A stretch of 64,000 nt of DNA, taken from assembly GCA_002591745.1 (NCBI GenBank), contig PDLQ01000008.1, positions 62,001-126,000 of the forward strand, written 5' to 3'. Origin of the DNA: Lewinellaceae bacterium SD302. Its GTDB lineage: Bacteria; Bacteroidota; Bacteroidia; Chitinophagales; Saprospiraceae. The notes beneath the pieces were generated by a model. It ran no database searches. It saw nothing but the letters and a program-made list of their open reading frames with translations, and was not told where the DNA came from. The position numbers were made by a program, and so were the translations under genes. Of the stretch, positions 1 through 64,000 are shown one piece after another; positions within the stretch are counted from its first letter, which is position 1; the number at the start of each line of letters is the position of its first letter.

Positions 1-1067
1 AGTCCGTTATTTACGCTCAGGTAAGGTTCCCTTTGAAAGCCGATGCGGGTCAACACTTTCACCTTTTGGTCAGGGTCGATTCTCACCAGTTCAGCAGTCC
101 GGCGGTAAGTCGTGCGCAGAGCAATGATACTGCCATCCTCCTGAGGGTGAGGAAAACGATAGTTCGCCGGCTCATGATGGGGCGGAGACAGGACTGTAAA
201 ATCATCAGTCGCGCCTTTCTTTTGACTCTGTAGTTGACTGCGGTAATCATCCAACGCGGTGGTGTACAGTGTTTTGGTCGTATGTCCCGTAGCCCGTTTG
301 AGAGCCCGGCTAAACGGGTAGAGCAGAGATCGATAAGCGGCTCCTTCGGCCAATACGTTTTTCCAAACATCATTTCCGAATTCCCGACGGGCGTAAGTAC
401 TGTAGAGGTAGCCATAGCGGTAGTGATCCGGCACGAAATCCTTGAAACTACCGTTGCGGGTTTTGGCATAAGTGTAGCGGATTCCAGCAGACTCCATGGC
501 CCGTAGTTCCCGGAAAAAGGCGGGTAGCCGCCCCCTTCCGCTTCGGGTAAGGCTGGTTTCCATGACTACGGCGTCGCCTTCACTAAACCAGTTTGGAGTC
601 GCGATACCGGACAAAACCGCCCAGCCATATTGCCCCTGTAAAAAGCTGAAAAGTTTCGTGATGCCCCGACGTTCATTGGCATTTTGCTGTACGTGGCGAA
701 ATTCGTGGATGGTCAGCAGATCATTCCAGTTGGTCAGGCCTAATTGGTTAAAACTCTGAGGGGGCGTAGTGAAAAATTCTGAGCGGAATGGAGCTAATCC
801 TACGTAAGCGTTTGGGGTGATGTTCTCCGTTTGTAGTACCAGGTCAAACTTGTAATACTGATCTCCGATACTACGGTTATGCTCCGCCTGTAGCAAGTGC
901 GCCAGTTTCGCTACCCGCTGAGCCTCGGGCTCGTAGCCGGCCGGAAAAATGACCTTTACGCTATCCGTATCAATCTGCCGCCAATTTACTTTGGGGGGGT
1001 GGAGGCCGATGGCCTGGGCGGTAAGTAAAGCTGGAAATAAAAGTAAAAAGAGGAAGCGGAGTTTCAT
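1..1067 (-). CDS. Exported gluzincin-like metallopeptidase with propeller start (partial)
   Basis: The gene runs off the left edge; 355 residues are visible from the ATG at 1067. It begins with a signal peptide (about residues 1-18, ending LLTAQA). Residues 121-125 read HEFRH, a zinc-binding HExxH helix, and about 40 residues later WFSEGDAVVMET supplies a candidate third ligand (Glu163), the pattern of peptidase-MA-like gluzincins. After about residue 300 the sequence turns into TolB/DPP-IV-type beta-propeller repeats (FPHPQEDGSIIAL, ELVRIDPD). In Bacteroidota such proteins are exported and uncharacterised. The catalytic function is inferred from the motif only. The Fur-family gene lies 58 bases upstream on the same strand, but nothing shows that the two share regulation. 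Confidence 0.8.
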   Translation of the reverse strand, partial: MKLRFLFLLLFPALLTAQAIGLHPPKVNWRQIDTDSVKVIFPAGYEPEAQRVAKLAHLLQAEHNRSIGDQYYKFDLVLQTENITPNAYVGLAPFRSEFFTTPPQSFNQLGLTNWNDLLTIHEFRHVQQNANERRGITKLFSFLQGQYGWAVLSGIATPNWFSEGDAVVMETSLTRSGRGRLPAFFRELRAMESAGIRYTYAKTRNGSFKDFVPDHYRYGYLYSTYARREFGNDVWKNVLAEGAAYRSLLYPFSRALKRATGHTTKTLYTTALDDYRSQLQSQKKGATDDFTVLSPPHHEPANYRFPHPQEDGSIIALRTTYRRTAELVRIDPDQKVKVLTRIGFQREPYLSVNNG

Positions 1068-1125
1068 GTGGTCAAGATACAAGCCCTGCCACAAATGCTA
1101 CATGCTACATAATTTTATTCGATGT

Positions 1126-1506
1126 CTAGGCATTACACGCTCGGCAATAGCCCGATACTACCCCATTGAAATTAGTGGTACGGTAACCAGTGGGTAAATT
1201 GACGGACACTTCCTGGTCCAGACATTCGACTTTATCGCAGTTCAGGCAGCGGAAGTGGAAATGATCGTGGCGATGGTCGTTAGCTTCACATTCGGAACAG
1301 ATGGCAAAATACTGCTTACCGTCATCTGCCACGATCCGGTGAACCAGTCCGTCGTCGCAAAAGCGATTGAGGATACGATAGATGGTGGTACGGTCAGCCT
1401 TGGCAGTGATCTTTTCCTGGATCATCTCATGGCTCAGGGCGGATTCAGCCTCCTGTAATGAGGCCAGAACGGCGGTTTGGGTGGCGGTATTTCGACGTTT
1501 CTTCAA
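1126..1506 (-). CDS. Fur-family metalloregulator
   Basis: A 126-residue Fur-family repressor. A winged helix occupies about residues 8-65 (TTIYRILNRFCDDGLVHRI is the recognition region). The C-terminal half has the histidine-rich HRHDHFHF (78-85) and two CxxC pairs, C87/C90 and C121/C124, which form the structural zinc site of the family. The start is a TTG at 1506: no in-frame ATG lies between the upstream stop and residue 28, and the TTG gives the usual N-terminal length. It is transcribed away from the lipoprotein/TonB-receptor pair, and a 23-bp palindrome lies in the shared interval, so it probably controls that pair. Whether it senses zinc (Zur), iron or peroxide (PerR) cannot be told from sequence; the ZnuD-like receptor next door favours zinc. 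Confidence 0.9.
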   Translation of the reverse strand: MKKRRNTATQTAVLASLQEAESALSHEMIQEKITAKADRTTIYRILNRFCDDGLVHRIVADDGKQYFAICSECEANDHRHDHFHFRCLNCDKVECLDQEVSVNLPTGYRTTNFNGVVSGYCRACNA

Positions 1507-1562
1507 GCTGCTACAGGTTAGTTCTTTCGGTAGCCTTCAACAATCGGTCATCCGATTAGCAC

Positions 1563-1572
1563 TGCTACTTTG
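1563..1572 (-). repeat. Dispersed 10-mer CAAAGTAGCA, single intergenic copy
   Basis: An exact copy, reading GGACTATCAAAGTAGCAGTG on the minus strand, between the Fur-family gene and the operator. It matches the extended consensus GRCTnnCAAAGTAGCARTG seen throughout the window. Confidence 0.85.
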
Positions 1573-1645
1573 ATAGTCCAAAAAATAAAAACTCCGGGCT
1601 TACCCGAGTTCCATTCCAGGTAATAATTAAAAAATAAATCAACAT

Positions 1646-1668
1646 TAATTGCAACATTGTCGCAATTA
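1646..1668. promoter_or_regulatory. 23-bp palindromic operator, probable Fur-family site
   Basis: The arms TAATTGC and GCAATTA flank ACA-T-TGT around a centre at 1657; 10 of 11 base pairs are self-complementary. It lies between the -33 and -7 elements of the promoter reading towards the lipoprotein gene, where a bound repressor would block RNA polymerase. Size and symmetry fit Fur-family boxes. Assignment to the neighbouring regulator is inferred from position. Confidence 0.65.
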
Positions 1669-1679
1669 GAATAGTTTTG
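1649..1679 (+). promoter_or_regulatory. Bacteroidota-type promoter of the lipoprotein/TonB-receptor pair
   Basis: TAGTTTTG at 1672-1679 matches the -7 consensus TAnnTTTG exactly. TTG at 1649-1651, 20 bp upstream, is a fitting -33 element. Transcription would begin near 1686, giving a leader of about 20 nt before the ATG at 1705. Confidence 0.6.
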
Positions 1680-1704
1680 TACTCGAATTCAAAATACCAT
1701 TCTA

Positions 1705-2271
1705 ATGAAAACAACGAAATACTCACTCTTAAGTTTGCTTTTTCTGGGCTTAGTCTTTTTCTCCGGCTGTGATGATGATGACGACGGAGGCGGCCCAACT
1801 GAAGAAGAAGTAATTACTGATGTAACTCTCTCCCTGACCCCGATCAGCGGTGGAGACGTAGTAAGCCTGACCTTCGTAGACCGTGACGGCGACGGCGGTG
1901 ATGACCCTGTCATTACCGGTGGTACGTTACAAGCCGGTACTACTTACGATGGTTCTATCCAATTCTTCAACCGCTCCGGCGATGAAGACGAGAACGTGAC
2001 CCTGGAAATCGAGGAAGAAGACGATGAACACCAGGTTTTCTACGAATTTGATGGTGTTGCCGCTACGGCTGCTTACGTTGATCAAGATGGAGCAGGCAAT
2101 CCCGTTGGGCTGTTAACTCTGGTTGTTGCCGCAGCCGCCACCGAAGGAACCCTGACCGTCACTCTGCGCCACGAGCCCGCCAAGGACGCCGCAGGTGTAA
2201 GTGAAGGTCTTATTGCGAACGCGGGCGGTGAAACCGACGTTGAAGTCGTATTCCCCCTCACCATAGAATAA
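1705..2271 (+). CDS. Acidic lipoprotein paired with a TonB receptor
   Basis: A 188-residue lipoprotein: signal peptide with lipobox FFSGC (lipidated Cys22) followed by a run of Asp residues (DDDDD), which matches the export signal for surface lipoproteins in Bacteroidota. The mature part is strongly acidic and predicted beta-rich (SLTPISGGDVVSLTFVDRDG), with many Asp/Glu/Gly stretches that could bind cations. No named family is recognised with certainty. It lies 4 bases upstream of the TonB-receptor gene and shares the palindrome-overlapped promoter, so it is probably a surface accessory of that receptor, perhaps a metal or metallophore-binding partner. That role is inferred from context only. 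Confidence 0.85.
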   Translation: MKTTKYSLLSLLFLGLVFFSGCDDDDDGGGPTEEEVITDVTLSLTPISGGDVVSLTFVDRDGDGGDDPVITGGTLQAGTTYDGSIQFFNRSGDEDENVTLEIEEEDDEHQVFYEFDGVAATAAYVDQDGAGNPVGLLTLVVAAAATEGTLTVTLRHEPAKDAAGVSEGLIANAGGETDVEVVFPLTIE

Positions 2272-2275
2272 AAAT

Positions 2276-4588
2276 TTGTTACGCAGAATTTCTAGTTTTT
2301 TTTGCTTGTGCCTGTCAAGTTCATTGTTATTCGCGCAGGCGCAAGATTGTACAGTTCGGTTTAGCGGCCGAGTTTTTGATGACGGTAGCGGAGACCCCCT
2401 GGTCTTCGCTACCGTTTTTGTGGAAGAAACCCAGGCAGGAACGACCACCGGCCCGGAGGGAAACTTCTTGTTGGAAAACCTTTGCCCCGGCGAATATCAT
2501 TTACTTGTGCGCCACGTCGGTTGCGAGCCGGAGCGGATTTTCCTACGGCTTCGTTCTGACAGTAGTCTAAACATCAGGCTGCAGCACCATACGGAATTGA
2601 TCGACGAAGTAATTGTCCACGGCGCAGCCAGCGAAAATAGCACGCAAAACAGCAGTACCGTCGGTACCGAAGCGATTCTAAGCGGGGGAGACGGCAACCT
2701 AGGCAATTTACTGGATGAAATAAGCGGTGTCAGCACCCTGAAAAACGGGGCTGGTATAGGTAAACCAGTTATTCATGGCATGTTTGGCAACCGGATCGCG
2801 GTGCTGAACAACGGTATCGTGCAATCCGGCCAGCAGTGGGGCAACGATCACGCTCCGGAAGTGGACCCTTTCGTAGCCGATCACTTGGCCGTAGTCAAGG
2901 GCGTCGGTGCACTGCGTTACGGTAATTCCCTAGGCGGGGTGGTACTTGTAGAGCCGGGCGAGATAGATGACGAGCCCCATTTACACGGTCGGTTACATTA
3001 CCTTTTCGCCAGCAATGGCCGGGGCCACACCTTAAATACCCAATTAGAGAGAGGCGGCAAATATTTCAATTGGCGCTTCACGGGTACCCTACGGGCCAGC
3101 GGCGATACCCACTCGCCGGATTACTTCATTACCAATACCGGTCGCCGGGAAGCCAATGCGGCTCTACAGCTGGAAAAAGAGCTTCCAAACGACTGGAGAG
3201 CCAAGCTCTACCTCAGTCACTTCAGTACCGACATTGCCATAATGCGCGCCAGCCACATCGGTAACCTCACCGATCTGGAAAGTGCCATCGGACGGGAAAC
3301 GCCTTTCTTCACTTCCGACGATTTCAGTTATGAGATCAACGCCCCTTTCCAACGGGTGAACCACAGCCTGATCAAGGCCGAGTTGTCAAAGGTGGCCACT
3401 GATCAAAGCAAACTCACCTTTACGTACGCTGGTCAGCGAAATGCCCGGGATGAATTTGACGTTCGACGGGGCGGCCGCAGTGATCTTCCCTCCCTAAGTC
3501 TGGAACAATGGACTCATTTTGTAGCGGTTGACCATAGCAAACCGTTGGGTGATTTCACTATTCTGCGGCGGGGTGCTCAGTTCAACTATGTATATAACGA
3601 CAACGGAATAACCGGTAATTTCCCCCTCATTCCGGATTATGAGTCCTTTACTCCATCAGCCTATCTGAGTCTGTTACGGCAGCGTGATCGCTGGTACTCA
3701 GAGGCCGGGCTGCGCTATGATTTCGCCGCTACGAATGCTGAAACCATTGTCCGCAATCCTCCGTTGACCGAAATTATCCAGCGGTCACCACGTTTTCACC
3801 AACTCAGTGGGGCGGCTGGGCTGCGTTACCAAGCCAATCGGCAATTGAGTGTGTCGGCCAACCTCGGTGTAGTCACCCGGGGTCCTCAGGTGAACGAGCT
3901 TTACAGTGCCGGACTACATCAAGGTGTAAGCGGAATCGAAGAAGGTGACCCGGACCTGAACCCCGAACGATCGATCAAAGGAACGCTCTCCTTGAAGTTT
4001 GCCACCAGTCAGCACTTTTTCCTCCAGGCGCTCACCTACTACCAGCGAATCCAGGATTACATCTACTTACAGGTACAACCAGATTTTCGGCTGACGGTGC
4101 GCGGAGCTTTTCCGCTCTTCCTCTACGAGCAGACCAACGCAGAGATTGCCGGACTGGACCTGCTCTTTTCCGTCGAACCCACGGAACAACTCAAAATCGT
4201 TACCCAGTACAGTTATCTTAATGGCACGGACTTGAGCAATGATCAGCCACTGGTTTTAATGCCACCCAACCGGCTCAGTAGTAGCTTGCAGTACGCCTTA
4301 AAGGATGGCCGCAGGTTCGGAAATACCACCATTCAGTTGAAGGGGGAGTATACTTTCCGCCAGCATCGCTTAAATGAAGATCAAGACCTCTTGGCTCCGC
4401 CGGATGCATACTTTTTGCTTTCAGCCCGGTTGGGCACACATTTACAAATAGGTAGCCAATCCCTCCACTTTAGCCTCCGGGCGGACAATTTACTGAACGT
4501 TCACTACCGTGATTACCTGAACCGTTTACGTTACTTCTCCGATGAATTGGGAAGAAATTTAGTTTTGGGGGTGAGTTGGGAGTTTTAG
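2276..4588 (+). CDS. TonB-dependent receptor with carboxypeptidase-like regulatory domain (ZnuD-like)
   Basis: A 770-residue outer-membrane receptor. A signal peptide (ending FAQA) is followed by a carboxypeptidase-regulatory-like domain (about 28-100, VRFSGRVFDDGSGDPLVFATV), a plug (about 120-225, with GAGIGKPVIHGMFGNRIAVL and the His-bearing QWGNDHAPEVDPF) and a 22-strand-type barrel ending in the typical aromatic C-terminus (LGVSWEF). The plug resembles zinc receptors of the ZnuD type, which is family knowledge and not proof of substrate. The start is TTG at 2276, five bases after the lipoprotein stop; there is no ATG nearby. It probably forms an operon with the lipoprotein under the divergent Fur-family regulator. 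Downstream lies an inverted pair of the CAAAGTAGCA repeat that may end the transcript. Confidence 0.92.
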   Translation: MLRRISSFFCLCLSSSLLFAQAQDCTVRFSGRVFDDGSGDPLVFATVFVEETQAGTTTGPEGNFLLENLCPGEYHLLVRHVGCEPERIFLRLRSDSSLNIRLQHHTELIDEVIVHGAASENSTQNSSTVGTEAILSGGDGNLGNLLDEISGVSTLKNGAGIGKPVIHGMFGNRIAVLNNGIVQSGQQWGNDHAPEVDPFVADHLAVVKGVGALRYGNSLGGVVLVEPGEIDDEPHLHGRLHYLFASNGRGHTLNTQLERGGKYFNWRFTGTLRASGDTHSPDYFITNTGRREANAALQLEKELPNDWRAKLYLSHFSTDIAIMRASHIGNLTDLESAIGRETPFFTSDDFSYEINAPFQRVNHSLIKAELSKVATDQSKLTFTYAGQRNARDEFDVRRGGRSDLPSLSLEQWTHFVAVDHSKPLGDFTILRRGAQFNYVYNDNGITGNFPLIPDYESFTPSAYLSLLRQRDRWYSEAGLRYDFAATNAETIVRNPPLTEIIQRSPRFHQLSGAAGLRYQANRQLSVSANLGVVTRGPQVNELYSAGLHQGVSGIEEGDPDLNPERSIKGTLSLKFATSQHFFLQALTYYQRIQDYIYLQVQPDFRLTVRGAFPLFLYEQTNAEIAGLDLLFSVEPTEQLKIVTQYSYLNGTDLSNDQPLVLMPPNRLSSSLQYALKDGRRFGNTTIQLKGEYTFRQHRLNEDQDLLAPPDAYFLLSARLGTHLQIGSQSLHFSLRADNLLNVHYRDYLNRLRYFSDELGRNLVLGVSWEF

Positions 4589-4614
4589 GAATGTCTGAGA
4601 ACCCTCGTAAACCT

Positions 4615-4660
4615 TGCTACTTTGAAGACCAAAGGATATTTTTTTGCTGGCAAAGTAGCA
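4615..4660. repeat. Inverted pair of the CAAAGTAGCA repeat (hairpin)
   Basis: TTGCTACTTTG and CAAAGTAGCAA form an 11-bp perfect stem around a 26-base loop that contains a run of T. It lies in the gap between the convergent TonB-receptor gene and the small membrane-protein gene, so it could serve as a terminator. Exact 10-mer copies are at 4615-4624 and 4651-4660. Confidence 0.85.
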
Positions 4661-4671
4661 ATGCCGGTTGA

Positions 4672-4932
4672 TCAGCGGCGCGAACGGCTCACCAGACCAA
4701 AATCGATAATCACCGCCACAATAATGCCCACTAGCGGTACGGTAGACCAAGCGCCACCGAAGTAAGTTTGGACAATGGCGTACCAGAATAGGGTAACCGG
4801 CGCAAAAATGAACCCGATCAACGGCAGGATAATTCCATCGAAGGAGGCGGAAAACCAATCCGTGAGCAAGTAAAGCGCGACGATGACGACGCGGGGAAAA
4901 AAGATGGCGAGGCCGATCAGCAGAAAGGGCAT
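4672..4932 (-). CDS. Small hydrophobic membrane protein
   Basis: An 86-residue protein with two or three predicted membrane helices (MPFLLIGLAIFFPRVVIVALYLL, IILPLIGFIFAPVTLFWYAIV, STVPLVGIIVAVIIDFGLV) and a basic C-terminal end (SRSRR). No family function is recognised; small proteins of this kind are common in Bacteroidota. It is followed by a terminator-like repeat hairpin shared with the convergent receptor gene. Confidence 0.75.
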   Translation of the reverse strand: MPFLLIGLAIFFPRVVIVALYLLTDWFSASFDGIILPLIGFIFAPVTLFWYAIVQTYFGGAWSTVPLVGIIVAVIIDFGLVSRSRR

Positions 4933-4988
4933 AATGAGTGGTTTGGTTATCCCTATACCCGAAAAAAGGGGGAAATGTTCGGCATTGT

Positions 4989-5252
4989 TTAAGCTGCCTC
5001 CTTAGTTGGTTTTTTCAATTCTCCCTGGCTAATTCTAGCCGAATAGTAATGCTTGAAGATTCGCTGTTGCATAAATCTGCCAATGCTTCTGCTAGCCAAT
5101 AACTCCTGATTGACTTCTGCCGGGACGCCGAAGTAAGCATACACCGCTCCATTGCCACGGAAGCGCACAAAAAGGGTACGTGCCTGGGGTAAATACCCCG
5201 CTTCGGAAAGCATCTGTGAATTAACGGGCTTCAATAGGATGGGTAAAGCCAT
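4989..5252 (-). CDS. KTSC-domain protein
   Basis: An 87-residue protein whose first 70 residues fit the KTSC domain: a Ser before an aromatic Gly-Tyr (SQMLSEAGYLPQARTLFVRF), then the YxYFGVPAEV and SIGRFMQQRI segments in conserved order. The domain is named after a short motif also found in lysyl-tRNA synthetase and stands alone in many small bacterial proteins of unknown function. The C-terminus is a short basic tail (KKPTKEAA). It is separated from the small membrane protein downstream by 56 bases, and may be cotranscribed with it. Confidence 0.8.
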   Translation of the reverse strand: MALPILLKPVNSQMLSEAGYLPQARTLFVRFRGNGAVYAYFGVPAEVNQELLASRSIGRFMQQRIFKHYYSARISQGELKKPTKEAA

Positions 5253-5481
5253 GAGGTAGATAGTTTAGCTTGAAAATGCTGTCTATTAAAACGGTAAAAC
5301 AGTACCAATTGTTCTTCTTGATAGTTAATAATCAACACTTTAGATTAACATTTTCTATAAAAATATTTTTTTGTCGTCGGTGTAACATCTTCATACCGGA
5401 TGTAATAAACAGGTGGAATGACGGCTGACAACGGCCCTGTTTACCTCAATTAATTGTTCTCAAACACATAAAATAAAAGTG

Positions 5482-6474
5482 ATGAAATTCCGCATTTTCT
5501 TCCTTCTTCTATCCCTGTGCCTTTTTGGTGCCACCGACGGACTGCAAGCCCAAAAAAAGCAAGCCGAACGCGCGTCCAACCGGGCTGAAAACCGAGCTAA
5601 CCAAAAAGTCAATAGCAAAGTGGACAATACGGTGGACAGTGCCGTAGATGATGCTTTTGGCGCCATTGGTGGCCTTTTCAAGAAAAAAGACAAGAAAAAG
5701 AAAAAAGGCAGTGGTGCCGAAGAAGCCGCTGCAACAACTGACGGTACCGGAATGAGCACCGAGGAACAAGAGGCCTACGACAACGGTATGGGCAGTTTGT
5801 TTGGCGGCAAATGGGAACCCTACACCAATCCCCGTGAATTCAGCATGAACTGGAATATGACCACCACCAAACGCAACGGCAAACAGGAACGGATGAACAT
5901 GAACTTCGCCGTGCTGGAAGAGAGTAGCGGCGTACACATCAGTAGCCCTGACGAAGACGAATCTACCCGGATGATCCTGAATACCCAAACCGGGAAGACC
6001 ACTATGATCACCACCGATAAAAAGGGAGAGACCAGTGGCTACCGGATGCGGATGCCAAATATGCAGAAAGCCATTGAAAAAGAAATGGCCAAGCAGCAAG
6101 AAGATATGAGCGAACGCTTCACCATTGAAGCCACCGGTGAACGCATGACCATCGACGGATATAACTGTGAAAAAGTGATCGTCACCGATACCGAAAGAGG
6201 CGACGTTACTACCAGCTGGATTACCCGGGATATTGACCTCAGTGCCGCAGAAATGAGCCAGGGCATGGCCGGTGCTTACGGGGGTGGCCAGATTAAAATG
6301 CCCGAAATGCCCAACGGAGAGGTGATGAACGGGATGATGATCAAATCAACCACCGTATCCGGTAACGGTAAAGAAACCACCGAGATCCATATTACCGATA
6401 TCAAACTAGACGGCGCGACCGACAAAACCATCTTTGACGTTAGTGGTATTCAAATCACCGACGCCGGTTTCTGA
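5482..6474 (+). CDS. DUF4412 exported protein
   Basis: A 330-residue exported protein. A signal peptide (MKFRIFFLLLSLCLFGATDGLQAQ) is followed by a charged Asn/Arg/Lys-rich stretch (about 25-75, including KKKDKKKKKG), then a beta-rich DUF4412 region (about 110-330) with the repeated threonine-rich strands MTTTKRNGKQERMNMNF and ATGERMTIDGYNCEKVIVTD. DUF4412 proteins are Bacteroidota periplasmic or outer-membrane proteins of unknown role. The ATG at 5482 is chosen over the GTG one codon earlier. A 229-bp AT-rich gap precedes it and a strong bidirectional terminator follows. Confidence 0.85.
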   Translation: MKFRIFFLLLSLCLFGATDGLQAQKKQAERASNRAENRANQKVNSKVDNTVDSAVDDAFGAIGGLFKKKDKKKKKGSGAEEAAATTDGTGMSTEEQEAYDNGMGSLFGGKWEPYTNPREFSMNWNMTTTKRNGKQERMNMNFAVLEESSGVHISSPDEDESTRMILNTQTGKTTMITTDKKGETSGYRMRMPNMQKAIEKEMAKQQEDMSERFTIEATGERMTIDGYNCEKVIVTDTERGDVTTSWITRDIDLSAAEMSQGMAGAYGGGQIKMPEMPNGEVMNGMMIKSTTVSGNGKETTEIHITDIKLDGATDKTIFDVSGIQITDAGF

Positions 6475-6523
6475 TCTTCTCTGTCTTCCAGTAATGCTAT
6501 AACCACCAATCCCATAACAAGCG

Positions 6524-6554
6524 AAAGCCCGGTTTCCTAGGAAGCCGGGCTTTT
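6524..6554. terminator. Bidirectional intrinsic terminator
   Basis: AAAGCCCGG...CCGGGCTTTT with an inner TTCC/GGAA pairing, followed by T residues on the plus strand and TTT on the minus strand. It lies between the convergent DUF4412 gene and the tRNA and can serve both. Confidence 0.85.
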
Positions 6555-6564
6555 CGTTTACGGG

Positions 6565-6637
6565 TGGGCCCAGTAGGATTTGAACCTACGACCTGCGGAT
6601 TATGAGTCCGATGCTCTAACCCCTGAGCTATGGGCCC
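6565..6637 (-). tRNA. tRNA with CAT anticodon (Ile2 or Met)
   Basis: A 73-nt cloverleaf: acceptor GGGCCCA/TGGGCCC, D stem GCTC/GAGC, anticodon loop CTCATAA, T arm GTAGG-TTCAAAT-CCTAC, discriminator A. The CCA end is not encoded (ACCCG follows). The anticodon CAT with an elongator-type acceptor means tRNA-Met(elongator) or tRNA-Ile2, whose C34 is modified to lysidine. GGGCCC acceptor stems occur in Ile2, but without an alignment this stays open. The outermost anticodon-stem pair is a T-C mismatch. Confidence 0.93.
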
Positions 6638-6690
6638 GAATTGCAAAGATATATTTCGCCACCATAAGTTCCTTAAAAACGGAAAATAAA

Positions 6691-6714
6691 AAGGCCGGGA
6701 AAATTCCCGGCCGA
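6691..6714 (-). terminator. Intrinsic terminator downstream of rsgA
   Basis: GGCCGGGA and TCCCGGCC form a hairpin followed on the minus strand by TTTTTATTTT. It lies upstream of the tRNA and 210 bases downstream of rsgA on the same strand, so it insulates the tRNA from rsgA read-through. Confidence 0.8.
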
Positions 6715-6925
6715 CAGAAAGGTTGCAAAAAATCAGTATCGTATGGAGAGTGCTTTTGTAAGCCAAGGCTTTAGGTGTAAACTTTTTGATGACAATCGGT
6801 CGCTTTATTAAATAAGCAGCTCATAGTTACCATCTTTTGATGATACAAATATAAAGTATTATCCTTCTATAACGCAACTATTCGGCGTATAAAAATGAAA
6901 TAAATCAAAAATGTAAACTATTTGA

Positions 6926-7888
6926 CTACACCTTTTTTCGCTCCCAGTAATTTTGCTCCTCGGTTTCCTCCAGTAAAGTCAGATAGGAGAAATACCGCAA
7001 TTCGCTGACCCGGCCGTCATCGGCTTCTACACTTTCCTTTACTTCACAGCCGGGTTCGCTACGGTGAAGGCAGCTACCGCCAAAACGACACTCGTCACTT
7101 AGGGCGAAGATCTCCCGAAAATTATGGGCGATATCCCGGGGGGCCAGGTAGTTGAAGGAGAGGTTTTTAATGCCCGGTGTATCAATGATCTCACCGCCCT
7201 GTTTTAATTCGTGGATTTCGGCAAAGGTCGTGGTGTGCTGCCCCTTACCGCTGTAATCGGATATTTCGCCAGTACGCAGTTCCAGTCCCGGTTCAATAGC
7301 GTTGACCAACGTTGACTTACCGACACCACTCTGCCCGGCAATCAGGCTGCGCTTATCCTTCATCACGGCACGCAATTCTTCCAGCCCTTCTCCTGATTCT
7401 GCGGAAACCAACAGCACCTGATAGCCAATTCGTTCGTAGATCAGGGACAGGCCGCCGAAGTAGTCCCGCAGGTCTTCGTCGTAGAGGTCGGCCTTATTCA
7501 CCACGATAATCGTTGGAATATTAAAGGGCTCGGTCATCAATAGAAACCGATCCACGAAACCCAGCTTCAAATCCGGATCAATCAGAGTAACGATCAGAAT
7601 GGCCTGGTCGATGTTACTGGCCAAAAGGTGCAACTGGTGCTTCTTGCGGGGGCTTTGGCGCACTACGTAATTCGTACGTGGTTCTATTTTCCGGATGGCA
7701 CCGGTCACCTCGTCGCTGTCCTCGTCAATTTCCAGATGGACGACGTCACCCACGGCAATCGGATTGGTCAGTTGTTTATCGAGCTTACGAAAACGACCAG
7801 CTACCCGGGCGTCAATCACTTCCCCATCTTCGTGCAGTCTAACGCGGTACCAACTACCGGTAGATTTTATTACTGTTCCTTGTTGCAT
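6926..7888 (-). CDS. rsgA: Ribosome small subunit-dependent GTPase RsgA
   Basis: A 320-residue circularly permuted GTPase that matures the 30S subunit. An N-terminal OB fold (1-70) is followed by G-motifs in the permuted order: NKAD 131-134 (G4), the P-loop GQSGVGKS 185-192 (G1) and DTPG 236-239 (G3). The C-terminal zinc knuckle has ligands C267, C273, H275 and C281. Length and order are normal for the family. It is probably transcribed alone, with a 457-base gap upstream and a terminator downstream. Confidence 0.97.
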   Translation of the reverse strand: MQQGTVIKSTGSWYRVRLHEDGEVIDARVAGRFRKLDKQLTNPIAVGDVVHLEIDEDSDEVTGAIRKIEPRTNYVVRQSPRKKHQLHLLASNIDQAILIVTLIDPDLKLGFVDRFLLMTEPFNIPTIIVVNKADLYDEDLRDYFGGLSLIYERIGYQVLLVSAESGEGLEELRAVMKDKRSLIAGQSGVGKSTLVNAIEPGLELRTGEISDYSGKGQHTTTFAEIHELKQGGEIIDTPGIKNLSFNYLAPRDIAHNFREIFALSDECRFGGSCLHRSEPGCEVKESVEADDGRVSELRYFSYLTLLEETEEQNYWERKKV

Positions 7889-8345
7889 TAGATATTGAAA
7901 GGCTTTTGGAAGTCAAAAGGTTTCTTTATTGCGCTAGGCAACTGACTGAATGATGAAGTCTTCGCCCTTAGCCGCCATTCACAGGTAGGTTCATACAATT
8001 CCGTAATTCCAGCAAAGATTACGAGGATGGAGGGCGGTTCTTAGCCAAAGGTGAGAGGATACGGGTGAGGGCAAAGAATGAGGAAAGAGCCTGGCAGCAC
8101 TAAGCGACTGATCGTATGATAAAGCCTTAGCCCATAGCCGCTATCCGCAGGTCGAAACCGTCCTCCATCCTCGGAACCAAATAAAAAAGAGGCAACGCTG
8201 TTGCCTCTCAATAACCCCAAAAAACCAAATGAAAACTAATCTTACAAATGATGGGCAATAGATAATTACGCCATCCCTTGTAATGACAAAGAAAAACTAA
8301 TTACCCTTACCATGCAAGCGAAAGGAAGGATTTGTTACGAAATTG
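7889..8345. other. 457-base gene-free interval with degenerate repeats
   Basis: No coding sequence or known RNA is recognised. Two degenerate direct copies share an ACTGA...TTAGCC...GCCG...CAGGT order (about 7940-7987 and 8107-8152). A separate inverted match pairs GAGGATGGAGGGCGGTT (8023-8039) with AACCGTCCTCCATCCTC (8156-8172). A terminator hairpin follows at 8187-8212. A short GAGGAAAG stretch near 8080 recalls RNase P RNA, but no other conserved part of that RNA is visible. Confidence 0.5.
8187..8212 (-). terminator. Intrinsic terminator downstream of the alpha/beta hydrolase
   Basis: GAGGCAAC-GCT-GTTGCCTC hairpin; on the minus strand it is followed by TTTTTTAT. It lies about 135 bases after the hydrolase stop. 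Confidence 0.8.
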
Positions 8346-9107
8346 TTAATTTTCAATAAAGTCGGACACCAGCTTGAAGAGCTCATCGGGTGCCTGCGCG
8401 TGTACCCAGTGCCCCGCTTCGGCTACGGTAGCCAACTGAGCAGACGGAAATAATTCCCGGATCAGCGGCAGGTCTTCCACCGTTACGTAATGGCTTTTAC
8501 CACCGCGAACAAATAAAGCTTCTCCCGGAAAAGCAGGCCCGGTCACATTGGCCAGGATGTTTTTGTAGTCGCGGTAAAGGACTTCCAGGTTCATCTTCCA
8601 GCGAAAACCGGAACCGGGGTCGCGACTCAGGTTTTTAAGCAAAAACTGAACCACCGCCGGTTGGGGAATACGCTTATTGAGATGAGTTGCCGCGTCTCGC
8701 CGGTTCTCCAGTTCTTCCAGTTTCAGTGAACGCAGGGCGTCGAATATTTCGTCGTGGCCGGCGGGGTAGATCTTCGGCGCCATATCCACTACAATGAGTT
8801 TACTCACCTGATCCGGGTAGTCCAGCGCAAATTGCATCGCCGTTTTTCCGCCCATGCTGTGCCCCAAAAGATGGCACTCATGAATCCATTCCTTATCCAG
8901 AAACTTTGCCAGGTCTTCGGCCAAAAGTGGATAACTCATCTCATCCAGGTGGGGCGATCGGCCATGATTGCGCTGGTCTACTAAATAAACTGTGTAGTTA
9001 TCAGCCCAGCGTTTGGCCAGGGTCTGCCAGTTATCCAGGGTACCGAAAAGACCGTGCAGAATGACAAGCGGTGGCCCTTGTCCGTAAGTTTTGAAATTAA
9101 GATTCAT
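8346..9107 (-). CDS. Alpha/beta-fold hydrolase (YbfF-like esterase)
   Basis: A 253-residue cytoplasmic alpha/beta hydrolase. The oxyanion-hole motif HGLFG is at 18-22, the nucleophile elbow GHSMGG at 82-87 (Ser84), and the catalytic His in AGHWVHAQ at His233. VDQRNHGRSPH (43-53) is typical of the YbfF/ABHD11 group of acyl esterases. No signal peptide is present. The substrate is unknown. It follows aroA on the same strand with 124 bases between them; that gap holds a CAAAGTAGCA copy. Confidence 0.92.
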   Translation of the reverse strand: MNLNFKTYGQGPPLVILHGLFGTLDNWQTLAKRWADNYTVYLVDQRNHGRSPHLDEMSYPLLAEDLAKFLDKEWIHECHLLGHSMGGKTAMQFALDYPDQVSKLIVVDMAPKIYPAGHDEIFDALRSLKLEELENRRDAATHLNKRIPQPAVVQFLLKNLSRDPGSGFRWKMNLEVLYRDYKNILANVTGPAFPGEALFVRGGKSHYVTVEDLPLIRELFPSAQLATVAEAGHWVHAQAPDELFKLVSDFIEN

Positions 9108-9202
9108 AAATAAGAGGTTAGGAAATAGAACATAGATGATAGACAGCAGTTCTGATGATTGTCTTTATTCTATGCTCTTTTTCCTATGTTCTTCTGGACT
9201 AA

Positions 9203-9212
9203 CAAAGTAGCA
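9203..9212 (+). repeat. Dispersed 10-mer CAAAGTAGCA, single intergenic copy
   Basis: The context GGACTAACAAAGTAGCAAGG matches the extended consensus. It sits 20 bases after the aroA stop, in the gap before the alpha/beta hydrolase. Confidence 0.85.
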
Positions 9213-9231
9213 AGGTTTTCAGGGTCTTCAA

Positions 9232-10491
9232 CTACCTGACTTCCTCTATGATCAACCCCAGTTTTTCTAGATCCTCATAGAACTCCGGGTAAGATTTTAC
9301 CACGACCATCGGGTCTTCTATTCTGATTTTACTCAGCAATGCCAAAGGAGCAAAGGCCATTGCCATCCGATGATCATGGTAAGTGGCAAAGACCGGTGGT
9401 TCGGCTCCAAAGACTGCCTGGCCATCCAGCATCACGTAATCCCGCCCCTGTTTAGGGCTAAAACGGGGAGGTAACTGACTCAGGTAAGCCTGTACTTTTT
9501 GCAACTCCTTTTTTACGGCCTTTACCCGATCGGTTTCTTTGATCTTCAGCGTTTTAAGACCCGTAAAAAGTCCTTTAGTTCCCAGTGCTGCGCAGGTAAC
9601 GGCCACCGTCTGGGCCACGTCCGGGCATTCCAGGAAGTCGTACTCAAACATTCCCGGCGGAGGCGTATCGGCGGGCTTGGTCAGGCGTAGACCATTGGCG
9701 GTAAATTCGGTGTTCACACCAAACTTCTCGTACATCTTTTGCAGTACCGAATCTCCCTGGACACTCTCGGAGAATAGTCCTCCGATTTCCAGATCGGCTT
9801 CCGGGGCAATGGCAGCCAGGCTGTAGTAATAACTGGCTGCGGACCAATCCCCCTCGACGGTAAACTCTCTGCCCTGGTAAGCTTGGGACTCCACGATGAT
9901 CGTTTGCTCCTCCCAGCGGTGATTCACCCCAAAGTATTCCATCAGCGAAAGCGTCATCCTGATGTAGGGCAGGCTGACGATATCTCCGTCGAGGGTCAGT
10001 CTAAGTCCGTCCGGCAGTCTAGGAGCCAACAACAGTAAGGCTGAGATATACTGAGAACTCGTACCCGCGCTGATTGTCAACTCATTTGTGGCGTCCAATT
10101 CGCTGTAGCCGATCTTTAAAGGTGGGTAGCCTTCCTTTTCAGCGTATTCGATCTCGGCCCCAAGGCTGCGGAGTGCATCCACCAGAATACCGATGGGCCT
10201 TTCCTTCATCCGCTCGCTACCGGTCAATAGTTGGGTCCCGGGTCTGCGGCAGAGAAATGCGGTAAGAAAGCGAAAGGTCGTTCCGGCCGGTCCGGCGTCC
10301 AACACCTCTTGCTGGCTGGCCAGTAGCCTTTTCAGACGGACGGTATCATCGGCCGTAGCGAGACGGTTCAGGGAAAAGCCCCCTTCGGTAAGGGCCTGAA
10401 TGATCAGGGCACGGTTAGAGATACTCTTGGAAGAAGTCAATTCGACACTGCCCTTTAGAGGGCCTCCGGGGTAAGATAATTCGTAGGTCAT
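9232..10491 (-). CDS. aroA: 3-phosphoshikimate 1-carboxyvinyltransferase (EPSP synthase)
   Basis: A 419-residue enzyme of the shikimate pathway that transfers enolpyruvate from PEP to shikimate-3-phosphate. Family signatures: SSKSISNRALI near the N-terminus (substrate-binding Lys/Ser), DAGPAGTTFRFLTAF, and near the C-terminus KETDRVKAVKKEL plus DHRMAMAFAPLAL. The ATG at 10491 is chosen because it gives MTYELSYPGGPLKGSV, the normal family start; a 32-residue extension to an earlier ATG is arginine-rich and unlike the family. The MITE-like element lies about 160 bases upstream. Confidence 0.96.
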   Translation of the reverse strand: MTYELSYPGGPLKGSVELTSSKSISNRALIIQALTEGGFSLNRLATADDTVRLKRLLASQQEVLDAGPAGTTFRFLTAFLCRRPGTQLLTGSERMKERPIGILVDALRSLGAEIEYAEKEGYPPLKIGYSELDATNELTISAGTSSQYISALLLLAPRLPDGLRLTLDGDIVSLPYIRMTLSLMEYFGVNHRWEEQTIIVESQAYQGREFTVEGDWSAASYYYSLAAIAPEADLEIGGLFSESVQGDSVLQKMYEKFGVNTEFTANGLRLTKPADTPPPGMFEYDFLECPDVAQTVAVTCAALGTKGLFTGLKTLKIKETDRVKAVKKELQKVQAYLSQLPPRFSPKQGRDYVMLDGQAVFGAEPPVFATYHDHRMAMAFAPLALLSKIRIEDPMVVVKSYPEFYEDLEKLGLIIEEVR

Positions 10492-10654
10492 TAGGCCATC
10501 ATTTCGATTGGTCGTGAAGGTAATTACTTTAGGATATAACGAGATTCTTCTGATGGCGATTCTAAGGATCCGACTCCGGACGTACACCGATAGTTCAGGT
10601 ACAGATACAACGATTACTGCACCAGTTGACAGGCGAAGGAACCCGATCTACTAA

Positions 10655-10809
10655 GAACTTGTTTGGGAATTGCTGTGAACTGAAAAACAATGATTTATGG
10701 TTCTGACTATACCATAAAATTGTGAGCTTGGCGGGTCAAGCGATCTATTTTTGGTGACGCCAGGTTCATAAATGCTTGTTTTTCAGGAAATAGAAATCCA
10801 AACAACCTC
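10655..10809. mobile_element. MITE-like element, copy 1 (155 bp)
   Basis: One of three equal-length copies. The ends are inverted versions of GAGCTTGTTTGG (here GAACTTGTTTGG at the left), and nearly the whole element folds on itself through long imperfect arms; a small inner hairpin GCTTG...CAAGC lies at the centre. TAA precedes the left end and TTA follows the right end, a decayed or TNA-type 3-bp duplication. It carries no coding sequence. It lies between zapA and aroA, 11 bases from the zapA stop. Confidence 0.85.
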
Positions 10810-10820
10810 TTACTTTATAG

Positions 10821-11120
10821 TTATAACATGCCGTCCAGTAATTGCTCCAGTGCATCCAGTTTATCAATCAGTTCGCCACCTTCTTCGGGTGTTACGGCCT
10901 GGCGGTGAGTACGCAATTCGCTGGCGTAGGTGAGCAAGGTCATGACCAAACAATCCTGCTTATCGCGGCTACCGTATTTAATCTGAAATTCGTTGAACTT
11001 GGCGTTGATCTCCGAGATCATTTTCCGCAAGCCGGCTTCGTCGCTCTTTTTGACCCGCAGCGGGTAGGGCCGGCCGGCAATGATTGCCGTGATGGTGATA
11101 CTGTCTTTATCTTCCGGCAT
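10821..11120 (-). CDS. zapA: Cell division protein ZapA
   Basis: A 99-residue ZapA-family protein that bundles FtsZ filaments at midcell. It has the compact N-terminal beta-alpha head (ITITAIIAGRPYPLRVKKSDEAGL) and a C-terminal helix that forms the coiled-coil dimer (about 65-99, ELIDKLDALEQLL). It follows the coiled-coil gene by 3 bases and belongs to a pheT-coiled-coil-zapA run, an order also seen in other Bacteroidota. Confidence 0.9.
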   Translation of the reverse strand: MPEDKDSITITAIIAGRPYPLRVKKSDEAGLRKMISEINAKFNEFQIKYGSRDKQDCLVMTLLTYASELRTHRQAVTPEEGGELIDKLDALEQLLDGML

Positions 11121-11123
11121 ACA

Positions 11124-11438
11124 TTAATGTTTTTCCAACCACTCGATGCAGCGGTCCAGTTCCACGATGCAAGCATCGATCTGGGCGCGGGTAGCCACCA
11201 CTTCGTTTTCACCGACGCGGGTCAGTTCCTCCGAGGTTTCGGTTTTTTGATCGGAAGAGATTGCCCTTTCCAGCCTTTCTTTCAATGAACTCACTACCCC
11301 ACGCTGACGGTCTAATTCCCGCTTTAGCTCAGCGTTCTCTTTCAACAGCTTCATCTTCTCCGTTTCCTGGCGCTCGAATTTCGAAGCCAGCTGCCGGAGT
11401 TTGAGTTCAAAGGTGTCTAGCCGTCGATTGAGCTGCAT
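11124..11438 (-). CDS. Small coiled-coil protein upstream of zapA
   Basis: A 104-residue cytoplasmic protein. A continuous coiled coil spans about residues 5-65 (LDTFELKLRQLASKFERQ, KENAELKRELDRQRGVV), followed by a short acidic linker and a C-terminal helix ending IDACIVELDRCIEWLEKH. It has no signal peptide and no catalytic motif. The 3-base spacing to zapA and its coiled-coil form suggest a division-related partner, perhaps ZapB-like in role. That is inference; it is not a clear ZapB homologue. Confidence 0.8.
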   Translation of the reverse strand: MQLNRRLDTFELKLRQLASKFERQETEKMKLLKENAELKRELDRQRGVVSSLKERLERAISSDQKTETSEELTRVGENEVVATRAQIDACIVELDRCIEWLEKH

Positions 11439-11542
11439 GCTGAATGATTAAATGAGTTAACGACTAAATGATCCAATGGTCGGAACCATGGCAAATCATT
11501 AAATCATTAACTCATTGCTGCATTTGATCATTAACTTACTGA
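11439..11542. repeat. AATGA/TCATT-rich palindromic spacer
   Basis: The interval between pheT and the coiled-coil gene is made of AATGATTAAATGAG-like words on one side and AAATCATTAAATCATTAAC-like words on the other, so it can fold back on itself around about 11486. No coding sequence or known RNA is seen. A similar low-complexity spacer lies at 40463-40530. Confidence 0.6.
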
Positions 11543-13996
11543 TTAACGCCGAACTTCAGCACCAAGTTGCCGGGTGAAGCTTTCGATTAAGCGATTTACA
11601 GCTTTATCGACTTCTTTGTCCTTGAGGGTCCGCTCGTTGTTTTCAAAGACAAAGCTCATGGCGTAGCTTTTCTTGTCGGCACCTAGCTGATCATCGTTTT
11701 CGTAGACATCGAAGAGATTGACCTGGGTCAACATTTTTTTCTCGGCCTTATTGGCGACCGTGGCCAATTGTGCGAAGCTTACCTTCTTATCAACCACCAG
11801 TGCCAGATCACGACGGACCGTGGGGTATTTGTTCAACTCCTGTACCTGCAAAGGCTTTTTGGGCAGTACGCGCATGATGTTGTCCCAGTGAAAGTCAGCG
11901 TGGTAAACCTCACCTTTAACACCGATCTCTTTGGCGCGGGTGGTATTCACCTTACCAAAATCCACTAATGGCATCGGCCCGGCTTCGGCGCGTAGTCCGT
12001 AAGCAAATTTATCAGCCGGAGCTTCGCTGGTGCGATAGTTGTGGATGCCCAGACGACGCAGGACCAGCCCCACGGTACTTTTGAGGGTATAGTAACTCAC
12101 GTTACGCTTGCTGCCCTTAACACCATCGTGCCAATTCTCGGCGTGCTTGTGGCCGGTCAGATAAAGCGTCAGGTGATTATTTTCCTGGTAGTTTTCTCCG
12201 TCGAGTCGGTAGCTGCGACCGAATTCGAAAAGACGCAAGTCACTCATCCGCCGGTTCTGGTTGTGGACGATTGCCTCCAGTCCACTCACCAACATATCCG
12301 GACGCATAATGTCGTAAGTGACGTTACTGGTGTTGTTGACGTAGACCAGTCCGTCCACTCGCTCAGCTTCGGGGCCGCCACCATAGTAACGGCTTTCGCT
12401 GAGGCTGAGGGCCATCATTTCAAGGAAGCCGTTGGCACTCAATAGATCACCGATCAGCTCACGGACTTTGTGGGGGTCGGGGCTGGGAGCGACGGTGAGG
12501 GAAGTCGTAATCTCTTGCGGCATCGCTACGTTGTCGAAGCCGTAAATGCGCAGGATTTCCTCGATGACGTCAACCTCGCGGGTTACATCGGATTTATTTG
12601 TCGGCACTGCTACTTTGAAGTCCACCTCATTATCATCGGTGAATTTCATGTCCATCGTTTCCAGGATCGACCGCACTTCTTCGCGGCTGATGTCGATGCC
12701 GGTCAGTTCACGAACGCGTTGGTAACGAACGGTAATCTCCAGCGGCTCGATCGGTGCGGGATAAATATCCAGCAACTCGGAAGTCACCGTGGCTCCAGCG
12801 TACTCCTGCAGGAGCAGGGCGGCCCGCTTCAGGGCATCTACGCAGATATTGGGGTCGCTGCCCTTCTCGAAGACCTTGGCCGCGTCGGTCCGTAAATTGT
12901 GCTTCATGCTACTACGGCGGGTGTAGCCGGCATCGAAATGAGCGGATTCAAGGAAGATGCTGGTCGTGGAATCGGTGACTCCGCTGTTGAGACCACCAAA
13001 AACCCCGGCGATGCACATGGGCTGGTCGTTGCCGTCGCAGATCATGAGGTCATTGGGCAACAATTCGCGCTCCACTTCGTCCAGGGAGAGAAATTTGCTG
13101 CCGGCCGGAAGGGTTTGGACGATGATCTTGCCACCACCGATCTTCTCCAGATCGAAAGCGTGGAGCGGCTGCCCCATTTCGTGGAGAACGTAGTTGGTAA
13201 TGTCCACGACGTTGTTGATGGGACGAACGCCAATGGCTTTGAGGCGGTTTTGCATCCATTCCGGGGCGGGGCCGATCTTGAGGTCTTTGATCGTGAGCCC
13301 GGCGTAGCGAGGGCAGGCTTCCTGATTACGAATTTCAACGGGCAAAGCAGCTTCGTTGCCAGCTTTGAACCCACTCAGGTCGGGGCGTTGTACGCTCTGG
13401 TCGGAGTCGTGATTGATCTTCAGGGCAGCGGCCAGGTCGAAGGCCACTCCTAGATGGTTGGTGGCATCGCTGCGGTTGGGCGTCAGGCCGATCTCGTAGA
13501 CGTAATCGCTTTCCAGTTCGTAAACCTCGGCAGCGGGTTTGCCGACGGGGGTATCGGTTGGAAGGACCATGATGCCATCGTGATCGTCACCTAATCCGAG
13601 TTCGTCTTCCGCACAGATCATGCCCATGCTGACCTGTCCACGAATTTTCCCTTTTTTAATTTTGAAGGGTTCCCCATCCTGGGGATACAGCATGGTGCCA
13701 ACGGTAGCCACCAGTACTTTCTGGCCTTGCGCTACATTGGGTGCACCGCAGACAATTTGTACGGGCTCCTCCCCCCCGCCAAGATCCACCTTGGTCAGGG
13801 ACAAACGGTCAGCATCCGGGTGTTTGCCACATTCGACGACGTGACCGACCACTACCCCGGCCAGGCCTCCGGGAATCGACTCAACTTCGTCCATTCCTTC
13901 CACTTCCAGACCGGTGCCGGTGAGCACCTGGCCGATGGCTTCGGGACTAAGATCTAATGGGAGGTACTGGCGCAGCCAGTTCAGTGACGTTTTCAT
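11543..13996 (-). CDS. pheT: Phenylalanyl-tRNA synthetase beta subunit
   Basis: An 817-residue beta subunit of the alpha2-beta2 PheRS. Domains in order: N-terminal MKTSLNWLRQYLP, tRNA-binding OB fold (about 40-150), B3/B4 core with the editing site (about 215-385, RYAGLTIKDLKIGPAPEWMQ), B5 (about 410-480), a catalytic-like core, and the C-terminal anticodon-binding FDX-ACB domain (about 720-817, LNKYPTVRRDLALVVDKKVSF). pheS is not in the window. A coding copy of the 10-mer at 12608-12617 is read as F-K-V-A-V. A -7 element lies only 5 bases before the ATG, so the mRNA may be leaderless or nearly so. Confidence 0.97.
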   Translation of the reverse strand: MKTSLNWLRQYLPLDLSPEAIGQVLTGTGLEVEGMDEVESIPGGLAGVVVGHVVECGKHPDADRLSLTKVDLGGGEEPVQIVCGAPNVAQGQKVLVATVGTMLYPQDGEPFKIKKGKIRGQVSMGMICAEDELGLGDDHDGIMVLPTDTPVGKPAAEVYELESDYVYEIGLTPNRSDATNHLGVAFDLAAALKINHDSDQSVQRPDLSGFKAGNEAALPVEIRNQEACPRYAGLTIKDLKIGPAPEWMQNRLKAIGVRPINNVVDITNYVLHEMGQPLHAFDLEKIGGGKIIVQTLPAGSKFLSLDEVERELLPNDLMICDGNDQPMCIAGVFGGLNSGVTDSTTSIFLESAHFDAGYTRRSSMKHNLRTDAAKVFEKGSDPNICVDALKRAALLLQEYAGATVTSELLDIYPAPIEPLEITVRYQRVRELTGIDISREEVRSILETMDMKFTDDNEVDFKVAVPTNKSDVTREVDVIEEILRIYGFDNVAMPQEITTSLTVAPSPDPHKVRELIGDLLSANGFLEMMALSLSESRYYGGGPEAERVDGLVYVNNTSNVTYDIMRPDMLVSGLEAIVHNQNRRMSDLRLFEFGRSYRLDGENYQENNHLTLYLTGHKHAENWHDGVKGSKRNVSYYTLKSTVGLVLRRLGIHNYRTSEAPADKFAYGLRAEAGPMPLVDFGKVNTTRAKEIGVKGEVYHADFHWDNIMRVLPKKPLQVQELNKYPTVRRDLALVVDKKVSFAQLATVANKAEKKMLTQVNLFDVYENDDQLGADKKSYAMSFVFENNERTLKDKEVDKAVNRLIESFTRQLGAEVRR

Positions 13997-14001
13997 GCGC
14001 G

Positions 14002-14009
14002 CAAAGATA
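14002..14009 (-). promoter_or_regulatory. pheT -7 promoter element
   Basis: TATCTTTG on the minus strand fits TAnnTTTG; only CGCGC separates it from the pheT ATG. No convincing -33 TTG was found at the usual distance. Confidence 0.5.
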
Positions 14010-14119
14010 TAAAGTTTGCTGGTTAGATTTTACCCGTCTCCGACTGAGTTGGAAAGCCAAAATCTGCTCCAGAAGTATCTGAAAAACAACTAACCCTCGG
14101 TTGTTGACCGAAGTTGCTA

Positions 14120-15295
14120 CTAGAAGACGCGTTCGAAGTTCCGGCCGTTGAATTTTTGCACGCAGCCATCACCCATCGCAAACCATAGTTCACCGTTTTT
14201 TGCGTTGTATATCTGCCAGATGTGGTGGACGGGGAGGCCGTTTTTCAGGCTATAATTCTTCACAGTCTTACCATCGAAGCGCCAGGCACCAGTGTCGCGG
14301 TCACCGAACCAGATATTGCCGACCCGGTCTTCCCCGATGGCGAAGACGTGCTCCAGACTGCCGGTGGGTGAACGGAAACCACCACGATTCTGGCTGCCCT
14401 CAGAGACCAGATCGTGTTGTTTGGAAAAGTTGATCACTTCGTTGCCATCGTAACGAAGCACGCCGATGCCATTATTACCGATCCAGAGGATGCCGCGGCT
14501 ATCTTCGTAAAGGCTGCGGACGTGGAGATATCCGGTGGTGGCGTTGAAATTCAGGGAATCGTCGGTAAAAACGGTGAAGGCATTTCCGTCGTAACCGACT
14601 ACGGCGGAGTACATGCCGAACCAGATTTGGTGGTTCTTTCCCCGCGCGAAAGGAGTGGAGATGGAATAGGAATTTCCGTTTCCTTCCATTGAAAATGCGG
14701 GGAAAGCATGGTAGTAAAGTCTCTCGTTTGCGTAGCGATAAACGCCAGGTGTTTTTTCGCCCGTGTCTAATCCGAACTGGATTTGGCCGGGGTGTCCGGC
14801 AGTCCCTCCTCCGGTATTGTAGCCGATTGACTCGTTTCCCTTGAACCACAGATCACCCGGCTCTATTTTCCATTCATTGCGGCGGCTGTAGTCCCGGTGT
14901 TCAACTATCATCAATTGCTTGCCATCGAAAACGCTGAGGCCCTGGCCACATTCAAACCAGACGGTCCCATCCTGAGCCTCGTAGATACTTCTAACCTGAT
15001 TATCGCTGAGCCCGCTTTCGGTAGTGTAGTAGGTGAATTTTCCCTCACTCAGTTTGGCGAGCCCCTCATTGTGGCTACCGAACCAGGTGTTTCCGTGGCG
15101 GTCTTCCAAAATGGAGCGAATACCGGTAGTGAATTTCAACTGGATGGTGCTGGTATCCGGCTTTAGGGTGTGGTCATCAGACCGATTTTTTGACGATGCC
15201 GAACTGACTGTTTCAGAGGGAGATTCTTCCCGGCTTTGACAGCCAGTGTTGGTTAAAGTCAGGACTAGGCAATGCAGGATGAATAGAAGCCTCAT
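14120..15295 (-). CDS. Two-component-regulator-type propeller lipoprotein without kinase
   Basis: A 391-residue lipoprotein: lipobox in LVLTLTNTGC (Cys19), a Ser/Thr-rich linker, then Reg_prop-type propeller repeats such as GIRSILEDRHGNTWFGSHNEGLAK, VRSIYEAQDGTVWFECGQG, VRSLYEDSRGILWIGNNGIG and AIGEDRVGNIWFGDRDTG. These blades normally form the periplasmic sensor of hybrid two-component systems in Bacteroidota. Here the protein ends after the last blade, with no membrane helix, histidine kinase or response regulator. The ATG at 15295 gives a proper lipoprotein signal; a longer start 36 residues upstream does not. A degenerate copy of the 10-mer (TTGCTACTAGAAGAC, 14115-14129) overlaps the stop. 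The ligand is unknown. Confidence 0.85.
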   Translation of the reverse strand: MRLLFILHCLVLTLTNTGCQSREESPSETVSSASSKNRSDDHTLKPDTSTIQLKFTTGIRSILEDRHGNTWFGSHNEGLAKLSEGKFTYYTTESGLSDNQVRSIYEAQDGTVWFECGQGLSVFDGKQLMIVEHRDYSRRNEWKIEPGDLWFKGNESIGYNTGGGTAGHPGQIQFGLDTGEKTPGVYRYANERLYYHAFPAFSMEGNGNSYSISTPFARGKNHQIWFGMYSAVVGYDGNAFTVFTDDSLNFNATTGYLHVRSLYEDSRGILWIGNNGIGVLRYDGNEVINFSKQHDLVSEGSQNRGGFRSPTGSLEHVFAIGEDRVGNIWFGDRDTGAWRFDGKTVKNYSLKNGLPVHHIWQIYNAKNGELWFAMGDGCVQKFNGRNFERVF

Positions 15296-15559
15296 AATGG
15301 GTTGTTTTACTAGCAAGGTTTCATGCGGAAGGACGCAGAAGGGCAGAGCAAGATTTTTGTTTCTTTCCGTCTCGCCGACGGGCGAGTATTTTGAATAAAT
15401 CAAAAATACAGGATGCTTTAACCAGGCTGGTTACGAGGCTTGTAAAGGATTGTAAAACTTAGGTGGTTTACTGCTCTAACGAGTACATCGGCCCGGAGGT
15501 CCTCCGTCGGGGCTTTTACTGCCCGGAAGTGATAAGCTGTCTTGCTGCTTCAAAAACGC

Positions 15560-15569
15560 TGCTACTTTG
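15560..15569 (-). repeat. Dispersed 10-mer CAAAGTAGCA, single intergenic copy
   Basis: The minus-strand context is GAGCTGGCAAAGTAGCAGCG. It lies 15 bases after the SpoIIM-family stop, in the 288-base gap 15296-15583, which otherwise shows no gene or RNA. Confidence 0.85.
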
Positions 15570-15583
15570 CCAGCTCAGATACG

Positions 15584-17443
15584 CTACTCCATTTCCAGAC
15601 CCCGCAAGCGCCGTTCCCGACCCACGTTCTTTATCGCTTCCTTCAAGCCCAATGCTTCGTGGCGCTCCCGGTTGCTGTGAAAATTGAGGCCCAGGGCGAT
15701 GATCCAGGTGATGAGCATCAGTCCGAAGTAAGTGAAGTAAAGGAAAGCCTGTACGACCACATTGATGGCGTACAGCAGGACCGAATTTCCGGAGATCATC
15801 CAGTTGAGAAGGCCGAAAACGAGCTGGGTGATACTGGTATCCAGCAGAAAAAAGGCGAAGAACCCGAGCAGACCCAGCAGTAAGAACAGTCCGTAATTGG
15901 ATAACAGGAAAGTGTAACAATAACGAAAGGCGGTTTTGAGGTCACTCTGGCCCGTCGCCGCCAGATAAGCGTAGAGGCACAAAAAAGGGAGCACCAGGAA
16001 AATGGCCAGCGCCATCCAGCCGCCGGGCAAAGCGAAGCAGGCCGCCAGCAGCAGTGCCGGTAAAAGACTGGCGAGTAAGTTGCCGCGGGTAAGTCGCCGG
16101 GGCGTTTCCCCCAGAATACTTCGGCCAACCAACCTTCCCCCCATCAGAACCAGCAAATAGAAGCCGGCGACTACGGCCAGGAAAAATCCCACACCGCGCC
16201 CCTCGAACCCAAGGGTAGACAGCATGGCGTAAACGTTGTAGAAGAAACTCACCGGATCGTTGCTGAACACGAAAAGGTTCTCGATCCGCTGGCCGCTGAG
16301 CGTAATGGTCAGACCACAAAAAGTAATGGCCGCCAAGGCCAGGCCACCCAGCACCCGACCAATATTGCGCCCCAATACCAGCATGGTTTCGGTCAGTATC
16401 TCACCGATCATTTTGATGCGGTTCGGTTCCAGGTTCAAATCCGTAGCCAGTCGTTCATTGCGGGTAGCGTGACGATCCGGGGCATCCGCTTCGGGCTGTC
16501 TGGTGACGACTAGCCGCGGGTAATACCAGTAGTACCAAAGGATGAACGCGAAGCACAGCAGGATGAAGACCAGTCGTAGCGAATCGTCCAACTGGGTCTG
16601 GCGGGTCAAAAAGCTTTCCAGGAAGCCGGCGATGACGAAAAGCGGGACGGTACCCAACATGATCTTGAAGCCATCACGGGCCGAGCGGCCAAAGGCCCGC
16701 ACGCGACTGTAAGTACCGGGAAAAAGCAAGCCGCTGCCCATGACCAGTCCGGCTCCGCCGGCAATGACGATACTACTGATCTCCAGCGCACCGTGAATCC
16801 AGATAGTGAGAAAGCTTTCACGAAACAGTTCCTGATCGACGAAAAAATACTGAAAGACACCTACCATCACGCCATTACTCATCAGGATAAAGATGGAACC
16901 AACGGCGAAAAAGGCCCCCATCACAAAAGTCTTAAAGGCTACGTAGATGTTGTTGAACGTGATGGCCAGGAACATGTCGAATTCCGACTGGCTCTTATAA
17001 ATTGCCATCGGATCGCCACTGCGGATATTCTCTCGGGTCATGGCCACGTATCCATCGCCGAGAATGAATTCGGCGAATTGGGGGTCGATACGGTAGCTGA
17101 TCACGCCCACGGCCATGGAGATGGCGAAGAGAATCAGTGCTACCAGCAGACTGCGGCGGTGGCGATAGAGGATGCGGGGCAGTTCGTCGGTCCAGAACGT
17201 AATGAAGCGGCGCGCTTCGCCGCGGCGGCCCTTGTAAATTTGCAGGAAAGTGCGCTGGGCCAGACCGTTCAGATAGACCCGCACGCTGCGGTTGGGGTAG
17301 AAGGTGCGGGAGTAGGAAAGATCGTCGGTGGTGTGCACGTAGAGTTCACCGAGTTTCTTCGGGTCCTGCTTGTCCTTCTTCAGGGCCGCTTCGTATTCGG
17401 CCCACTTCTTTTCGTTCTTCCTGATGAATTCGGTTTCCCGCAT
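15584..17443 (-). CDS. SpoIIM-family (DUF95) multi-pass membrane protein
   Basis: A 619-residue inner-membrane protein. A charged cytoplasmic N-terminus (MRETEFIRKNEKKWAEYEAAL) is followed by the SpoIIM/DUF95 region (about 60-310, with YVAFKTFVMGAFFAVGSIFILMSNGVMVG and HGALEISSIVIAGGAGLVMG), then about six more helices to residue 590. Outside spore-formers, SpoIIM-family genes commonly pair with RDD-family genes, as here with the divergent gene at 17477. Its role in non-sporulating bacteria is unknown. The two genes are only 33 bases apart. Confidence 0.88.
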   Translation of the reverse strand: MRETEFIRKNEKKWAEYEAALKKDKQDPKKLGELYVHTTDDLSYSRTFYPNRSVRVYLNGLAQRTFLQIYKGRRGEARRFITFWTDELPRILYRHRRSLLVALILFAISMAVGVISYRIDPQFAEFILGDGYVAMTRENIRSGDPMAIYKSQSEFDMFLAITFNNIYVAFKTFVMGAFFAVGSIFILMSNGVMVGVFQYFFVDQELFRESFLTIWIHGALEISSIVIAGGAGLVMGSGLLFPGTYSRVRAFGRSARDGFKIMLGTVPLFVIAGFLESFLTRQTQLDDSLRLVFILLCFAFILWYYWYYPRLVVTRQPEADAPDRHATRNERLATDLNLEPNRIKMIGEILTETMLVLGRNIGRVLGGLALAAITFCGLTITLSGQRIENLFVFSNDPVSFFYNVYAMLSTLGFEGRGVGFFLAVVAGFYLLVLMGGRLVGRSILGETPRRLTRGNLLASLLPALLLAACFALPGGWMALAIFLVLPFLCLYAYLAATGQSDLKTAFRYCYTFLLSNYGLFLLLGLLGFFAFFLLDTSITQLVFGLLNWMISGNSVLLYAINVVVQAFLYFTYFGLMLITWIIALGLNFHSNRERHEALGLKEAIKNVGRERRLRGLEME

Positions 17444-17448
17444 GGGAT

Positions 17449-17469
17449 TAAAGGTAAAGGTTTACCTTT
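17449..17469. promoter_or_regulatory. Divergent overlapping promoters of the SpoIIM/RDD pair
   Basis: The near-palindrome TAAAGGTAAAGG-TTTACCTTTG carries a -7-like element on each strand: TACCTTTG (17462-17469) towards the RDD gene and TACCTTTA (17456-17449) towards the SpoIIM gene. Each ends 5 to 7 bases before its ATG, which suggests leaderless mRNAs fired from a shared site. Confidence 0.5.
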
Positions 17470-17476
17470 GAATCTC

Positions 17477-18202
17477 ATGCGTAACATCACCATTCGCACC
17501 ACCCAGAACGTTTCCATCGAGTACGAGCTCTCCGGCAGTCTGCCGCGGGTCTTTGCCTTCCTTATCGATATGCTGATCGTATTCGGGGTTTACCTGTTAC
17601 TGGGGTTTCTGGTCATTTTCAACCTCAACTGGCCGGAAATGTTTGTGCTGTTCTTCTCCCCCTTGCTGATCTTTTTCATTTACTATTATTTTTTCGAAAT
17701 GCTGGGTCAAGGGCAGACGCCCGGTAAGCGCATCCAGCAGATCCGGGTGTTGCGGGCCGATGGAAAAGATCCCACTCCCGGCGACTTTCTATTACGCACA
17801 TTGTTTTTATTGCCCGATGCCTGGTTCAGCCTGGGTATTCCCGCCATCCTGCTCATCAACACCACCCCAAAGGCCCAGCGACTGGGTGATTTGGCAGCCG
17901 GCACCGTGGTGGTCAAGAATCGCAGCAGTCGCAGTTTTCTGCTCTCCGATATCCAAAGCATCAAGACCCGGGCCGATCACGTACCCAGTTTTCCCGGTAT
18001 TCAGCGCTTCAGCGAAGCGGATATGTTGTTGATCAAGAGCAGCCTCAAGAGACTGGACGAATACCGCAACCCGGCCCACCAGGAGGTCGTCGACGAACTG
18101 GCCGCCACCTGTCGCTTTAAACTGGAGATCGAAGACGACGGCTTGAGTAGCCAGGATTTATTGAAGGTCCTGCTGCAGGATTATATAGTTTTGACGCGCT
18201 AG
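17477..18202 (+). CDS. RDD-family membrane protein
   Basis: A 241-residue protein with an RDD domain in its first 150 residues: the motif residues appear in PRVFAFLIDMLIVFG (Arg/Asp of helix 1) and in the GQGQTPGKRIQQIRVLRADG loop. Three hydrophobic segments are seen (about 28-50, 55-80, 112-135), with QRLGDLAAGTVVV typical of the family. The C-terminal 90 residues are soluble and helical. The ATG at 17477 is chosen because it directly follows the promoter and gives MRNITIRTTQNVSIEYEL, the usual start; the reading frame stays open upstream only as the antisense of the SpoIIM gene. RDD proteins are thought to take part in transport. It is followed 9 bases later by the TauE/SafE gene. Confidence 0.9.
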   Translation: MRNITIRTTQNVSIEYELSGSLPRVFAFLIDMLIVFGVYLLLGFLVIFNLNWPEMFVLFFSPLLIFFIYYYFFEMLGQGQTPGKRIQQIRVLRADGKDPTPGDFLLRTLFLLPDAWFSLGIPAILLINTTPKAQRLGDLAAGTVVVKNRSSRSFLLSDIQSIKTRADHVPSFPGIQRFSEADMLLIKSSLKRLDEYRNPAHQEVVDELAATCRFKLEIEDDGLSSQDLLKVLLQDYIVLTR

Positions 18203-18211
18203 ATACTACTT

Positions 18212-18964
18212 ATGCTCATCTACCTCATCGCCGTCATCGGTGCATTCCTGGCCGGCTGTGTAAACACTCTGGCGGGCAACGGCTCAGCCATTACCCTCAC
18301 CATTCTTATGGAACTGCTCGGGCTACCGCCGGACGTTGCTAACGGCACCAACCGACTGGGCGTAGTGGCCCAGGGGCTGGCCGGCACCTACGCTTTTGAG
18401 CGGGAAGACCGCTTACGCCCGAACCTCAACTGGCGAGTCATTATCTGGGTCAGCCTCGGTGCTTTGCTGGGCATGTATCTCAGCATTGTGATCTCACCGG
18501 AAGGCTACCGACTCGTTTTTCGTTACCTGCTCATTTTCATGTTGGTGGTTATCCTGGTGAAACCCAAACGCTGGCTCGTCAGTAATCCCGACCGCGAGCC
18601 TATCTCCCCCTGGCTGGCCGTACCGATGCTCTTTCTCCTGGGCGTATACGGCGGCTTCATCCAGATGGGCATGGGCGTATTTTTCCTCGCGGTACTCGTA
18701 CTTATCGATGGCTACGATATCATCAACGCCAACGTGCTTAAGGGCGTCACCGTGGCCGTTTATACCCTTTTTGCCGTCGCCTTCTTCGCTTACCAGGGCC
18801 TCATCGACTGGAAAATCGGCGGACTCATGGCCATCGGACAATTAGTCGGGGGCTTTCTCACGGCTACTTACGCCAGTCGCTATCCCCAGGCAAATGTGTG
18901 GGCCTATCGACTTTTGGTGATAGTGATCATTGGAGCGATTGCGCGGGCTTTTTGGCCGTTTTAG
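18212..18964 (+). CDS. TauE/SafE-family sulfite exporter-like permease
   Basis: A 250-residue inner-membrane protein with seven or eight predicted helices in two repeats. The repeat signature is visible in GAFLAGCVNTLAGNGSAITLTIL near the N-terminus and in GVYGGFIQMGMGVFFLAVLVLI in the second half. Family members export sulfite, sulfoacetate or related organic anions; the substrate here is unknown. The gene lies 9 bases after the RDD gene and is probably cotranscribed with it. Confidence 0.9.
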   Translation: MLIYLIAVIGAFLAGCVNTLAGNGSAITLTILMELLGLPPDVANGTNRLGVVAQGLAGTYAFEREDRLRPNLNWRVIIWVSLGALLGMYLSIVISPEGYRLVFRYLLIFMLVVILVKPKRWLVSNPDREPISPWLAVPMLFLLGVYGGFIQMGMGVFFLAVLVLIDGYDIINANVLKGVTVAVYTLFAVAFFAYQGLIDWKIGGLMAIGQLVGGFLTATYASRYPQANVWAYRLLVIVIIGAIARAFWPF

Positions 18965-18980
18965 GTTTTGGCGAAAGACA

Positions 18981-19061
18981 TAGGCGCAAACCAAATTGTT
19001 ACTTTTCGCCCCACCAACTCCCCAAAAGGGAGAACCAAAGCGGCAAGTTGGTTTGCGCCTA
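18981..19061. repeat. 81-bp intergenic hairpin with 14-bp perfect arms
   Basis: TAGGCGCAAACCAA (18981-18994) pairs perfectly with TTGGTTTGCGCCTA (19048-19061). Inside, CTCCC-CAAAA-GGGAG forms a second small hairpin. It lies just downstream of the TauE/SafE gene and directly before an inverted pair of the 10-mer repeat. There is no T tract, so a terminator role is unclear. Confidence 0.75.
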
Positions 19062-19068
19062 AAGACAT

Positions 19069-19117
19069 TGCTACTTTGTTAGTAAACCTCTAATGATTTT
19101 TTGACTTCAAAGTAGCA
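19069..19117. repeat. Inverted pair of the CAAAGTAGCA repeat
   Basis: TTGCTACTTTG and CAAAGTAGCAA form 11-bp arms around a 28-base AT-rich loop containing TTTTTTG. Exact 10-mers are at 19069-19078 and 19108-19117. It has the same layout as the pair at 4615-4660. Confidence 0.85.
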
Positions 19118-19193
19118 AGGCTGGTTGAAAGCCGAATTATCTATCAGTGGGATAATCAACTACGAACCGGGATTTTCTTCATATAATTATAGT

Positions 19194-20786
19194 ATGACTA
19201 TTGGACGGATTCCTGGATATTTTCAAAGCGTTGATCTGCCTGCCAAAGCGTTATTGGTATGGTTTAACGCTGCTATTTTTCTTTTTACCATAGCGTCGCC
19301 TACAATAACCCAAGCCCAATCTGGTTTCATCCAGTCCTACTGTTTTGAGAATGAATCTTCTTTGCAATTCAATGATCTGATCTTACAGAACGACACTCTA
19401 GTGATGTACGGTAGGGCTAGGCATCCAATGACAGGACAAATTGGAATCTACTTTTCTAAAATGGATACTTTAGGAAATATACTGATCGAAACAACTCACT
19501 ACGATAGTACGGGAGATGACTATTTCTTCGATATCAATGCAGATCTAATCATCTGCTCCGATGGCGGTTACGCAATTGCAGGGAAAACTTTTTTTCGAGG
19601 TTATTCTATTATCATTAAATTCAATTACGATGGTTTCTTAGATTTTGTAAAAGAACATCCAGATGATAGCGTTTTACATACGACTCACTGGAATCTCATT
19701 GAAACACAATCGGGTTACATGACTGTTGGTGCCAAACAACAAATGTCGGATGGGAAATGGGATGCTTTTGTGATGCGTACAGATGAAAGTGGCAACAAGA
19801 TTTGGGAAACTAGCTATGGGCAGCAAGAAGTATGGGAAGTTTTCAAGGAAATACTATCAATCAGCGAGAATGAATTTTTGGTTTCTGGCGCAGCTGGCTT
19901 AAGCACTTCTCAAGTTCAAAACCCTAGCCAGCAATGGTCACAAAATAGAGTATTGAAGATCGATTCTACGGGTAATATTTCTGAAGTGTGGGAAGGTGAA
20001 ATCAAGTTCTATCCAACGTCAGTTGGAATGAGCAAATTATATCCCACTATAGATGAAAATTGGTTCTCAATCGGTTCAAATAACATGATCATAGAAGGAT
20101 ATGATCTTCCAGTGAATCAGGTTGAAGTCACGAAACGGAACGAAAGTTTTGAGGCCATTGAAACCATTACGATTCTTGATCACACTTCATCAAAAAACAT
20201 TCTCACCGACCTCACCCCCGGCCTAAATCAAGAATGGGTCACAGTCGGCCGCTATCTCCACGAAGTTCCTGGCCCACCCACCTACTATTATGATGCCGGT
20301 CTTATCGCCAAGGTGAATGAAGCCGGTGATCTATTGTGGACCCGCACGGATACGCTCTTTTACGACGCGAGCGGTTACTCGGACCACTACCTCGGCGGCG
20401 TAGTCGTCCTCCCCAGCGGCAGCATCATCGCCTGCGGGCAGGTGAACAGTGACATTCCCGCCCCCGGCAAATCCTACGGCTGGCTAATTAAAGTAGATAA
20501 GGACGGCTGCATCGAGCCCGGCTGCAACCCCACCAGCAGTAGCAGTAGCTTACTGGATGGTACGGCTTTTGAAGTATTTCCAAATCCGCTGAGCGATCAG
20601 TTGAATGTCAGCGGCCCTGGCCGATTCGATCTTGAACTATTGGATAGTAATGGTCGGTTACTGCAAAGTAGCAATGGTAATGTCGACCAAGCCAGCTTTA
20701 ACCTAAGAACCTACCCAACGGGCAATTACTATCTACGGATTAAGGTCGGTAGTCGCTGGGCGGTTCGCAAGGTGGTGAAGCAGTGA
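19194..20786 (+). CDS. T9SS-secreted protein with type A sorting domain
   Basis: A 530-residue exported protein. The ATG at 19194 gives a basic start and a signal peptide (ALLVWFNAAIFLFTIASPTITQAQS). Repeats of about 50 residues (GGYAIAGKTFFRGYSIIIKF, SGYMTVGAKQQMSDGKWDAF) suggest a beta-propeller. The C-terminal 73 residues (from FEVFPNPLSDQLNV to RKVVKQ) are a type A T9SS sorting domain, removed on secretion. The first two thirds (to about 20190) are visibly richer in A+T than the last third and the neighbours, which suggests that the variable part was replaced while the sorting end was kept. A 10-mer copy at 20664-20673 is read as L-Q-S-S-N. Function unknown. Confidence 0.85.
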   Translation: MTIGRIPGYFQSVDLPAKALLVWFNAAIFLFTIASPTITQAQSGFIQSYCFENESSLQFNDLILQNDTLVMYGRARHPMTGQIGIYFSKMDTLGNILIETTHYDSTGDDYFFDINADLIICSDGGYAIAGKTFFRGYSIIIKFNYDGFLDFVKEHPDDSVLHTTHWNLIETQSGYMTVGAKQQMSDGKWDAFVMRTDESGNKIWETSYGQQEVWEVFKEILSISENEFLVSGAAGLSTSQVQNPSQQWSQNRVLKIDSTGNISEVWEGEIKFYPTSVGMSKLYPTIDENWFSIGSNNMIIEGYDLPVNQVEVTKRNESFEAIETITILDHTSSKNILTDLTPGLNQEWVTVGRYLHEVPGPPTYYYDAGLIAKVNEAGDLLWTRTDTLFYDASGYSDHYLGGVVVLPSGSIIACGQVNSDIPAPGKSYGWLIKVDKDGCIEPGCNPTSSSSSLLDGTAFEVFPNPLSDQLNVSGPGRFDLELLDSNGRLLQSSNGNVDQASFNLRTYPTGNYYLRIKVGSRWAVRKVVKQ

Positions 20787-20954
20787 TGTACTTTTATTCC
20801 GATAGACCAAGGCGTACTGCCGGACGCATTTCGCCGGGGCTCAACCCCTGGTAAAATACATTCGGTGCTTCTTCCAGAAACGCTGCTGCCCCGTCCGACC
20901 GAAAGCCAGACCGGGCAGGTTTGCAGTCAAAAAAGCATTCCGTATTTTTCCCGA

Positions 20955-23900
20955 ATGTTTCGCTATCTACCTCCCACCTCACTCTTCCTCCTCTTCGCTG
21001 CTATCTGTCTGCTGACCTTCAGTTCCTGCAATCAGCGACAGGCTACTATCAAAGGCCGCTCCTCCGTACGCGTGCTCTTTTTGCCCCAGGGCGGACCGGA
21101 AAAAGGATTCTTTGCCGATGCCTTGCAAGCCCGGTTCGATACCCTGTCTACCGACGGCCGCCAATTGGAAACCCACTACAACTACCGATTGCTGAACGAA
21201 GACAGCATCCACGCTTTCAGCGCCATCATCATCGCCGATCCGCTGCTGGATAGCCTGGCCATACACCAGCGGGTGGCCCTGCAACGCTACGCCGAAGCCG
21301 GAGGTGGATTATTACTGGCCGATACCACCACCTTGCCGCCCTACGAATGGCACTGGTACGCCACCCAGCAAATGGCCGGCGATACTGGCTTGGCCAATCT
21401 GGAACTCTGGCGCAAACCGCAAGCCGGAAAACTGGACCTGGACCGCTTGATCGGCGACAATAAATACGACCTCAGCCGTTGTACCACCCCGCCGGCACCC
21501 AGCGACGAACGCTTCAACCTCACCGTACTGGATGACAATATTTACGAGCCGATGCAGCTGGAGATACTGCCCTTTGGCGAGGTGTTGTTCCTCGAACGGC
21601 GTGGACTGATGAAACTCTACGACCCGGCCGTTGGCAAAACCAAAGTCGTTCACGATTTCAACGTTTGTATCGAAGGAAACTACGAGGACGGTCTCCACGG
21701 CATCGCCCTGGACCCCGGCTACGGCGTAGATAACCATTGGCTGTATCTCTACTATTCACCCGCCCCTTGCGACAGCCTGGACCAACTGCTCAGCCGCTTC
21801 GAGTTCAAGGGAGGCGTACTGGATACGGCCAGCGAGAAAATCATGCTGCGCGTACGCGTACAAAGAGAAAGTTGCTGCCACAGCGGCGGGGCGGTAGAAT
21901 TTGGCCCGGACGGACTGCTGTACCTCAGCACCGGCGACAATACCAGCAGCAAGGAAAGCAACGGCTACAGCCCGCTGGACGAACGTCCCGGTCGCGGTCC
22001 TTACGACGCTCAGAAAGGTTCCAGTAATACCCACGATCTGCGCGGAAAAATACTGCGCATTCGACCCGAAGCCGACGGCACCTATTCCATCCCGGAAGGC
22101 AATCTCTTTGCCGCCGATGGCAGTAATGGGCGGCCCGAAATCTTCGCCATGGGCTGCCGCAACCCCTTCCGCATCTCCATTGATCGCCAGACCAATTATC
22201 TTTACTGGGGCGACGTGGGGCCGGACGTCGGCCAGGCCGGACGCTACGGCCCCGAAAGCTTCGACGAGTGGAACCAGGCGCGGGAAGCCGGCAACTTCGG
22301 CTGGCCCTATTTCGTGGGCGATAACTTTGCTTACCCCCGTCGTGATTTCACTACGGATGAGGTCGGTGAGTTGTATGATCCCGAAGCCCCCGTCAATGAA
22401 TCACCCAACAACTACGGAAACCGGGAACTGCCACCGGCCCGGGCCCCGCTGATGTGGTATCCCTACGGCAACAGCGCAGAATTTCCTCAACTGGGCAGCG
22501 GCTCCCGCTCGGCCATGGCCGGCCCCTGGTACTACCGCGATGGGCAGCTGTTCATGACCAGTTCCGATTTCCCGGATTACTACGAAGGCAAATGGTTCAT
22601 CTACGAATGGGCCAGATCGTGGATCAAAGTGGTCACTTTCGATGCGGCCCACGAGAAAATGGTGCAGATCGAAGACTTCTACCCCAGCGGTAAGATCAGT
22701 AAGCCCATCGATCTTAAGTTTGGCCGCGACGGGGCGCTCTATATGCTCGAATACGGCAACGATTATTTCCTCAACAACCCCGACGCCCGTTTGGTACGCA
22801 TCAGTTTCAGTGCGGGCAACCGGACACCGGTAGCCAAAATGGAGGCTTCGGAACTGGCCGGGGGCATTCCCTTTCAGCCAATCTTCGACGCCGGTAAAAG
22901 CTTCGATCCCGACCCCAATGACAGTCTGAGTTTCAGTTGGTATGTAAACGGGAAAATGGCCGATGAAACCGGTCCCGTCTTCAGTCCTGTGCTCCGGATT
23001 GCGGGGGTTAATCGGGTGACTGCCAAAGTAGCAGACCTCAGAGGAGCCACGAGCGAAATGACCCTGGATGTACTGGTGGGTAATACTCCTCCGAGCTTAG
23101 CTCTAAGAAGCCAGGGTAACCAGAGTTTTCTGTTGCCCGGCGTTACCGCCCTCGATTATGAATTGTTACTGGACGATCCCGAAGATCGCCGGGCCGGAGG
23201 TCTGGACGAAAGCCGGGCTATGGTGAGCGCGGCACCGATTTCCGACCCCGCGCTACTCCGCGAAATCAGGGAAGGGAAAGCCAGTTTACCCGCCGGACCG
23301 CTGGAGTACATCGGTGGAGCCAAACTGATTAAAAAATCCGATTGTCTGAGTTGCCATAAGGAGCGTAGTGAGAACGTCGGCCCCGCTTATCTGGACGTCG
23401 CCGAGCGTTACCCGGACACCGAGGCGAACGTAAAGACCATTGCCGGTAAGATCATCACCGGCGGAAACGGAAACTGGGGGGAACGCCTCATGTCCGGACA
23501 CCCCAACCTTTCCGAGGAAGACGCAGAACTGATGGTACGTTACATCTTATCCCTTAATGACGTGAGTCGCTATCCTTTGAAGGGAAAGGCGCCCATTGAG
23601 CCAAACGAAGGAATGGCCGGTTTCGTACTCTCGGCCAGTTACCAGGACGGCGGTGCGGGTGAAATACCGGCTCAGACCGGCCGCAAGACAGTGGTGCTGC
23701 GCCCCGCCCGTCTGGAAGCGGAAACGGCCGCGGACGAACTGTACCGGGCCCACGTACCTCAGGGTGGAGAGCACCACGCTTTCAAGGTGGTCACCTACCG
23801 GCCCGGCGGCTATCTGAAAATGAGCAAAATTGACTTACGTGGGTTAAAGAACCTTAAACTCGGTATCCACCCGTACGCCCCCGGTGAACTATCGGTTCGG

Positions 23901-24134
23901 CTACATGCACCGAACGGCCAGGAGATCGCCCGCAGCATTTTTCCCCGTGAAGAGAACTGGAACCAGGTAAACGAACTGAATCTGAAGCTACCGCCGACGG
24001 TCGTCGACCAACTTACACCGGAAACGGATGTCTACCTGGTCTGGCTGGGTGAGGATGGCAAAGCAGCGGACGACATGGGGCACCACCGACCGGCGGATGC
24101 CGGCTGGCTGGATTGGTTGGAAGTGAGCAGATAG
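20955..24134 (+). CDS. PQQ-type sugar dehydrogenase / cytochrome c lipoprotein
   Basis: A 1059-residue lipoprotein (lipobox LLTFSSC). Regions in order: a ThuA-like segment (about 38-140, SVRVLFLPQGGPEKGFFADAL); a six-bladed glucose/sorbosone dehydrogenase domain (about 185-625, DGLHGIALDPGYG, GGAVEFGPDGLLYLSTGDN, LRGKILRIRPEADG, AMGCRNPFRISID, FGWPYFVGDN); a PKD-like domain (about 635-720); a c-type cytochrome with haem motif CLSCH at 797-801; and a C-terminal CBM6-like beta sandwich (about 905-1059). It probably oxidises a sugar at the cell surface or in the periplasm and passes electrons to its own haem. The ATG at 20955 is chosen because it opens the lipoprotein signal. A 10-mer copy at 23024-23033 is read as A-K-V-A-D. 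Confidence 0.9.
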   Translation: MFRYLPPTSLFLLFAAICLLTFSSCNQRQATIKGRSSVRVLFLPQGGPEKGFFADALQARFDTLSTDGRQLETHYNYRLLNEDSIHAFSAIIIADPLLDSLAIHQRVALQRYAEAGGGLLLADTTTLPPYEWHWYATQQMAGDTGLANLELWRKPQAGKLDLDRLIGDNKYDLSRCTTPPAPSDERFNLTVLDDNIYEPMQLEILPFGEVLFLERRGLMKLYDPAVGKTKVVHDFNVCIEGNYEDGLHGIALDPGYGVDNHWLYLYYSPAPCDSLDQLLSRFEFKGGVLDTASEKIMLRVRVQRESCCHSGGAVEFGPDGLLYLSTGDNTSSKESNGYSPLDERPGRGPYDAQKGSSNTHDLRGKILRIRPEADGTYSIPEGNLFAADGSNGRPEIFAMGCRNPFRISIDRQTNYLYWGDVGPDVGQAGRYGPESFDEWNQAREAGNFGWPYFVGDNFAYPRRDFTTDEVGELYDPEAPVNESPNNYGNRELPPARAPLMWYPYGNSAEFPQLGSGSRSAMAGPWYYRDGQLFMTSSDFPDYYEGKWFIYEWARSWIKVVTFDAAHEKMVQIEDFYPSGKISKPIDLKFGRDGALYMLEYGNDYFLNNPDARLVRISFSAGNRTPVAKMEASELAGGIPFQPIFDAGKSFDPDPNDSLSFSWYVNGKMADETGPVFSPVLRIAGVNRVTAKVADLRGATSEMTLDVLVGNTPPSLALRSQGNQSFLLPGVTALDYELLLDDPEDRRAGGLDESRAMVSAAPISDPALLREIREGKASLPAGPLEYIGGAKLIKKSDCLSCHKERSENVGPAYLDVAERYPDTEANVKTIAGKIITGGNGNWGERLMSGHPNLSEEDAELMVRYILSLNDVSRYPLKGKAPIEPNEGMAGFVLSASYQDGGAGEIPAQTGRKTVVLRPARLEAETAADELYRAHVPQGGEHHAFKVVTYRPGGYLKMSKIDLRGLKNLKLGIHPYAPGELSVRLHAPNGQEIARSIFPREENWNQVNELNLKLPPTVVDQLTPETDVYLVWLGEDGKAADDMGHHRPADAGWLDWLEVSR

Positions 24135-24265
24135 GGAGTTGCCGCTGTCGTAGTACGACATTGACAAATTTTTCTTCTGCACCCCATAACAATGGGGTCC
24201 AAGTCGCGTTAGGGAGGTCTGTAAAGTTCAGCAACTACTACTTTTTCCTCCCCAACAATACACAC

Positions 24266-26824
24266 ATGATTCGTTCATACTTGCTTTTGCTCAGCTTCTG
24301 CTGTGCCACCTTGGGCCTGTTTGCCCAAACGACCACTCTTCCACTTACCGATCTCGGGCTGAACTTCAGCACCGATGACCGCATGGATCAATTTGAAGAA
24401 TACCGCATTGTCCGTCTGGATATAGATCCATTGTACCGTCTCTGGGAAGCCCCCGAAGATCACATCGCCTTTACGCTGGAAGACAATGGTCAGCAATTCA
24501 ATTTTGAACTCGACCGTCTGGACCTCCGCCGCCCTGGCTACACACTGACCAGCGGCAGCCGTGATGACCGATCCTTTGAAATTCACCCACGTTTGCCCGC
24601 AGCTCAGTTTCGGGGGTCAATGAATGGTACGGACGCGCCAGCCATTTTCACCATTGATGAAAATTTCGTGCTCGGCCACTGGACGGTTGACGGTGAGCGT
24701 TTTTACCTGGAGCCCCTCTGGCGCTTTGCCGACGGTGTAGCGACAGATGTTTACATCCTCTACGGTGAAAACGGTATCGACCCCTACATTGGCGAATGTG
24801 GTGCTCACGGTGAAGATTTTAATGCACCCGACCCTGAGCCCATTGGCAGTGGACAAGGTCGCTCGGCGGTCGACGGCGAGTGTATCGAAGTGGAAATTGC
24901 GCTGGCTTCCGACTTTGAACATTACCAGCAATTGAACAGTAGTGCCACCCAGGTAGAGAACTTTATGCTCAACTCCCTGGCTTTGGTACAGACCAATTAC
25001 GATAGCCAGATCGGTGATGAAGAATTCGACGACGAGCTTAACTTTTTCGTGACGGATACTTACATCGCTACCTCCAACGCCAGCGACCCCTGGACCAATG
25101 ATACCGACCCGGAGATTTTACTGCCGGACTTCCGTTCCTGGGGAAATAATGGTGGCTTCAACGCTGCTTACGATGTGGCAACGCTCTGGAGTGGCCGTGA
25201 TTTTGACGGCTCGACGGTCGGCTTGGCCTACGTCGGGGTGATTTGCTCCGGCTCTCGTTACAATACTAATGAAAATTTTTCCACCAACTCCGCAAGTATC
25301 CGGGTGCTGTGGGCGCATGAATTGGGACACAACTTTTCGTCCAGTCACGATGATACTCCACCTCCCTACACCACGATCATGGCTCCCTCGGTTAACATTA
25401 CCGATACCTGGTCACAACAATCCCGCGACGCCATTAACGCTCACTACCAGAGCCGGTCCTGCCTTAGCAACTGTGCTCAGAGTGCCCCGACAACAGCCTT
25501 CTCGGTTTCTGAAAGCCAGGTTTGCCCCGGCAGCCAGATCAATTTCGTGAACCAGACCTCAGGTTCCGTTTCGAGTTTTCAATGGTCGTTTCCCGGAGGA
25601 AATCCATCTTCTTCCACTGAGCTCAATCCAGCGGTTACCTATAATAATGCAGGCAGTTACATTGCTACTTTGACAGCCACCAACGCCGCCGGAAGTACTT
25701 CCGCTCAGGAGTTCATTAACGTATCCCCCGGTAATACCAATTCGGTATTTTTCGAAGATTTTGAGAATGGTCTGGGAGGTGTACAGATTTCAAATCCCGA
25801 TAATGGCACTACCTGGACGACCCGGCAAATAACCGGCAATGGTAGTTCGCAGGCTGCTTATCTCAACAACTACAATTACGAAGCTCAGGGTCAGGTAGAC
25901 GGTTTGGTACTACCTGCTCAGGATATGCTGGCCAACACTAATTTACGTCTAAGTTTCGAGTACGCTTACGCCCGTTACAACGCCACCTTTAAAGATCAGC
26001 TCCGGGTGCGGGTAGTCACTTCCAATGGTTCTACGGATGTATTTTTAGGTGACGAAGACGGCAGCGGAAATTTTGCTACGGACAATGACCAGACTAGCTT
26101 CTTCAGCCCTTCCGGTGCCCAGGATTGGTGCTTTAATGGTCCTCAGTGCGTTGATCTCGACCTGAGTGCCTTCAATGGCTTCACTTCCGTGCAGGTCTTC
26201 ATCGAGAACATCAACGGTTATGGTAACAGCCTCTACGTTGACAACGTGGAACTGATTTCCACCTGTTCTCCTTCCAATCCCTTGCCTGTGGAATGGCTGA
26301 GTTTCTGGGCCGAGGCGCGCCCACGTGCCGCTTACCTGAACTGGGCAGTCGAGCAAGACGCAGCTCACGCCGGCTTTTACGTAGAAAGGGCACTGGCCGA
26401 TGATCCCGCTAAATGGGATCAAATCGATTTCGTTGAGCGCTACGGGGATAACGGTACTGCGGTGGATTACGCCTACGAAGATTTTAGCGTCCGCCCCGGC
26501 GGAGCTTACCTCTATCGCCTCCGCCAGTTGGATGTAGATGGTAGCGAAGATATTTCCGTGATCCGCCCCGTGAACTTCACTGGTAAGGACCGTGAAGTCG
26601 AAGTCTGGCCCAACCCCAGCCAGGGCAACCTTAATCTGGTCACCGGCTATGCAACCGGAAACTATCAATTACTGGATCTGAACGGCCGCGTAATCAGCAG
26701 CGGCCTTATCGCTACTACCCTCACCCAAATACAGCTGCACGATCTGGCGGCCGGCGTTTACTGGCTACGGGTAACTGGTGCTACTGAAGGTCAGGTACAG
26801 ACGGTTAAAGTGGTCCGGCAATAA
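24266..26824 (+). CDS. Secreted reprolysin-like metallopeptidase with PKD and T9SS domains
   Basis: An 852-residue secreted protease. Signal peptide MIRSYLLLLSFCCATLGLFAQ, a propeptide-like region to about 210, then a metzincin domain with HELGHNFSSSH at 351-361 (zinc ligands His351, His355, His361; Glu352 catalytic), as in the M12B reprolysin-like family. A PKD domain follows (about 407-490), then a jelly-roll region (about 495-670), a linker with PLPVEWLSFWAEARP and a type A T9SS sorting domain (about 776-852, VWPNPSQGNL to VKVVRQ). A 10-mer copy at 25663-25672 is read as I-A-T-L. The ATG at 24266 opens the signal peptide. A strong terminator lies 17 bases after the stop. Confidence 0.92.
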   Translation: MIRSYLLLLSFCCATLGLFAQTTTLPLTDLGLNFSTDDRMDQFEEYRIVRLDIDPLYRLWEAPEDHIAFTLEDNGQQFNFELDRLDLRRPGYTLTSGSRDDRSFEIHPRLPAAQFRGSMNGTDAPAIFTIDENFVLGHWTVDGERFYLEPLWRFADGVATDVYILYGENGIDPYIGECGAHGEDFNAPDPEPIGSGQGRSAVDGECIEVEIALASDFEHYQQLNSSATQVENFMLNSLALVQTNYDSQIGDEEFDDELNFFVTDTYIATSNASDPWTNDTDPEILLPDFRSWGNNGGFNAAYDVATLWSGRDFDGSTVGLAYVGVICSGSRYNTNENFSTNSASIRVLWAHELGHNFSSSHDDTPPPYTTIMAPSVNITDTWSQQSRDAINAHYQSRSCLSNCAQSAPTTAFSVSESQVCPGSQINFVNQTSGSVSSFQWSFPGGNPSSSTELNPAVTYNNAGSYIATLTATNAAGSTSAQEFINVSPGNTNSVFFEDFENGLGGVQISNPDNGTTWTTRQITGNGSSQAAYLNNYNYEAQGQVDGLVLPAQDMLANTNLRLSFEYAYARYNATFKDQLRVRVVTSNGSTDVFLGDEDGSGNFATDNDQTSFFSPSGAQDWCFNGPQCVDLDLSAFNGFTSVQVFIENINGYGNSLYVDNVELISTCSPSNPLPVEWLSFWAEARPRAAYLNWAVEQDAAHAGFYVERALADDPAKWDQIDFVERYGDNGTAVDYAYEDFSVRPGGAYLYRLRQLDVDGSEDISVIRPVNFTGKDREVEVWPNPSQGNLNLVTGYATGNYQLLDLNGRVISSGLIATTLTQIQLHDLAAGVYWLRVTGATEGQVQTVKVVRQ

Positions 26825-26840
26825 GTAGTTAGCCCGTGAG

Positions 26841-26883
26841 TTAAAAACCGGCGAATCGGCTGATCGATTCGCCGGTTTTTTAA
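26841..26883. terminator. Strong bidirectional terminator
   Basis: An 18-bp stem, TTAAAAACCGGCGAATCG with CGATTCGCCGG-TTTTTT, around the loop GCTGAT. It lies between the convergent reprolysin-like and M23 genes. Its 3' tail provides the TAA at 26881-26883, the target at which the adjacent MITE-like element inserted. Confidence 0.92.
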
Positions 26884-27038
26884 GTGCTTGTTTGGGAATT
26901 GCTATGAACTGAAAAACATTGATGTATGGTTCTGACTATACCATAAAATTGTGAGCTTGGCGGGTCAAGCGATCTATTTTTGGTGACGTCAGGTTCATAA
27001 AGGCTTGTTTTTCAGGAAATAGAAATCCAAACAAGCTC
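26884..27038. mobile_element. MITE-like element, copy 2 (155 bp)
   Basis: Same length and internal sequence as the copies at 10655 and 36006. The left end is GTGCTTGTTTGG and the right end CCAAACAAGCTC, flanked by perfect TAA duplications (26881-26883 and 27039-27041). It inserted exactly at the stop codon of the M23 peptidase gene, next to the shared terminator. A TNA-type 3-bp duplication and GAGCTTGTTTGG-like ends fit the IS5 superfamily, but that parentage is inference. Confidence 0.9.
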
Positions 27039-28744
27039 TAATTCTTGAGCATCGTCTCAAAGATCGCTTTGTTATCTCGATCGTCCCACACTTCGAGGCG
27101 AAAGATGGCTCCGTTAGGATCAACTTGGCCGGTAAGGTCGTGGTAGATTCGATTCTTTTTCAGGTCGTATTCGAAGAGTAGCCACTCGCCATCCAGGGTA
27201 GCCCGGTAGCGGAGTCCCCTGGCCCGGCCGGCCGTACCTACGTTATCCGTAATTCGAAAACTGATCCGGCGGGTGCCACGTATGGGATTCCGAAAACCAG
27301 TGGTTTCGATGGTGGGTGGAATCGTGTCAGTTTGCAAGCAATAAGTGCCAAAAGTGCGGACCGGCAGTTCAACGACCCCACCAGTCTCATTCAACGCGCC
27401 TCCGTAGCTGATGACCTCGCCGTCTTTGGTACAACGAGTCAAGATCACTTTTTCACGGTATTTCGGTTCAATTTTAATATTGGGTTGCAGGCTCATTCCG
27501 ATTGCTTTTTGCAGCGGCGTCAACCGATCGTGCAAATGAATGACCTGGCTCAGTATATCCGCCGAAGAGTCCTGACTGATCTCGAGTTTCATCTCCAGGT
27601 CTTCGTAAAGGGCTTCGGCCGGTATTGATAATTTCAGGTCTTCCCGTTCGATGATGCTGGGTACGTTCCAGGGTATACGGTAAAACTCATAAGGCTCGAC
27701 TGATTGATCAACGGCCTTTGCCTCGTAACGCAATTGGAAGGTCAGGGCAGCAACATTGCCGCTCCAGTCCATTACACTGATTTCGACGGGAGAAACTACC
27801 CCCGAACTCAGATCAGGAGGGGTATAATTCAAGGTTTGCAAGTAACTGAGTTGGCCATTTGGCAGGTCGTGCAGCCGGTGAAACCAACTCTCTTCACCGG
27901 TCCACTCGGCGTAATCCACGTGGGCGTTCAGCCGCAGGGTTTGCTCGAAGGGAATGCTATCGAAACGGAATGCGTAAACGGGGCTGCTGTCGCGTACCAG
28001 CCTCATACCGTAGGGGCCGTTGTAATTGGGCATGGCATCCTGGCGGTCATAGGCTTTGAGGGCGAAGTCGACCCGCTTACTATTTACTACCAGGGTGTCC
28101 TGGAGGTCATAACGACCTTTACCCTGGCTACGGAGGGAGAGAATTTGCTCGGCAATCACTTTACCATTTACGTCACGCTCGTAAACCTTGAGTTTACGCA
28201 ACTGGGGCGGGCGGGTATCCTTTACCTCAATGCCAAAATTGAGCGGATTCAGCGCGGCGTCATTAATCTGGCTACGCACTTCAAAATGCAGGTGCGGCCC
28301 AAAACTATACCCCCGGTTGCCTACCGCTCCGATCCGCTGGCCTTTGCGTACCGGAAAACGAAGGGAGTCGAAACGCAGATCCACCCCGAATTTTTCTTCG
28401 CTCAACTGTCTGGCGCGTACGGTATCCAGCAGTTCCTCCTCCAGGGCGGAAAGATGGCCATAAACCGAGCGGTACCCCTCCGGATGATCGACGTAAATCG
28501 CCTGGCCGTAGCCGCCCTCCGAGATCTTTACCCGGCTTACGTAGCCATCCGCAATACTGTAAACCGCCGTGCCGGTGGCTGCCCGAAAATCCAATCCGGC
28601 GTGGTAATGATTTGTCCGTAACTCGCCGAAGGTACCGGTGACCAGTAGCGGACCGCGCAGGGGGGGAGCGTAAGTGGGATATTGGGCAAAAAGGGGAGCG
28701 GAGAGGCTAAAAACAAAGATTAGCAATAGCGGTCGGAGGATCAT
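27038..28744 (-). CDS. M23-family metallopeptidase (LytM-like)
   Basis: A 568-residue exported protein. A signal peptide (ending PLFAQ) is followed by an M23 domain at about 30-160 with zinc motifs HYHAGLD (His48, Asp52) and GPHLHFEV (His151, His153), the LytM/lysostaphin endopeptidase pattern that cuts peptidoglycan cross-links. The remaining 400 residues are beta-rich without an assigned domain (about 245-365 and 470-568). The N-terminal position of the M23 domain is the Bacteroidota layout. The stop is TAG and its last base belongs to the inserted MITE-like element; without the insertion the codon would read TAA at the same place, so the protein is unchanged. Confidence 0.92.
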   Translation of the reverse strand: MILRPLLLIFVFSLSAPLFAQYPTYAPPLRGPLLVTGTFGELRTNHYHAGLDFRAATGTAVYSIADGYVSRVKISEGGYGQAIYVDHPEGYRSVYGHLSALEEELLDTVRARQLSEEKFGVDLRFDSLRFPVRKGQRIGAVGNRGYSFGPHLHFEVRSQINDAALNPLNFGIEVKDTRPPQLRKLKVYERDVNGKVIAEQILSLRSQGKGRYDLQDTLVVNSKRVDFALKAYDRQDAMPNYNGPYGMRLVRDSSPVYAFRFDSIPFEQTLRLNAHVDYAEWTGEESWFHRLHDLPNGQLSYLQTLNYTPPDLSSGVVSPVEISVMDWSGNVAALTFQLRYEAKAVDQSVEPYEFYRIPWNVPSIIEREDLKLSIPAEALYEDLEMKLEISQDSSADILSQVIHLHDRLTPLQKAIGMSLQPNIKIEPKYREKVILTRCTKDGEVISYGGALNETGGVVELPVRTFGTYCLQTDTIPPTIETTGFRNPIRGTRRISFRITDNVGTAGRARGLRYRATLDGEWLLFEYDLKKNRIYHDLTGQVDPNGAIFRLEVWDDRDNKAIFETMLKN

Positions 28745-28766
28745 GTCGCCAAGGTAGGGAGGTGTG

Positions 28767-28873
28767 TTTTGGCTTCAAAGTAGCAGTGGTTAAAGTTTAG
28801 CTCGTCCGACGAACCATTTTCGATCCGCACGTTTCGGCGGGCGAACTAAAACACTGCTACTTTGAAGCCAAAA
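28767..28873. repeat. 107-bp hairpin element built on the CAAAGTAGCA repeat
   Basis: The outer arms are 22-bp perfect inverted repeats (28767-28788 and 28852-28873), each containing GGCTTCAAAGTAGCAGTG. The inner part continues as an imperfect stem (TTTAGCTCGTCCGACGAA against TTCGGCGGGCGAACTAAA). The element fills the gap between the start of the M23 gene and the stop of the YfcC gene. 10-mer copies are at 28776-28785 and 28855-28864. Confidence 0.9.
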
Positions 28874-30259
28874 TCAACTCCAACCAATCAAAACCGCTAC
28901 GATAAGACCGATCCAGGCCCAAACCAATATTAAACCGGTCAGGGGCAGAATAAAGCGCAGCCAGCGGTCAAAAGGCACTCTGCACAAGCTGAGCATGGCT
29001 ACCAGACCACCCAGAGAGGGGTTGAAAAGATTGGTCACCCCGTCACCGATCTGGAAAGCGAGGATGCTGGTCTGGCGGGTGAGGCCGAGTAGTTCACCGA
29101 GGGGAATCATGACGGGTATCGTAGCCAGTGCCTGCCCGCTGCCGGAGGGAATAAGCAGGTTGAGAAAACTCTGCCCGATGGACATACCCACGGCAGAGAG
29201 TAAGGTTGGTAACCCGCTGAGCGACTGCGCCAATCCATAGCAGATCGTATCCTGAATCATACCTTGCTCAAGAATGACTTTTACCGTAGCGGCCAGACCG
29301 ATAATGAAGGTAGCCGGGGCCATCTGAGCGATGGACTGCATACCGGCGTTGGCGATTTCTCTGGATTTTAGTCCGCTACAGAGGGCCAAAACCACGGTTA
29401 CCACCAAGAAGACCGCCGAAATATCATTGATGAACCAGCCGTAGGTGAACACACCGTACAGTACCCAGGCCAGGCCAAGCAGAAAGATGGAAAACAAGAG
29501 CCAGTTGCGCCCACTCATCCGGTAATCTTCCAGCGGTTGACTCAGCGCCAGCCCTTCTGTATCCAGTCCCCGGCCGATAGCTTTTTCCGGGGTGGCGGAG
29601 ATGCGGCGGAAGTAGCGGACGTTGTAAAACGCAGTCAGCAAAAGTGCGCCGCCGCAAAGTACGGACCGTAATTCCCAACCGCTGAATAATGTCAATTCCG
29701 CGATGTTGTGGCCTACACCAACGGTATAAGGATTGACCGGAGAAAGACCGAAGGCAACCGTCATACCGCCTACGCTGACTCCGGCGGCCAGCACCAGATC
29801 GCCCCCCAGGGCCAGAATGACTACAGCAGCGATGGGAATAGTCGCTATATTATTTTCATAGCCGACCATGATGCCCAACACCCCATATACAAAGGTGAGT
29901 AGTACGATGATGAGTTCGGCTCCGTTACCTCCCATTTGCTTGAGTAAACTGCCAACGGCATTTTCGATTGTCCTGGTCCGCTCCAGCAACACAAACATCA
30001 ACGCACTGGCCAGACAAATAAAAATGACTGGGGAGGCGACCTTGTAGCCTTCGGGGAAGGCGCGAAACATTTGTAACAGGCCTAAGGGGCGTTGCTCAAC
30101 CGTGGTAAAGCTACCCGGTACAACGCGCATTCTACCGGCTACCTCCATACGTTCGTAGGTGCCTGCGGGTAGCAGATAAGTCATGACGGTTACGGCTACG
30201 ATGATGCCGAAAAGCATGATGAGGGGGTGGGGGATTTTAGCGTACCAGGGCGATTTCAT
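28874..30259 (-). CDS. YfcC-family (DcuC-like) secondary transporter
   Basis: A 461-residue inner-membrane transporter with about 11 to 12 helices. It begins with KIPHPLIMLFGIIVAVTVMTYLLPAGTYER, typical of the YfcC/arcD-like branch of the C4-dicarboxylate carrier superfamily, and carries the helix-breaking motifs GYENNIATIPIAAVV, GLSPVNPYTVGVGHNIAEL, LLIPSGSGQALATIPVM and GDGVTNLFNPSLGGL in the expected order. Family substrates include dicarboxylates and amino acids or peptides; none can be assigned. Its ATG overlaps the rlmD stop by one base (TAATG), so the two are translationally coupled. Confidence 0.88.
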   Translation of the reverse strand: MKSPWYAKIPHPLIMLFGIIVAVTVMTYLLPAGTYERMEVAGRMRVVPGSFTTVEQRPLGLLQMFRAFPEGYKVASPVIFICLASALMFVLLERTRTIENAVGSLLKQMGGNGAELIIVLLTFVYGVLGIMVGYENNIATIPIAAVVILALGGDLVLAAGVSVGGMTVAFGLSPVNPYTVGVGHNIAELTLFSGWELRSVLCGGALLLTAFYNVRYFRRISATPEKAIGRGLDTEGLALSQPLEDYRMSGRNWLLFSIFLLGLAWVLYGVFTYGWFINDISAVFLVVTVVLALCSGLKSREIANAGMQSIAQMAPATFIIGLAATVKVILEQGMIQDTICYGLAQSLSGLPTLLSAVGMSIGQSFLNLLIPSGSGQALATIPVMIPLGELLGLTRQTSILAFQIGDGVTNLFNPSLGGLVAMLSLCRVPFDRWLRFILPLTGLILVWAWIGLIVAVLIGWS

Positions 30260-31680
30260 TACCGCAACTTCAGCAAAGCCACGTTCTCAATATGGCTGGT
30301 ATGCGGAAACATATCCACCGGTCGTACCCGTTCCACCGTGTATTTTTCGTCCAGTACCGCCAGGTCACGGGCCTGGGTAGCGGGGTTACAGCTGACGTAA
30401 ACCAGTCGCGGAGCAGCCAGTTCCAGTAGCATTTTCACCACCTTGGGGTGCATGCCGGCCCGGGGCGGGTCGGTAATCAATACGTCGGGCTTCCCGTGTT
30501 TTTCGGCAAATTCCGGGGTAAGGATATTCTTGACCTGGCCGGCGTAGAAAGTAGTATTTTCTATGCCATTCAGCGCGGCGTTGCGACCGGCATCCTCAAT
30601 GGCTTCGGGAATTTCCTCAATCCCCACTACGTGACCGGCCGTCTGGGCCAAATAAAGCGCAATGGACCCGATACCGGTGTAGAGATCATAAACGTTCTCA
30701 CTGCCGGTGAGGCCGGCGAAATCGGCCGCCACGTCATAAAGTTCTTTGCCTTGGCGACTGTTGGTCTGAAAAAAAGACTTGGGGCCGATGCGGAATTTGA
30801 CCTCCCCCAGCACTTCTTCCATATACTCGGCACCGTGGTAGTGGACCATATCGAGGTCCATCAGGTATTCGTTCACTTTGGGGTTAATGCAATAGAACAA
30901 GCTGCTGAGGTGTTGGCCGAAGCGCTCCAGGATAGCATCCAGCAGGCGCTTGATATTATCCTGATCATCTTCGAAGAACGCCAGGACGAGCATGCACTGA
31001 TCCAGGGTACTGGTACGGATCATCATTTGCCGCAGCAGGCCGTGGCGCTCGCGCATATCGAAGAACGGAATCTCCAGTTCAATGGCCAGTTCCCGGATGC
31101 CGTTACGCAGTTCATTACTCGGTCCGTGCTGGAGGTGGCAGTGGTCAATCTGGATGAGCTTATCGTAGGCCCCGGCCTTGTGAAAACCGACCACGGAGGC
31201 TTCGTTGCTGACGTTGTCGTCGCCCAATTCAGCTGCGGTCAGCCAACGACGGTTCGCCACGCCGAATTCCAGCTTATTACGATAGTACTGGGTGCGCTCG
31301 CTGCCCAGAATGGGTTCCCATTGCCCGACCTCTACTTTAGCCAAGCGGTTGAAGGCATCGTGGACGATTCTTTCTTTCTCTCTCAACTGGGCATCGTAGG
31401 CGTAGTGCTGCCACTTACAGCCACCGCAAACACCGAAATGCTGGCAGAAAGGTTCTACCCGCTCTTCGCTGAGTTGGTGAAACTTGGTGGGCGCCGCGAA
31501 GAGCACCTTCTTCTTTTTCTTGAACGGTCGTACGTCAACTACGTCGCCGGGGGCTACTTTTTCCACAAAGATCACCTGACCTTCTTCGGTTTTACCTACG
31601 CAAAAGCCTTTATCAGCCAGTCCGGTGATGGTTACATTCTCGATGCTCGCGGGGTAGCGGGGGCGTCCTCTTCTTGCCAT
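30259..31680 (-). CDS. rlmD: 23S rRNA (uracil-C5)-methyltransferase RlmD-like (TrmA family)
   Basis: A 473-residue SAM-dependent RNA methyltransferase. An N-terminal TRAM domain (about 10-65, ENVTITGLADKGFCVGKTEEGQVIFVEKV) is followed by an iron-sulfur cluster loop (C79, C85, C88 in FCQHFGVCGGC) and the catalytic domain with LYTGIGSIALYLA (SAM binding), DPPRAGMHPKVV and the nucleophile motif VYVSCNPATQARDL. It modifies uracils in 23S rRNA; which position cannot be decided here (RlmD or RlmCD type). The ATG at 31680 is chosen because a TTG three codons earlier would lie inside the -7 promoter element. Confidence 0.92.
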   Translation of the reverse strand: MARRGRPRYPASIENVTITGLADKGFCVGKTEEGQVIFVEKVAPGDVVDVRPFKKKKKVLFAAPTKFHQLSEERVEPFCQHFGVCGGCKWQHYAYDAQLREKERIVHDAFNRLAKVEVGQWEPILGSERTQYYRNKLEFGVANRRWLTAAELGDDNVSNEASVVGFHKAGAYDKLIQIDHCHLQHGPSNELRNGIRELAIELEIPFFDMRERHGLLRQMMIRTSTLDQCMLVLAFFEDDQDNIKRLLDAILERFGQHLSSLFYCINPKVNEYLMDLDMVHYHGAEYMEEVLGEVKFRIGPKSFFQTNSRQGKELYDVAADFAGLTGSENVYDLYTGIGSIALYLAQTAGHVVGIEEIPEAIEDAGRNAALNGIENTTFYAGQVKNILTPEFAEKHGKPDVLITDPPRAGMHPKVVKMLLELAAPRLVYVSCNPATQARDLAVLDEKYTVERVRPVDMFPHTSHIENVALLKLR

Positions 31681-31686
31681 AGGAAG

Positions 31687-31694
31687 CAAAGGTA
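31687..31694 (-). promoter_or_regulatory. rlmD -7 promoter element
   Basis: TACCTTTG on the minus strand matches TAnnTTTG; it is 6 bases from the rlmD ATG, so the transcript is probably leaderless or nearly so. Confidence 0.55.
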
Positions 31695-31802
31695 AGCGGT
31701 TCGGTTGGAACAGAGAGAGAAGATATCAGTCAAGCTTTCTTTCATTCCCCTAAAGACGCATGATACTTTCCAACCTTTACCCCCGGCAAATGTTACCCTC
31801 CC

Positions 31803-32222
31803 ATGCAACTAGACCACATCGGTATTGCCGTAGCCGACCTTGAAGCGGCCAACCAGCTCATCGCCAGGTTACTGGGCCGCGAGCAATATAAAATTGAAGC
31901 CGTAGAGGAGCAGGGCGCCCTTACTTCTTTCTTTTCCGCCGGAGAAGGACACGCCGCTAAGATCGAACTGGTCGCCAGTGAAAAATCCGGTAGCCCGATC
32001 GATAAATTTGTGCAGAAACGTGGCCCGGGACTGCATCATCTCGCTTTTGAAGTAAAAGATATCCGCGCCGAAATGAAGCGATTGGCGGCCGATGGTTTTG
32101 AACTATTACAAGACGAACCCCGCCGGGGGGCCGATAATAAGCTGATCTGTTTTTTACACCCAAAATCCACCAACGGCGTGCTGGTAGAGATCTGCCAAAG
32201 TATCCGTGATGACGCCGAGTAA
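31803..32222 (+). CDS. mce: Methylmalonyl-CoA epimerase
   Basis: A 139-residue vicinal-oxygen-chelate protein. MQLDHIGIAVADL supplies the first metal ligand His5, GPGLHHLAFEVKDI supplies a second His, and NGVLVEICQ supplies the C-terminal Glu. These fit the epimerase that interconverts the (R) and (S) forms of methylmalonyl-CoA in propionate and odd-chain or branched-chain degradation. The mutase genes are not in this window. The 3' end overlaps the MFS gene by 14 bases, and purN follows with another overlap, so the three are cotranscribed although functionally unrelated. Confidence 0.93.
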   Translation: MQLDHIGIAVADLEAANQLIARLLGREQYKIEAVEEQGALTSFFSAGEGHAAKIELVASEKSGSPIDKFVQKRGPGLHHLAFEVKDIRAEMKRLAADGFELLQDEPRRGADNKLICFLHPKSTNGVLVEICQSIRDDAE

Positions 32223-33564
32223 GGAAAAGCAGCTTTTATTCATCCTGGCCGCCGTACAGTTTTGCCACATTATCGATTTCATGATCATCATGCCCCTCGG
32301 CAAGACGTTGATGCGCGACCTCGATATTTCGGCCCAGCAGTTCAGCCTGATCGTGACTATCTACGCCTTCATGGCTTTCGTAGCGGGGCTGGTCAGTACG
32401 GCTTTTATTGATCGCTTCGACCGGAAAGTGGCCTTGATCTTTCTGTTTACCGGATTTACCCTCGGTACGCTGGCCTGTGCCTTCACCCCCTCTTACTCCA
32501 CATTGTTGATCTTTCGTGGCGTTACCGGGGCCTTTGGCGGCACCCTTGGCGCATTGGTCCTGGCCATTGTGGGCGACGTCATTCCTCTGAAGCGACGGGC
32601 TTCGGCCATGGGTTGGGTGATGACTGCCTTTAGCGCTGCTTCCGTCGTGGGCGTTCCGGCGGGAATTTATATCGCTGCAGAAGCCGGGTGGCGGATGCCC
32701 TTCATCGTGGTCGCCATTCTGTCCGGGGTGATTTTATTGTTGGTGCCGAAGTTGGTTCCCTCGTTACGCGGGCATTTGAGCATGGCTACTTTAGCTGGCG
32801 CTGATCGTCGTTCCTCCTCGGAGTTACCTTCGGTGATCGTCGCAGGCTCCTCGGAGTTGAAGTCAGAAAAAACACCCCTTTCCCGTGACGAATTACGCCA
32901 AAGCGGAGCCCCTGTTGCCGGCCCCACCGCCTCCACCCCGGCCGACACGGTAAGGCCTCCATCCGCCTTCGCTCCATTCCGGACCATTTTCGGTGACCCC
33001 AATCAGCGGGCGGCCCTGCTTTTTACGGTTGTTTTGATGTTGGGCCACTTCAGCATCATCCCGTTCATTGCGCCTTACATGCAGCTCAACGTCGGTTTTG
33101 AAGATAAAGAGGTGAGTCTCATCTACCTCATCGGTGGGTTGCTGACAGTGGTCTTGCTGCCCCTCTTCGGTAAGCTGGCTGACCGCTACGGCCGGATGCT
33201 TATCTTCAGTCTGGCCTCCGGGTTGGCACTGTTTTCAATTTTTGCGCTCACCAATCTGCCGAGCGTGCCGATCTGGATCGCTCTTATCGTCACCTCCTCT
33301 TTTTTCGTAGTAGCCAGTGGACGCAGTGTGCCGGCCACCACCATGATCACCAGCGTGGTGCAACCCGAAAACCGGGGTAGTTTCATGAGCATTCGCCAAT
33401 CCTTCAACGAGGCGGCCCTGGCCTTGAGCAGCTTCGTGGCCGGCTTCATTATTGTGGAAGATACCGACGGTAGTTTGCTGCATTACGACTGGGTGGGTTA
33501 TTTTGCAATTTTCATGAGCGTGGTCGCCATTTTCGTGGCCCGTCGTCTTAAAGCCGTTGCGTGA
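32209..33564 (+). CDS. MFS transporter with extended central loop
   Basis: A 451-residue major facilitator with 12 predicted helices. Helices 2-3 carry the loop FIDRFDRKVALIF and helix 4 RGVTGAFGGTLGALVLAIVGD, like drug:H+ antiporters. The central loop (about 190-250) is unusually long and low in complexity (Ala, Ser, Pro, Thr rich). Its DNA contains two copies of a 23-24 base repeat (32803-32825 and 32835-32858) directly after a degenerate copy of the 10-mer (GGCTACTTTAGCTGGC, 32784-32799). The ATG at 32209 is preferred to the GTG one codon earlier. The stop overlaps the purN start (GTGA). Confidence 0.9.
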   Translation: MTPSKEKQLLFILAAVQFCHIIDFMIIMPLGKTLMRDLDISAQQFSLIVTIYAFMAFVAGLVSTAFIDRFDRKVALIFLFTGFTLGTLACAFTPSYSTLLIFRGVTGAFGGTLGALVLAIVGDVIPLKRRASAMGWVMTAFSAASVVGVPAGIYIAAEAGWRMPFIVVAILSGVILLLVPKLVPSLRGHLSMATLAGADRRSSSELPSVIVAGSSELKSEKTPLSRDELRQSGAPVAGPTASTPADTVRPPSAFAPFRTIFGDPNQRAALLFTVVLMLGHFSIIPFIAPYMQLNVGFEDKEVSLIYLIGGLLTVVLLPLFGKLADRYGRMLIFSLASGLALFSIFALTNLPSVPIWIALIVTSSFFVVASGRSVPATTMITSVVQPENRGSFMSIRQSFNEAALALSSFVAGFIIVEDTDGSLLHYDWVGYFAIFMSVVAIFVARRLKAVA

Positions 33565-34142
33565 GTCAGCCAAAAAATATCGCCATTTTCATCAGTGGTG
33601 GGGGCAGTAATGCCCGCAAGATCATCGAGTATTCCCTGGTGGAGGATTGTGGCTTCAAAGTAGCAATGCTGGTGGCCAGCAAACCCGATGCCGGTGGACT
33701 GCTCGTTGCCGCCGAGCATAATATCCCTACTCTGGTCTTGGACCGCAAGACTTTCCGGGAAACTCCCCAGCTCCTGTCAATCCTCAAAGAATTTGATATT
33801 GATTTTATCGTTCTGGCCGGATTTCTATGGCTGGTGCCTACTTACCTGGTTCAGGCTTTTCCGGATAAGATCGTCAATATTCACCCGGCCCTTTTACCTA
33901 AGTTCGGTGGCAAGGGCATGTACGGGATGAACGTTCACCGGGCTGTGAAAGCCGCCGGGGAAACCGAAAGCGGGCCAACAATCCACTTCGTCAACGAGCG
34001 CTACGACGAGGGGAACATCATTGCTCAGTTCTCCACCCCGATCTCACCGGAGGATACCGCGGAAAAAATTGCGGCCAAAGTTCTGGCTCTGGAGCACGCA
34101 CATTACGCGAAGGTGGTTGAGGAAGTGCTCCTAAGCTGGTAA
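33561..34142 (+). CDS. purN: Phosphoribosylglycinamide formyltransferase
   Basis: A 193-residue enzyme of purine synthesis that formylates GAR with 10-formyl-THF. GGGSNARKI near the N-terminus binds the phosphate of GAR; IVNIHPALLPKFGGKGMYG holds the catalytic Asn/His; HFVNERYDEGNII carries the conserved Asp. The start is GTG overlapping the MFS stop as GTGA; no ATG lies in range. A 10-mer copy at 33656-33665 is read as F-K-V-A-M, a natural strand of the Rossmann fold. Confidence 0.94.
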   Translation: MSQPKNIAIFISGGGSNARKIIEYSLVEDCGFKVAMLVASKPDAGGLLVAAEHNIPTLVLDRKTFRETPQLLSILKEFDIDFIVLAGFLWLVPTYLVQAFPDKIVNIHPALLPKFGGKGMYGMNVHRAVKAAGETESGPTIHFVNERYDEGNIIAQFSTPISPEDTAEKIAAKVLALEHAHYAKVVEEVLLSW

Positions 34143-34160
34143 ATTAACTGCCCAGCTTTC

Positions 34161-34754
34161 CTAAAACGGAAAGAAGGTCATTCCCACCGTCAAGCGGCTG
34201 AGACCGTAGTTGAAATTCTCGTCAGAGACATCCACGCTCAGGTTACCGGATTCAAATTCATTAATGCGTCCACCTCCCAGGCGTAGCTGGGCATCGATGG
34301 CCAGGCGATCGGTGAAGAAATACATAAGCCCGGGAGCCACCGCAAGCCCACCACCATTGAGGGTCACCTCGGCTGGTTCGTCAAAGGGGGTAGCTCTCAC
34401 TCCCTGGAGGGCTACGTCCAGGTAAAACATCAGGGGTTTGACTTTCTTTCCAAAATGAAACCGGCTGCCGATTTCGAAGATGCCGACCGGGTAATCTTCC
34501 AAGAATATAGTGTTGCTATTTCCGCTGATGTTGTAGCCGGCAATTCCCAGGTAAAGAGTGGTTGTCGGCGTAATTCCGTAGCCTGCACGAAGTCCAACAC
34601 CTCCACCACCGGCGCTTTCATCGTTAACATCATCATAAGCCACGCTCGCAGCACCAACGTGTAAGTTGAGGAATAACCCTCTGGTAGTAGGGTAAACCTG
34701 GGCAGCCAGCGTAATGGATGAAAGCAGAGTGAGGAGTAAAAAATATTTTTTCAT
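34161..34754 (-). CDS. Outer-membrane beta-barrel protein
   Basis: A 197-residue exported protein with a signal peptide (MKKYFLLLTLLSSITLAAQ) and about eight amphipathic strands (GLFLNLHVGAASVAY, GVGLRAGYGITPTTTLYLGI, FEIGSRFHFGKKVKPLMFYLDVAL, LTVGMTFFPF) ending in a C-terminal aromatic residue, the pattern of OmpW/OmpX-sized barrels. Function unknown. It converges on purN with 18 bases between the stops. Confidence 0.85.
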   Translation of the reverse strand: MKKYFLLLTLLSSITLAAQVYPTTRGLFLNLHVGAASVAYDDVNDESAGGGGVGLRAGYGITPTTTLYLGIAGYNISGNSNTIFLEDYPVGIFEIGSRFHFGKKVKPLMFYLDVALQGVRATPFDEPAEVTLNGGGLAVAPGLMYFFTDRLAIDAQLRLGGGRINEFESGNLSVDVSDENFNYGLSRLTVGMTFFPF

Positions 34755-34797
34755 TGGTCATTAGTTTCCATGCAAAGTAACCTACTTCGAGGCTATA

Positions 34798-35175
34798 CTA
34801 CAATAGCCCGTTTTTGTGCTCCAGCTTCGCCTTGATCACCTCTGCCATAATGTTTACTCGCCGGAGTGCCTCATCGGTCATTGGCCCCTTATGAGTAGAG
34901 ATGACCAGATCGGTAAAGAGCGCTCGCCAGCGATCTACGTGCTCGGCGCGCAATGGCAATTGCAAGTGTTTCCACATAAATCCACCGGGGTAACTTCGCT
35001 CGCCTAATAAAACGGTACACCAGAAATTGTTGACCACCCCGAGGTGATGACTCCAATCACCATCGCCCAGCGCACCAAAGAAAACCGGGCCGAGTAGCGC
35101 ATCGGTACGGGCGCGGTTATAAAACTCTTGAACGAGGTCTTCGATACGGGGGCGGGAATCAAGGTCAGTTTTCAT
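34798..35175 (-). CDS. Group III truncated hemoglobin
   Basis: A 125-residue truncated globin. IEDLVQEFYNRARTDALLGPVF is helix A/B, NNFWCTVLLGERSYPGGFMWKHLQLPLRAEHVDRW spans helices E-F with the proximal His in RAEHVDRW, and the short length without a pre-A extension fits group III. Such proteins bind oxygen or nitric oxide; the physiological role is unknown. The 42-base gap to the barrel gene and the 60-base gap from the DUF3817 gene, all on the minus strand, may indicate cotranscription. Confidence 0.9.
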   Translation of the reverse strand: MKTDLDSRPRIEDLVQEFYNRARTDALLGPVFFGALGDGDWSHHLGVVNNFWCTVLLGERSYPGGFMWKHLQLPLRAEHVDRWRALFTDLVISTHKGPMTDEALRRVNIMAEVIKAKLEHKNGLL

Positions 35176-35235
35176 ACCAATACCAACAACTGATGGAAAA
35201 GAAAAGATGAATAGACCAAAGGTGCAACCTTGCTC

Positions 35236-35556
35236 TTAGCCCACCACCCGTTCGTGCAAAGGCTGAAGGATTTTTGCGTCGATGTAAAATGTTCCAAAGG
35301 GAATGAAACTGGCTAACAGTACCTTCCAGGTGGTCTTCGTAAACTTCCAGTCGTAGGTACTCCCGACAATAATCGTAATGACAATAAAAAGCAGGAAAAG
35401 GATGCCATGGATCGGCCCCAGGACCGTTGATATTTCGGTAATCCCATAAAAATGCTTGAGGGGCATAGAGACGAAAACCAGGATAAGCAAGCTGAGGCCT
35501 TCCAGAAAAGCAATTACCCTTAGGCGGCCAATGTCGGTGGTGAGGAAAGAAGTCAT
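35236..35556 (-). CDS. DUF3817-family membrane protein
   Basis: A 106-residue protein with three predicted helices. The start GRLRVIAFLEGLSLLILVFVSMPLKHFYG and the motif GPIHGILFLLFIV, followed by a C-terminal FGTFYIDAKILQPL, are the DUF3817 signature. Members are small inner-membrane proteins of unknown function, often encoded singly. Confidence 0.88.
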   Translation of the reverse strand: MTSFLTTDIGRLRVIAFLEGLSLLILVFVSMPLKHFYGITEISTVLGPIHGILFLLFIVITIIVGSTYDWKFTKTTWKVLLASFIPFGTFYIDAKILQPLHERVVG

Positions 35557-36004
35557 TTGTGTATTATGAGGTCAAGCTGATGCGGTTGTGAGCGTAGTCG
35601 TTCTCTCACCCCATAAAGGTATCTTCCATGCCTTTGAAATAGCCCATCAACGTAAATCTGGCTCCCATATATTTCAATCTTTTTACAAATCAATCTCTCG
35701 AGTAAACCGTTTTCTTCTCTCTCTCGTCAACCAATAAAGTGCTTTAGCTACCGCAGCGCTGATCGGGGACCATGGATTGCTTACCCCCTGCACCGTATTT
35801 ACCATCATTTTCAGCACAACGACCTCGATTTTCTTAGGCGCATATTCGTATGGGTGCCGTTTGGCAGGCACCATAAATGACCGGGTACAAGGCGTTTTAC
35901 TCTATCTCCATTTTCTCATAAACCATAGGTTAAAATTCACAATGATAGAGCCTTCAATCCCCAGCTTAATCTACGAATGCAAAGAGGATAGGGCCTACTA
36001 AATA
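35557..36004. other. Gene-poor interval of about 450 bases
   Basis: Two short overlapping reading frames on opposite strands (63 and 74 codons, 35683-36001) have no recognisable domain, signal peptide or codon pattern and are not called. No RNA, terminator or repeat was recognised. The interval ends at a MITE-like element. Confidence 0.5.
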
Positions 36005-36005
36005 A

Positions 36006-36160
36006 GAGCTTGTTTGGATTTCTATTTCCTGAAAAACAAGCCTTTATGAACCTGACGTCACCAAAAATAGATCGCTTGACCCGCCAAGCTCACAATTTTA
36101 TGGTATTGTCAGAACCATAAATCATTGTTTTTCAGTTTATAGCAATTCCCAAACAAGCTC
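36006..36160. mobile_element. MITE-like element, copy 3 (155 bp, inverted)
   Basis: The best-preserved copy: left end GAGCTTGTTTGG, right end CCAAACAAGCTC, perfect TAA duplications at 36003-36005 and 36161-36163. It runs opposite to copies 1 and 2. The arms align for about 55 bases with shared blocks CTGAAAAACAA, TTTATG and CTGAC, and a central GCTTG...CAAGC hairpin is kept. It has no coding capacity. Confidence 0.92.
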
Positions 36161-36340
36161 TAACATATTATAGAAAATCCTTTCGGGGCTAGCAACGCCA
36201 GGAATCAAAGGGACGATCACCGCAGTTAAAACAGCCAGGTTTATTGCGAGCAGAATCAACCAGTTAGGAACAAGGTAAAAGACCCCAAACCCAACAATAC
36301 CTGTATATTCGTGCGTTATAGGAAAGTCTAAACATACCAA
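36137..36340 (-). CDS. Doubtful hydrophobic small ORF, possibly a clipped gene
   Basis: A 67-codon frame with two plausible membrane helices (IVGFGVFYLVPNWLILLAINLAVLTAVIVPLIPGV). Its last residues (about ELVWELL) are encoded by the end of the MITE-like element, so if real it was truncated or extended by the insertion. The start lies only 16 bases from the divergent PorE-like gene. No family is recognised. It may be a remnant or chance. Confidence 0.25.
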   Translation of the reverse strand: MVCLDFPITHEYTGIVGFGVFYLVPNWLILLAINLAVLTAVIVPLIPGVASPERIFYNMLELVWELL

Positions 36341-36355
36341 GCCAACCCATTACCC

Positions 36356-38416
36356 ATGCTTACCAGATTTGCTACTCTACTGCTTTTGTTTTCCCTTTTT
36401 TCCTGCGGCGGCTCTAAACCCGTCGTTACAAGTGGCGGCGATACCCCGGCCAGTGCCTACGCCGAGATGAGCTGGAAAAAAATCGCAGCTGCCGCCGAAG
36501 CCGAAGAAGAAGCCGGCAACAATAGCGAGGCCGCCATGCTTTACCGGATGGCCTGGGATAAGAAACAGAACAAATTCGAACTTCTGAGTAAATCCGCTGA
36601 ACTTTACGCCGGAGAGAACGAGTACCGTAAAGCTGCCGATAGCTACCAATACTTGTTGGGGCAAAATGAGGACTACCCTCTGGTGGGTCTTAAATACGGC
36701 CGGGCCCTCAAGCAGGACGGCCAATACGATAAGGCCCAGCGTGAACTCGCCCGTTTCCTGGAAGGTTACAACGAAGCCGACCGCCCCATCATCGAAGAGA
36801 TCGTAAACGTAGAATTGGCTGGTATTGAACTGGCACGCAGTCAGGCCGGTACGGTCAACCAACTTATCATCAAGCGGCCGGAACAAGGAATCAACTCTGA
36901 ATTCGATGAGTACGGCCCCATTCCCGGTGAGGTCGGCCAGTTGTTTTTCACCAGTAACCGAGGCGATCAAAGCCGTATTTATGAAAGCCGCCTCCAGGGC
37001 CGCAACTGGACCAAAGCGGTGACGCCTTCGGGCTTCCCCGTAATTGCCGAAGGCGAATTCGGTTCCGGCAGCATCAGCCCTGACGGTGAACGCCTCTACT
37101 TCAGTATCTGTAGTGACGGAGGCGAGGAAGGCACCAAACGCTGTGAACTTTTCCGTAGTAACCGTACGCCCACTGGCTGGGGACAGCCTACGGCACTTTC
37201 CGATGAAATCAACCAGGAAGGCAGCAGTAGTGAATCTCCCCACGCCGCTATCGTCAACGGGCGGGAAATCCTCTACTTCGGTAGCAATCGGGGTACTGGC
37301 CGCGGTGGCATGGACATCTGGTACGTTGCCCGTGAGATCGGACTGAACGACGGAGAATTTTCTCTTCCCGTTAATATCGGCCCCATTATCAATACCAGCG
37401 GAGATGAGACGCCCGGTTATTACAACAACGAAGAACTATCACTCTATTTCAGTAGCAATGGTCACCCCAGCCTCGGCGGACTAGACGTTTTCCGTGCCGC
37501 AGGCCAAGACATCAACTGGGGTCGCCCTCAGAATTTGGGCTTACCCATTAACTCCGTGGCCGACGACTATGGTTTCGTGATTGATCGCTTCGGCGGTGGC
37601 GACGCCTATCTGGTGAGCAACCGGGCTTTTGGCGGTATTAAGAATAACACCACCGAATCCGACATTTTCCAGGTCAAACTCAGCGACGGGCAGATTATGC
37701 TCAAAGCTTCGGTCTACGATAACCAATCCGGAGCCCAGCTCAATAACGTTATCGTCACCCTTTACCAAATCTACCCCGACGGAGCCGAAGAGCAACTGGT
37801 GCGCAAGGATTTTCCCGCCGGCACTTACCTATTTGAGTTGGTGCCCAATCAGCGGTTCCGGGTAGAAGTAAACCGCCAGGGCTACCAGCCGGCCAGTTAT
37901 ACCTTTACGACCAACCTGGAAGGGATCAATGTCTACGGACAGCCGCTTTTCCTCTTGCCGGCCAACGAAGCTCCGGTTCCCGGCACCCCGCCGGCCAACC
38001 CTTATCCGGATGCCCAAACTCAGCAGCCTGCCTATCCCGGTGCCGGTAGCCAACCCGCATCACAACCTACTACCAGTCCAGTTGGCCAGCCGACGGTAGC
38101 GCCACCGGTTACGGTTCCGGCGGTACCGGCCAGTAACCCGGGTGCCACCAATTACGATGGCCGTTATTACCGGGTGCAGATCAGCGCCGTCGCAGAATTC
38201 AACGCCGCGGAAGGGAAGTATCAATCTATCCGCTCCTACGGGCAGTTGGGTTACGAAGACATTCCCGGCCGTAACCTCAAGCGAGTAACGGTAGGCACCT
38301 ATTTTACCGAAGCAGATGCCAGACAGGCCCTGGCCGACATCCAACGAGCTGGCTTCCCAAGTGCCTTTACTGTTCGTTACGATGATGGGGTACGTTACGG
38401 ACGAGTAAATTTGTAG
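36356..38416 (+). CDS. PorE-like lipoprotein with TPR, WD40-like propeller and SPOR domain
   Basis: A 686-residue lipoprotein (lipobox LFSLFSC). Domains in order: TPR-like helices (about 35-150, AAMLYRMAWDKKQNKFELLSKSAELYAGENEYRKAADSYQYLL); a PD40/WD40-like propeller (about 185-445, QLFFTSNRGDQSRIYES, SISPDGERLYFSICSDG, ILYFGSNRGTGRGGMDIWYV, LSLYFSSNGHPSLGGLDVF); a carboxypeptidase-regulatory-like fold (about 450-535); a Pro/Ala/Thr-rich linker; and a SPOR domain (about 603-680, YYRVQISAVAEF, VGTYFTEADARQAL). TPR-propeller-CRD is the PorE architecture of the T9SS, but PorE ends in OmpA; both OmpA and SPOR bind peptidoglycan. frr follows after 100 bases. Confidence 0.88.
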   Translation: MLTRFATLLLLFSLFSCGGSKPVVTSGGDTPASAYAEMSWKKIAAAAEAEEEAGNNSEAAMLYRMAWDKKQNKFELLSKSAELYAGENEYRKAADSYQYLLGQNEDYPLVGLKYGRALKQDGQYDKAQRELARFLEGYNEADRPIIEEIVNVELAGIELARSQAGTVNQLIIKRPEQGINSEFDEYGPIPGEVGQLFFTSNRGDQSRIYESRLQGRNWTKAVTPSGFPVIAEGEFGSGSISPDGERLYFSICSDGGEEGTKRCELFRSNRTPTGWGQPTALSDEINQEGSSSESPHAAIVNGREILYFGSNRGTGRGGMDIWYVAREIGLNDGEFSLPVNIGPIINTSGDETPGYYNNEELSLYFSSNGHPSLGGLDVFRAAGQDINWGRPQNLGLPINSVADDYGFVIDRFGGGDAYLVSNRAFGGIKNNTTESDIFQVKLSDGQIMLKASVYDNQSGAQLNNVIVTLYQIYPDGAEEQLVRKDFPAGTYLFELVPNQRFRVEVNRQGYQPASYTFTTNLEGINVYGQPLFLLPANEAPVPGTPPANPYPDAQTQQPAYPGAGSQPASQPTTSPVGQPTVAPPVTVPAVPASNPGATNYDGRYYRVQISAVAEFNAAEGKYQSIRSYGQLGYEDIPGRNLKRVTVGTYFTEADARQALADIQRAGFPSAFTVRYDDGVRYGRVNL

Positions 38417-38516
38417 TGACACTGATTCACTGGCGGGCCACCCCGTTTGTGAACAATTTCATTACTTAGTCCTGTTTACAAATCGACTTATTATTCAAAC
38501 ACACTACTAATATATT

Positions 38517-39083
38517 ATGGACGAAGAGCTATTAGCCGACAAGATCAACGAAGCCAAATCGCTAATGGGTGAAGCCATTACTCACCTGGAAGGCGAGCTT
38601 ATGAAAATCCGGACCGGGAAGGCCAGTCCCGCCATGCTCAGTGGTATCATGGTGCCCTACTACGGTACGCCAACTCCCTTGAGCCAGGTAGCCAATCTCG
38701 GCACCAGCGATGCCCGTACCCTGACCATTCAACCCTGGGAAAAGAACATGCTCGCCCCGATTGAAAAGGCCATCTTCGAAGCCAACCTCGGCCTTACGCC
38801 TATGAACAACGGCGAGTCCATTATGATCAATGTACCGCCACTGACCGAGGAGCGTCGTAAGCAAATGGCCAAAATGGTTAAGGATGAAGGCGAAACCGCC
38901 AAGATTTCCGTTCGTAACGCCCGCCGCGACGCCATGGAAGCCATTAAAAAAGAAGTTAAAAACGGCTACCCCGAAGATGCCGGCAAGCGCAAGGAAGACG
39001 AAGTTCAAAGTGCTACGGATTCTTACAGCAAAAAAATTGACGGCATCGTTGATGCCAAGACGGAAGAGGTAATGACGGTGTAA
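38517..39083 (+). CDS. frr: Ribosome recycling factor
   Basis: A 188-residue factor that works with EF-G to split post-termination ribosomes. The three-helix bundle is clear: LMGEAITHLEGELMKIRTGKASPAMLSGIMVPYYG, the hinge and domain II (TPLSQVANLGTSDARTLTIQPW), and the C-terminal helix KKEVKNGYPEDAGKRKEDEVQ. Length and start match the family. pyrH, its usual neighbour, is not here. Confidence 0.96.
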   Translation: MDEELLADKINEAKSLMGEAITHLEGELMKIRTGKASPAMLSGIMVPYYGTPTPLSQVANLGTSDARTLTIQPWEKNMLAPIEKAIFEANLGLTPMNNGESIMINVPPLTEERRKQMAKMVKDEGETAKISVRNARRDAMEAIKKEVKNGYPEDAGKRKEDEVQSATDSYSKKIDGIVDAKTEEVMTV

Positions 39084-39256
39084 ACAGACGCTCGGCTTCG
39101 CCTCGCTTTTGGGAGTGCTGGAATCGAAGGTAAAAGATTTCGTTCTTCGATTCCAGCCCCCACAAAATCGCCTAAGCGATCGTCCACTAGGGCTTTAGCC
39201 CGTCTAAAAGCCAGCGGCGTCCAAAAGCGAAGCATCCTTAAAGGGCTCCGCCCGTC
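39084..39256. repeat. Intergenic hairpin cluster between frr and the GNAT-like gene
   Basis: A 13-bp perfect stem GCTGGAATCGAAG / CTTCGATTCCAGC (39117-39157) is followed by GATCGCC-like and GGGCTTTAGCCC mini-hairpins separated by CGTCTAAAAG and CGTCCAAAAG. Those separators are the reverse complement of the CTTTTRGACG unit in the array at 41463-41545. The cluster sits between convergent genes but lacks a clear T tract. Confidence 0.65.
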
Positions 39257-40462
39257 CTATTCAATATCAATCATTTTAAACGGTTCCCAACTGGCTCCCT
39301 CTACCAGGGCTTTTCGGTAAGCCAGGTGCACCCGGTGTATTTCCGTATTCATTTGCCGGCAGGTAGAGACCATCACGTCGTTATGACCGCGAATAGTCGC
39401 CATGTCTACGTAGCGGTAGGTGCGGGAAGTATGACGGTTGCCACTCTGGAACATTGCATCTACCATCAGGGGATAGACCCCCATGCGCTGGTAATCTTTG
39501 GCAATACCGAAAGCAATGCCCTTACAGTTCCTTTCCTTCTGAAATTTGAGGCGGTATAAAAACCTCGGCAGATTGAATAAATTCAGTTTTCCGTCCAGTC
39601 CATGAAGAAAACAATTCAGGTCCGGGATAAGGCCGGCCATACCGACGGGCTCATCGTCTTTATTATAGGCCAGGCAGGTGAGATGAGGATCCAGAATAGG
39701 TTTCATGGCCTGAAAAGCCGGATAAATGTCCTCTCCGCTCAGAGGTTTGAAGTAAGGATTGTGGTTGAAAGCTACATTATAGGCAGCGGCAAAGTCATCG
39801 GCATCGCGGCGCAGTGTTTTCTTGGTGATCTGCCGGGTGTAAAGCCCGTAACGTTCCCGTACGCGGGCGGCCAGTTTTCCCAGACGTTCGCCCGGAAATT
39901 CGGATACGACCCCGCGCATAGTCAGACATTGCTCGTGGGGCTGGTAGCCACGGTCTTCAAAAAAGCGCTGATAATAGGCCGGGTTATAGGTTTCCTGGTA
40001 GATCGGGCGATAGCGACCGTGCGTCAGCAGTCCCCAAAATTTATCGCGTTCACCGAAATTGATCGGTCCGTCTACGGCCTCCATGCCCTGATCGCGGAGC
40101 CAGTTTTCAGCCGCCTCAAAGAGTAGTTCGGCAACCTTATCGTCATCAATACTCTCGAAAAAGCCAAGGCCGCCAACTGGTAGTGTCATTTCTTCGTTGC
40201 GCTTACCATCAATAAAAGCAGCGATACGACCAACATACTTTCCCTCTTTTCTGACCAACCAGAGCTGGCTCGGCCCGTCTTTGTAAGCACCGTTTTTCTC
40301 GGAGAAGATATCCTGAATATCCTGACGGAGCGGGGCTACAAAATTCTCATCCGTAGCATATATGAGCTGCTGGACGTCGTGAAAATCCTTCCAGACGGAA
40401 GAGGTTAGCGCGACGGCTTCACCGGCACTGCTACTTTGGTAGTCAAGATAAATGAGGTTCAT
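39257..40462 (-). CDS. GNAT-like acyltransferase-fold protein
   Basis: A 401-residue cytoplasmic protein. The segment FVAPLRQDIQDIFSEKNGAYKDGPSQLWLVRKEGKYVGRIAAFID is the usual start of a Bacteroidota family with a GNAT fold; GPINFGERDKFWGLL, YNPAYYQRFFEDRGY, ILDPHLTCLAYNKDDEPVGMAGLIPDLN and KGIAFGIAKDYQRMGVYPLMVDAM follow in family order. The acyl-CoA-binding-type turn is QRMGVYP. Substrate unknown. The N-terminus (MNLIYLDYQSSSAGEA) includes a translated copy of the 10-mer (40429-40438); no other in-frame start is available nearby. Confidence 0.82.
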   Translation of the reverse strand: MNLIYLDYQSSSAGEAVALTSSVWKDFHDVQQLIYATDENFVAPLRQDIQDIFSEKNGAYKDGPSQLWLVRKEGKYVGRIAAFIDGKRNEEMTLPVGGLGFFESIDDDKVAELLFEAAENWLRDQGMEAVDGPINFGERDKFWGLLTHGRYRPIYQETYNPAYYQRFFEDRGYQPHEQCLTMRGVVSEFPGERLGKLAARVRERYGLYTRQITKKTLRRDADDFAAAYNVAFNHNPYFKPLSGEDIYPAFQAMKPILDPHLTCLAYNKDDEPVGMAGLIPDLNCFLHGLDGKLNLFNLPRFLYRLKFQKERNCKGIAFGIAKDYQRMGVYPLMVDAMFQSGNRHTSRTYRYVDMATIRGHNDVMVSTCRQMNTEIHRVHLAYRKALVEGASWEPFKMIDIE

Positions 40463-40560
40463 AGCAATGGTCTAATGATCTAATGACAGAATGATAGAAT
40501 GAGCTAATGACAGAATGATATAATGCAGCAATAACTTAATTGGGTGACTTCAAAGTAGCA
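40463..40560. repeat. Tandem AATGA spacer and a CAAAGTAGCA copy
   Basis: CTAATGACAGAATGATAGAA and its near copy are repeated head to tail with a 24-base period (from 40480 and 40504). An exact 10-mer follows at 40551-40560 (context GACTTCAAAGTAGCAAAGG), inverted with respect to the copy at 40429 inside the GNAT-like gene. No promoter could be assigned with confidence. Confidence 0.75.
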
Positions 40561-40628
40561 AAGGTTCAGACAAGAACGGAGAGATGGATAGAAATCAACT
40601 TTGGGGCCCGTTTTATATCATTAGGTCA

Positions 40629-41444
40629 TTAACTGATTTCATCATTGCTTCCTTTGGCCAACCCCATCAATACCAGCCCCAAAATGACACAGGGAATACT
40701 GAGCCATTGACCGGTAGAAAGCGAGGTACCCAAGGCATCCTGAAAGCCGCCTTGATCGGATTTAAAGTACTCCCAAATGAAGCGAAACCCGAAGATGAGC
40801 ACAAACCACAGGCCCGTGAGAAAACCTGGTTTTTTCCAGGCATCGCGTTTCCAGTAAAGGAAATAGAGAAGGGCAAATGAGAAGAGGTAGCTCAGTGATT
40901 CGTAGAGTTGAACGGGATGACGGGGCACGTCGGCGAGGCTCTGACGAGCGGAATTAACGAAATGAAAAGCCCAGGGTTGATCCGATGGCAGCCCTACGAT
41001 TTCGGAGTTCATGAGGTTACCCAGGCGGATCATCGCACCCACGAGCGCAATGGGTACGGCTACTTTGTCGCTGACCCACAGGAAAGGCTTTTTGCTGACG
41101 AATTTGCTAAAGAGCCACAGCGCCGTCAGGACACCGATCACCCCGCCATGACTGGCCAATCCACCGCGCCAGACCATGGGAATTTCCGTAAGATTTTGAC
41201 TATAGTAATCCCATTCGTAAAAAACAACGTGACCCAGTCGCGCACCGATGATCGTACCACCGACGAGGAACATAAACAAGGAATCCAGCCAGGCTTCGGG
41301 TGCACCTTCGGCCAGGAACATCCGACGAACGATGTAAAACCCCAGTAAAAAGCCAAGGGCGAACATGAGGCCGTACCAGCGGAGGCTGATGGGGCCGATG
41401 TTAAGAATTTCGGGAGAAGCATCCCAGGTTATTTGTAGTAGCAT
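40629..41444 (-). CDS. lgt: Prolipoprotein diacylglyceryl transferase
   Basis: A 271-residue inner-membrane enzyme that adds diacylglycerol to the lipobox Cys of prolipoproteins, the first step for the lipoproteins in this window. It has seven predicted helices; family motifs are SLRWYGLMFALGFLLGF, GARLGHVVFYEWDYY, WRGGLASHGGVIGVL (conserved His) and GNLMNSEIVGLPSDQPWAFHF, with a C-terminal GFRFIWEYFKSDQ. A 9-base variant of the repeat (GCTACTTTG at 41059-41067) is read as D-K-V-A-V. Confidence 0.96.
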   Translation of the reverse strand: MLLQITWDASPEILNIGPISLRWYGLMFALGFLLGFYIVRRMFLAEGAPEAWLDSLFMFLVGGTIIGARLGHVVFYEWDYYSQNLTEIPMVWRGGLASHGGVIGVLTALWLFSKFVSKKPFLWVSDKVAVPIALVGAMIRLGNLMNSEIVGLPSDQPWAFHFVNSARQSLADVPRHPVQLYESLSYLFSFALLYFLYWKRDAWKKPGFLTGLWFVLIFGFRFIWEYFKSDQGGFQDALGTSLSTGQWLSIPCVILGLVLMGLAKGSNDEIS

Positions 41445-41462
41445 GATTGGAGGGGCGGAACC

Positions 41463-41545
41463 CTTTTAGACGCGCTTTGCGCTTTTGGACGCCTTTGGCT
41501 TTTGGACGGCCATTGGCCTTTTAGACGCCGCTGCGCGGCTTTTGG
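41463..41545. repeat. Tandem micro-hairpin array
   Basis: The unit CTTTTRGACG occurs four times (41463, 41482, 41499, 41518), each followed by a different short palindrome: GCGCTTTGCGC, GCCTTTGGC, GGCCATTGGCC and GCCGCTGCGCGGC; CTTTTGG follows once more at 41539. The array fills the gap between the metF stop and the lgt start. It looks like a chain of small stem-loops with a constant spacer. Confidence 0.85.
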
Positions 41546-42502
41546 TTATAGGACGGCTTTACCGATTTTGGCGATGGTGTCGCTGTCACCCATGGTATAG
41601 TAGTGGAGACAGGGGGCACCTTTTGCTTTAAGTTCTTTGGACTGGGCAATGCACCACTCCACACCCGCCTGTTTACGGCCCGCAGCGTCTTTGGCACTGG
41701 AAATGGCGTTGACCAGATCGTCCGGCAGATCGACGTGGAAGAGGCGGGGGATACTATTGAGTTGATAGAGTTTGGTGAGTGGCTTGAGTCCGGGAACGAT
41801 GGGCACATTGATACCGGCGGCGCGGCAGGCATCTACGTATTCGAAGTATTTGTCGTTGTTGAAGAACATCTGGGTGACGATGTAGTCGGCCCCGGCGTCG
41901 ATCTTTTCCTTGGCGCGTTGGAGTTCCATCCCCATATTGGGGGCTTCGAAATGTTTTTCGGGGTAGCCGGCCACACCGATGCAGAAGTTGGTTTTAGTAC
42001 CGTCTTCCACAAGATTGTCCAGGTATTTGCCCTGGTTCATATCATCGATCTGCCTGACCAGGTCAATGGCGTAATTATTGCCTTCTTTTTCGGGGATGAA
42101 TTTACCTTCAAATTTTCGGGCGTCGCCTCGAAGGGCCAGGATGTTTTGTACATCCAGGAAGGCCAGATCAATCAATGCATTCTCGGTTTCCTGGCGGGTG
42201 AAACCACCGCAGAGCAAGTGAGGAACGGCGTCTACCCCGTAGCGATGCATAATGGAAGCACAGATACCCACGGTGCCGGGGCGTTTGCGGATGGCTGTTT
42301 TCTCGTAATAACCGCTTTCCCGCCGCTTGTAGACAAATTCCTCACGGTGGTAGGTAACGTCAATAAAAGGAGGCTTGAATTCCATCAGCGGATCAAGGGT
42401 ATCGAAGATGGCTTGCATGCTGCCTCCCTTTAATGGTGGCAGTACTTCGAAGCTGATGAGCGTTTCACCTTCGGCGGCTTTAAAATAATCCGTGACTTTC
42501 AT
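41546..42502 (-). CDS. metF: 5,10-methylenetetrahydrofolate reductase
   Basis: A 318-residue flavoenzyme that makes 5-methyl-THF for methionine synthesis. TIM-barrel signatures: ISFEVLPPLKGGSMQAIFDTLDPLMEF (conserved Glu), FIDVTYHREE, VDAVPHLLCGGFTRQETENALIDL, NILALRGD and GADYIVTQMFFNNDKYFEYVDACRAAGINVPIVPGL. Length is normal. It is followed on the same strand by lgt across the micro-hairpin array. Confidence 0.96.
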   Translation of the reverse strand: MKVTDYFKAAEGETLISFEVLPPLKGGSMQAIFDTLDPLMEFKPPFIDVTYHREEFVYKRRESGYYEKTAIRKRPGTVGICASIMHRYGVDAVPHLLCGGFTRQETENALIDLAFLDVQNILALRGDARKFEGKFIPEKEGNNYAIDLVRQIDDMNQGKYLDNLVEDGTKTNFCIGVAGYPEKHFEAPNMGMELQRAKEKIDAGADYIVTQMFFNNDKYFEYVDACRAAGINVPIVPGLKPLTKLYQLNSIPRLFHVDLPDDLVNAISSAKDAAGRKQAGVEWCIAQSKELKAKGAPCLHYYTMGDSDTIAKIGKAVL

Positions 42503-42713
42503 GTAGTTCCTTTTAAGAAACGGCGATTTATTCGTTTGCCGATCCTGAACAGAAGCGCGAATTTACGAAGGGAATGGTCAGATAGTGTAATCTCTCGGTC
42601 GATTCGTCGATTGTCTGGGTCTCCATATTGCTTAATTCTTATATTTGGATGAATTTATGTTTTACTCCTTTTCCCCTTTGGATCAAATTATAACCGCTCA
42701 CAAACTCCACAAT

Positions 42714-45700
42714 ATGCAGCGACTTCTATTTTTAGCCACCCTATGCCTATTTGGCGGGGCCTGGCTGAGTGCTCAATCTGCGCTTTTCTCCCTCTCTTCC
42801 GAAAATGAAATTTCCCCACAGCACCAATTGGTAGCACAGGAAATGCCACTGGAAAATTACACCTATTATCTACTCGATCGCAATGTTCATCGTTCGGCCT
42901 TTAGTACGATGGGTAACGTGGCGAGTATTGAACTCCCCAGCCCAAACGGAGAGATGCTGACCGTTAACCTGGTAGAAAAATCCGTTTTTCCCGCTGGCTT
43001 GGCAGCACGCTACCCAAATATTAAGAGCTATCAGGCTCGTACAAAATTCGGGACGGGCCGTATCTCCGTTTCCTCCCGTGGCATTACGGCACTATTAGCC
43101 GGGCCGGACGGCGATTACTTCATCAGCCCACTCGCGCCGGAAGACAACAGTGACCATCACTTGGTTTATCGTTCCAGCGATATGAAACGGGACCTGCTGG
43201 ATCAAATTCCTCACTGTGGATGGGACGCCGGCGAGGCCGAAGATGCCCTGATGTTAACTATTGCCGACAATGAATTTGGTCCGGAAACCAGTGGACGAAG
43301 TACGGTGGAAAATGAGATGAAGTCGATGTTCGTTTATGACCTGGCCCTGACCTGTACGGGTGAATTCGCCCAGGTTGTGGGAGGAGACGACGTTACCGTG
43401 GAAGAAGTTATGGGTGCCTTCAATGATGCATTGAACGTACTGAACGGTATTCTGGAGCGTGAAACCGCCTCTACTTTTCAATTAGTAGAAAACAACGACG
43501 ACCTGATCTATATTGACCCCTTAGATGACCCCTTTACTCAACCTACTAATGGTGGCCAACTGCTGAACGATGTAATCACTGCCATCAATGCAAACAACAT
43601 TCCTTTAGGCACCCTCGATCTCGGCCACGTATTTACTGCCGGCTGTAGCGGTGGTCTTGGTGGAGTGGTCGGTGGTGTAGCCTGTGGCAACGGCAAGACC
43701 AGGGGGGTTACATGTTTCAGCTCTTCTAATATAGCTTTCATTGTCCGGGAGATCATGGCTCACGAGGTAGCCCACCAGTTCGCGGTTGGCCACAGCTGGA
43801 ACAATTGTCCCAGTAGCCAAGGGCAACTCGCCAGCGATTCCGCTTTCGAGCCCGGCTCCGGATCTACCATCATGTCTTACTCCGGATCTTGTGGACCGGA
43901 GAATAATGTACAAGGTTCATCGGATGATTACTACCACGTCGGGTCTCTCGATCAATTCCAGGTATATAGTCGTGAGATCGTACCCGGTTGCGCTACGGTA
44001 ATTGACCCCGTTAACCACCAACCGGTGATCGAACTGGATTACGAAGACGGTTTCTTCATCCCCATCAGCACCCCCTTCGAACTTCAGGGAACCGCTACCG
44101 ATGAAGACGGCGATGACCTCCTCTACTGTTGGGAGCAGTATGATCTCGGCCCCTCCCGCGACCTTGGGAACCCGATCCTGAATACGCCGATCTTCCGTTC
44201 TTTCCCACCCATTCCCACTGGCCACAACCGAATCTTCCCAAGAATCGAAAATGTGATCAGTAACTCGATGAACGTTACCGAGGTGTTGCCCACCTATACC
44301 CGCGATCTCACCTTCCGGATGACCGTACGCGACAACAATGCCGCCGCCGGTGCCAGCGTATGGGAAACGGTAGCGTTCCATGCTACGGATGAAGCCGGCC
44401 CTTTTTTGGTGACTTCCCCCAATACTAACGGCATTGAATTGACGGGTGGAGATTACGTCGAAGTAACCTGGGACGTTGCGAACACCGACCAGGCTCCGGT
44501 CAACTGCAGTTCCGTCAAGATTCGCTTGTCCACTGATGGTGGTTTCACTTTTCCGATCACGCTGATTGAATCCACTGGTAATGTGGGTTCCGCTTTCGTC
44601 ACCATCCCGCCAACCATTGAAACCGAAGACGCACGTATCCGAATTGAAGGTAACGGCAACGTCTTTTTCGATATGTCCAACCAGGACTTTACCATCCTGG
44701 CTCCGACTGAGCCTGGCTTTACGCTGGATGTCCCTGGCTACTTTAATGACGTTTGCCTACCAACCAGCATCACTGCCGAATTCACCTCCGGCGGTTTCCT
44801 CGGTTTTGACGAAACAATCGAGTTGGACATTCGTGAAGATCTGCTTCCTGACGATATTACAGCCTCCTTATCCGCTCTGTCACTCGAACCGGGTGACGCT
44901 AGTACACTCAGTGTCGACCTTTCCGAAAGTGATTACGATGGTATTCTGGACATAGTGGTAGACGTAACGACCGCAGGTGGTATCAGTGAAGTTCGCACCA
45001 TCACTCTCGACGTAGTTAACAACGATTACAGCGATCTGAACCTGCTCACACCAACTGAAGGACAAGAAGGGATAGTACTCGCTACTCCTTTTGACTGGGA
45101 CGATGCTCAATATGCCGACAACTACGATATCCAGATCGCAACCGACGCGACCTTCGAAAATGCGGTGATCTTTGACGAAGCTGCCGGGCTTACGGAGACG
45201 GAGTTCATGCAGAATATTTTTTACGAGCCAAATACGGTCTATTTCTGGCGAGTACGCGGCAACAACGAATGTGGCCCGGGCGAGTGGAGAGATCCGCGTT
45301 CTTTCCGTACCATCAGTGTAGGCTGTAACGAATACGAACCCAACGACTTACCGCAGTTCTTACCGGGTGCCACAGCAGTTAACACCTCCGAACTATTCGT
45401 TGACGCCAGCGGAACCATCAGTGACGTTAACGTACCGCTGATTCAGATGACCTATGAATTTGTTAACGAACTCACCATTGTGTTGGAATCCCCGGAAGGC
45501 ACCAGAGTAACGCTTTACGAAGAAAGCTGTGGTGGTTTCACGAACCTATTCCGCTCCGGCTTCGACGACGAGGGACAAACCGATATCAACTGCCCACCCG
45601 ACGATAATCTTGTTTTTATTCCCGAGCAATCACTTTCCGCCTTTAATGGTGAGGGTACTTTCGGTACCTGGAAGTTGGAGATCAGAACCAGTTCACCTGG

Positions 45701-46358
45701 CGGCCCTCCCGGAAACCTGACCGACTGGAGCCTCGAATTTTGCGCCAGTATAGATGTAGATGATCCCTTCATCGTATTCAATGACGACAGTGAGGTCGGT
45801 CCTTCCGAGGAAGTTTTAATTCCGGCCGATAAACTTCGTGCTACGGATGATAACTTCAGCCCGAATACCGTAACCTTCACTGTCGTGCGGAAGCCACTTC
45901 ACGGTGTACTTCTGGTTGATGGAGTACCCGTAGAGAACGGAACCACTTTCCCGATGCAGGCCATTTACAACAATTGGCTGCGCTACACCAACGTCAATCC
46001 GGATGTGGCAGAGGATGATTTTGCTTTTGTCGTTCAGAACCCCGATGGCGGATACATTCCCGTGAACTACCACCGAATTCTCATTGACCCTACGCTTAGC
46101 GATGTAAACGAAGCGGGTGCTACGGCCCAACGCTTCGAATTATTTCCCAACCCGGTAGCTAGTCAGTTACAGCTGCGCTGGGCGGTTTCCACTAAGGAAG
46201 AGCAACAGCTTCAGGTCTTTGACCTTACTGGTCGTGAATTACAACGCTATACCATTCCAACCTATACCTCCAACTACCAATTAGAGGTATCTGATCTACC
46301 AGCCGGAATCTATTTCGTGAAAGTGGGCCAGCACACCGAGCGAATCGTTAAGCAATAA
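42714..46358 (+). CDS. Large secreted metallopeptidase with P-domain and T9SS signal
   Basis: A 1214-residue secreted protein. Signal peptide MQRLLFLATLCLFGGAWLSAQ, a propeptide region to about 190, then a reprolysin-like metzincin domain with HEVAHQFAVGH at 350-360 (zinc ligands His350, His354, His360). A region with Ig/fibronectin-type strands (about 440-880) is followed by a proprotein-convertase P-domain (about 890-1020, LTIVLESPEGTRVTLYEE, GTFGTWKLEIRTSSPGG, LTDWSLEFC), a cadherin/CSPG-like repeat (about 1030-1125) and a type A T9SS sorting domain (about 1141-1214, FELFPNPVASQLQL to RIVKQ). It is probably an extracellular protease. The ATG at 42714 opens the signal peptide. Confidence 0.92.
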   Translation: MQRLLFLATLCLFGGAWLSAQSALFSLSSENEISPQHQLVAQEMPLENYTYYLLDRNVHRSAFSTMGNVASIELPSPNGEMLTVNLVEKSVFPAGLAARYPNIKSYQARTKFGTGRISVSSRGITALLAGPDGDYFISPLAPEDNSDHHLVYRSSDMKRDLLDQIPHCGWDAGEAEDALMLTIADNEFGPETSGRSTVENEMKSMFVYDLALTCTGEFAQVVGGDDVTVEEVMGAFNDALNVLNGILERETASTFQLVENNDDLIYIDPLDDPFTQPTNGGQLLNDVITAINANNIPLGTLDLGHVFTAGCSGGLGGVVGGVACGNGKTRGVTCFSSSNIAFIVREIMAHEVAHQFAVGHSWNNCPSSQGQLASDSAFEPGSGSTIMSYSGSCGPENNVQGSSDDYYHVGSLDQFQVYSREIVPGCATVIDPVNHQPVIELDYEDGFFIPISTPFELQGTATDEDGDDLLYCWEQYDLGPSRDLGNPILNTPIFRSFPPIPTGHNRIFPRIENVISNSMNVTEVLPTYTRDLTFRMTVRDNNAAAGASVWETVAFHATDEAGPFLVTSPNTNGIELTGGDYVEVTWDVANTDQAPVNCSSVKIRLSTDGGFTFPITLIESTGNVGSAFVTIPPTIETEDARIRIEGNGNVFFDMSNQDFTILAPTEPGFTLDVPGYFNDVCLPTSITAEFTSGGFLGFDETIELDIREDLLPDDITASLSALSLEPGDASTLSVDLSESDYDGILDIVVDVTTAGGISEVRTITLDVVNNDYSDLNLLTPTEGQEGIVLATPFDWDDAQYADNYDIQIATDATFENAVIFDEAAGLTETEFMQNIFYEPNTVYFWRVRGNNECGPGEWRDPRSFRTISVGCNEYEPNDLPQFLPGATAVNTSELFVDASGTISDVNVPLIQMTYEFVNELTIVLESPEGTRVTLYEESCGGFTNLFRSGFDDEGQTDINCPPDDNLVFIPEQSLSAFNGEGTFGTWKLEIRTSSPGGPPGNLTDWSLEFCASIDVDDPFIVFNDDSEVGPSEEVLIPADKLRATDDNFSPNTVTFTVVRKPLHGVLLVDGVPVENGTTFPMQAIYNNWLRYTNVNPDVAEDDFAFVVQNPDGGYIPVNYHRILIDPTLSDVNEAGATAQRFELFPNPVASQLQLRWAVSTKEEQQLQVFDLTGRELQRYTIPTYTSNYQLEVSDLPAGIYFVKVGQHTERIVKQ

Positions 46359-46412
46359 TTAACTACTATTTCGCTTGTCTTCAGGATCATAATAGATGAC
46401 TGGGACGTTTAC

Positions 46413-46449
46413 AAAGCGGGAATGACCACAAAGCGGTCATTCCCGTTTT
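46413..46449 (+). terminator. Intrinsic terminator after the large metallopeptidase
   Basis: CGGGAATGACC and GGTCATTCCCG form an 11-bp stem around ACAAAGC, extended by AAA/TTTT. It ends just before the promoter of the LptF/G gene. Confidence 0.88.
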
Positions 46450-46450
46450 G

Positions 46451-46458
46451 TACTTTTG
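46451..46458 (+). promoter_or_regulatory. -7 promoter element of the LptF/G permease gene
   Basis: TACTTTTG matches TAnnTTTG and ends 5 bases before the ATG at 46464, so the mRNA is probably leaderless. Confidence 0.55.
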
Positions 46459-46463
46459 CGGCT

Positions 46464-47552
46464 ATGCTTGGAAAGCTTGATCGATACATTATTGGAAAAT
46501 TCCTCAAGACGTTCTTCTTTGCCGTCCTGATCTTCAGTTTGGTGAGCGCCATCATTGACTGGAGTGAGAAGGTGGAAAGATTCATTGAGTCCGATATCTC
46601 CAAGATGGAGATCGCTTTCGAATACTTCCCCACCTTCCTGTTATTCATCCTCGGTTTACTCTGGCCAATGCTGAGTCTCATCGCGGTGATCTTTTTCACC
46701 AGCCGGATGGCCAACAACTCCGAGATAATCAGCATCCTGAACGCTGGGGTTAGCTTCCGCCGCTTGTTGCGACCGTATATGGTTGCCGCCGGTTTTCTGA
46801 CCCTGTTGTACTTAATTGGTATTCACTTCCTCATCCCTAAAGCCAACGATCACCGTATGTATCTGGACCGGGTATATTTCAGCCGGGCCAGAGATGAGGG
46901 AAAAATTCGCAACGTGCACATGTACGTAGCCCCCGAAACAAAAGTCTACATTAATTTCTTTCGTAAACGGGATAGTACGGCCCGTGATTTTCGTCTTGAG
47001 ACTTACCGAGGCGCCGAACTTATCGCGATGACCAAGGCGAAGTCCGCGGAGTGGATCGAAGCGCCTAACCGTTGGCGACTGACTAATTATGAAATAAGAA
47101 CCTTCGACGGTCCCAATGAAACCCTGATAAACGGTTTGGGTAAAAGCCTGGATACCACCGTTAATTTAGATCCCGGTGATTTTATTGATTACCGTGATCA
47201 ACATACCTCTTTCACTACGCCGGAGTTGATGGCTTATATTCAAAAACAAAAGGGGCGTGGCGCCGGTAACGTCCGCCGCTACGAAGTTGAACTGGCTCGA
47301 CGTACCGCAGAGCCCTTTACTGTATTCATCCTAACCTTGATTGGGGTAGCCGTGGCCGGACGTAAAGTCCGGGGTGGAATGGGTATCCAACTAGCTACGG
47401 GGATGTTCATCGGGGCACTTTTCGTTTTCCTTAGTCGGTTTTCGGCTACTATTAGCGAGGCCTCAGGCCTGCCTGTTTATCTCGGCATGTGGCTGCCTAA
47501 TCTCATATTTATGGCCGCCGCAGCCTGGTTTATCAGCAAGGCGCAGAAATAA
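46464..47552 (+). CDS. LptF/LptG-family permease
   Basis: A 362-residue inner-membrane protein of the YjgP/YjgQ family that, with LptB, extracts LPS for transport to the outer membrane. LGKLDRYIIGKFLKTFFFAVLIFSLVSAIIDWSEKVERF is the classic N-terminal amphipathic helix plus helix 1; helices 2-3 follow (LLFILGLLWPMLSLIAVIFFTSRMANNSEIISILNAGVSF), then a periplasmic beta-jellyroll (about 125-250) and three C-terminal helices. Whether it is LptF or LptG is not decided. The ATG at 46464 is chosen because the promoter lies between it and an upstream ATG. Confidence 0.93.
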   Translation: MLGKLDRYIIGKFLKTFFFAVLIFSLVSAIIDWSEKVERFIESDISKMEIAFEYFPTFLLFILGLLWPMLSLIAVIFFTSRMANNSEIISILNAGVSFRRLLRPYMVAAGFLTLLYLIGIHFLIPKANDHRMYLDRVYFSRARDEGKIRNVHMYVAPETKVYINFFRKRDSTARDFRLETYRGAELIAMTKAKSAEWIEAPNRWRLTNYEIRTFDGPNETLINGLGKSLDTTVNLDPGDFIDYRDQHTSFTTPELMAYIQKQKGRGAGNVRRYEVELARRTAEPFTVFILTLIGVAVAGRKVRGGMGIQLATGMFIGALFVFLSRFSATISEASGLPVYLGMWLPNLIFMAAAAWFISKAQK

Positions 47553-47895
47553 TTCCTGCTTTTTTAGCTACTCGGCCGCTTTTCATAATTCGGTTTAACA
47601 TTTGCTTCCTTTTTGCCCAAAATCTGGGCATTGGAGCTGTTTTTAGTATGGACTTAAACAAAAGTCAGATAATTTTCATTTTTTACTGAAAGTTTAATAT
47701 TCAACATTTAGTGCCGCAAAAACTGCAACACGCTTAAAATCAACACATTACATCCAATAAGGTCTTTTCAGCCAGGAGTTCATAAACCCGCATACACCGA
47801 TTCAAACCAATTAGACCTTGCTTTTCATTTAACTTTCCCTTAGATTTGGTTAAACAAAAAGCCGATCTAGTTAACTTTAGGTCGTATTTTAATAG
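47553..47895. other. 343-base AT-rich interval upstream of the sigma-factor gene
   Basis: No gene, RNA or repeat is recognised. The only regulatory candidate is at its end: TAACTTTA (47872-47879), one base off TAnnTTTG, with TTTG at 47845-47848 at 23-bp spacing. This would start the sigma-factor mRNA a few bases before its ATG. Confidence 0.5.
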
Positions 47896-48438
47896 ATGAA
47901 TCAGCAAAATCATTCAACCGTGTCACAAATTGATTTCTACCAACAATTCGACAAGCTGTCGAATATACTCCAGGCCTTCGCTTATAATCTGACCAAGAAT
48001 AAGGAAGAAGCCAAGGACCTCTATCAAGAAACTGCCTTCCGTGCCCTTTCCAACCGCGACAAGTTTCGCTTAGGCACCAATCTCAAAGCCTGGTTATTCA
48101 CCATCATGAAAAACATCTTCATCAATAACTATCGCAAAAAGATGAAGGCGAACACGATCATGGACAATACCGACAACCTCTATTTTCTCAATTCCGGAGG
48201 CCGCACTATTGAGAATGATGCCGACAGCAACATTCTTATTAAGGAACTTAACGGCATGATTTCCGACCTGGACGACAGTACTCGCATCCCTTTCATGATG
48301 CACTTCCAAGGTTTCAAGTATCAGGAAATTGCTGACAAATTGGAACTACCTCTCGGTACGGTAAAAAGTCGCATCTTCTTTGCCCGCAAAGACCTCAAGA
48401 AACAAATTGCCTCCCAATACGGCCAAATTCGCCACTGA
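47896..48438 (+). CDS. ECF-type RNA polymerase sigma factor
   Basis: A 180-residue sigma-70 group IV factor. Region 2 (about 20-90) has ILQAFAYNLTKNKEEAKDLYQETAFRAL and LKAWLFTIMKNIFINNYRK; region 4 (about 125-175) has IPFMMHFQGFKYQEIADKLELPLGTVKSRIFFARKDL with the helix-turn-helix. No anti-sigma gene is adjacent: a terminator follows 83 bases later. Its regulon and signal are unknown. Confidence 0.93.
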   Translation: MNQQNHSTVSQIDFYQQFDKLSNILQAFAYNLTKNKEEAKDLYQETAFRALSNRDKFRLGTNLKAWLFTIMKNIFINNYRKKMKANTIMDNTDNLYFLNSGGRTIENDADSNILIKELNGMISDLDDSTRIPFMMHFQGFKYQEIADKLELPLGTVKSRIFFARKDLKKQIASQYGQIRH

Positions 48439-48520
48439 TCCAGAACTTGAATTTTTACCGATACGGTTTTGCATTACCGTGCATTAGTAAACTAAGATTA
48501 AATACATCAAGGTAATTTTG

Positions 48521-48554
48521 AGACCCTTTCCCACTATGGAAAGGGTCTTTTTTT
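48521..48554 (+). terminator. Intrinsic terminator of the sigma-factor gene
   Basis: AGACCCTTTCC-CACTAT-GGAAAGGGTCT followed by TTTTTT, a canonical rho-independent terminator. Confidence 0.95.
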
Positions 48555-48560
48555 GGCTAA

Positions 48561-48861
48561 CAAAGTAGCAGTAGAGTTGTTCGGACATAACTCATTGATA
48601 ATCAGTGGACCTTTTCTGAGCCGAATTGCATTTCAAAAATCACAAAAATTCAAGTTGCTGATAATGAGAACGTTATAATTTTATAAAACTTCAATGCCAC
48701 TCATTGTATATTCGCATAACTTACTGATAATCAATCCGAACAACTCTAGTGATTAGGAATTAGTGCGATGATTAGGTCACGATAATCTCTGACAGCCTAT
48801 ATCTCAATATTCGCAACTATTCCGCTAGCCTTTTTGACAAGTTTTAAACACTGCTACTTTG
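48561..48861. repeat. Inverted CAAAGTAGCA pair interrupted by an insertion
   Basis: The left arm GGCTAACAAAGTAGCAGT (10-mer at 48561-48570) and right arm ACTGCTACTTTGCTAGTC (10-mer at 48852-48861) face each other 281 bases apart. In other loci such pairs are 26 to 112 bases apart; here the MITE-like element at 48573-48747 starts directly after the left arm. The rest of the 566-base gap to mutY shows no gene. Confidence 0.8.
48573..48747. mobile_element. Second MITE-like element (about 175 bp)
   Basis: The terminal inverted repeats AGAGTTGTTCGGA (48573-48585) and TCCGAACAACTCT (48735-48747) are perfect over 13 bp. They are flanked by AGT on both sides, or by TA if the outer A belongs to the duplication. 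Inside, two direct copies of a CATAACTnAnTGATAATCA motif lie near each end (48586 and 48716). It has no coding sequence and is AT-rich. It is unrelated in sequence to the 155-bp family. Confidence 0.75.
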
Positions 48862-49004
48862 CTAGTCAGAACAACCAACTTTTAAAAGCAATAAACCTGC
48901 TGGGTTCAGATCATTCCGCTTCCTGATTTGTTAAGTCAGAAAATAATGAGGCGATCAACGCAAACAAATTAAATCAAGACTGGCCGGTTTTTCGCGAAGG
49001 GCTG

Positions 49005-50072
49005 ATGAACTGGTATGAGCCCGACCGTCGGCCTATGCCATGGAAGGCAGAACGAGACCCTTACCTGATCTGGCTCAGCGAGATCATTTTGCAGCAAACG
49101 CGGGTGGAGCAGGGGCTGGCCTATTTCGAAAAATTTCGTACCGCTTACCCAACGGTACATGATCTTGCCGCCGCTCCCGACACCGAAGTGATGAAACACT
49201 GGGAAGGGCTCGGATATTACAGCCGCGCCCGTAATCTGCTAAAAGCGGCTCGGCTCGTCAGCGGTGAAATGGGAGGTATTTTTCCACAAAGCTCGGCGGA
49301 ACTGCTAAAGTTACCCGGCGTTGGCCCCTATACCGCCGCGGCCATTGCTTCGTTTGCCTACGACGAGCCGATTCCCGTGCTGGATGGCAACGTTTACCGT
49401 ATCCTCTCGCGCTACGCCGGCCAAGCGACTCCAATTGACACCACTGCAGGTAAGAAACTATTTACCGCACTGGCTGCTTTGGCTTTCGACCCCGAGCAGC
49501 CAGCTCGATACAACCAGGCGATCATGGATTTCGGGGCTCTGGTCTGCAAACCCAAGCGAGCGGATTGTGCGAACTGCCCGCTGAGTCTGAGCTGTGTAGC
49601 GAGGGCCGGAGATTTAGTTTATGATCTACCGGTGAAAGCTAAAAAGCTTCAACGCAAAACCCGTTATTTTCACTTTCTAGTAGCCAGGGATGAAACGGGC
49701 AGATATCTGGTCCAACAAAGAAAATCCGCGGATATTTGGCGCGATCTTTTCCAATTCCCCTTGTTTGAAATCGATCATGAAGATGTTTTATTTGATAAGT
49801 TATGGTTTGCTTCTACGAAAGATATTCCATTTCAGCGAAATAGTTTTGTCCTTGAACGCTCCTACCCGCCGCGCAAACAACAACTCACGCATCAGACCAT
49901 CATTGGTTACTTTCACGAAGGTCGGATTGATTCCGGGATACAGCTTCCTACTGGTTACGAATGGGTTAGCGCAGCGGAACTCGGAAGACTGGCCTTTCCA
50001 AAAATGATCGCTAGTTTTATCGCCGATAAATCAGTATTTTTAGATTTGTTTACACTACCACCAACTGAATAG
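49005..50072 (+). CDS. mutY: A/G-specific adenine DNA glycosylase
   Basis: A 355-residue DNA repair enzyme that removes adenine opposite 8-oxoguanine. The catalytic Glu26 is in SEIILQQTRV, the helix-hairpin-helix is LPGVGPYTAAAIASFAY (103-119), the catalytic Asp127 is in VLDGNVYRILSRY, and the 4Fe-4S ligands are C181, C188, C191 and C197. A C-terminal NUDIX-like domain (about 215-350) recognises 8-oxoG. The N-terminus from the ATG at 49005 is slightly short; the frame is open upstream, and a non-ATG start there cannot be excluded. It heads the mutY-ssb-gldE-gldD run. Confidence 0.95.
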   Translation: MNWYEPDRRPMPWKAERDPYLIWLSEIILQQTRVEQGLAYFEKFRTAYPTVHDLAAAPDTEVMKHWEGLGYYSRARNLLKAARLVSGEMGGIFPQSSAELLKLPGVGPYTAAAIASFAYDEPIPVLDGNVYRILSRYAGQATPIDTTAGKKLFTALAALAFDPEQPARYNQAIMDFGALVCKPKRADCANCPLSLSCVARAGDLVYDLPVKAKKLQRKTRYFHFLVARDETGRYLVQQRKSADIWRDLFQFPLFEIDHEDVLFDKLWFASTKDIPFQRNSFVLERSYPPRKQQLTHQTIIGYFHEGRIDSGIQLPTGYEWVSAAELGRLAFPKMIASFIADKSVFLDLFTLPPTE

Positions 50073-50078
50073 AACAGA

Positions 50079-50561
50079 ATGATCAATAAGGTGATTATGA
50101 TCGGTAACCTGGGTGCCGACCCCGAAGTGCGCAGCCTCGAAAATGGTGCCATGGTAGCTAAAATCCGCCTGGCAACCAATGAGAACTACCGTGACAAGTC
50201 CGGCGAATGGCAATCTCAAACGGAGTGGCACGACGTCATTATGTGGCGTTTTCTGGCCGAGCGGGCCCAAGAGCAACTTAAGAAAGGATCCAAAATTTAC
50301 ATCGAAGGCAAACTCACCCACCGATTATGGGATGATAAGGACGGAAACAAGCGTAAAACGACTGAAGTTGTTGCCAACACTTTCCGGTCATTAGATCGTC
50401 GTGAAGGCGGTTCCAGCAGTTACTTCCCCAGCGAAGAACCCAATTTCAATTCCAGCACCCCCCCGCCGGCAAATGCCGGAGGCAACGGTAGTGCTGGCGA
50501 TACTCCCGCCGCTGCATCCACCGGTACTGGTTCCGGGGAAGACGACGATCTGCCTTTTTAG
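50079..50561 (+). CDS. ssb: Single-stranded DNA-binding protein
   Basis: A 160-residue SSB. The OB fold spans about 1-110 (MINKVIMIGNLGADPEVR, WHDVIMWRFLAERAQEQLKKGSKIYIEGKL), followed by a Gly/Ser/Pro/Ala-rich tail and the acidic tip EDDDLPF that binds partner proteins. It starts 6 bases after mutY. The mutY-ssb-gldE-gldD order is common in gliding Bacteroidota. Confidence 0.97.
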   Translation: MINKVIMIGNLGADPEVRSLENGAMVAKIRLATNENYRDKSGEWQSQTEWHDVIMWRFLAERAQEQLKKGSKIYIEGKLTHRLWDDKDGNKRKTTEVVANTFRSLDRREGGSSSYFPSEEPNFNSSTPPPANAGGNGSAGDTPAAASTGTGSGEDDDLPF

Positions 50562-50593
50562 AATTTTCACATTTTTCACGAACCACCTGACTA

Positions 50594-52048
50594 TTGGACC
50601 TCCCCGCGGAACCCGCGCTAGCGTTCTTCACCAACATAACGCTCCCTTTACTGGTCATTTCCGGTACGGAATTGCTGTTTGTGGGACTGGCGATCATATT
50701 GCTCCTTTTCCTTTCTGCGCTGGTTTCTGGGTCTGAGGTTTCCTTTTTTTCCCTGACCCCGGCCGATTACGAAGAATTGGAATTGGAACATAGTCCAGTC
50801 AGTCAGCGCTTACTTAAGCTCCGGGAAGAACCTCGTTACTTACTGGCAACTATTCTGATTGCCAACAACTTTATCAACATTGCCATCGTGTTGTTGAGCG
50901 AGTTGCTATTGAGCGAGGTATTTCCAGCTACGATGTTCTCTGGTTGGGCCACTGCCGTCCGGAAATGGATTCCTCCTGTTGCCGATCTCTGGAGCGTAGA
51001 ATACCTTTCTGATGCTTTTGGTTTTTTAACCACGGTGATTGGAGTTACTTTCTTACTGGTACTCTTCGGTGAAGTGGCGCCAAAGATTTACGCTAGATAC
51101 AACCGGGTACTACTTTCACGGAAAATGTCTGGGCCACTGTATACACTCTCAAAATTATTTTATCCCCTATCCAGATTACTCGTTAATGGAACAGAATTTA
51201 TTGAACATCGCCTGAAGACCCGCAGCGATGATGCAGCAGCTGCCAGTCGGGAAGAAATTGATGAGGCCATTGACCTAACGGTGAGTAACGACGAAGAGAA
51301 CGGCTACCAGCTGCAGGATGTGGATATTTTGAAACGGATCGTCAAGTTCAGTGACGTAACTGTCCGTCAGATCATGAAATCACGGGTAGATATTACTTCG
51401 GTGGACAAGACGATCAGTTTTGCCGACCTGTTAGAAACGGTTCGGGAAAGCGGTTACAGTAGGATTCCGGTATTCGAGGAAGATTTTGATAATGTTGTCG
51501 GCATTCTCTACGCCAAGGACCTCCTGGCCCACTTGCAAGAACCGGCTGACTTTGACTGGAGCGCGCTTTACCGCGACGAACCACTGTTCATTCCAGAGAA
51601 TAAGAAGATCAGCGACCTTTTACGTCAATTCCAGTTGGACAAAACCCACATGGCAATCGTGATCGACGAGTTCGGTGGTACCGAAGGTCTGGTAACGCTG
51701 GAAGACATCATGGAAGAAGTGATTGGAGATATTCACGATGAGTTTGACGATGAACAGGAAATCATTTATGAAAAAGTGGATGACTTCAATTTCATTTTCG
51801 ATGGCAAAACTTTGCTCAACGATATTTACCGACTGACCAACATCGATGGCGCTGCTTTCGATGAGGTGAAGGGAGAGAGTGAATCCTTCGCTGGCCTGAT
51901 CCTGGAAATGATCGGTGCTTTTCCTCAACCAGACCAGGAAATAGAATTTGGGGATTACCGTTTTAAGGTAGTATCCCTGAGTCCGCGACGGATCGAGGAA
52001 ATCCTCATTACCCTACCAACGGACATTATGTCTACGGACCAAGATTAA
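50594..52048 (+). CDS. gldE: Gliding motility-associated protein GldE (CNNM/CBS/CorC type)
   Basis: A 484-residue inner-membrane protein. A CNNM transmembrane domain (about 22-200, LSALVSGSEVSFFSLTPADYEELE, FLLVLFGEVAPKIYARYN) is followed by a CBS pair (about 235-365, VRQIMKSRVDITSVDKTISFADLLETVRESGYSRIPVFEED) and a C-terminal CorC_HlyC domain (about 395-475). GldE acts with GldD in gliding and T9SS function and resembles magnesium/cobalt efflux proteins. The start is TTG at 50594: no ATG lies nearby, and the TTG gives the expected N-terminal length. Confidence 0.93.
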   Translation: MDLPAEPALAFFTNITLPLLVISGTELLFVGLAIILLLFLSALVSGSEVSFFSLTPADYEELELEHSPVSQRLLKLREEPRYLLATILIANNFINIAIVLLSELLLSEVFPATMFSGWATAVRKWIPPVADLWSVEYLSDAFGFLTTVIGVTFLLVLFGEVAPKIYARYNRVLLSRKMSGPLYTLSKLFYPLSRLLVNGTEFIEHRLKTRSDDAAAASREEIDEAIDLTVSNDEENGYQLQDVDILKRIVKFSDVTVRQIMKSRVDITSVDKTISFADLLETVRESGYSRIPVFEEDFDNVVGILYAKDLLAHLQEPADFDWSALYRDEPLFIPENKKISDLLRQFQLDKTHMAIVIDEFGGTEGLVTLEDIMEEVIGDIHDEFDDEQEIIYEKVDDFNFIFDGKTLLNDIYRLTNIDGAAFDEVKGESESFAGLILEMIGAFPQPDQEIEFGDYRFKVVSLSPRRIEEILITLPTDIMSTDQD

Positions 52049-52061
52049 CTTTCACATTCCC

Positions 52062-52655
52062 ATGCTTTATCGCTTTTTATGCGGCTTGTTGCTGCTGGTA
52101 TTCTTCGGTTGCGGTAGCGACGCCCTGCCGGTACCCAAGCCCCGATCTTTTCCCCGTATCGATTACCCTGAGCGAAAGCCTGTATCGATGGGACCAGAAT
52201 TTTGTAATTTCGATTTTGTCTTTCCCGACTACGCTACGGTAGAGCAAAAAGAACTCTACTTCGATGAAGCTCCAGTCGACCCTTGTTGGTTCGATCTTTA
52301 TCTCGAACCCTTCGATGGGCGGATTCACTTTTCCTATTACCCCATCAATAGTAAAACTGAATGGGAAGCCAAGCGCGACCAGGCATTTGACCTCGCTGGT
52401 TTCCACAATAAGCGAGCCAGCAACATCCGGGAAATCCGCGTGAATGCTGCTCCGGATATCGGTGGTATGATCTTTGACATCAACGGACCGGCAGCCAGCC
52501 CTTATCAATTCTTTTTGACGGACAGTACCAGTCATTTCGTACGGGGAGCACTTTACTTCAACACCCAGGCCCGACCAGATAGTCTACGACCGGTGATCAA
52601 TTTTGTGATTGATGACATTAAGGGCATGATCGAATCCTTCGAGTGGAAAGATTAG
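52062..52655 (+). CDS. gldD: Gliding motility lipoprotein GldD
   Basis: A 197-residue lipoprotein (lipobox LVFFGC, Cys17). Family features are PKPRSFPRIDYPER near the N-terminus, FCNFDFVFPDYA, CWFDLYLEPFDGRIHFSYYPI and YQFFLTDSTSHFVRGALYFNTQARPDSLRPVINFVIDDI. GldD is needed for gliding and type IX secretion in Flavobacterium and is regularly encoded after gldE, as here with a 13-base gap. It ends the run; a strong terminator follows. Confidence 0.94.
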   Translation: MLYRFLCGLLLLVFFGCGSDALPVPKPRSFPRIDYPERKPVSMGPEFCNFDFVFPDYATVEQKELYFDEAPVDPCWFDLYLEPFDGRIHFSYYPINSKTEWEAKRDQAFDLAGFHNKRASNIREIRVNAAPDIGGMIFDINGPAASPYQFFLTDSTSHFVRGALYFNTQARPDSLRPVINFVIDDIKGMIESFEWKD

Positions 52656-52701
52656 ATTCATAGAAACAGACTGCAACTGTTTCACTATATTACTCAAAGA
52701 G

Positions 52702-52737
52702 AATCGGCCATCTGCGATGCAGACGGCCGATTTTTTT
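52702..52737 (+). terminator. Intrinsic terminator after gldD
   Basis: AATCGGCCATCTGC-GAT-GCAGACGGCCGATT with one mismatch in the stem, followed by TTTTTTT. It lies between the convergent gldD and recA genes. Confidence 0.92.
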
Positions 52738-52800
52738 GTTTCCGGAAACGATAATGAACGCTTCCTGCCTTATTATGATTATTCAACGAGTAATACCCAT

Positions 52801-53895
52801 TTACTTCACGGCTTCAGCTTTAGCGGCTTTTCCATTAGACTTGGCTTTATCATTGTCTTTAGTAGTATCCGCCTCATCTTCGTCGAGTACACCCATCAGT
52901 TTTTCCTTGATGCGTAATTCGATGACTTCGGCCACTTCAGGGTTATCGCGCATAAATTGTTTGGCAGCTTCGCGGCCCTGGGCAATTTTCGCGCTGTCAT
53001 AGGCGTACCAGGCACCACTCTTCTGAATGATGTCGGTATCAACACCCAAGTCGACGATCTCACCAACTTTGGATATTCCCTCACCGTACATAATATCGAA
53101 TTCAGCGATGCGGAAGGGCGGGGCGAGTTTGTTCTTAGCCACCTTTACTTTCACGTGGTTACCCACTACGTTACCTTCCTTGTCCTTGATAGCGGCACCC
53201 GTGCGACGGATATCGATACGGACGGAAGCGTAGAATTTCAGGGCATTACCACCGGTAGTAGTTTCGGGATTACCGAACATAACACCGATCTTCTCGCGCA
53301 ACTGATTAATAAAGATGCAGCAAGCACCGGTTTTACCAATAGTACCGGTTAGTTTACGCATGGCCTGAGACATCAAGCGGGCCTGGAGGCCTACTTTGCT
53401 CTCGCCCATTTCACCTTCTATCTCCGCACGGGGCACGAGGGCGGCTACGGAGTCTACTACTAAAATATCAACGGCTCCGGAACGGATCAGGTTTTCGGCG
53501 ATCTCCAGTGCCTGCTCACCGTTATCGGGCTGAGCGATCAGAAGGTTTTCGGTATCCACGCCCAGGTTACCGGCGTAGAAACGATCGAAAGCGTGCTCCG
53601 CATCAATAATGGCGGCAATACCACCCTGACGCTGACACTCAGCGATGGCGTGAATAGCCAGGGTAGTCTTACCCGAAGCTTCCGGACCGTAAATCTCTAC
53701 AATTCGGCCGCGGGGAAAACCGCCGATGCCCAGACCAACGTCGAGGCTAAGCGAACCGGTTGGGATCACTTCTACGTTTGCTACCTGGCTTTCACCGAGG
53801 CGCATGATGGTACCTTTACCGTAGGCTTTGTCAAGCCGGTCCATCGTCATTTGCAGCGCTTTAAGCTTCGCTGCCTTATCGTTTGAACTTGCCAT
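52801..53895 (-). CDS. recA: Recombinase RecA
   Basis: A 364-residue recombinase for homologous repair. Walker A GPEASGKT is at 70-77; Walker B lies in [15 protein letters not shown]; loops L1/L2 lie in [27 protein letters not shown] and [35 protein letters not shown]. The C-terminal tail is Lys/Ala/Asp-rich and longer than minimal. The ATG at 53895 is chosen; an earlier ATG at 53940 would lie upstream of the -7 element. Confidence 0.97.
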
Positions 53896-53927
53896 TTTCT
53901 GCTGTTTTGTTTTGTTTCTTTGCACTA

Positions 53928-53935
53928 CAAATATA
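53928..53935 (-). promoter_or_regulatory. recA -7 promoter element
   Basis: TATATTTG on the minus strand matches TAnnTTTG. A TTG-containing stretch lies about 20 bp upstream, and an imperfect inverted repeat (CTTGT...ACAAG) covers the interval. The leader is about 25 to 30 nt. No known LexA box is recognised. Confidence 0.55.
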
Positions 53936-54066
53936 AACACCTTGTTTATTTATCACAAGAGTTAAACAAGATTTTTTAAACAAAAAAGAAACTTTTTGCC
54001 GTTTGTAATCTTTTTGATTATACAATAAGGGTGATTTGCTCGTCCGTATGCAATAAATTGTTGTTT

Positions 54067-54960
54067 TTAATCCAACACTGCTACTTTGTTAGTCCGAAAA
54101 AGTGGAACCAAGTTCCAATCTTTAAGTTCAAGCTGGGTCCTGGGCCAATCTTTCGTGAGGCCGAGCATGAAACCGCCACCGCCGGCCCCACATAGTTTAA
54201 GGCGATGATGACTCCCCCGCCAAAGTGGTTGCACCGCCGGAGGTATAAATTTAGGTACGCCAGCTAACTGTGCCTCACTAAGTTTGGCGAAGGAATGGCA
54301 TAAGGCTGGTCGGTCACCCTCGATTAACGCAGAAATACAGTCGTCGGCCCATTGCATCCACCCCGTTCGTATGGTTTGCTGCCACTTGAGGTCCTCGTCA
54401 AAATGTCGGGTAAAGTAGTCAATGAGAGGAGCTGACTTCCGGGGCAGGCGGGTGTCTAAGAGAAAGAAGTCCCTGGCCCAGTCGGCCGGAAGTTCAGTTA
54501 TATCCAGACCCCGATCGGATAAGATTACCGGGCGATCCAGATAACTGATCAGCGGATCGGTACCGGAACTGCTGCCGTGATAAAAGCTTTCCATTTCAGC
54601 CAGCCTATGGCGCAGCTCCATCGGCTCCAAGGACCTGGCGACATCATTGCCGTAACGTTGCCAGATGGCTGCGCAGACCACACCGCTGCTCCCGACTCCA
54701 TAACCGTGGGGGACGTTACCCATTAACCGCCAGCCTTTTTCCAAATCCTTTTTCAGTAGACTAATCTGCAGGAATTTACCAACCCTCTTTTTCTGTAAAA
54801 ACCAAACGAATTCCTTTAATCGTGCATCTGGTTTGGCCGACCGCTTCAAGGTCCACTGCAAGCCGAAAGCGGGGCAGGGTACGGCCAGCGCCCGGCCACC
54901 ACGTAAAACAGTATGCTCTCCGAACAGGAGGACTTTTGCTGGATAAGTTGAGCGAAACAT
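54067..54960 (-). CDS. Mevalonate kinase-like GHMP kinase
   Basis: A 297-residue GHMP kinase. YPAKVLLFGEHTVLRGGRALAVP is the N-terminal signature of mevalonate kinases; the phosphate loop is GNVPHGYGVGSSGVVCAA, and the C-terminal motif is KLCGAGGGGFMLGL. It would phosphorylate mevalonate for isoprenoid synthesis, as in Bacteroidota that use the mevalonate pathway; no other pathway gene is visible here, so the exact substrate is inferred. The gene carries the 10-mer at its last codons (54079-54088, N-K-V-A-V-L-D), and another copy lies just before its start (54978-54987), in inverted orientation. Confidence 0.85.
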   Translation of the reverse strand: MFRSTYPAKVLLFGEHTVLRGGRALAVPCPAFGLQWTLKRSAKPDARLKEFVWFLQKKRVGKFLQISLLKKDLEKGWRLMGNVPHGYGVGSSGVVCAAIWQRYGNDVARSLEPMELRHRLAEMESFYHGSSSGTDPLISYLDRPVILSDRGLDITELPADWARDFFLLDTRLPRKSAPLIDYFTRHFDEDLKWQQTIRTGWMQWADDCISALIEGDRPALCHSFAKLSEAQLAGVPKFIPPAVQPLWRGSHHRLKLCGAGGGGFMLGLTKDWPRTQLELKDWNLVPLFRTNKVAVLD

Positions 54961-54977
54961 CAGGTGGTTATGGTTAG

Positions 54978-54987
54978 CAAAGTAGCA
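54978..54987 (+). repeat. Dispersed 10-mer CAAAGTAGCA, single intergenic copy
   Basis: The context GGTTAGCAAAGTAGCAAGG lies in the 72-base gap between the CYTH-protein gene and the mevalonate kinase-like gene. Confidence 0.85.
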
Positions 54988-55032
54988 AGGTTGACGTGAG
55001 CTGTACAGATTTTGGCAATAGCACTAAAGTGA

Positions 55033-55554
55033 TCATGATCCCCGAAGTAATAAGTCACTATAAGAGCACTCAACCAGGTCTTCATCTGTAATACTGAATA
55101 GCTGTAGATAGTGCTCGCACTGTTTAAGTAGATCTTCCCGACGGTCTTTATCCGGGTCACCGATGGCTTCTATTTCCACGAAATTTCCGAGTTCTTTGAC
55201 GGTATCCAGGTGGAACTTAACGTTGTCGATAAAATAAATCTCGCGCAACTTGTCTACCGTGACAAGGCGAGTGAGGGCAGCGGTAAGGACCTCGTTCAAC
55301 CCTTCCGGCATCTCCTGCATTTTGGAGAGGGTGACGTGGGAATCCTTGGGGCCGGCCTGATTCTCGCGACGGTAGAAGATGAGGCTATTTTCGATTTTAC
55401 CTTCCCGTAATTTTAATCGTCCGTCCGGCACCTTATAATAAGTATCAATCTGGTGATCCGTTCCGATGAAGCGGGCATTACGTTCTTTGAGCAGTTTTCT
55501 GATTTCGTCATTCTTGGTACAACGGGCCTTGATTTCTACCAGTAGCTTTTTCAT
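55033..55554 (-). CDS. CYTH-domain protein (class IV adenylate cyclase/triphosphatase-like)
   Basis: A 173-residue cytoplasmic protein of the CYTH fold. VEIKARC at the N-terminus fits the metal-binding ExExK-type strand; IDTYYKVPDGRLKLREG, SLIFYRRENQ and KFHLDTVKELGNFVEIEAIGD are the next tunnel strands in family order. Members are adenylate cyclases (CyaB), thiamine triphosphatases or tripolyphosphatases; the DTYY...GRLKLR pattern is closest to CyaB-like proteins, but activity is unproven. The ATG at 55554 overlaps the CHAT-gene stop as ATGA, so the two are translationally coupled. Confidence 0.85.
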   Translation of the reverse strand: MKKLLVEIKARCTKNDEIRKLLKERNARFIGTDHQIDTYYKVPDGRLKLREGKIENSLIFYRRENQAGPKDSHVTLSKMQEMPEGLNEVLTAALTRLVTVDKLREIYFIDNVKFHLDTVKELGNFVEIEAIGDPDKDRREDLLKQCEHYLQLFSITDEDLVECSYSDLLLRGS

Positions 55555-58163
55555 GCTGCCAGGGTTTTTCGTGTACGCCGCAGTAAGAAAGGCAGGCTGA
55601 TCAATAATGCAATGGCTATGATAATCCAGAACCAAGGTAGTGGGCTAGCGTCCAAATCTGTCAGAGGGGCGTTGTTTCCCACCAGAATTAACGGTGCCCA
55701 ATAGTAAGGGTGATCTTTCTCCGTTCCGGCGTGTTTGGCCCGAAAATTCCGCTGAGCCGTAGCCAGGGCGACGGATTTAGACTTCCCGGCATCGAGCTGC
55801 TCGTAGAAATCCAGTACTATTTCTGAAGTTGCTCTATCGTCCACTGCCCAAAGGGTGGAAAGAATACTTCTGGCTCCGGCGCTGGTAAAGGCCCGGGTGA
55901 GACCGATCGTACCTTCATTAAGCAATTGGGTACCTAATCCGGTTTCACAGGCGCTGAGGATAACCAGGTCGGCATCCAATATGAGGTTACTGACCTCTCC
56001 GGCTTTGAGGCTTTGTTTTTCCAACGAGCCATCCTTGTCTGGATAATCTAAAAACAGCGCGCTTTGCTCACCGTCTCCAACGTCAGCTACGGCATGGGTC
56101 GCCAGATGAATAACCCGATGATGTGGGGCTTGCCGCAGGAAAGTATTTTTATTTGCTTGCTCACCTACGTAAAAGTCGCCCGGATACCGTTGTTCCAGGC
56201 TTTTTATCTCCTGGGTATTATAGCGTAAGGGGGTTAAGAAAAGGTCTTCGGTTCCATCAGTAGTTCGTCGGCTAGCGTACTGTACAGTGCTGGTAAACCT
56301 GGGAGCCAATGCCAGTACCCCAGTATTGTCGGATCGGTTATTGTCCCGCAAATCGTTTTGGTAAGTTCTTAGCGAATGGTGGTAACTGAAAATATGATCA
56401 TCCCCTAGATAAGCCGGATTTGCCGTGGTATCGGTAGGCAACGCGGAAAAAGGGAAGGTTTCGAATTCATCACTGGCGATGATGGCAACGTGTTTGTTAA
56501 GGTAGGGCTGCAGATCCTTTAGGAAGGTGGCATAAATATTATAACCGGTTTTGGCAGCAAGTGACTCAGGACTGCCTACCTGCCGTTGAAAACCAGAAAT
56601 TATACTGGCATCCTGCAAAAAGCGAACAAGGTTTTTTTGAATTATGGTGTCTTGGTTAATTAGGAGGCAGTGTTTGTGACCACCAGAACTAAAGAGGAGA
56701 ATGGATGTCGAATCTGATAAATTTTCAAGTTGAGTTCTTTCTAAGAGTTTAGTAATGTCTGTTAAACTACCTTGCTCTAATAATTTTATAATCTCTTCAC
56801 CGCGTTTGTAATAATCATCATACCGATCAATTAGTTTGGAGAGTTTTTCATTACTGTAATCATTACGCCAGGATTCCGTCAGGTTGAATAAATCGCGCTC
56901 TTTTTCTCGGTTGAGTTTGATCAGTTCTCCCACTGGTTCGTTATTCTGTATACACTGGCTACTAACAATATTCCACTGTAAACCCAGTGAATTGACCGCG
57001 TTTACCGCCGACCAGGCTCGTCTTAAATAGTGAATTTCCCCAGTTTTCTCGGAAAGGTAGTTTCCGACAACCAAAATATTATCCAGCAATACCGTATTTT
57101 GAGAATAACTCTTTAAGAGAGTATAGCTCGAATGCATATCTACGTAGCGGTTCTCAATAACTTTCAAATAAATATTATAGGCCTCTATAACCGGCTGAAT
57201 ACCCTTTCCCTCTCTCGTAAGAAAAAGGAGAGTTTTTGCGTAAAAGAGTATTGTTAATTCAGTATCGCTATTACTGGCTATCTTTTGCCTGCCCGCTAGG
57301 AAGTCATTCAAATTTATCTCCCTTAATTCTACCGTTTTTTTACCTGTATTATTATACTCTAAATATTCCCTATTTAAATTTTCAATAGCCGCTCTAGTTC
57401 TCTGTTTTATGAATTCTATCTCTCCATCTCCTTGATAATCGTTCAAAAATTCAATCGTCCTGTTTTCAGAAGAACCTATTTCTTTGTAATCTGCATTTAA
57501 TGTCTGATTCTTAAAGTACCCTTCCAAAATTTTCAACTTTAAAAAGTCGTTCTCAACTAGATGAATTTTATTGAAGGCCTCATCTAATATATCTACAAAA
57601 GAGAGATTGATTCTATCGAGTGTAAGGTAAAAAGTATAGAAATCCTCTACTGGCATTTTACCCCTGTACGATTCTATTGAATCAATAATTTCGTGAAATA
57701 CTGGATTTTTCCCTAGACCAATATTCCAATACAATTGACAGATAGCCTTTAAAGATGGTGATTTTAAGTGTTGAATCGCCGCTTCAAAAAATAATTCACT
57801 AAGTTCTTTTCTATTTGTCTTTAAGGCAACTTCCCCATTTAGATACAAAGCAAAAGCAAGGCGATCATTTGATACGTCGTTTTCAAAACAGAGGCGTAGT
57901 AGTTTTTCGTAAAAGTATCCGCTTGAATCAATATTGCGAAAACCGTAAAAAGCCCCACTCAAAAAGTATTTTTCGTAAAACTCATTCACACTGTTTCCAG
58001 AATAGCAATCATCTATTTCTTTCAGGTTTAAGTTCATTCCCATTTCCTGCACTAAGAGCGGATTGAAGCGGGTATCCAGATAAGAAGGGCAGTCCTGACC
58101 GTAAGCATTTGCCGTCAGGGCAAGCAGTAAAAGCAGGCACCAATTCTTAACCATTGAGATCAT
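55551..58163 (-). CDS. CHAT-domain (caspase-like) protein with helical repeat region and C-terminal membrane anchor
   Basis: An 870-residue exported protein. A signal peptide (NWCLLLLLALTANAYG) precedes about 480 residues of helical TPR-like sequence (for example ALYLNGEVALKTNRKELSELFFEAAIQHL), then a CHAT domain (about 500-820) with the dyad His690 (IHLATHA) and Cys739 (ILSACETG), and a C-terminal helix WFWIIIAIALLISLPFLL followed by RRTRK. CHAT proteins are caspase/separase-like cysteine proteases; several act in bacterial defence. Here the domain would face the periplasm. The repeat half (56700-58050) is clearly richer in A+T than the CHAT half. A start three codons later (58154) is possible. 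Confidence 0.88.
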   Translation of the reverse strand: MISMVKNWCLLLLLALTANAYGQDCPSYLDTRFNPLLVQEMGMNLNLKEIDDCYSGNSVNEFYEKYFLSGAFYGFRNIDSSGYFYEKLLRLCFENDVSNDRLAFALYLNGEVALKTNRKELSELFFEAAIQHLKSPSLKAICQLYWNIGLGKNPVFHEIIDSIESYRGKMPVEDFYTFYLTLDRINLSFVDILDEAFNKIHLVENDFLKLKILEGYFKNQTLNADYKEIGSSENRTIEFLNDYQGDGEIEFIKQRTRAAIENLNREYLEYNNTGKKTVELREINLNDFLAGRQKIASNSDTELTILFYAKTLLFLTREGKGIQPVIEAYNIYLKVIENRYVDMHSSYTLLKSYSQNTVLLDNILVVGNYLSEKTGEIHYLRRAWSAVNAVNSLGLQWNIVSSQCIQNNEPVGELIKLNREKERDLFNLTESWRNDYSNEKLSKLIDRYDDYYKRGEEIIKLLEQGSLTDITKLLERTQLENLSDSTSILLFSSGGHKHCLLINQDTIIQKNLVRFLQDASIISGFQRQVGSPESLAAKTGYNIYATFLKDLQPYLNKHVAIIASDEFETFPFSALPTDTTANPAYLGDDHIFSYHHSLRTYQNDLRDNNRSDNTGVLALAPRFTSTVQYASRRTTDGTEDLFLTPLRYNTQEIKSLEQRYPGDFYVGEQANKNTFLRQAPHHRVIHLATHAVADVGDGEQSALFLDYPDKDGSLEKQSLKAGEVSNLILDADLVILSACETGLGTQLLNEGTIGLTRAFTSAGARSILSTLWAVDDRATSEIVLDFYEQLDAGKSKSVALATAQRNFRAKHAGTEKDHPYYWAPLILVGNNAPLTDLDASPLPWFWIIIAIALLISLPFLLRRTRKTLAA

Positions 58164-58177
58164 GTGAGTAAAATTAG

Positions 58178-58211
58178 AAAGCCCCGGCCGCAGAATTGCG
58201 ACCGGGGCTTT
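58178..58211 (-). terminator. Intrinsic terminator after rpsA
   Basis: AAAGCCCCGG and CCGGGGCTTT form the stem around CCGCAGAATTGCGA. It lies between the rpsA stop and the start of the CHAT gene on the same strand, so the latter is transcribed separately. Confidence 0.85.
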
Positions 58212-58228
58212 AAAATAAGTACTATTAC

Positions 58229-60289
58229 TTATTTCTCGTCGGAATCTTTTCCTTCGTTGTTCAGCTGCTCGCGCAGTTGTTCGAAGGCACTCAGATCACC
58301 GATGGTAGACTGCTTGACGCTGGACTGGGTCTTCTTAACGGCGGCGCGGGTTTCTTTGCGCTCCTCGTTACGTTCCCGGGCCACTTCCTCCTTGGCCTCA
58401 CGGCGCACGTCGTTGACGTAGCGGCTGTGGCTGACCATAAGGCGTTTGTCGTCGCGGTTGAACTCGATGACCTTTACGGTCAGCGTTTCGTCAACGTCGG
58501 CCATCGTGCCGTCCTCTTTCTTCATCAGCTTGATCGGCGCGTAGGCTTCCAATCCGTAAGGCATCTGCACGATCATACCGCGGTCATCCTTGCGGAGTAC
58601 CGTAGCCTCGTGGTAAGATCCTTCGGGGAAGACCGTCTCGAAGGTATCCCAAGGGTTCTCCTCCAGTTGCTTGTGTCCCAGGGACATCTTGCGGTTATCG
58701 GTATCCACTTCCAGTACCATCACCTGAATATCGTTGCCGACTTTGGTGAATTCACTCGGATGGCTGTAACGCTTGGTCCAGGAAAGGTCGCTGATGTGGA
58801 TCATGCCACCGATGCCATCGGAAAGTTCCACGAATACACCGTAGGGAGTGAGATTCTTGACCTTGCCGGTGTGAACGGTATCCACGCCAAATTTGTCGGT
58901 AATGGTATTCCAAGGATCTTCCTGCAGCTGCTTGATGGACAGTGACATCTTGCGGTCGGCGCGGTCGATGGTAACGATCTTAGCTTCGTGGATCTCACCA
59001 ATCTTGAAGTACTCACGGGCGTTGATCGGCTGGTTGCTCCAGCTTACTTCGCTAACGTGAATCAGACCTTCAACACCTGGCTGAATTTCCAGGAAGGCAC
59101 CGTAGTCCTCGATGTTGACGATCTTACCTTTAACGGTACTGCCTTCACTGAGGGTTTCGGCCAGTACATCCCATGGGTGGGGCTGCAGTTGCTTGAGACC
59201 GAGGCTGATCCGTTTCTTGTTCTCGTCAAAGTCCAGTACGGCCACGTTGACTTTCTGGTTGATTTCCAGAACTTCGCTCGGGTGGTTGATCCGTCCCCAA
59301 CTGATGTCGGTAATGTAGAGCAGACCGTCTACGCCACCGAGGTCGAGGAAGGCACCGAAGTCGGTGAGGTTCTTGACCACACCTTCCAATACCTGACCAC
59401 GCTCGAGGCTGGCGATGATAGCTTCGCGCTGTTCGGCCAGATCGCTCTCGATGAGCGCTTTGTGGGAAACAACGGCGTTTTTGATGGTTTCGTTGATCTT
59501 CACCACCTTGAATTCCATGGTCTTGCCAACGTAGGCATCATAGTCAACAATCGGCTTGATATCAATCTGTGAACCAGGAAGGAAAGTTTCCAGACCGCTA
59601 CAATCGGCGATCAAACCACCTTTGGTCTTGCTCACGATACGGCCGGTGATGACCGTTCCGTTCGCGTAAGAATCACGGATGCGATCCCAGGCGCGTAACA
59701 GCTTGGCTTTACGGCGACTCAGTACCAGCTGTCCGTGCTCGTTTTCCTGTTGTTCAACGTATACGTCGATCATATCGCCAACGGCGAGTTCGGGCGTATC
59801 GCGGAATTCGGAGAGAGACAGCAGGCCATCACTCTTGTAGTTCAGGTCCAGTACCACGTCACCGTCAACAATCTGGGAAACTTTAGCGGAAACGATGGAA
59901 GCCTCTTCCACGTGGCTCATGGCCGCGCTATAGGTTTTCAACATTTCAGCAGTCTCTGCGTCGTCGTAACGGTTGTTGGAACGTGCGACCATTTCCCAAT
60001 CGAAATCATCGTGGGCGCTACCGGTGGCTCCACTGGTGTCGGCCTCGTCGATCTCAACGGCTTCTTCTACCGTGGTTTCACCTTCTTCGGCTACCGTCTT
60101 CTTTACGATTACGGCTTTAGGTGCCTCTTTAGGCGCAGCTTCGGCTTCCACGGCTGGAGTTTCCTCGGTAGTAGTGGTTTCCTCTGCGGCGGCTTCGGTA
60201 TTGGTTTCTTCTTGGTTGCTTGCTTCGGCCGGAGTGGTTTCTTCCGTATTTTCGGCCGTAGTAGGATCCTTTTCTTCGTCTAAAAGCAT
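58229..60289 (-). CDS. rpsA: 30S ribosomal protein S1
   Basis: A 686-residue S1. The first 100 residues are an acidic Glu/Thr/Ala-rich tail (TTAENTEETTPAEASNQEE) typical of Bacteroidota S1. Six S1 OB-fold repeats follow, with recurring signatures GRIVSKTKGGLIADCSGLETFLPGSQ, GVVKNLTDFGAFLDLGGVDGLLYITDISWGR, GKIVNIEDYGAFLEIQPGVEGLIHVSEVSW and GKVKNLTPYGVFVELSDGIGGMIHISDLSW. S1 binds mRNA at the 30S platform, which matters in a phylum that rarely uses Shine-Dalgarno pairing. The ATG at 60289 is chosen; it lies after a structured leader. Confidence 0.95.
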   Translation of the reverse strand: MLLDEEKDPTTAENTEETTPAEASNQEETNTEAAAEETTTTEETPAVEAEAAPKEAPKAVIVKKTVAEEGETTVEEAVEIDEADTSGATGSAHDDFDWEMVARSNNRYDDAETAEMLKTYSAAMSHVEEASIVSAKVSQIVDGDVVLDLNYKSDGLLSLSEFRDTPELAVGDMIDVYVEQQENEHGQLVLSRRKAKLLRAWDRIRDSYANGTVITGRIVSKTKGGLIADCSGLETFLPGSQIDIKPIVDYDAYVGKTMEFKVVKINETIKNAVVSHKALIESDLAEQREAIIASLERGQVLEGVVKNLTDFGAFLDLGGVDGLLYITDISWGRINHPSEVLEINQKVNVAVLDFDENKKRISLGLKQLQPHPWDVLAETLSEGSTVKGKIVNIEDYGAFLEIQPGVEGLIHVSEVSWSNQPINAREYFKIGEIHEAKIVTIDRADRKMSLSIKQLQEDPWNTITDKFGVDTVHTGKVKNLTPYGVFVELSDGIGGMIHISDLSWTKRYSHPSEFTKVGNDIQVMVLEVDTDNRKMSLGHKQLEENPWDTFETVFPEGSYHEATVLRKDDRGMIVQMPYGLEAYAPIKLMKKEDGTMADVDETLTVKVIEFNRDDKRLMVSHSRYVNDVRREAKEEVARERNEERKETRAAVKKTQSSVKQSTIGDLSAFEQLREQLNNEGKDSDEK

Positions 60290-60435
60290 CGAATATATAA
60301 GGTATATCTCTGCTACCGGGGCTAAACCAGAACCTGGAACGGCTCCCGGCAGTTTTAAAGGGTAAAACAATATCCGCTTCGGGGGCGGACTTCCCCGCTA
60401 AAACGGGACGGACCCGCTTTAGCGGCGCAAAGGTA
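60290..60435 (-). promoter_or_regulatory. Structured leader and promoter of rpsA
   Basis: TACCTTTG (60435-60428, minus) with a TTG 20 bp upstream is a good promoter. The transcript starts almost at once with the hairpin CCGCTAAAGCGGG...CCCGTTTTAGCGG (60395-60425), followed by a second GC-rich stem near 60374-60390. The leader is about 130 nt. S1 represses its own synthesis in enterobacteria through leader structure; a similar role here is inference. Confidence 0.55.
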
Positions 60436-60446
60436 AGAATATTTCT

Positions 60447-60454
60447 TAGCTTTG
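60447..60454 (+). promoter_or_regulatory. -7 promoter element of the T9SS-protein gene
   Basis: TAGCTTTG matches TAnnTTTG, about 27 bases before the ATG at 60481. It is divergent from the rpsA promoter. Confidence 0.45.
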
Positions 60455-60480
60455 ACAAGCCATTTTAATTCAGCAACCTT

Positions 60481-61242
60481 ATGTTTCGATTTTTTCTGAT
60501 TTTTCCGTCCATCTTTCTCCTGTTGTTGCCAGTCACAACCGGTGTCAATGCACAGCGAGCCGAGCTATCCGTCTCCCCCGCTACGGTCAGCAAGGAGGTA
60601 GTGGTAAATACCCTGGACGAAGAATTCGAAGATATCAGCACGATTCGCTTAACCAACACGGGCGCTAAAACGCTGCGATTACAGTGGAATAAAGAAATTG
60701 AAAGCGGTCCCGGACAGTGGCAATCTGCCGTATTGGATAAGCAGCCCAACTATAGTCCATTTGTCGGAAACTCGCAAGCTCAGGATCAGGACCAGACGCC
60801 CTTTCAGTTGCGCCCTTCGGAAAGCGCAGATTTTTTTCTGGTCCTTAGACCCAACGATATCGCCGGGAAGGGCCGCATCACTATAAATTTTATCGAAATT
60901 ACCCAGCCTAACCGTATCCTGGCTAGCAGTACTTTTGACCTCAAGGTCATTGACCGCAAACGTACCGCTTCTCCGCGCGCCACTACTGGTAGCCTCCAAC
61001 TTTACCCTAATCCGGCCGTCGATAATTTCTTCGTTGAAATGCCCCGCAATGTTGACGCCGGAAAAGTAGAGGTTTTCAACACGCTGGGTCGCAAACTCAA
61101 AAGTTACCCACAACCCGACCCTGAAAAGGGCTACGATATCAGTGACCTGCCCGAAGGCATCTACCTAATTAATGTCTATGACGACCAGGGTAAGAAGCTT
61201 CGTACCATGCGCCTGTTTCACCGACGTTTCGGCGGGGCATAA
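60481..61242 (+). CDS. Small T9SS-secreted protein
   Basis: A 253-residue exported protein. Signal peptide FFLIFPSIFLLLLPVTTGVNAQ; an Ig-like/ASH-type beta domain (about 27-155, ELSVSPATVSKEVVVNTLDEEFEDISTIRLTNTG) of the kind that binds or stabilises surface proteins; a Ser/Arg/Thr-rich linker; and a type A T9SS sorting domain (about 173-253, LQLYPNPAVDNFFVEM, LPEGIYLINVYDDQGKKLRTMRL). Function unknown. The next gene follows after 29 bases and may be cotranscribed. Confidence 0.85.
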   Translation: MFRFFLIFPSIFLLLLPVTTGVNAQRAELSVSPATVSKEVVVNTLDEEFEDISTIRLTNTGAKTLRLQWNKEIESGPGQWQSAVLDKQPNYSPFVGNSQAQDQDQTPFQLRPSESADFFLVLRPNDIAGKGRITINFIEITQPNRILASSTFDLKVIDRKRTASPRATTGSLQLYPNPAVDNFFVEMPRNVDAGKVEVFNTLGRKLKSYPQPDPEKGYDISDLPEGIYLINVYDDQGKKLRTMRLFHRRFGGA

Positions 61243-61271
61243 CAAGCTGGCATCTCAAGCGTTTTATCAGG

Positions 61272-62057
61272 GTGCGTATCCTTCCATTTCTGTTGCTTTT
61301 GGCCGTGCAGAACAGCTTAGCTGCCCAAGACACTTTGTTTAACATTAACGGAGTTGTAGATTTCCGGGTGGATCCCATCGGCCAACTATTTTACCTACGG
61401 GAAGACGGCAGCCTGGCCAGACGTGATGTCGCCGCGGACAGTACTTATACTTTCAATGACAATTTACTCGGGCCCATCAGTTCGATCGACGTTAGTAACC
61501 CCTTCGGGCCAATCCTCTATTTTGAGGACTATTTTCGCTTACTCCTGCTGGACCGCACTTTGAATGAGGTTAGTTCTCTGGACTTACAAAGTAGCAGTGT
61601 TTTACAAGCCGCCGGAATCTTTGCCCGCAATTTTAATGACCAAGTCTGGATTTTCGACGAGGGAGACTTTCGTCTGAAGCTATTGGCCCCCGGAGGCAAA
61701 GTAGTTAAGCAAAGCGATGATCTTAGACGACGTATGGGGCTGAACCGAAGTCCGAAAGCTTTATTTGCGGCCGGCAATTTGCTATACGTCCATTATCCTG
61801 AACGGGGAATCGCGGTATTTTCAAATTACGGTCGCTTCCTGCGCTGGGAGTTAGAAGACCTGAAAGTCGAAACTCTCCAATTCGATGGACGGACCCTCTT
61901 CTGGCGAGATGGTCCATTTGCTTATCAATGGTCCTTTTCCGGCCCGGCCCGCTCCATCAAACTTCCTTTGATGCTCGCGGATACTGAGGGTACAATCTGG
62001 CCTCTACGCGGTGGATGGCTCTATTTAAGCAACAGTCAGTTGTTTTATTTAAAATAA
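61272..62057 (+). CDS. Exported propeller-like protein of unknown function
   Basis: A 261-residue protein with a signal peptide (MRILPFLLLLAVQNSLAAQ) starting at a GTG. Regularly spaced strands with aromatic and Asp residues (VDFRVDPIGQLFYLREDGSLARRD, ISSIDVSNPFGPILYFEDYFRLLLLD, AGNLLYVHYPERGIAVFSNYGRFLRW) suggest a five- to six-bladed propeller. No named family is recognised. A 10-mer copy at 61587-61596 is read as L-Q-S-S-S-V; a variant (GGCAAAGTAGTTAAG) lies at 61695. Confidence 0.75.
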   Translation: MRILPFLLLLAVQNSLAAQDTLFNINGVVDFRVDPIGQLFYLREDGSLARRDVAADSTYTFNDNLLGPISSIDVSNPFGPILYFEDYFRLLLLDRTLNEVSSLDLQSSSVLQAAGIFARNFNDQVWIFDEGDFRLKLLAPGGKVVKQSDDLRRRMGLNRSPKALFAAGNLLYVHYPERGIAVFSNYGRFLRWELEDLKVETLQFDGRTLFWRDGPFAYQWSFSGPARSIKLPLMLADTEGTIWPLRGGWLYLSNSQLFYLK

Positions 62058-62090
62058 TTTGTTTTAAAATTTATATTTCCCTTATCTTTG
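62058..62090 (+). promoter_or_regulatory. Promoter of the glucosaminidase gene
   Basis: TTTG at 62058-62061 and TATCTTTG at 62083-62090 are spaced 21 bp, a good Bacteroidota -33/-7 pair. The leader to the ATG at 62180 is about 85 nt. Confidence 0.6.
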
Positions 62091-62179
62091 TTGTGCGCCC
62101 TTACTCCTGCGTCAGGGCCTTACTGACTGATACCGGACCCACTCATAACGTTTATTATTCGTCCGAAAGGTTGCAAAAA

Positions 62180-62911
62180 ATGAAGACTATTGTACACGAC
62201 TTCCTGGCCCTGGCCGTCAGGCATTGGTTACGTATTGGAGTATTACTGGTTTTGCTTTTTATCATCAGTAAAAAGCAAATTGATCTTAACATTCAGTTTG
62301 GGAAACCAACTGGTCCCATACATCAATCCAGCCCGCCATTGAAGCCCGCAGGGGAAATTCTCCCCGCCCATGAGGAGCCGACGGTATATACTCAAATTGA
62401 ACCAACGGAAGACAGTTGGTTACAGAAGATGAACATCCTCGGTAGTGGTGACCACGCTGAACTAAGCCTGGAACTCAAACAGGTAGAAGAGCGCATAATC
62501 CGGGCATTCCTGGATCGATTCGCAGAGTTGGCGCGTACGGAACAGCGCAAGTTCGGGGTGCCGGCCAGCATTACCCTGGCCAACGCCCTGCTACACAGTC
62601 GGGGCGGTACCGCTGCCGCTTCCCTGACCGCTAATAACTATTTTCAGCTCGGTTGTACTTCCGACTGGATCGGCCCCACCAAAAGTTTGAACGGCTTATG
62701 CTACCGTGAGTACGAAAATGCCTGGACCAGTTTTCGCGATCACAGCTTGTTTGTCACCACCGGTCAATATGCTCCTTTAACCCGCCTCGGTAGTCAGGAC
62801 TATCACGGCTGGTCCAAAGGATTGGAAGCGCTGGGATACAACGATACGGATGATTTAGGACAGCAACTGGAGCAGGTCATAGAGCAATGGCAACTGTACC
62901 GCTTTGATTAA
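62180..62911 (+). CDS. Glucosaminidase-domain protein (GH73-like)
   Basis: A 243-residue membrane-anchored protein: a short cytoplasmic start, one helix (WLRIGVLLVLLFIISKK), a Pro-rich linker, then a glucosaminidase domain (about 105-240) with RKFGVPASITLANALLHSRGG (the catalytic-Glu position of GH73 reads differently here: His/Ser in NALLHSRGG), ANNYFQLGC and CYREYENAWTSFRDHSLFV. It would cut or bind peptidoglycan glycan strands in the periplasm. The unusual residue at the usual Glu position leaves activity uncertain. The ATG at 62180 follows a promoter and leader. Confidence 0.85.
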   Translation: MKTIVHDFLALAVRHWLRIGVLLVLLFIISKKQIDLNIQFGKPTGPIHQSSPPLKPAGEILPAHEEPTVYTQIEPTEDSWLQKMNILGSGDHAELSLELKQVEERIIRAFLDRFAELARTEQRKFGVPASITLANALLHSRGGTAAASLTANNYFQLGCTSDWIGPTKSLNGLCYREYENAWTSFRDHSLFVTTGQYAPLTRLGSQDYHGWSKGLEALGYNDTDDLGQQLEQVIEQWQLYRFD

Positions 62912-62921
62912 AAGCCAGCAT

Positions 62922-62931
62922 TGCTACTTTG
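62922..62931 (-). repeat. Dispersed 10-mer CAAAGTAGCA, single intergenic copy
   Basis: The minus-strand context is GATTAGCAAAGTAGCAATGC. It lies 11 bases after the glucosaminidase stop, before the cold-shock-like gene. Confidence 0.85.
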
Positions 62932-63067
62932 CTAATCAAAATGGTTAATTCTAAGTTTATCCTCAGATTGTTAACCAAAATATAACATTATTAGCACAGC
63001 AATGATTGTAGTTACACGTTCACATTTTAGCATTGACCAACCAGCGCTACCCCATAAGACCAAATCG

Positions 63068-63274
63068 ATGCTTAGAGGAAAAATCGTTTTTTACGATCGT
63101 GATAAACGTCAGGGCTACGTGCGATTGCCTGAAACCAGAGAAGAGTTTCACTTTCGAATATCCGTCATTGATTCCGACGCCGGTATTGATGATAAGGCTT
63201 GGGTTCAATTTCGACTTCAAAGGGACCGGCGGGGTTATTTGGCAGTTGATTTGCAGCCGCTGTACCTTACCTAA
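63068..63274 (+). CDS. Cold-shock-like single-domain protein
   Basis: A 68-residue protein that reads as a divergent cold-shock OB fold: LRGKIVFYDRDKRQGYVRLPE matches the KGKVKFFNxxKGFGFI strand pair, EFHFRISVI matches the FFHIS RNP2 motif, and DDKAWVQFRLQRDRRGYLAVDLQPL matches the last strands. The aromatic RNA-binding positions are only partly kept. The ATG at 63068 is chosen because it starts directly at the fold; an ATG 22 codons earlier adds a tail without similarity. It probably binds RNA or single-stranded DNA. Confidence 0.75.
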   Translation: MLRGKIVFYDRDKRQGYVRLPETREEFHFRISVIDSDAGIDDKAWVQFRLQRDRRGYLAVDLQPLYLT

Positions 63275-63280
63275 AGGTTA

Positions 63281-63397
63281 TTAATCCCGGTTGCGGCGAT
63301 TTTTGTTGCCTTGCCAACGCAGGAATAATAGGGCTAGCAGCAATAGTGCCACCAGTCCAAACATGGTTTCGTTACCGGCAAATAAGTTGGTATCCAT
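63281..63397 (-). CDS. 38-residue single-pass membrane protein
   Basis: ATG at 63397 to TAA at 63281: a short Asn-rich start ([12 protein letters not shown]), one helix ([16 protein letters not shown]) and a basic end (NKNRRNRD), giving the N-out/C-in charge bias of real bitopic microproteins. It lies between the cold-shock-like gene and uvrA, convergent with the former, with 7 bases between the stops. No family is recognised. Confidence 0.5.
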
Positions 63398-63478
63398 TCT
63401 TCAATAGTTATTCGGAGAAAAATACAAAACTACTTCTATACTTTTCAACACCACGCAGCGCCAAGCGTTAACAACTTT

Positions 63479-64000
63479 ATGGATATTCAGCCTAATGATG
63501 CCCCTTTGGAACAAGCCGGTCCCTCACCGGAAGATTTTATCGCCGTTACCGGTGCCAAAGAACACAACCTCAAAGATATAGATGTGCAATTGCCACGCAA
63601 TCAACTCGTGGTAATTACCGGGTTGAGTGGAAGTGGCAAATCAAGTCTGGCTTTTGATACTATTTATGCCGAAGGACAGCGTCGGTATATGGAAACCTTT
63701 AGTAGCTACGCTCGCCAGTTCATGGGTAGTATGGAACGGCCGGAGGTGGAACAGATCACCGGACTAAGCCCGGTCATCAGTATCGAGCAAAAGACAACCA
63801 ACCGCAGCCCTCGTTCCACGGTGGGTACCGTCACTGAGATTTATGATTTTCTGCGCCTACTCTACGCACGAGCAGGTACGGCTTACAGCCACATTAGTGG
63901 AAAACCGATGCTTCGTTATAACGAAGAGCAGATGAAAGATGAGATTGCCAAGCAGTACGATGGCAAGAAGATCAGTGTATTGGCTCCATTGGTACGCGGC
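63479..64000 (+). CDS. uvrA: UvrABC excision nuclease subunit A (partial)
   Basis: The first 174 residues are visible; the gene runs off the right edge. [63 protein letters not shown] carries the first Walker A (GLSGSGKSS) and the UvrA N-terminal signature; [35 protein letters not shown] is the invariant insertion. UvrA recognises bulky DNA lesions for nucleotide excision repair. The ATG at 63479 leaves a normal short N-terminal extension. Confidence 0.96.

Follow-up and report, generated by a model that had tools for sequence, protein, structure and literature searches.

The 10-base word CAAAGTAGCA, first noticed in the window (the whole 64-kb stretch of DNA analysed here), looks like a self-recognition signal for DNA handling rather than an ordinary repeat, with copies dispersed over the entire genome and spaced according to the strand on which they lie. 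Across a sample of 1.21 Mb of this genome (G000) holding 309 sites, 9 same-strand pairs lie less than 2 kb apart against 79 expected, and 105 opposite-strand pairs against the same expectation of 79. The inverted pairs described in the earlier note are real but were understated, as neighbours within 2 kb are almost always on opposite strands, and the observation as a whole is confirmed and larger than first noted. The genome of 5.48 Mb contains 1,344 exact copies of CAAAGTAGCA (669 forward and 675 reverse, or approximately one per 4.1 kb), a count far from random when compared with the 16 copies (7 + 9) of the reversed-word control in the same genome, and the copies extend genome-wide rather than being confined to the segment in which they were noticed. 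The extended word GRCTNNCAAAGTAGCARTG occurs 402 times genome-wide, with a control count of 0.

Within the window, all 22 copies originally reported were recovered at their positions, and 100 dinucleotide shuffles of the window gave a mean of 0.10 copies and a largest value of 1. CAAAGTAGCA is the most frequent 10-mer of the window, and each of the other seven 10-mers listed, at 7–11 copies, overlaps it. Independent gene calls also place 14 of the 22 copies between genes. Three inverted pairs are formed by the intergenic copies at 4615–4624 (−) and 4651–4660 (+), 19069–19078 (−) and 19108–19117 (+), and 28776–28785 (+) and 28855–28864 (−), whilst the copies at 1563–1572 (−) and 48561–48570 (+) directly follow a hairpin-like stretch and a T-run. 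The remaining intergenic copies lie at 9203–9212 (+), 15560–15569 (−), 40551–40560 (+), 48852–48861 (−), 54978–54987 (+), and 62922–62931 (−). The claim that the word is tolerated inside an essential gene is borne out by the copy at 12608–12617 (−), which sits in pheT (phenylalanyl-tRNA synthetase beta, 11543–13996) and is read within FKVAV. Other copies fall in a gene whose product has a C-terminal sorting domain (20664–20673, +), a GSDH/cytochrome c gene (23024–23033, +), a reprolysin-like peptidase gene (25663–25672, −), a formyltransferase gene (33656–33665, +; gene 33561–34142), and a gene with no Pfam match (61587–61596, +). A further copy lies close to the beginning of a gene for a GNAT-domain protein (40429–40438, −), and another towards the 3' end of an ORF with a weak score (54079–54088, −; ORF 54067–54723).

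The core is part of a longer motif. Over 117 sites, the full motif spans ~27 bp and runs from a T-rich tract (−12 to −7) through GRCT and two weakly constrained bases to CAAAGTAGCA and RTG; the flanks match those given in the earlier note, with the T-rich tract an addition to them. Conservation is confined to about −16 to +19, with only a faint bias beyond that reaches about +29, a far shorter extent than the long conservation of an insertion sequence remnant. Good flanks accompany 61 cores that carry a single mismatch; in 58 of these the mismatch is at core position 10 (28), 4 (24), or 2 (6), with one each at positions 1, 3, and 6, and none at positions 5, 7, 8, and 9. This confinement of mismatches to a few positions points to constraint rather than uniform decay. 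A conserved hairpin at the word was also considered and rejected, as the partners that TAG would need in a stem are variable.

Placement relative to genes bears on how the copies arose. Although intergenic sequence makes up 12.8% of the DNA, 188 of the 309 copies examined are intergenic, and 150 of 373 examined are coding. When coding copies are compared with the congener G147, the word is free of gaps in 10 of 10 comparisons (those at 23024 and 33656 in the window among them), and in five of six comparisons with other congener samples; in the sixth, at 37% identity, a gap of four residues spans the word. For the pheT copy, 17 of the 18 congeners covering the site align through the word without a gap. 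Several of the gap-free coding comparisons are poorly conserved around the site. Judged from these alignments, most of the compared coding copies look to have arisen in place by base changes. A role in sense or antisense RNA was rejected, with 82 coding copies on the same strand as the gene and 68 on the opposite strand.

These comparisons also weigh on the suggestion, raised initially by the GTAG within the word, that CAAAGTAGCA is a REP/RAYT or other tiny mobile element that has multiplied. The inverted pairs between genes, the copy number, and the single gapped coding comparison fit such an element, and RAYTs are usually single-copy, as is the one Y1_Tnp match above the cut-off of 23 in this genome, a weak match that may or may not represent a RAYT (28.9 bits, in a 242-aa frame; best in the congeners 98.6). 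Similar weak Y1_Tnp frames, however, occur in many congeners that lack CAAAGTAGCA, coding copies are mostly free of an indel at the word (though in several the surroundings are poorly conserved), the flanks are graded, and both the large share of copies within genes and the restricted mismatches speak against it. A mobile, REP-like origin is unlikely, and multiplication of a small element as the explanation of the word as a whole appears extremely improbable.

The strand-specific spacing also stands out in two further analyses. Permutation of the strand labels (5,000 permutations) gives a mean of 53 and a minimum of 36 same-strand gaps against the 9 observed, and in a logistic point-process fit a strand-specific exclusion gains 183 log units, compared with at most 8 for a strand-blind symmetric exclusion. 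Spacing along each strand is fairly even (CV 0.60 and 0.53), with about 7.5 kb between marks on each strand of this genome. A neutral origin of this pattern would be deletion between nearby direct repeats, which, with no function involved, would remove same-strand pairs from otherwise ordinary uptake words, and it is indeed direct repeats alone that are missing. The depletion is nevertheless still strong at 1–2 kb (6 pairs observed, 39 expected) for imperfect repeats of 20–30 bp, between which deletion at such distances is rare, and such deletions would cost genes, making this origin very unlikely.

Sorted by the sign of GC skew, the copies divide without bias (71/81 and 66/69), and replication-linked polar sites were rejected on that ground. 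A polar signal for chromosome handling other than uptake or Chi, such as segregation, fork restart, DNA transfer, or nucleoid organisation, would accord with a word that is genome-wide, tied to strand, and spaced fairly evenly along each one. Segregation- or fork-linked signals should, however, show the replication-strand bias that GC skew fails to reveal, and we know of no polar chromosome-handling system with so long and variable a word; we regard such a signal as unlikely.

A Chi-like site has a comparable standing, being improbable but well short of negligible. Under this explanation, a nuclease of the AddAB/RecBCD type would switch from degradation to recombination on meeting the word from one side, which would require separate copies on the two strands; Chi sites work with a polarity and over distances of kilobases. 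The density of one per 4.1 kb resembles that of E. coli Chi (60 in 250 kb), and PDDEXK_1 nuclease-family proteins exceed the cut-off in all 21 genomes, with frames of about 1,000–1,150 aa in 20 of the 21, a size we take to be that expected for AddB. Several observations make Chi-like action less likely: the motif of about 27 bp with its flanks is far longer than the 5–8 nt of known Chi sites, the replication-strand bias of E. coli Chi (45/15 in the 250-kb stretch tested) is absent here, and E. coli Chi in that stretch shows no same-strand exclusion (21 gaps below 2 kb, permutation mean 18.7). Additionally, the strong intergenic preference of the word speaks against it, as does the presence of the same nuclease family in congeners that carry a different word.

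A look at related genomes, as proposed in the earlier note, gave a divided answer: CAAAGTAGCA is enriched in none of the other genomes tested (20 congeners, 395 genomes of the order, and 394 of the phylum), yet a different word, GCACCYGCGNNNGCGCC, is present at 173–1,202 copies in 12 of the 16 congeners in which it was counted. The extended word was found in one of 395 genomes of the phylum draw, namely this genome itself. Among the matches listed from a genome-contig collection were at least three copies in one Staphylococcus contig and at least 17 single copies in other records; viral contigs gave 18 single copies, and plasmids no match to one 44-nt copy. In G147, GCACCYGCGNNNGCGCC has a density similar to that of CAAAGTAGCA in this genome and the same exclusion, with 4 same-strand pairs below 2 kb against 59 expected. 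A gap lies near the site in 11 of 19 GCACCYGCGNNNGCGCC comparisons. The other four of the 16 congeners counted hold 2–34 copies of GCACCYGCGNNNGCGCC, and no word of their own was found for these four. A de novo word search returned no comparable word in 100 kb of G292 and an AT-rich repeat of 8 copies in 100 kb of G068, where the G147 matrix gave 10 matches against 0 controls. Candidate relics of GCACCYGCGNNNGCGCC in this genome are few (3 matches above 10 bits against 1 control in the 1.21 Mb, and 5 exact patterns genome-wide against 0 controls). In a pheT tree whose midpoint root serves for drawing only, this genome forms a long branch next to the 18 remaining rows. Since CAAAGTAGCA and GCACCYGCGNNNGCGCC are unrelated, a large change of specificity is demanded.

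The two words may also differ in how opposite-strand neighbours face each other. Among opposite-strand pairs 300–2000 bp apart, 45 are convergent and 16 divergent in this genome, favouring facing copies, whilst the congener word in G147 shows the reverse (18 convergent and 40 divergent, in the orientation as used). Beside divergent promoters, 46 copies are oriented opposite to the nearest gene and 20 in the same direction, and the pair-facing preference may be linked to this orientation.

The reading that we favour, at slightly below an even chance, is that the word is the binding site of a sequence-reading DNA-handling machine that acts on one strand or in one direction over roughly 2–5 kb. 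Its most likely role would be to label self DNA that is to be imported and recombined in natural transformation, much as neisserial DUS and Haemophilus USS do, but without a recognised type IV pilus motor. A dedicated protein would recognise the word; a single copy on each strand within its range would suffice, with a second bringing no gain, and copies would accumulate because DNA bearing the word would be preferentially taken up and recombined. In Haemophilus, a single strand travels through ComEC, 3' end first (PMC7811141), and passage of this kind could conceivably confine the effect of a word to its own strand. ComEC, one of the components suggested for checking at the outset, is present in this genome, and the family is above the cut-off in all 21 genomes (this genome and its congeners). 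In contrast, PF00437 (pilus/type II secretion ATPase, PilB/PilT type) gives only partial matches in the 21 genomes, covering at most about 85 of 370 positions at no more than about 25.5 bits; in 11 of the 21 they reach or barely exceed the cut-off of 24.9 bits, with the match in this genome scoring 24.9 bits in a 946-aa frame, and were rejected as pilus ATPases from their length and position. With matches this marginal and partial, the known uptake motor seems to be absent. This counts against the favoured reading, as do the large change of specificity between two unrelated words, the four congeners poor in GCACCYGCGNNNGCGCC, and the one coding comparison with a gap.

More broadly, and somewhat more tentatively, the genus may mark each DNA strand separately by a long word to which a polar machine would respond on one strand at a time, with the word differing completely between lineages (CAAAGTAGCA and GCACCYGCGNNNGCGCC) and the spacing rule retained, which would constitute a new class of self-recognition signal needing no type IV pilus. 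A genus that holds two unrelated words, both showing this strand-specific exclusion in the genomes measured (G000 and G147), would offer a natural experiment on the change of a self-recognition word. Furthermore, how far the exclusion reaches and how it depends on strand bear directly and testably on the mechanism, pointing to single-strand or polar action, and this pair count can also be applied to the classic uptake systems.

Of the known systems, REP sequences with their RAYTs share the many copies, inverted pairs, and GTAG letters, but the word here differs in that its coding copies mostly align free of gaps, many copies lie within genes, and no conserved hairpin is present. Chi (RecBCD/AddAB) shares a similar density, a possible polar action, and an AddB-family nuclease, but not the long motif, the lack of replication-strand bias, or, in the 250 kb of E. 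coli, the exclusion rule. The likeness to uptake sequences drawn in the earlier note stands as regards a dispersed word of more than 1,000 copies, strand balance, a copy in an essential gene, and intergenic preference, and is weakened by pilus ATPase matches that are only marginal and partial. As in the DUS of Neisseria and the USS of Pasteurellaceae, copies number over 1,000, are equal between strands, occur in coding and intergenic DNA, are tolerated in essential genes, show no replication-strand bias, and differ between related groups, with a core and flanking T/A-rich tract as in USS. To our knowledge, uptake-type words come only from Neisseriaceae and Pasteurellaceae. Unlike DUS and USS, which occur about once per 1 kb, the word here occurs once per about 4 kb, in a different phylum, with no convincing type IV pilus ATPase, and the words of this genome and its congeners are unrelated to each other. 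Same-strand neighbours are avoided here and opposite-strand neighbours are not, a contrast drawn with published uptake: USS uptake is independent of orientation (PMC1939737), so that the known system gives no reason to expect a strand-specific exclusion, whereas here the arrangement of the copies, rather than uptake, suggests that orientation matters. Given the strand-dependent spacing and the want of a convincing type IV pilus ATPase, we describe the word as DUS/USS-like in its working, but do not class it as a DUS or USS.

All 22 positions at which the earlier note placed the 10-base word CAAAGTAGCA in the window are correct (0.10 expected), and the word is the commonest 10-mer of the window. 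Its genome-wide count is likewise far from random, with 1,344 copies (669 forward, 675 reverse) in the SD302 assembly (5,478,864 bases, 147 contigs), compared with 16 of the reversed control. The extended form GRCTNNCAAAGTAGCARTG, which includes the flank, has 402 exact copies (control 0), and 1,142 if as many as two mismatches are allowed (6 for the control). Outside SD302, GRCTNNCAAAGTAGCARTG with up to two mismatches is not clearly over its control in any of 20 congeners (0–3 versus 0–7) and GRCTNNCAAAGTAGCARTG is absent from a draw of 394 further genomes across the phylum. Among 395 further members of the order, none comes near SD302 in copies of the bare 10-mer, the highest count being 56 in 7.4 Mb (control 15). 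A Staphylococcus massiliensis contig (L052, L057, L058) holds a self-complementary repeat with CAAAGTAGCATTGCTACTTTG in at least three copies, apparently a distinct repeat that fits the pattern by coincidence. CAAAGTAGCA occurs in 52 papers, of which the 20 listed concern unrelated subjects, going by title and start of abstract, and no description of it was found in full-text searches with coverage mostly of non-subscription journals. Searches of the same kind and coverage returned no paper linking a DNA uptake sequence to Bacteroidetes or Bacteroidota, and nothing on natural transformation and competence in Saprospiraceae.

In a profile of 117 exact copies from 450 kb of SD302, the core is preceded by T-rich positions (−12 to −7) and then by G-R-C-T or something near it (−6 to −3), with two loosely chosen bases between G-R-C-T and the core, and is followed by R, a weak T, G, and then Y-T. 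Farther from the motif there is faint bias alone, out to about +29; the word therefore does not terminate some longer repeat, and the flank conservation over hundreds of bases that the earlier note named as refuting a dispersed signal is not seen. At window positions 1563 and 48561, the T-tract of the word doubles as the T-run behind a hairpin-like stretch, with the terminator-like site ending where the word starts. Across 1.21 Mb of SD302 (309 exact copies), good flanks accompany 61 of 152 one-mismatch cores, compared with 0 of 49 in 0.9 Mb of the congener G147. The differing base among these 61 is the tenth core base in 28, the fourth in 24, and the second in 6 (58 of 61). The first, third, and sixth bases account for a single core apiece, whilst the fifth, seventh, eighth, and ninth are never altered. 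Such a pattern is what the tolerance of a reading protein would leave, rather than neutral decay of word copies.

Over the same 1.21 Mb and 309 copies, 9 same-strand pairs lie less than 2 kb apart, compared with 79 expected, whilst opposite-strand pairs number 105 against 79 expected, the surplus sitting below 300 bp, a range in which copies of either strand prefer intergenic DNA. In 5,000 shuffles of the strand labels, same-strand gaps below 2 kb average 53 and never number fewer than 36, compared with the real 9, and a matrix-based set of 373 copies has 13 such gaps against a shuffle mean of 73 and minimum of 53. In a logistic point-process model, letting same-strand neighbours alone count improves the fit by 183 log units, the optimum being domains of 2.5 kb to either side of each copy; symmetric domains blind to strand gain at most 8 log units, and one-sided domains (5′ or 3′) common to both strands at best 91 and 80. 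Mean spacing is 7.9 kb on the plus strand (CV 0.60) and 7.3 kb on the minus strand (CV 0.53), with no GC-skew bias of the copies (71/81 at positive skew, 66/69 at negative).

G147 carries a second word, GCACCTGCGGCAGCGCC, which is flanked 5′ by a tract rich in pyrimidines and has no convincing similarity to CAAAGTAGCA. Allowing up to three mismatches, 0.9 Mb holds 237 copies, or one per 3.8 kb, and genes contain 142 of these. Exclusion for the congener word was measured in this one genome, where a matrix-based set (n = 231) has 4 same-strand pairs below 2 kb against 59 expected, and against a mean of 37 and minimum of 23 upon permutation of strand labels. Counted in 16 congeners, with four further congeners outside that draw, GCACCYGCGNNNGCGCC is spread through the genus unevenly, with 1,202 copies in G218, 1,046 in G228, 1,001 in G147, 940 in G079, 895 in G129, 698 in G306, and 589 in G208; 216 in G246, 205 in G276, 202 in G292, 195 in G170, and 173 in G216; and 34 in G068, 26 in G194, 18 in G298, and 2 in G282. 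Controls across the counted genomes are 0–8, and each of 379 other genomes of the same draw holds at most 4 copies. The low counts in G068, G194, G282, and G298 suggest decay or further dialects. SD302 has five exact GCACCYGCGNNNGCGCC copies (reversed control 0), one of which (G000:C126:589-605, on contig C126 of SD302) is possibly a relic of the congener word. Compared with SD302, congener word sites have a gap nearby in 11 of 19 comparisons, and a tree of pheT, encoding phenylalanyl-tRNA synthetase beta, sets SD302 on a long branch next to 18 further rows, its midpoint root serving as a drawing aid. An AT-rich dispersed repeat, ATTTANNATTTA, occurs in 8 copies in 100 kb of G068.

Gene calls by a custom hexamer script, rather than an established gene caller, place 188 of the 309 exact copies in intergenic DNA, though this makes up 12.8% of the 1.21 Mb, and 150 of the 373 matrix-based copies in genes. 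These 150 comprise 82 sense and 68 antisense copies; 113 share one reading frame, and the frame giving sense copies a TAG stop is unused. In pheT the word falls within FKVAVP, with the site covered in 18 of 19 congener loci and gap-free in 17 of the 18; in the exception, G306, a gap of two residues reaches the word's first base. Against 0.9 Mb of G147, the word is gap-free in 10 of 10 coding copies, with a small gap some residues off in 4 and several comparisons poorly conserved near the site; 100-kb samples of four congeners show it gap-free in 5 of 6, with a four-residue gap spanning the word in the other (37% identity). Since most coding comparisons lack a gap at the word, most of the copies compared probably arose by base substitution. 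Of the copies in divergent intergenic regions of SD302, 46 are oriented against the nearest gene and 20 along with it; for the congener word in G147 the figures are 9 and 17. The C-terminal sorting domains encoded in the window fit Bacteroidota.

All 21 genomes (SD302 and congeners) have a ComEC-family match above the family's cut-off. For PF00437, to which the ATPases of type IV pili and type II secretion belong, the matches are all partial (best 24.9 bits in SD302, at most about 25.5 in congeners), and 11 of 21 genomes are flagged as exceeding the 24.9-bit cut-off; judged by how long the matches are, where they lie, and how large the frames are (about 950 aa), they are unlikely to be pilus ATPases. 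Matches to the AddB nuclease family PDDEXK_1 exceed the cut-off in all 21 genomes, 20 of which have them in frames of about 1,000–1,150 aa. A second PDDEXK_1 protein (G000:C83:10661-11338, contig C83 of SD302, 923-aa frame) has similar counterparts in G147, G306, G246, G396, and perhaps G398, and not in most congeners. Y1_Tnp has one SD302 match of 28.9 bits (cut-off 23), a weak candidate for a RAYT that scores far below the congener best of 98.6.

The spacing rule works on each strand independently and is already saturated by a single copy in about 2 kb. It shows no net preference relative to gene transcription or to the replication strand, and two genomes obey it with two unrelated words. 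These features point to a putative reader that would scan DNA with polarity or in single-stranded form. A Chi-like role, in which the word would act as a RecBCD/AddAB site, agrees with this polarity, but is less likely given the motif length, the absent replication-strand bias, and the comparison with E. coli K-12, where 250 kb hold 60 Chi sites (45/15 by strand) with no same-strand exclusion (21 gaps below 2 kb; permutation mean 18.7, 95% range 15–22). DNA import with self-recognition would be the best fit to the dispersal and turnover of the words. Passages of PMC1939737 describe the uptake words of Pasteurellaceae (USS) and Neisseria (DUS) as having no orientation bias around the chromosome, as lying in ORFs in 65% (H. 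influenzae) and 35% (N. gonorrhoeae) of cases, as evenly spaced (Karlin et al., cited therein), and as promoting uptake independently of a copy's orientation or position, with orientation biases inside genes noted in part of PMC2346458. USS occur about every 1 kb, with 23% within 100 bp of another copy, and USS DNA is taken up via a type IV pilus, with ComEC admitting the 3′-leading strand (passages of PMC7811141), whilst the length of conversion fragments matches DUS spacing (in a passage of PMC2397512).
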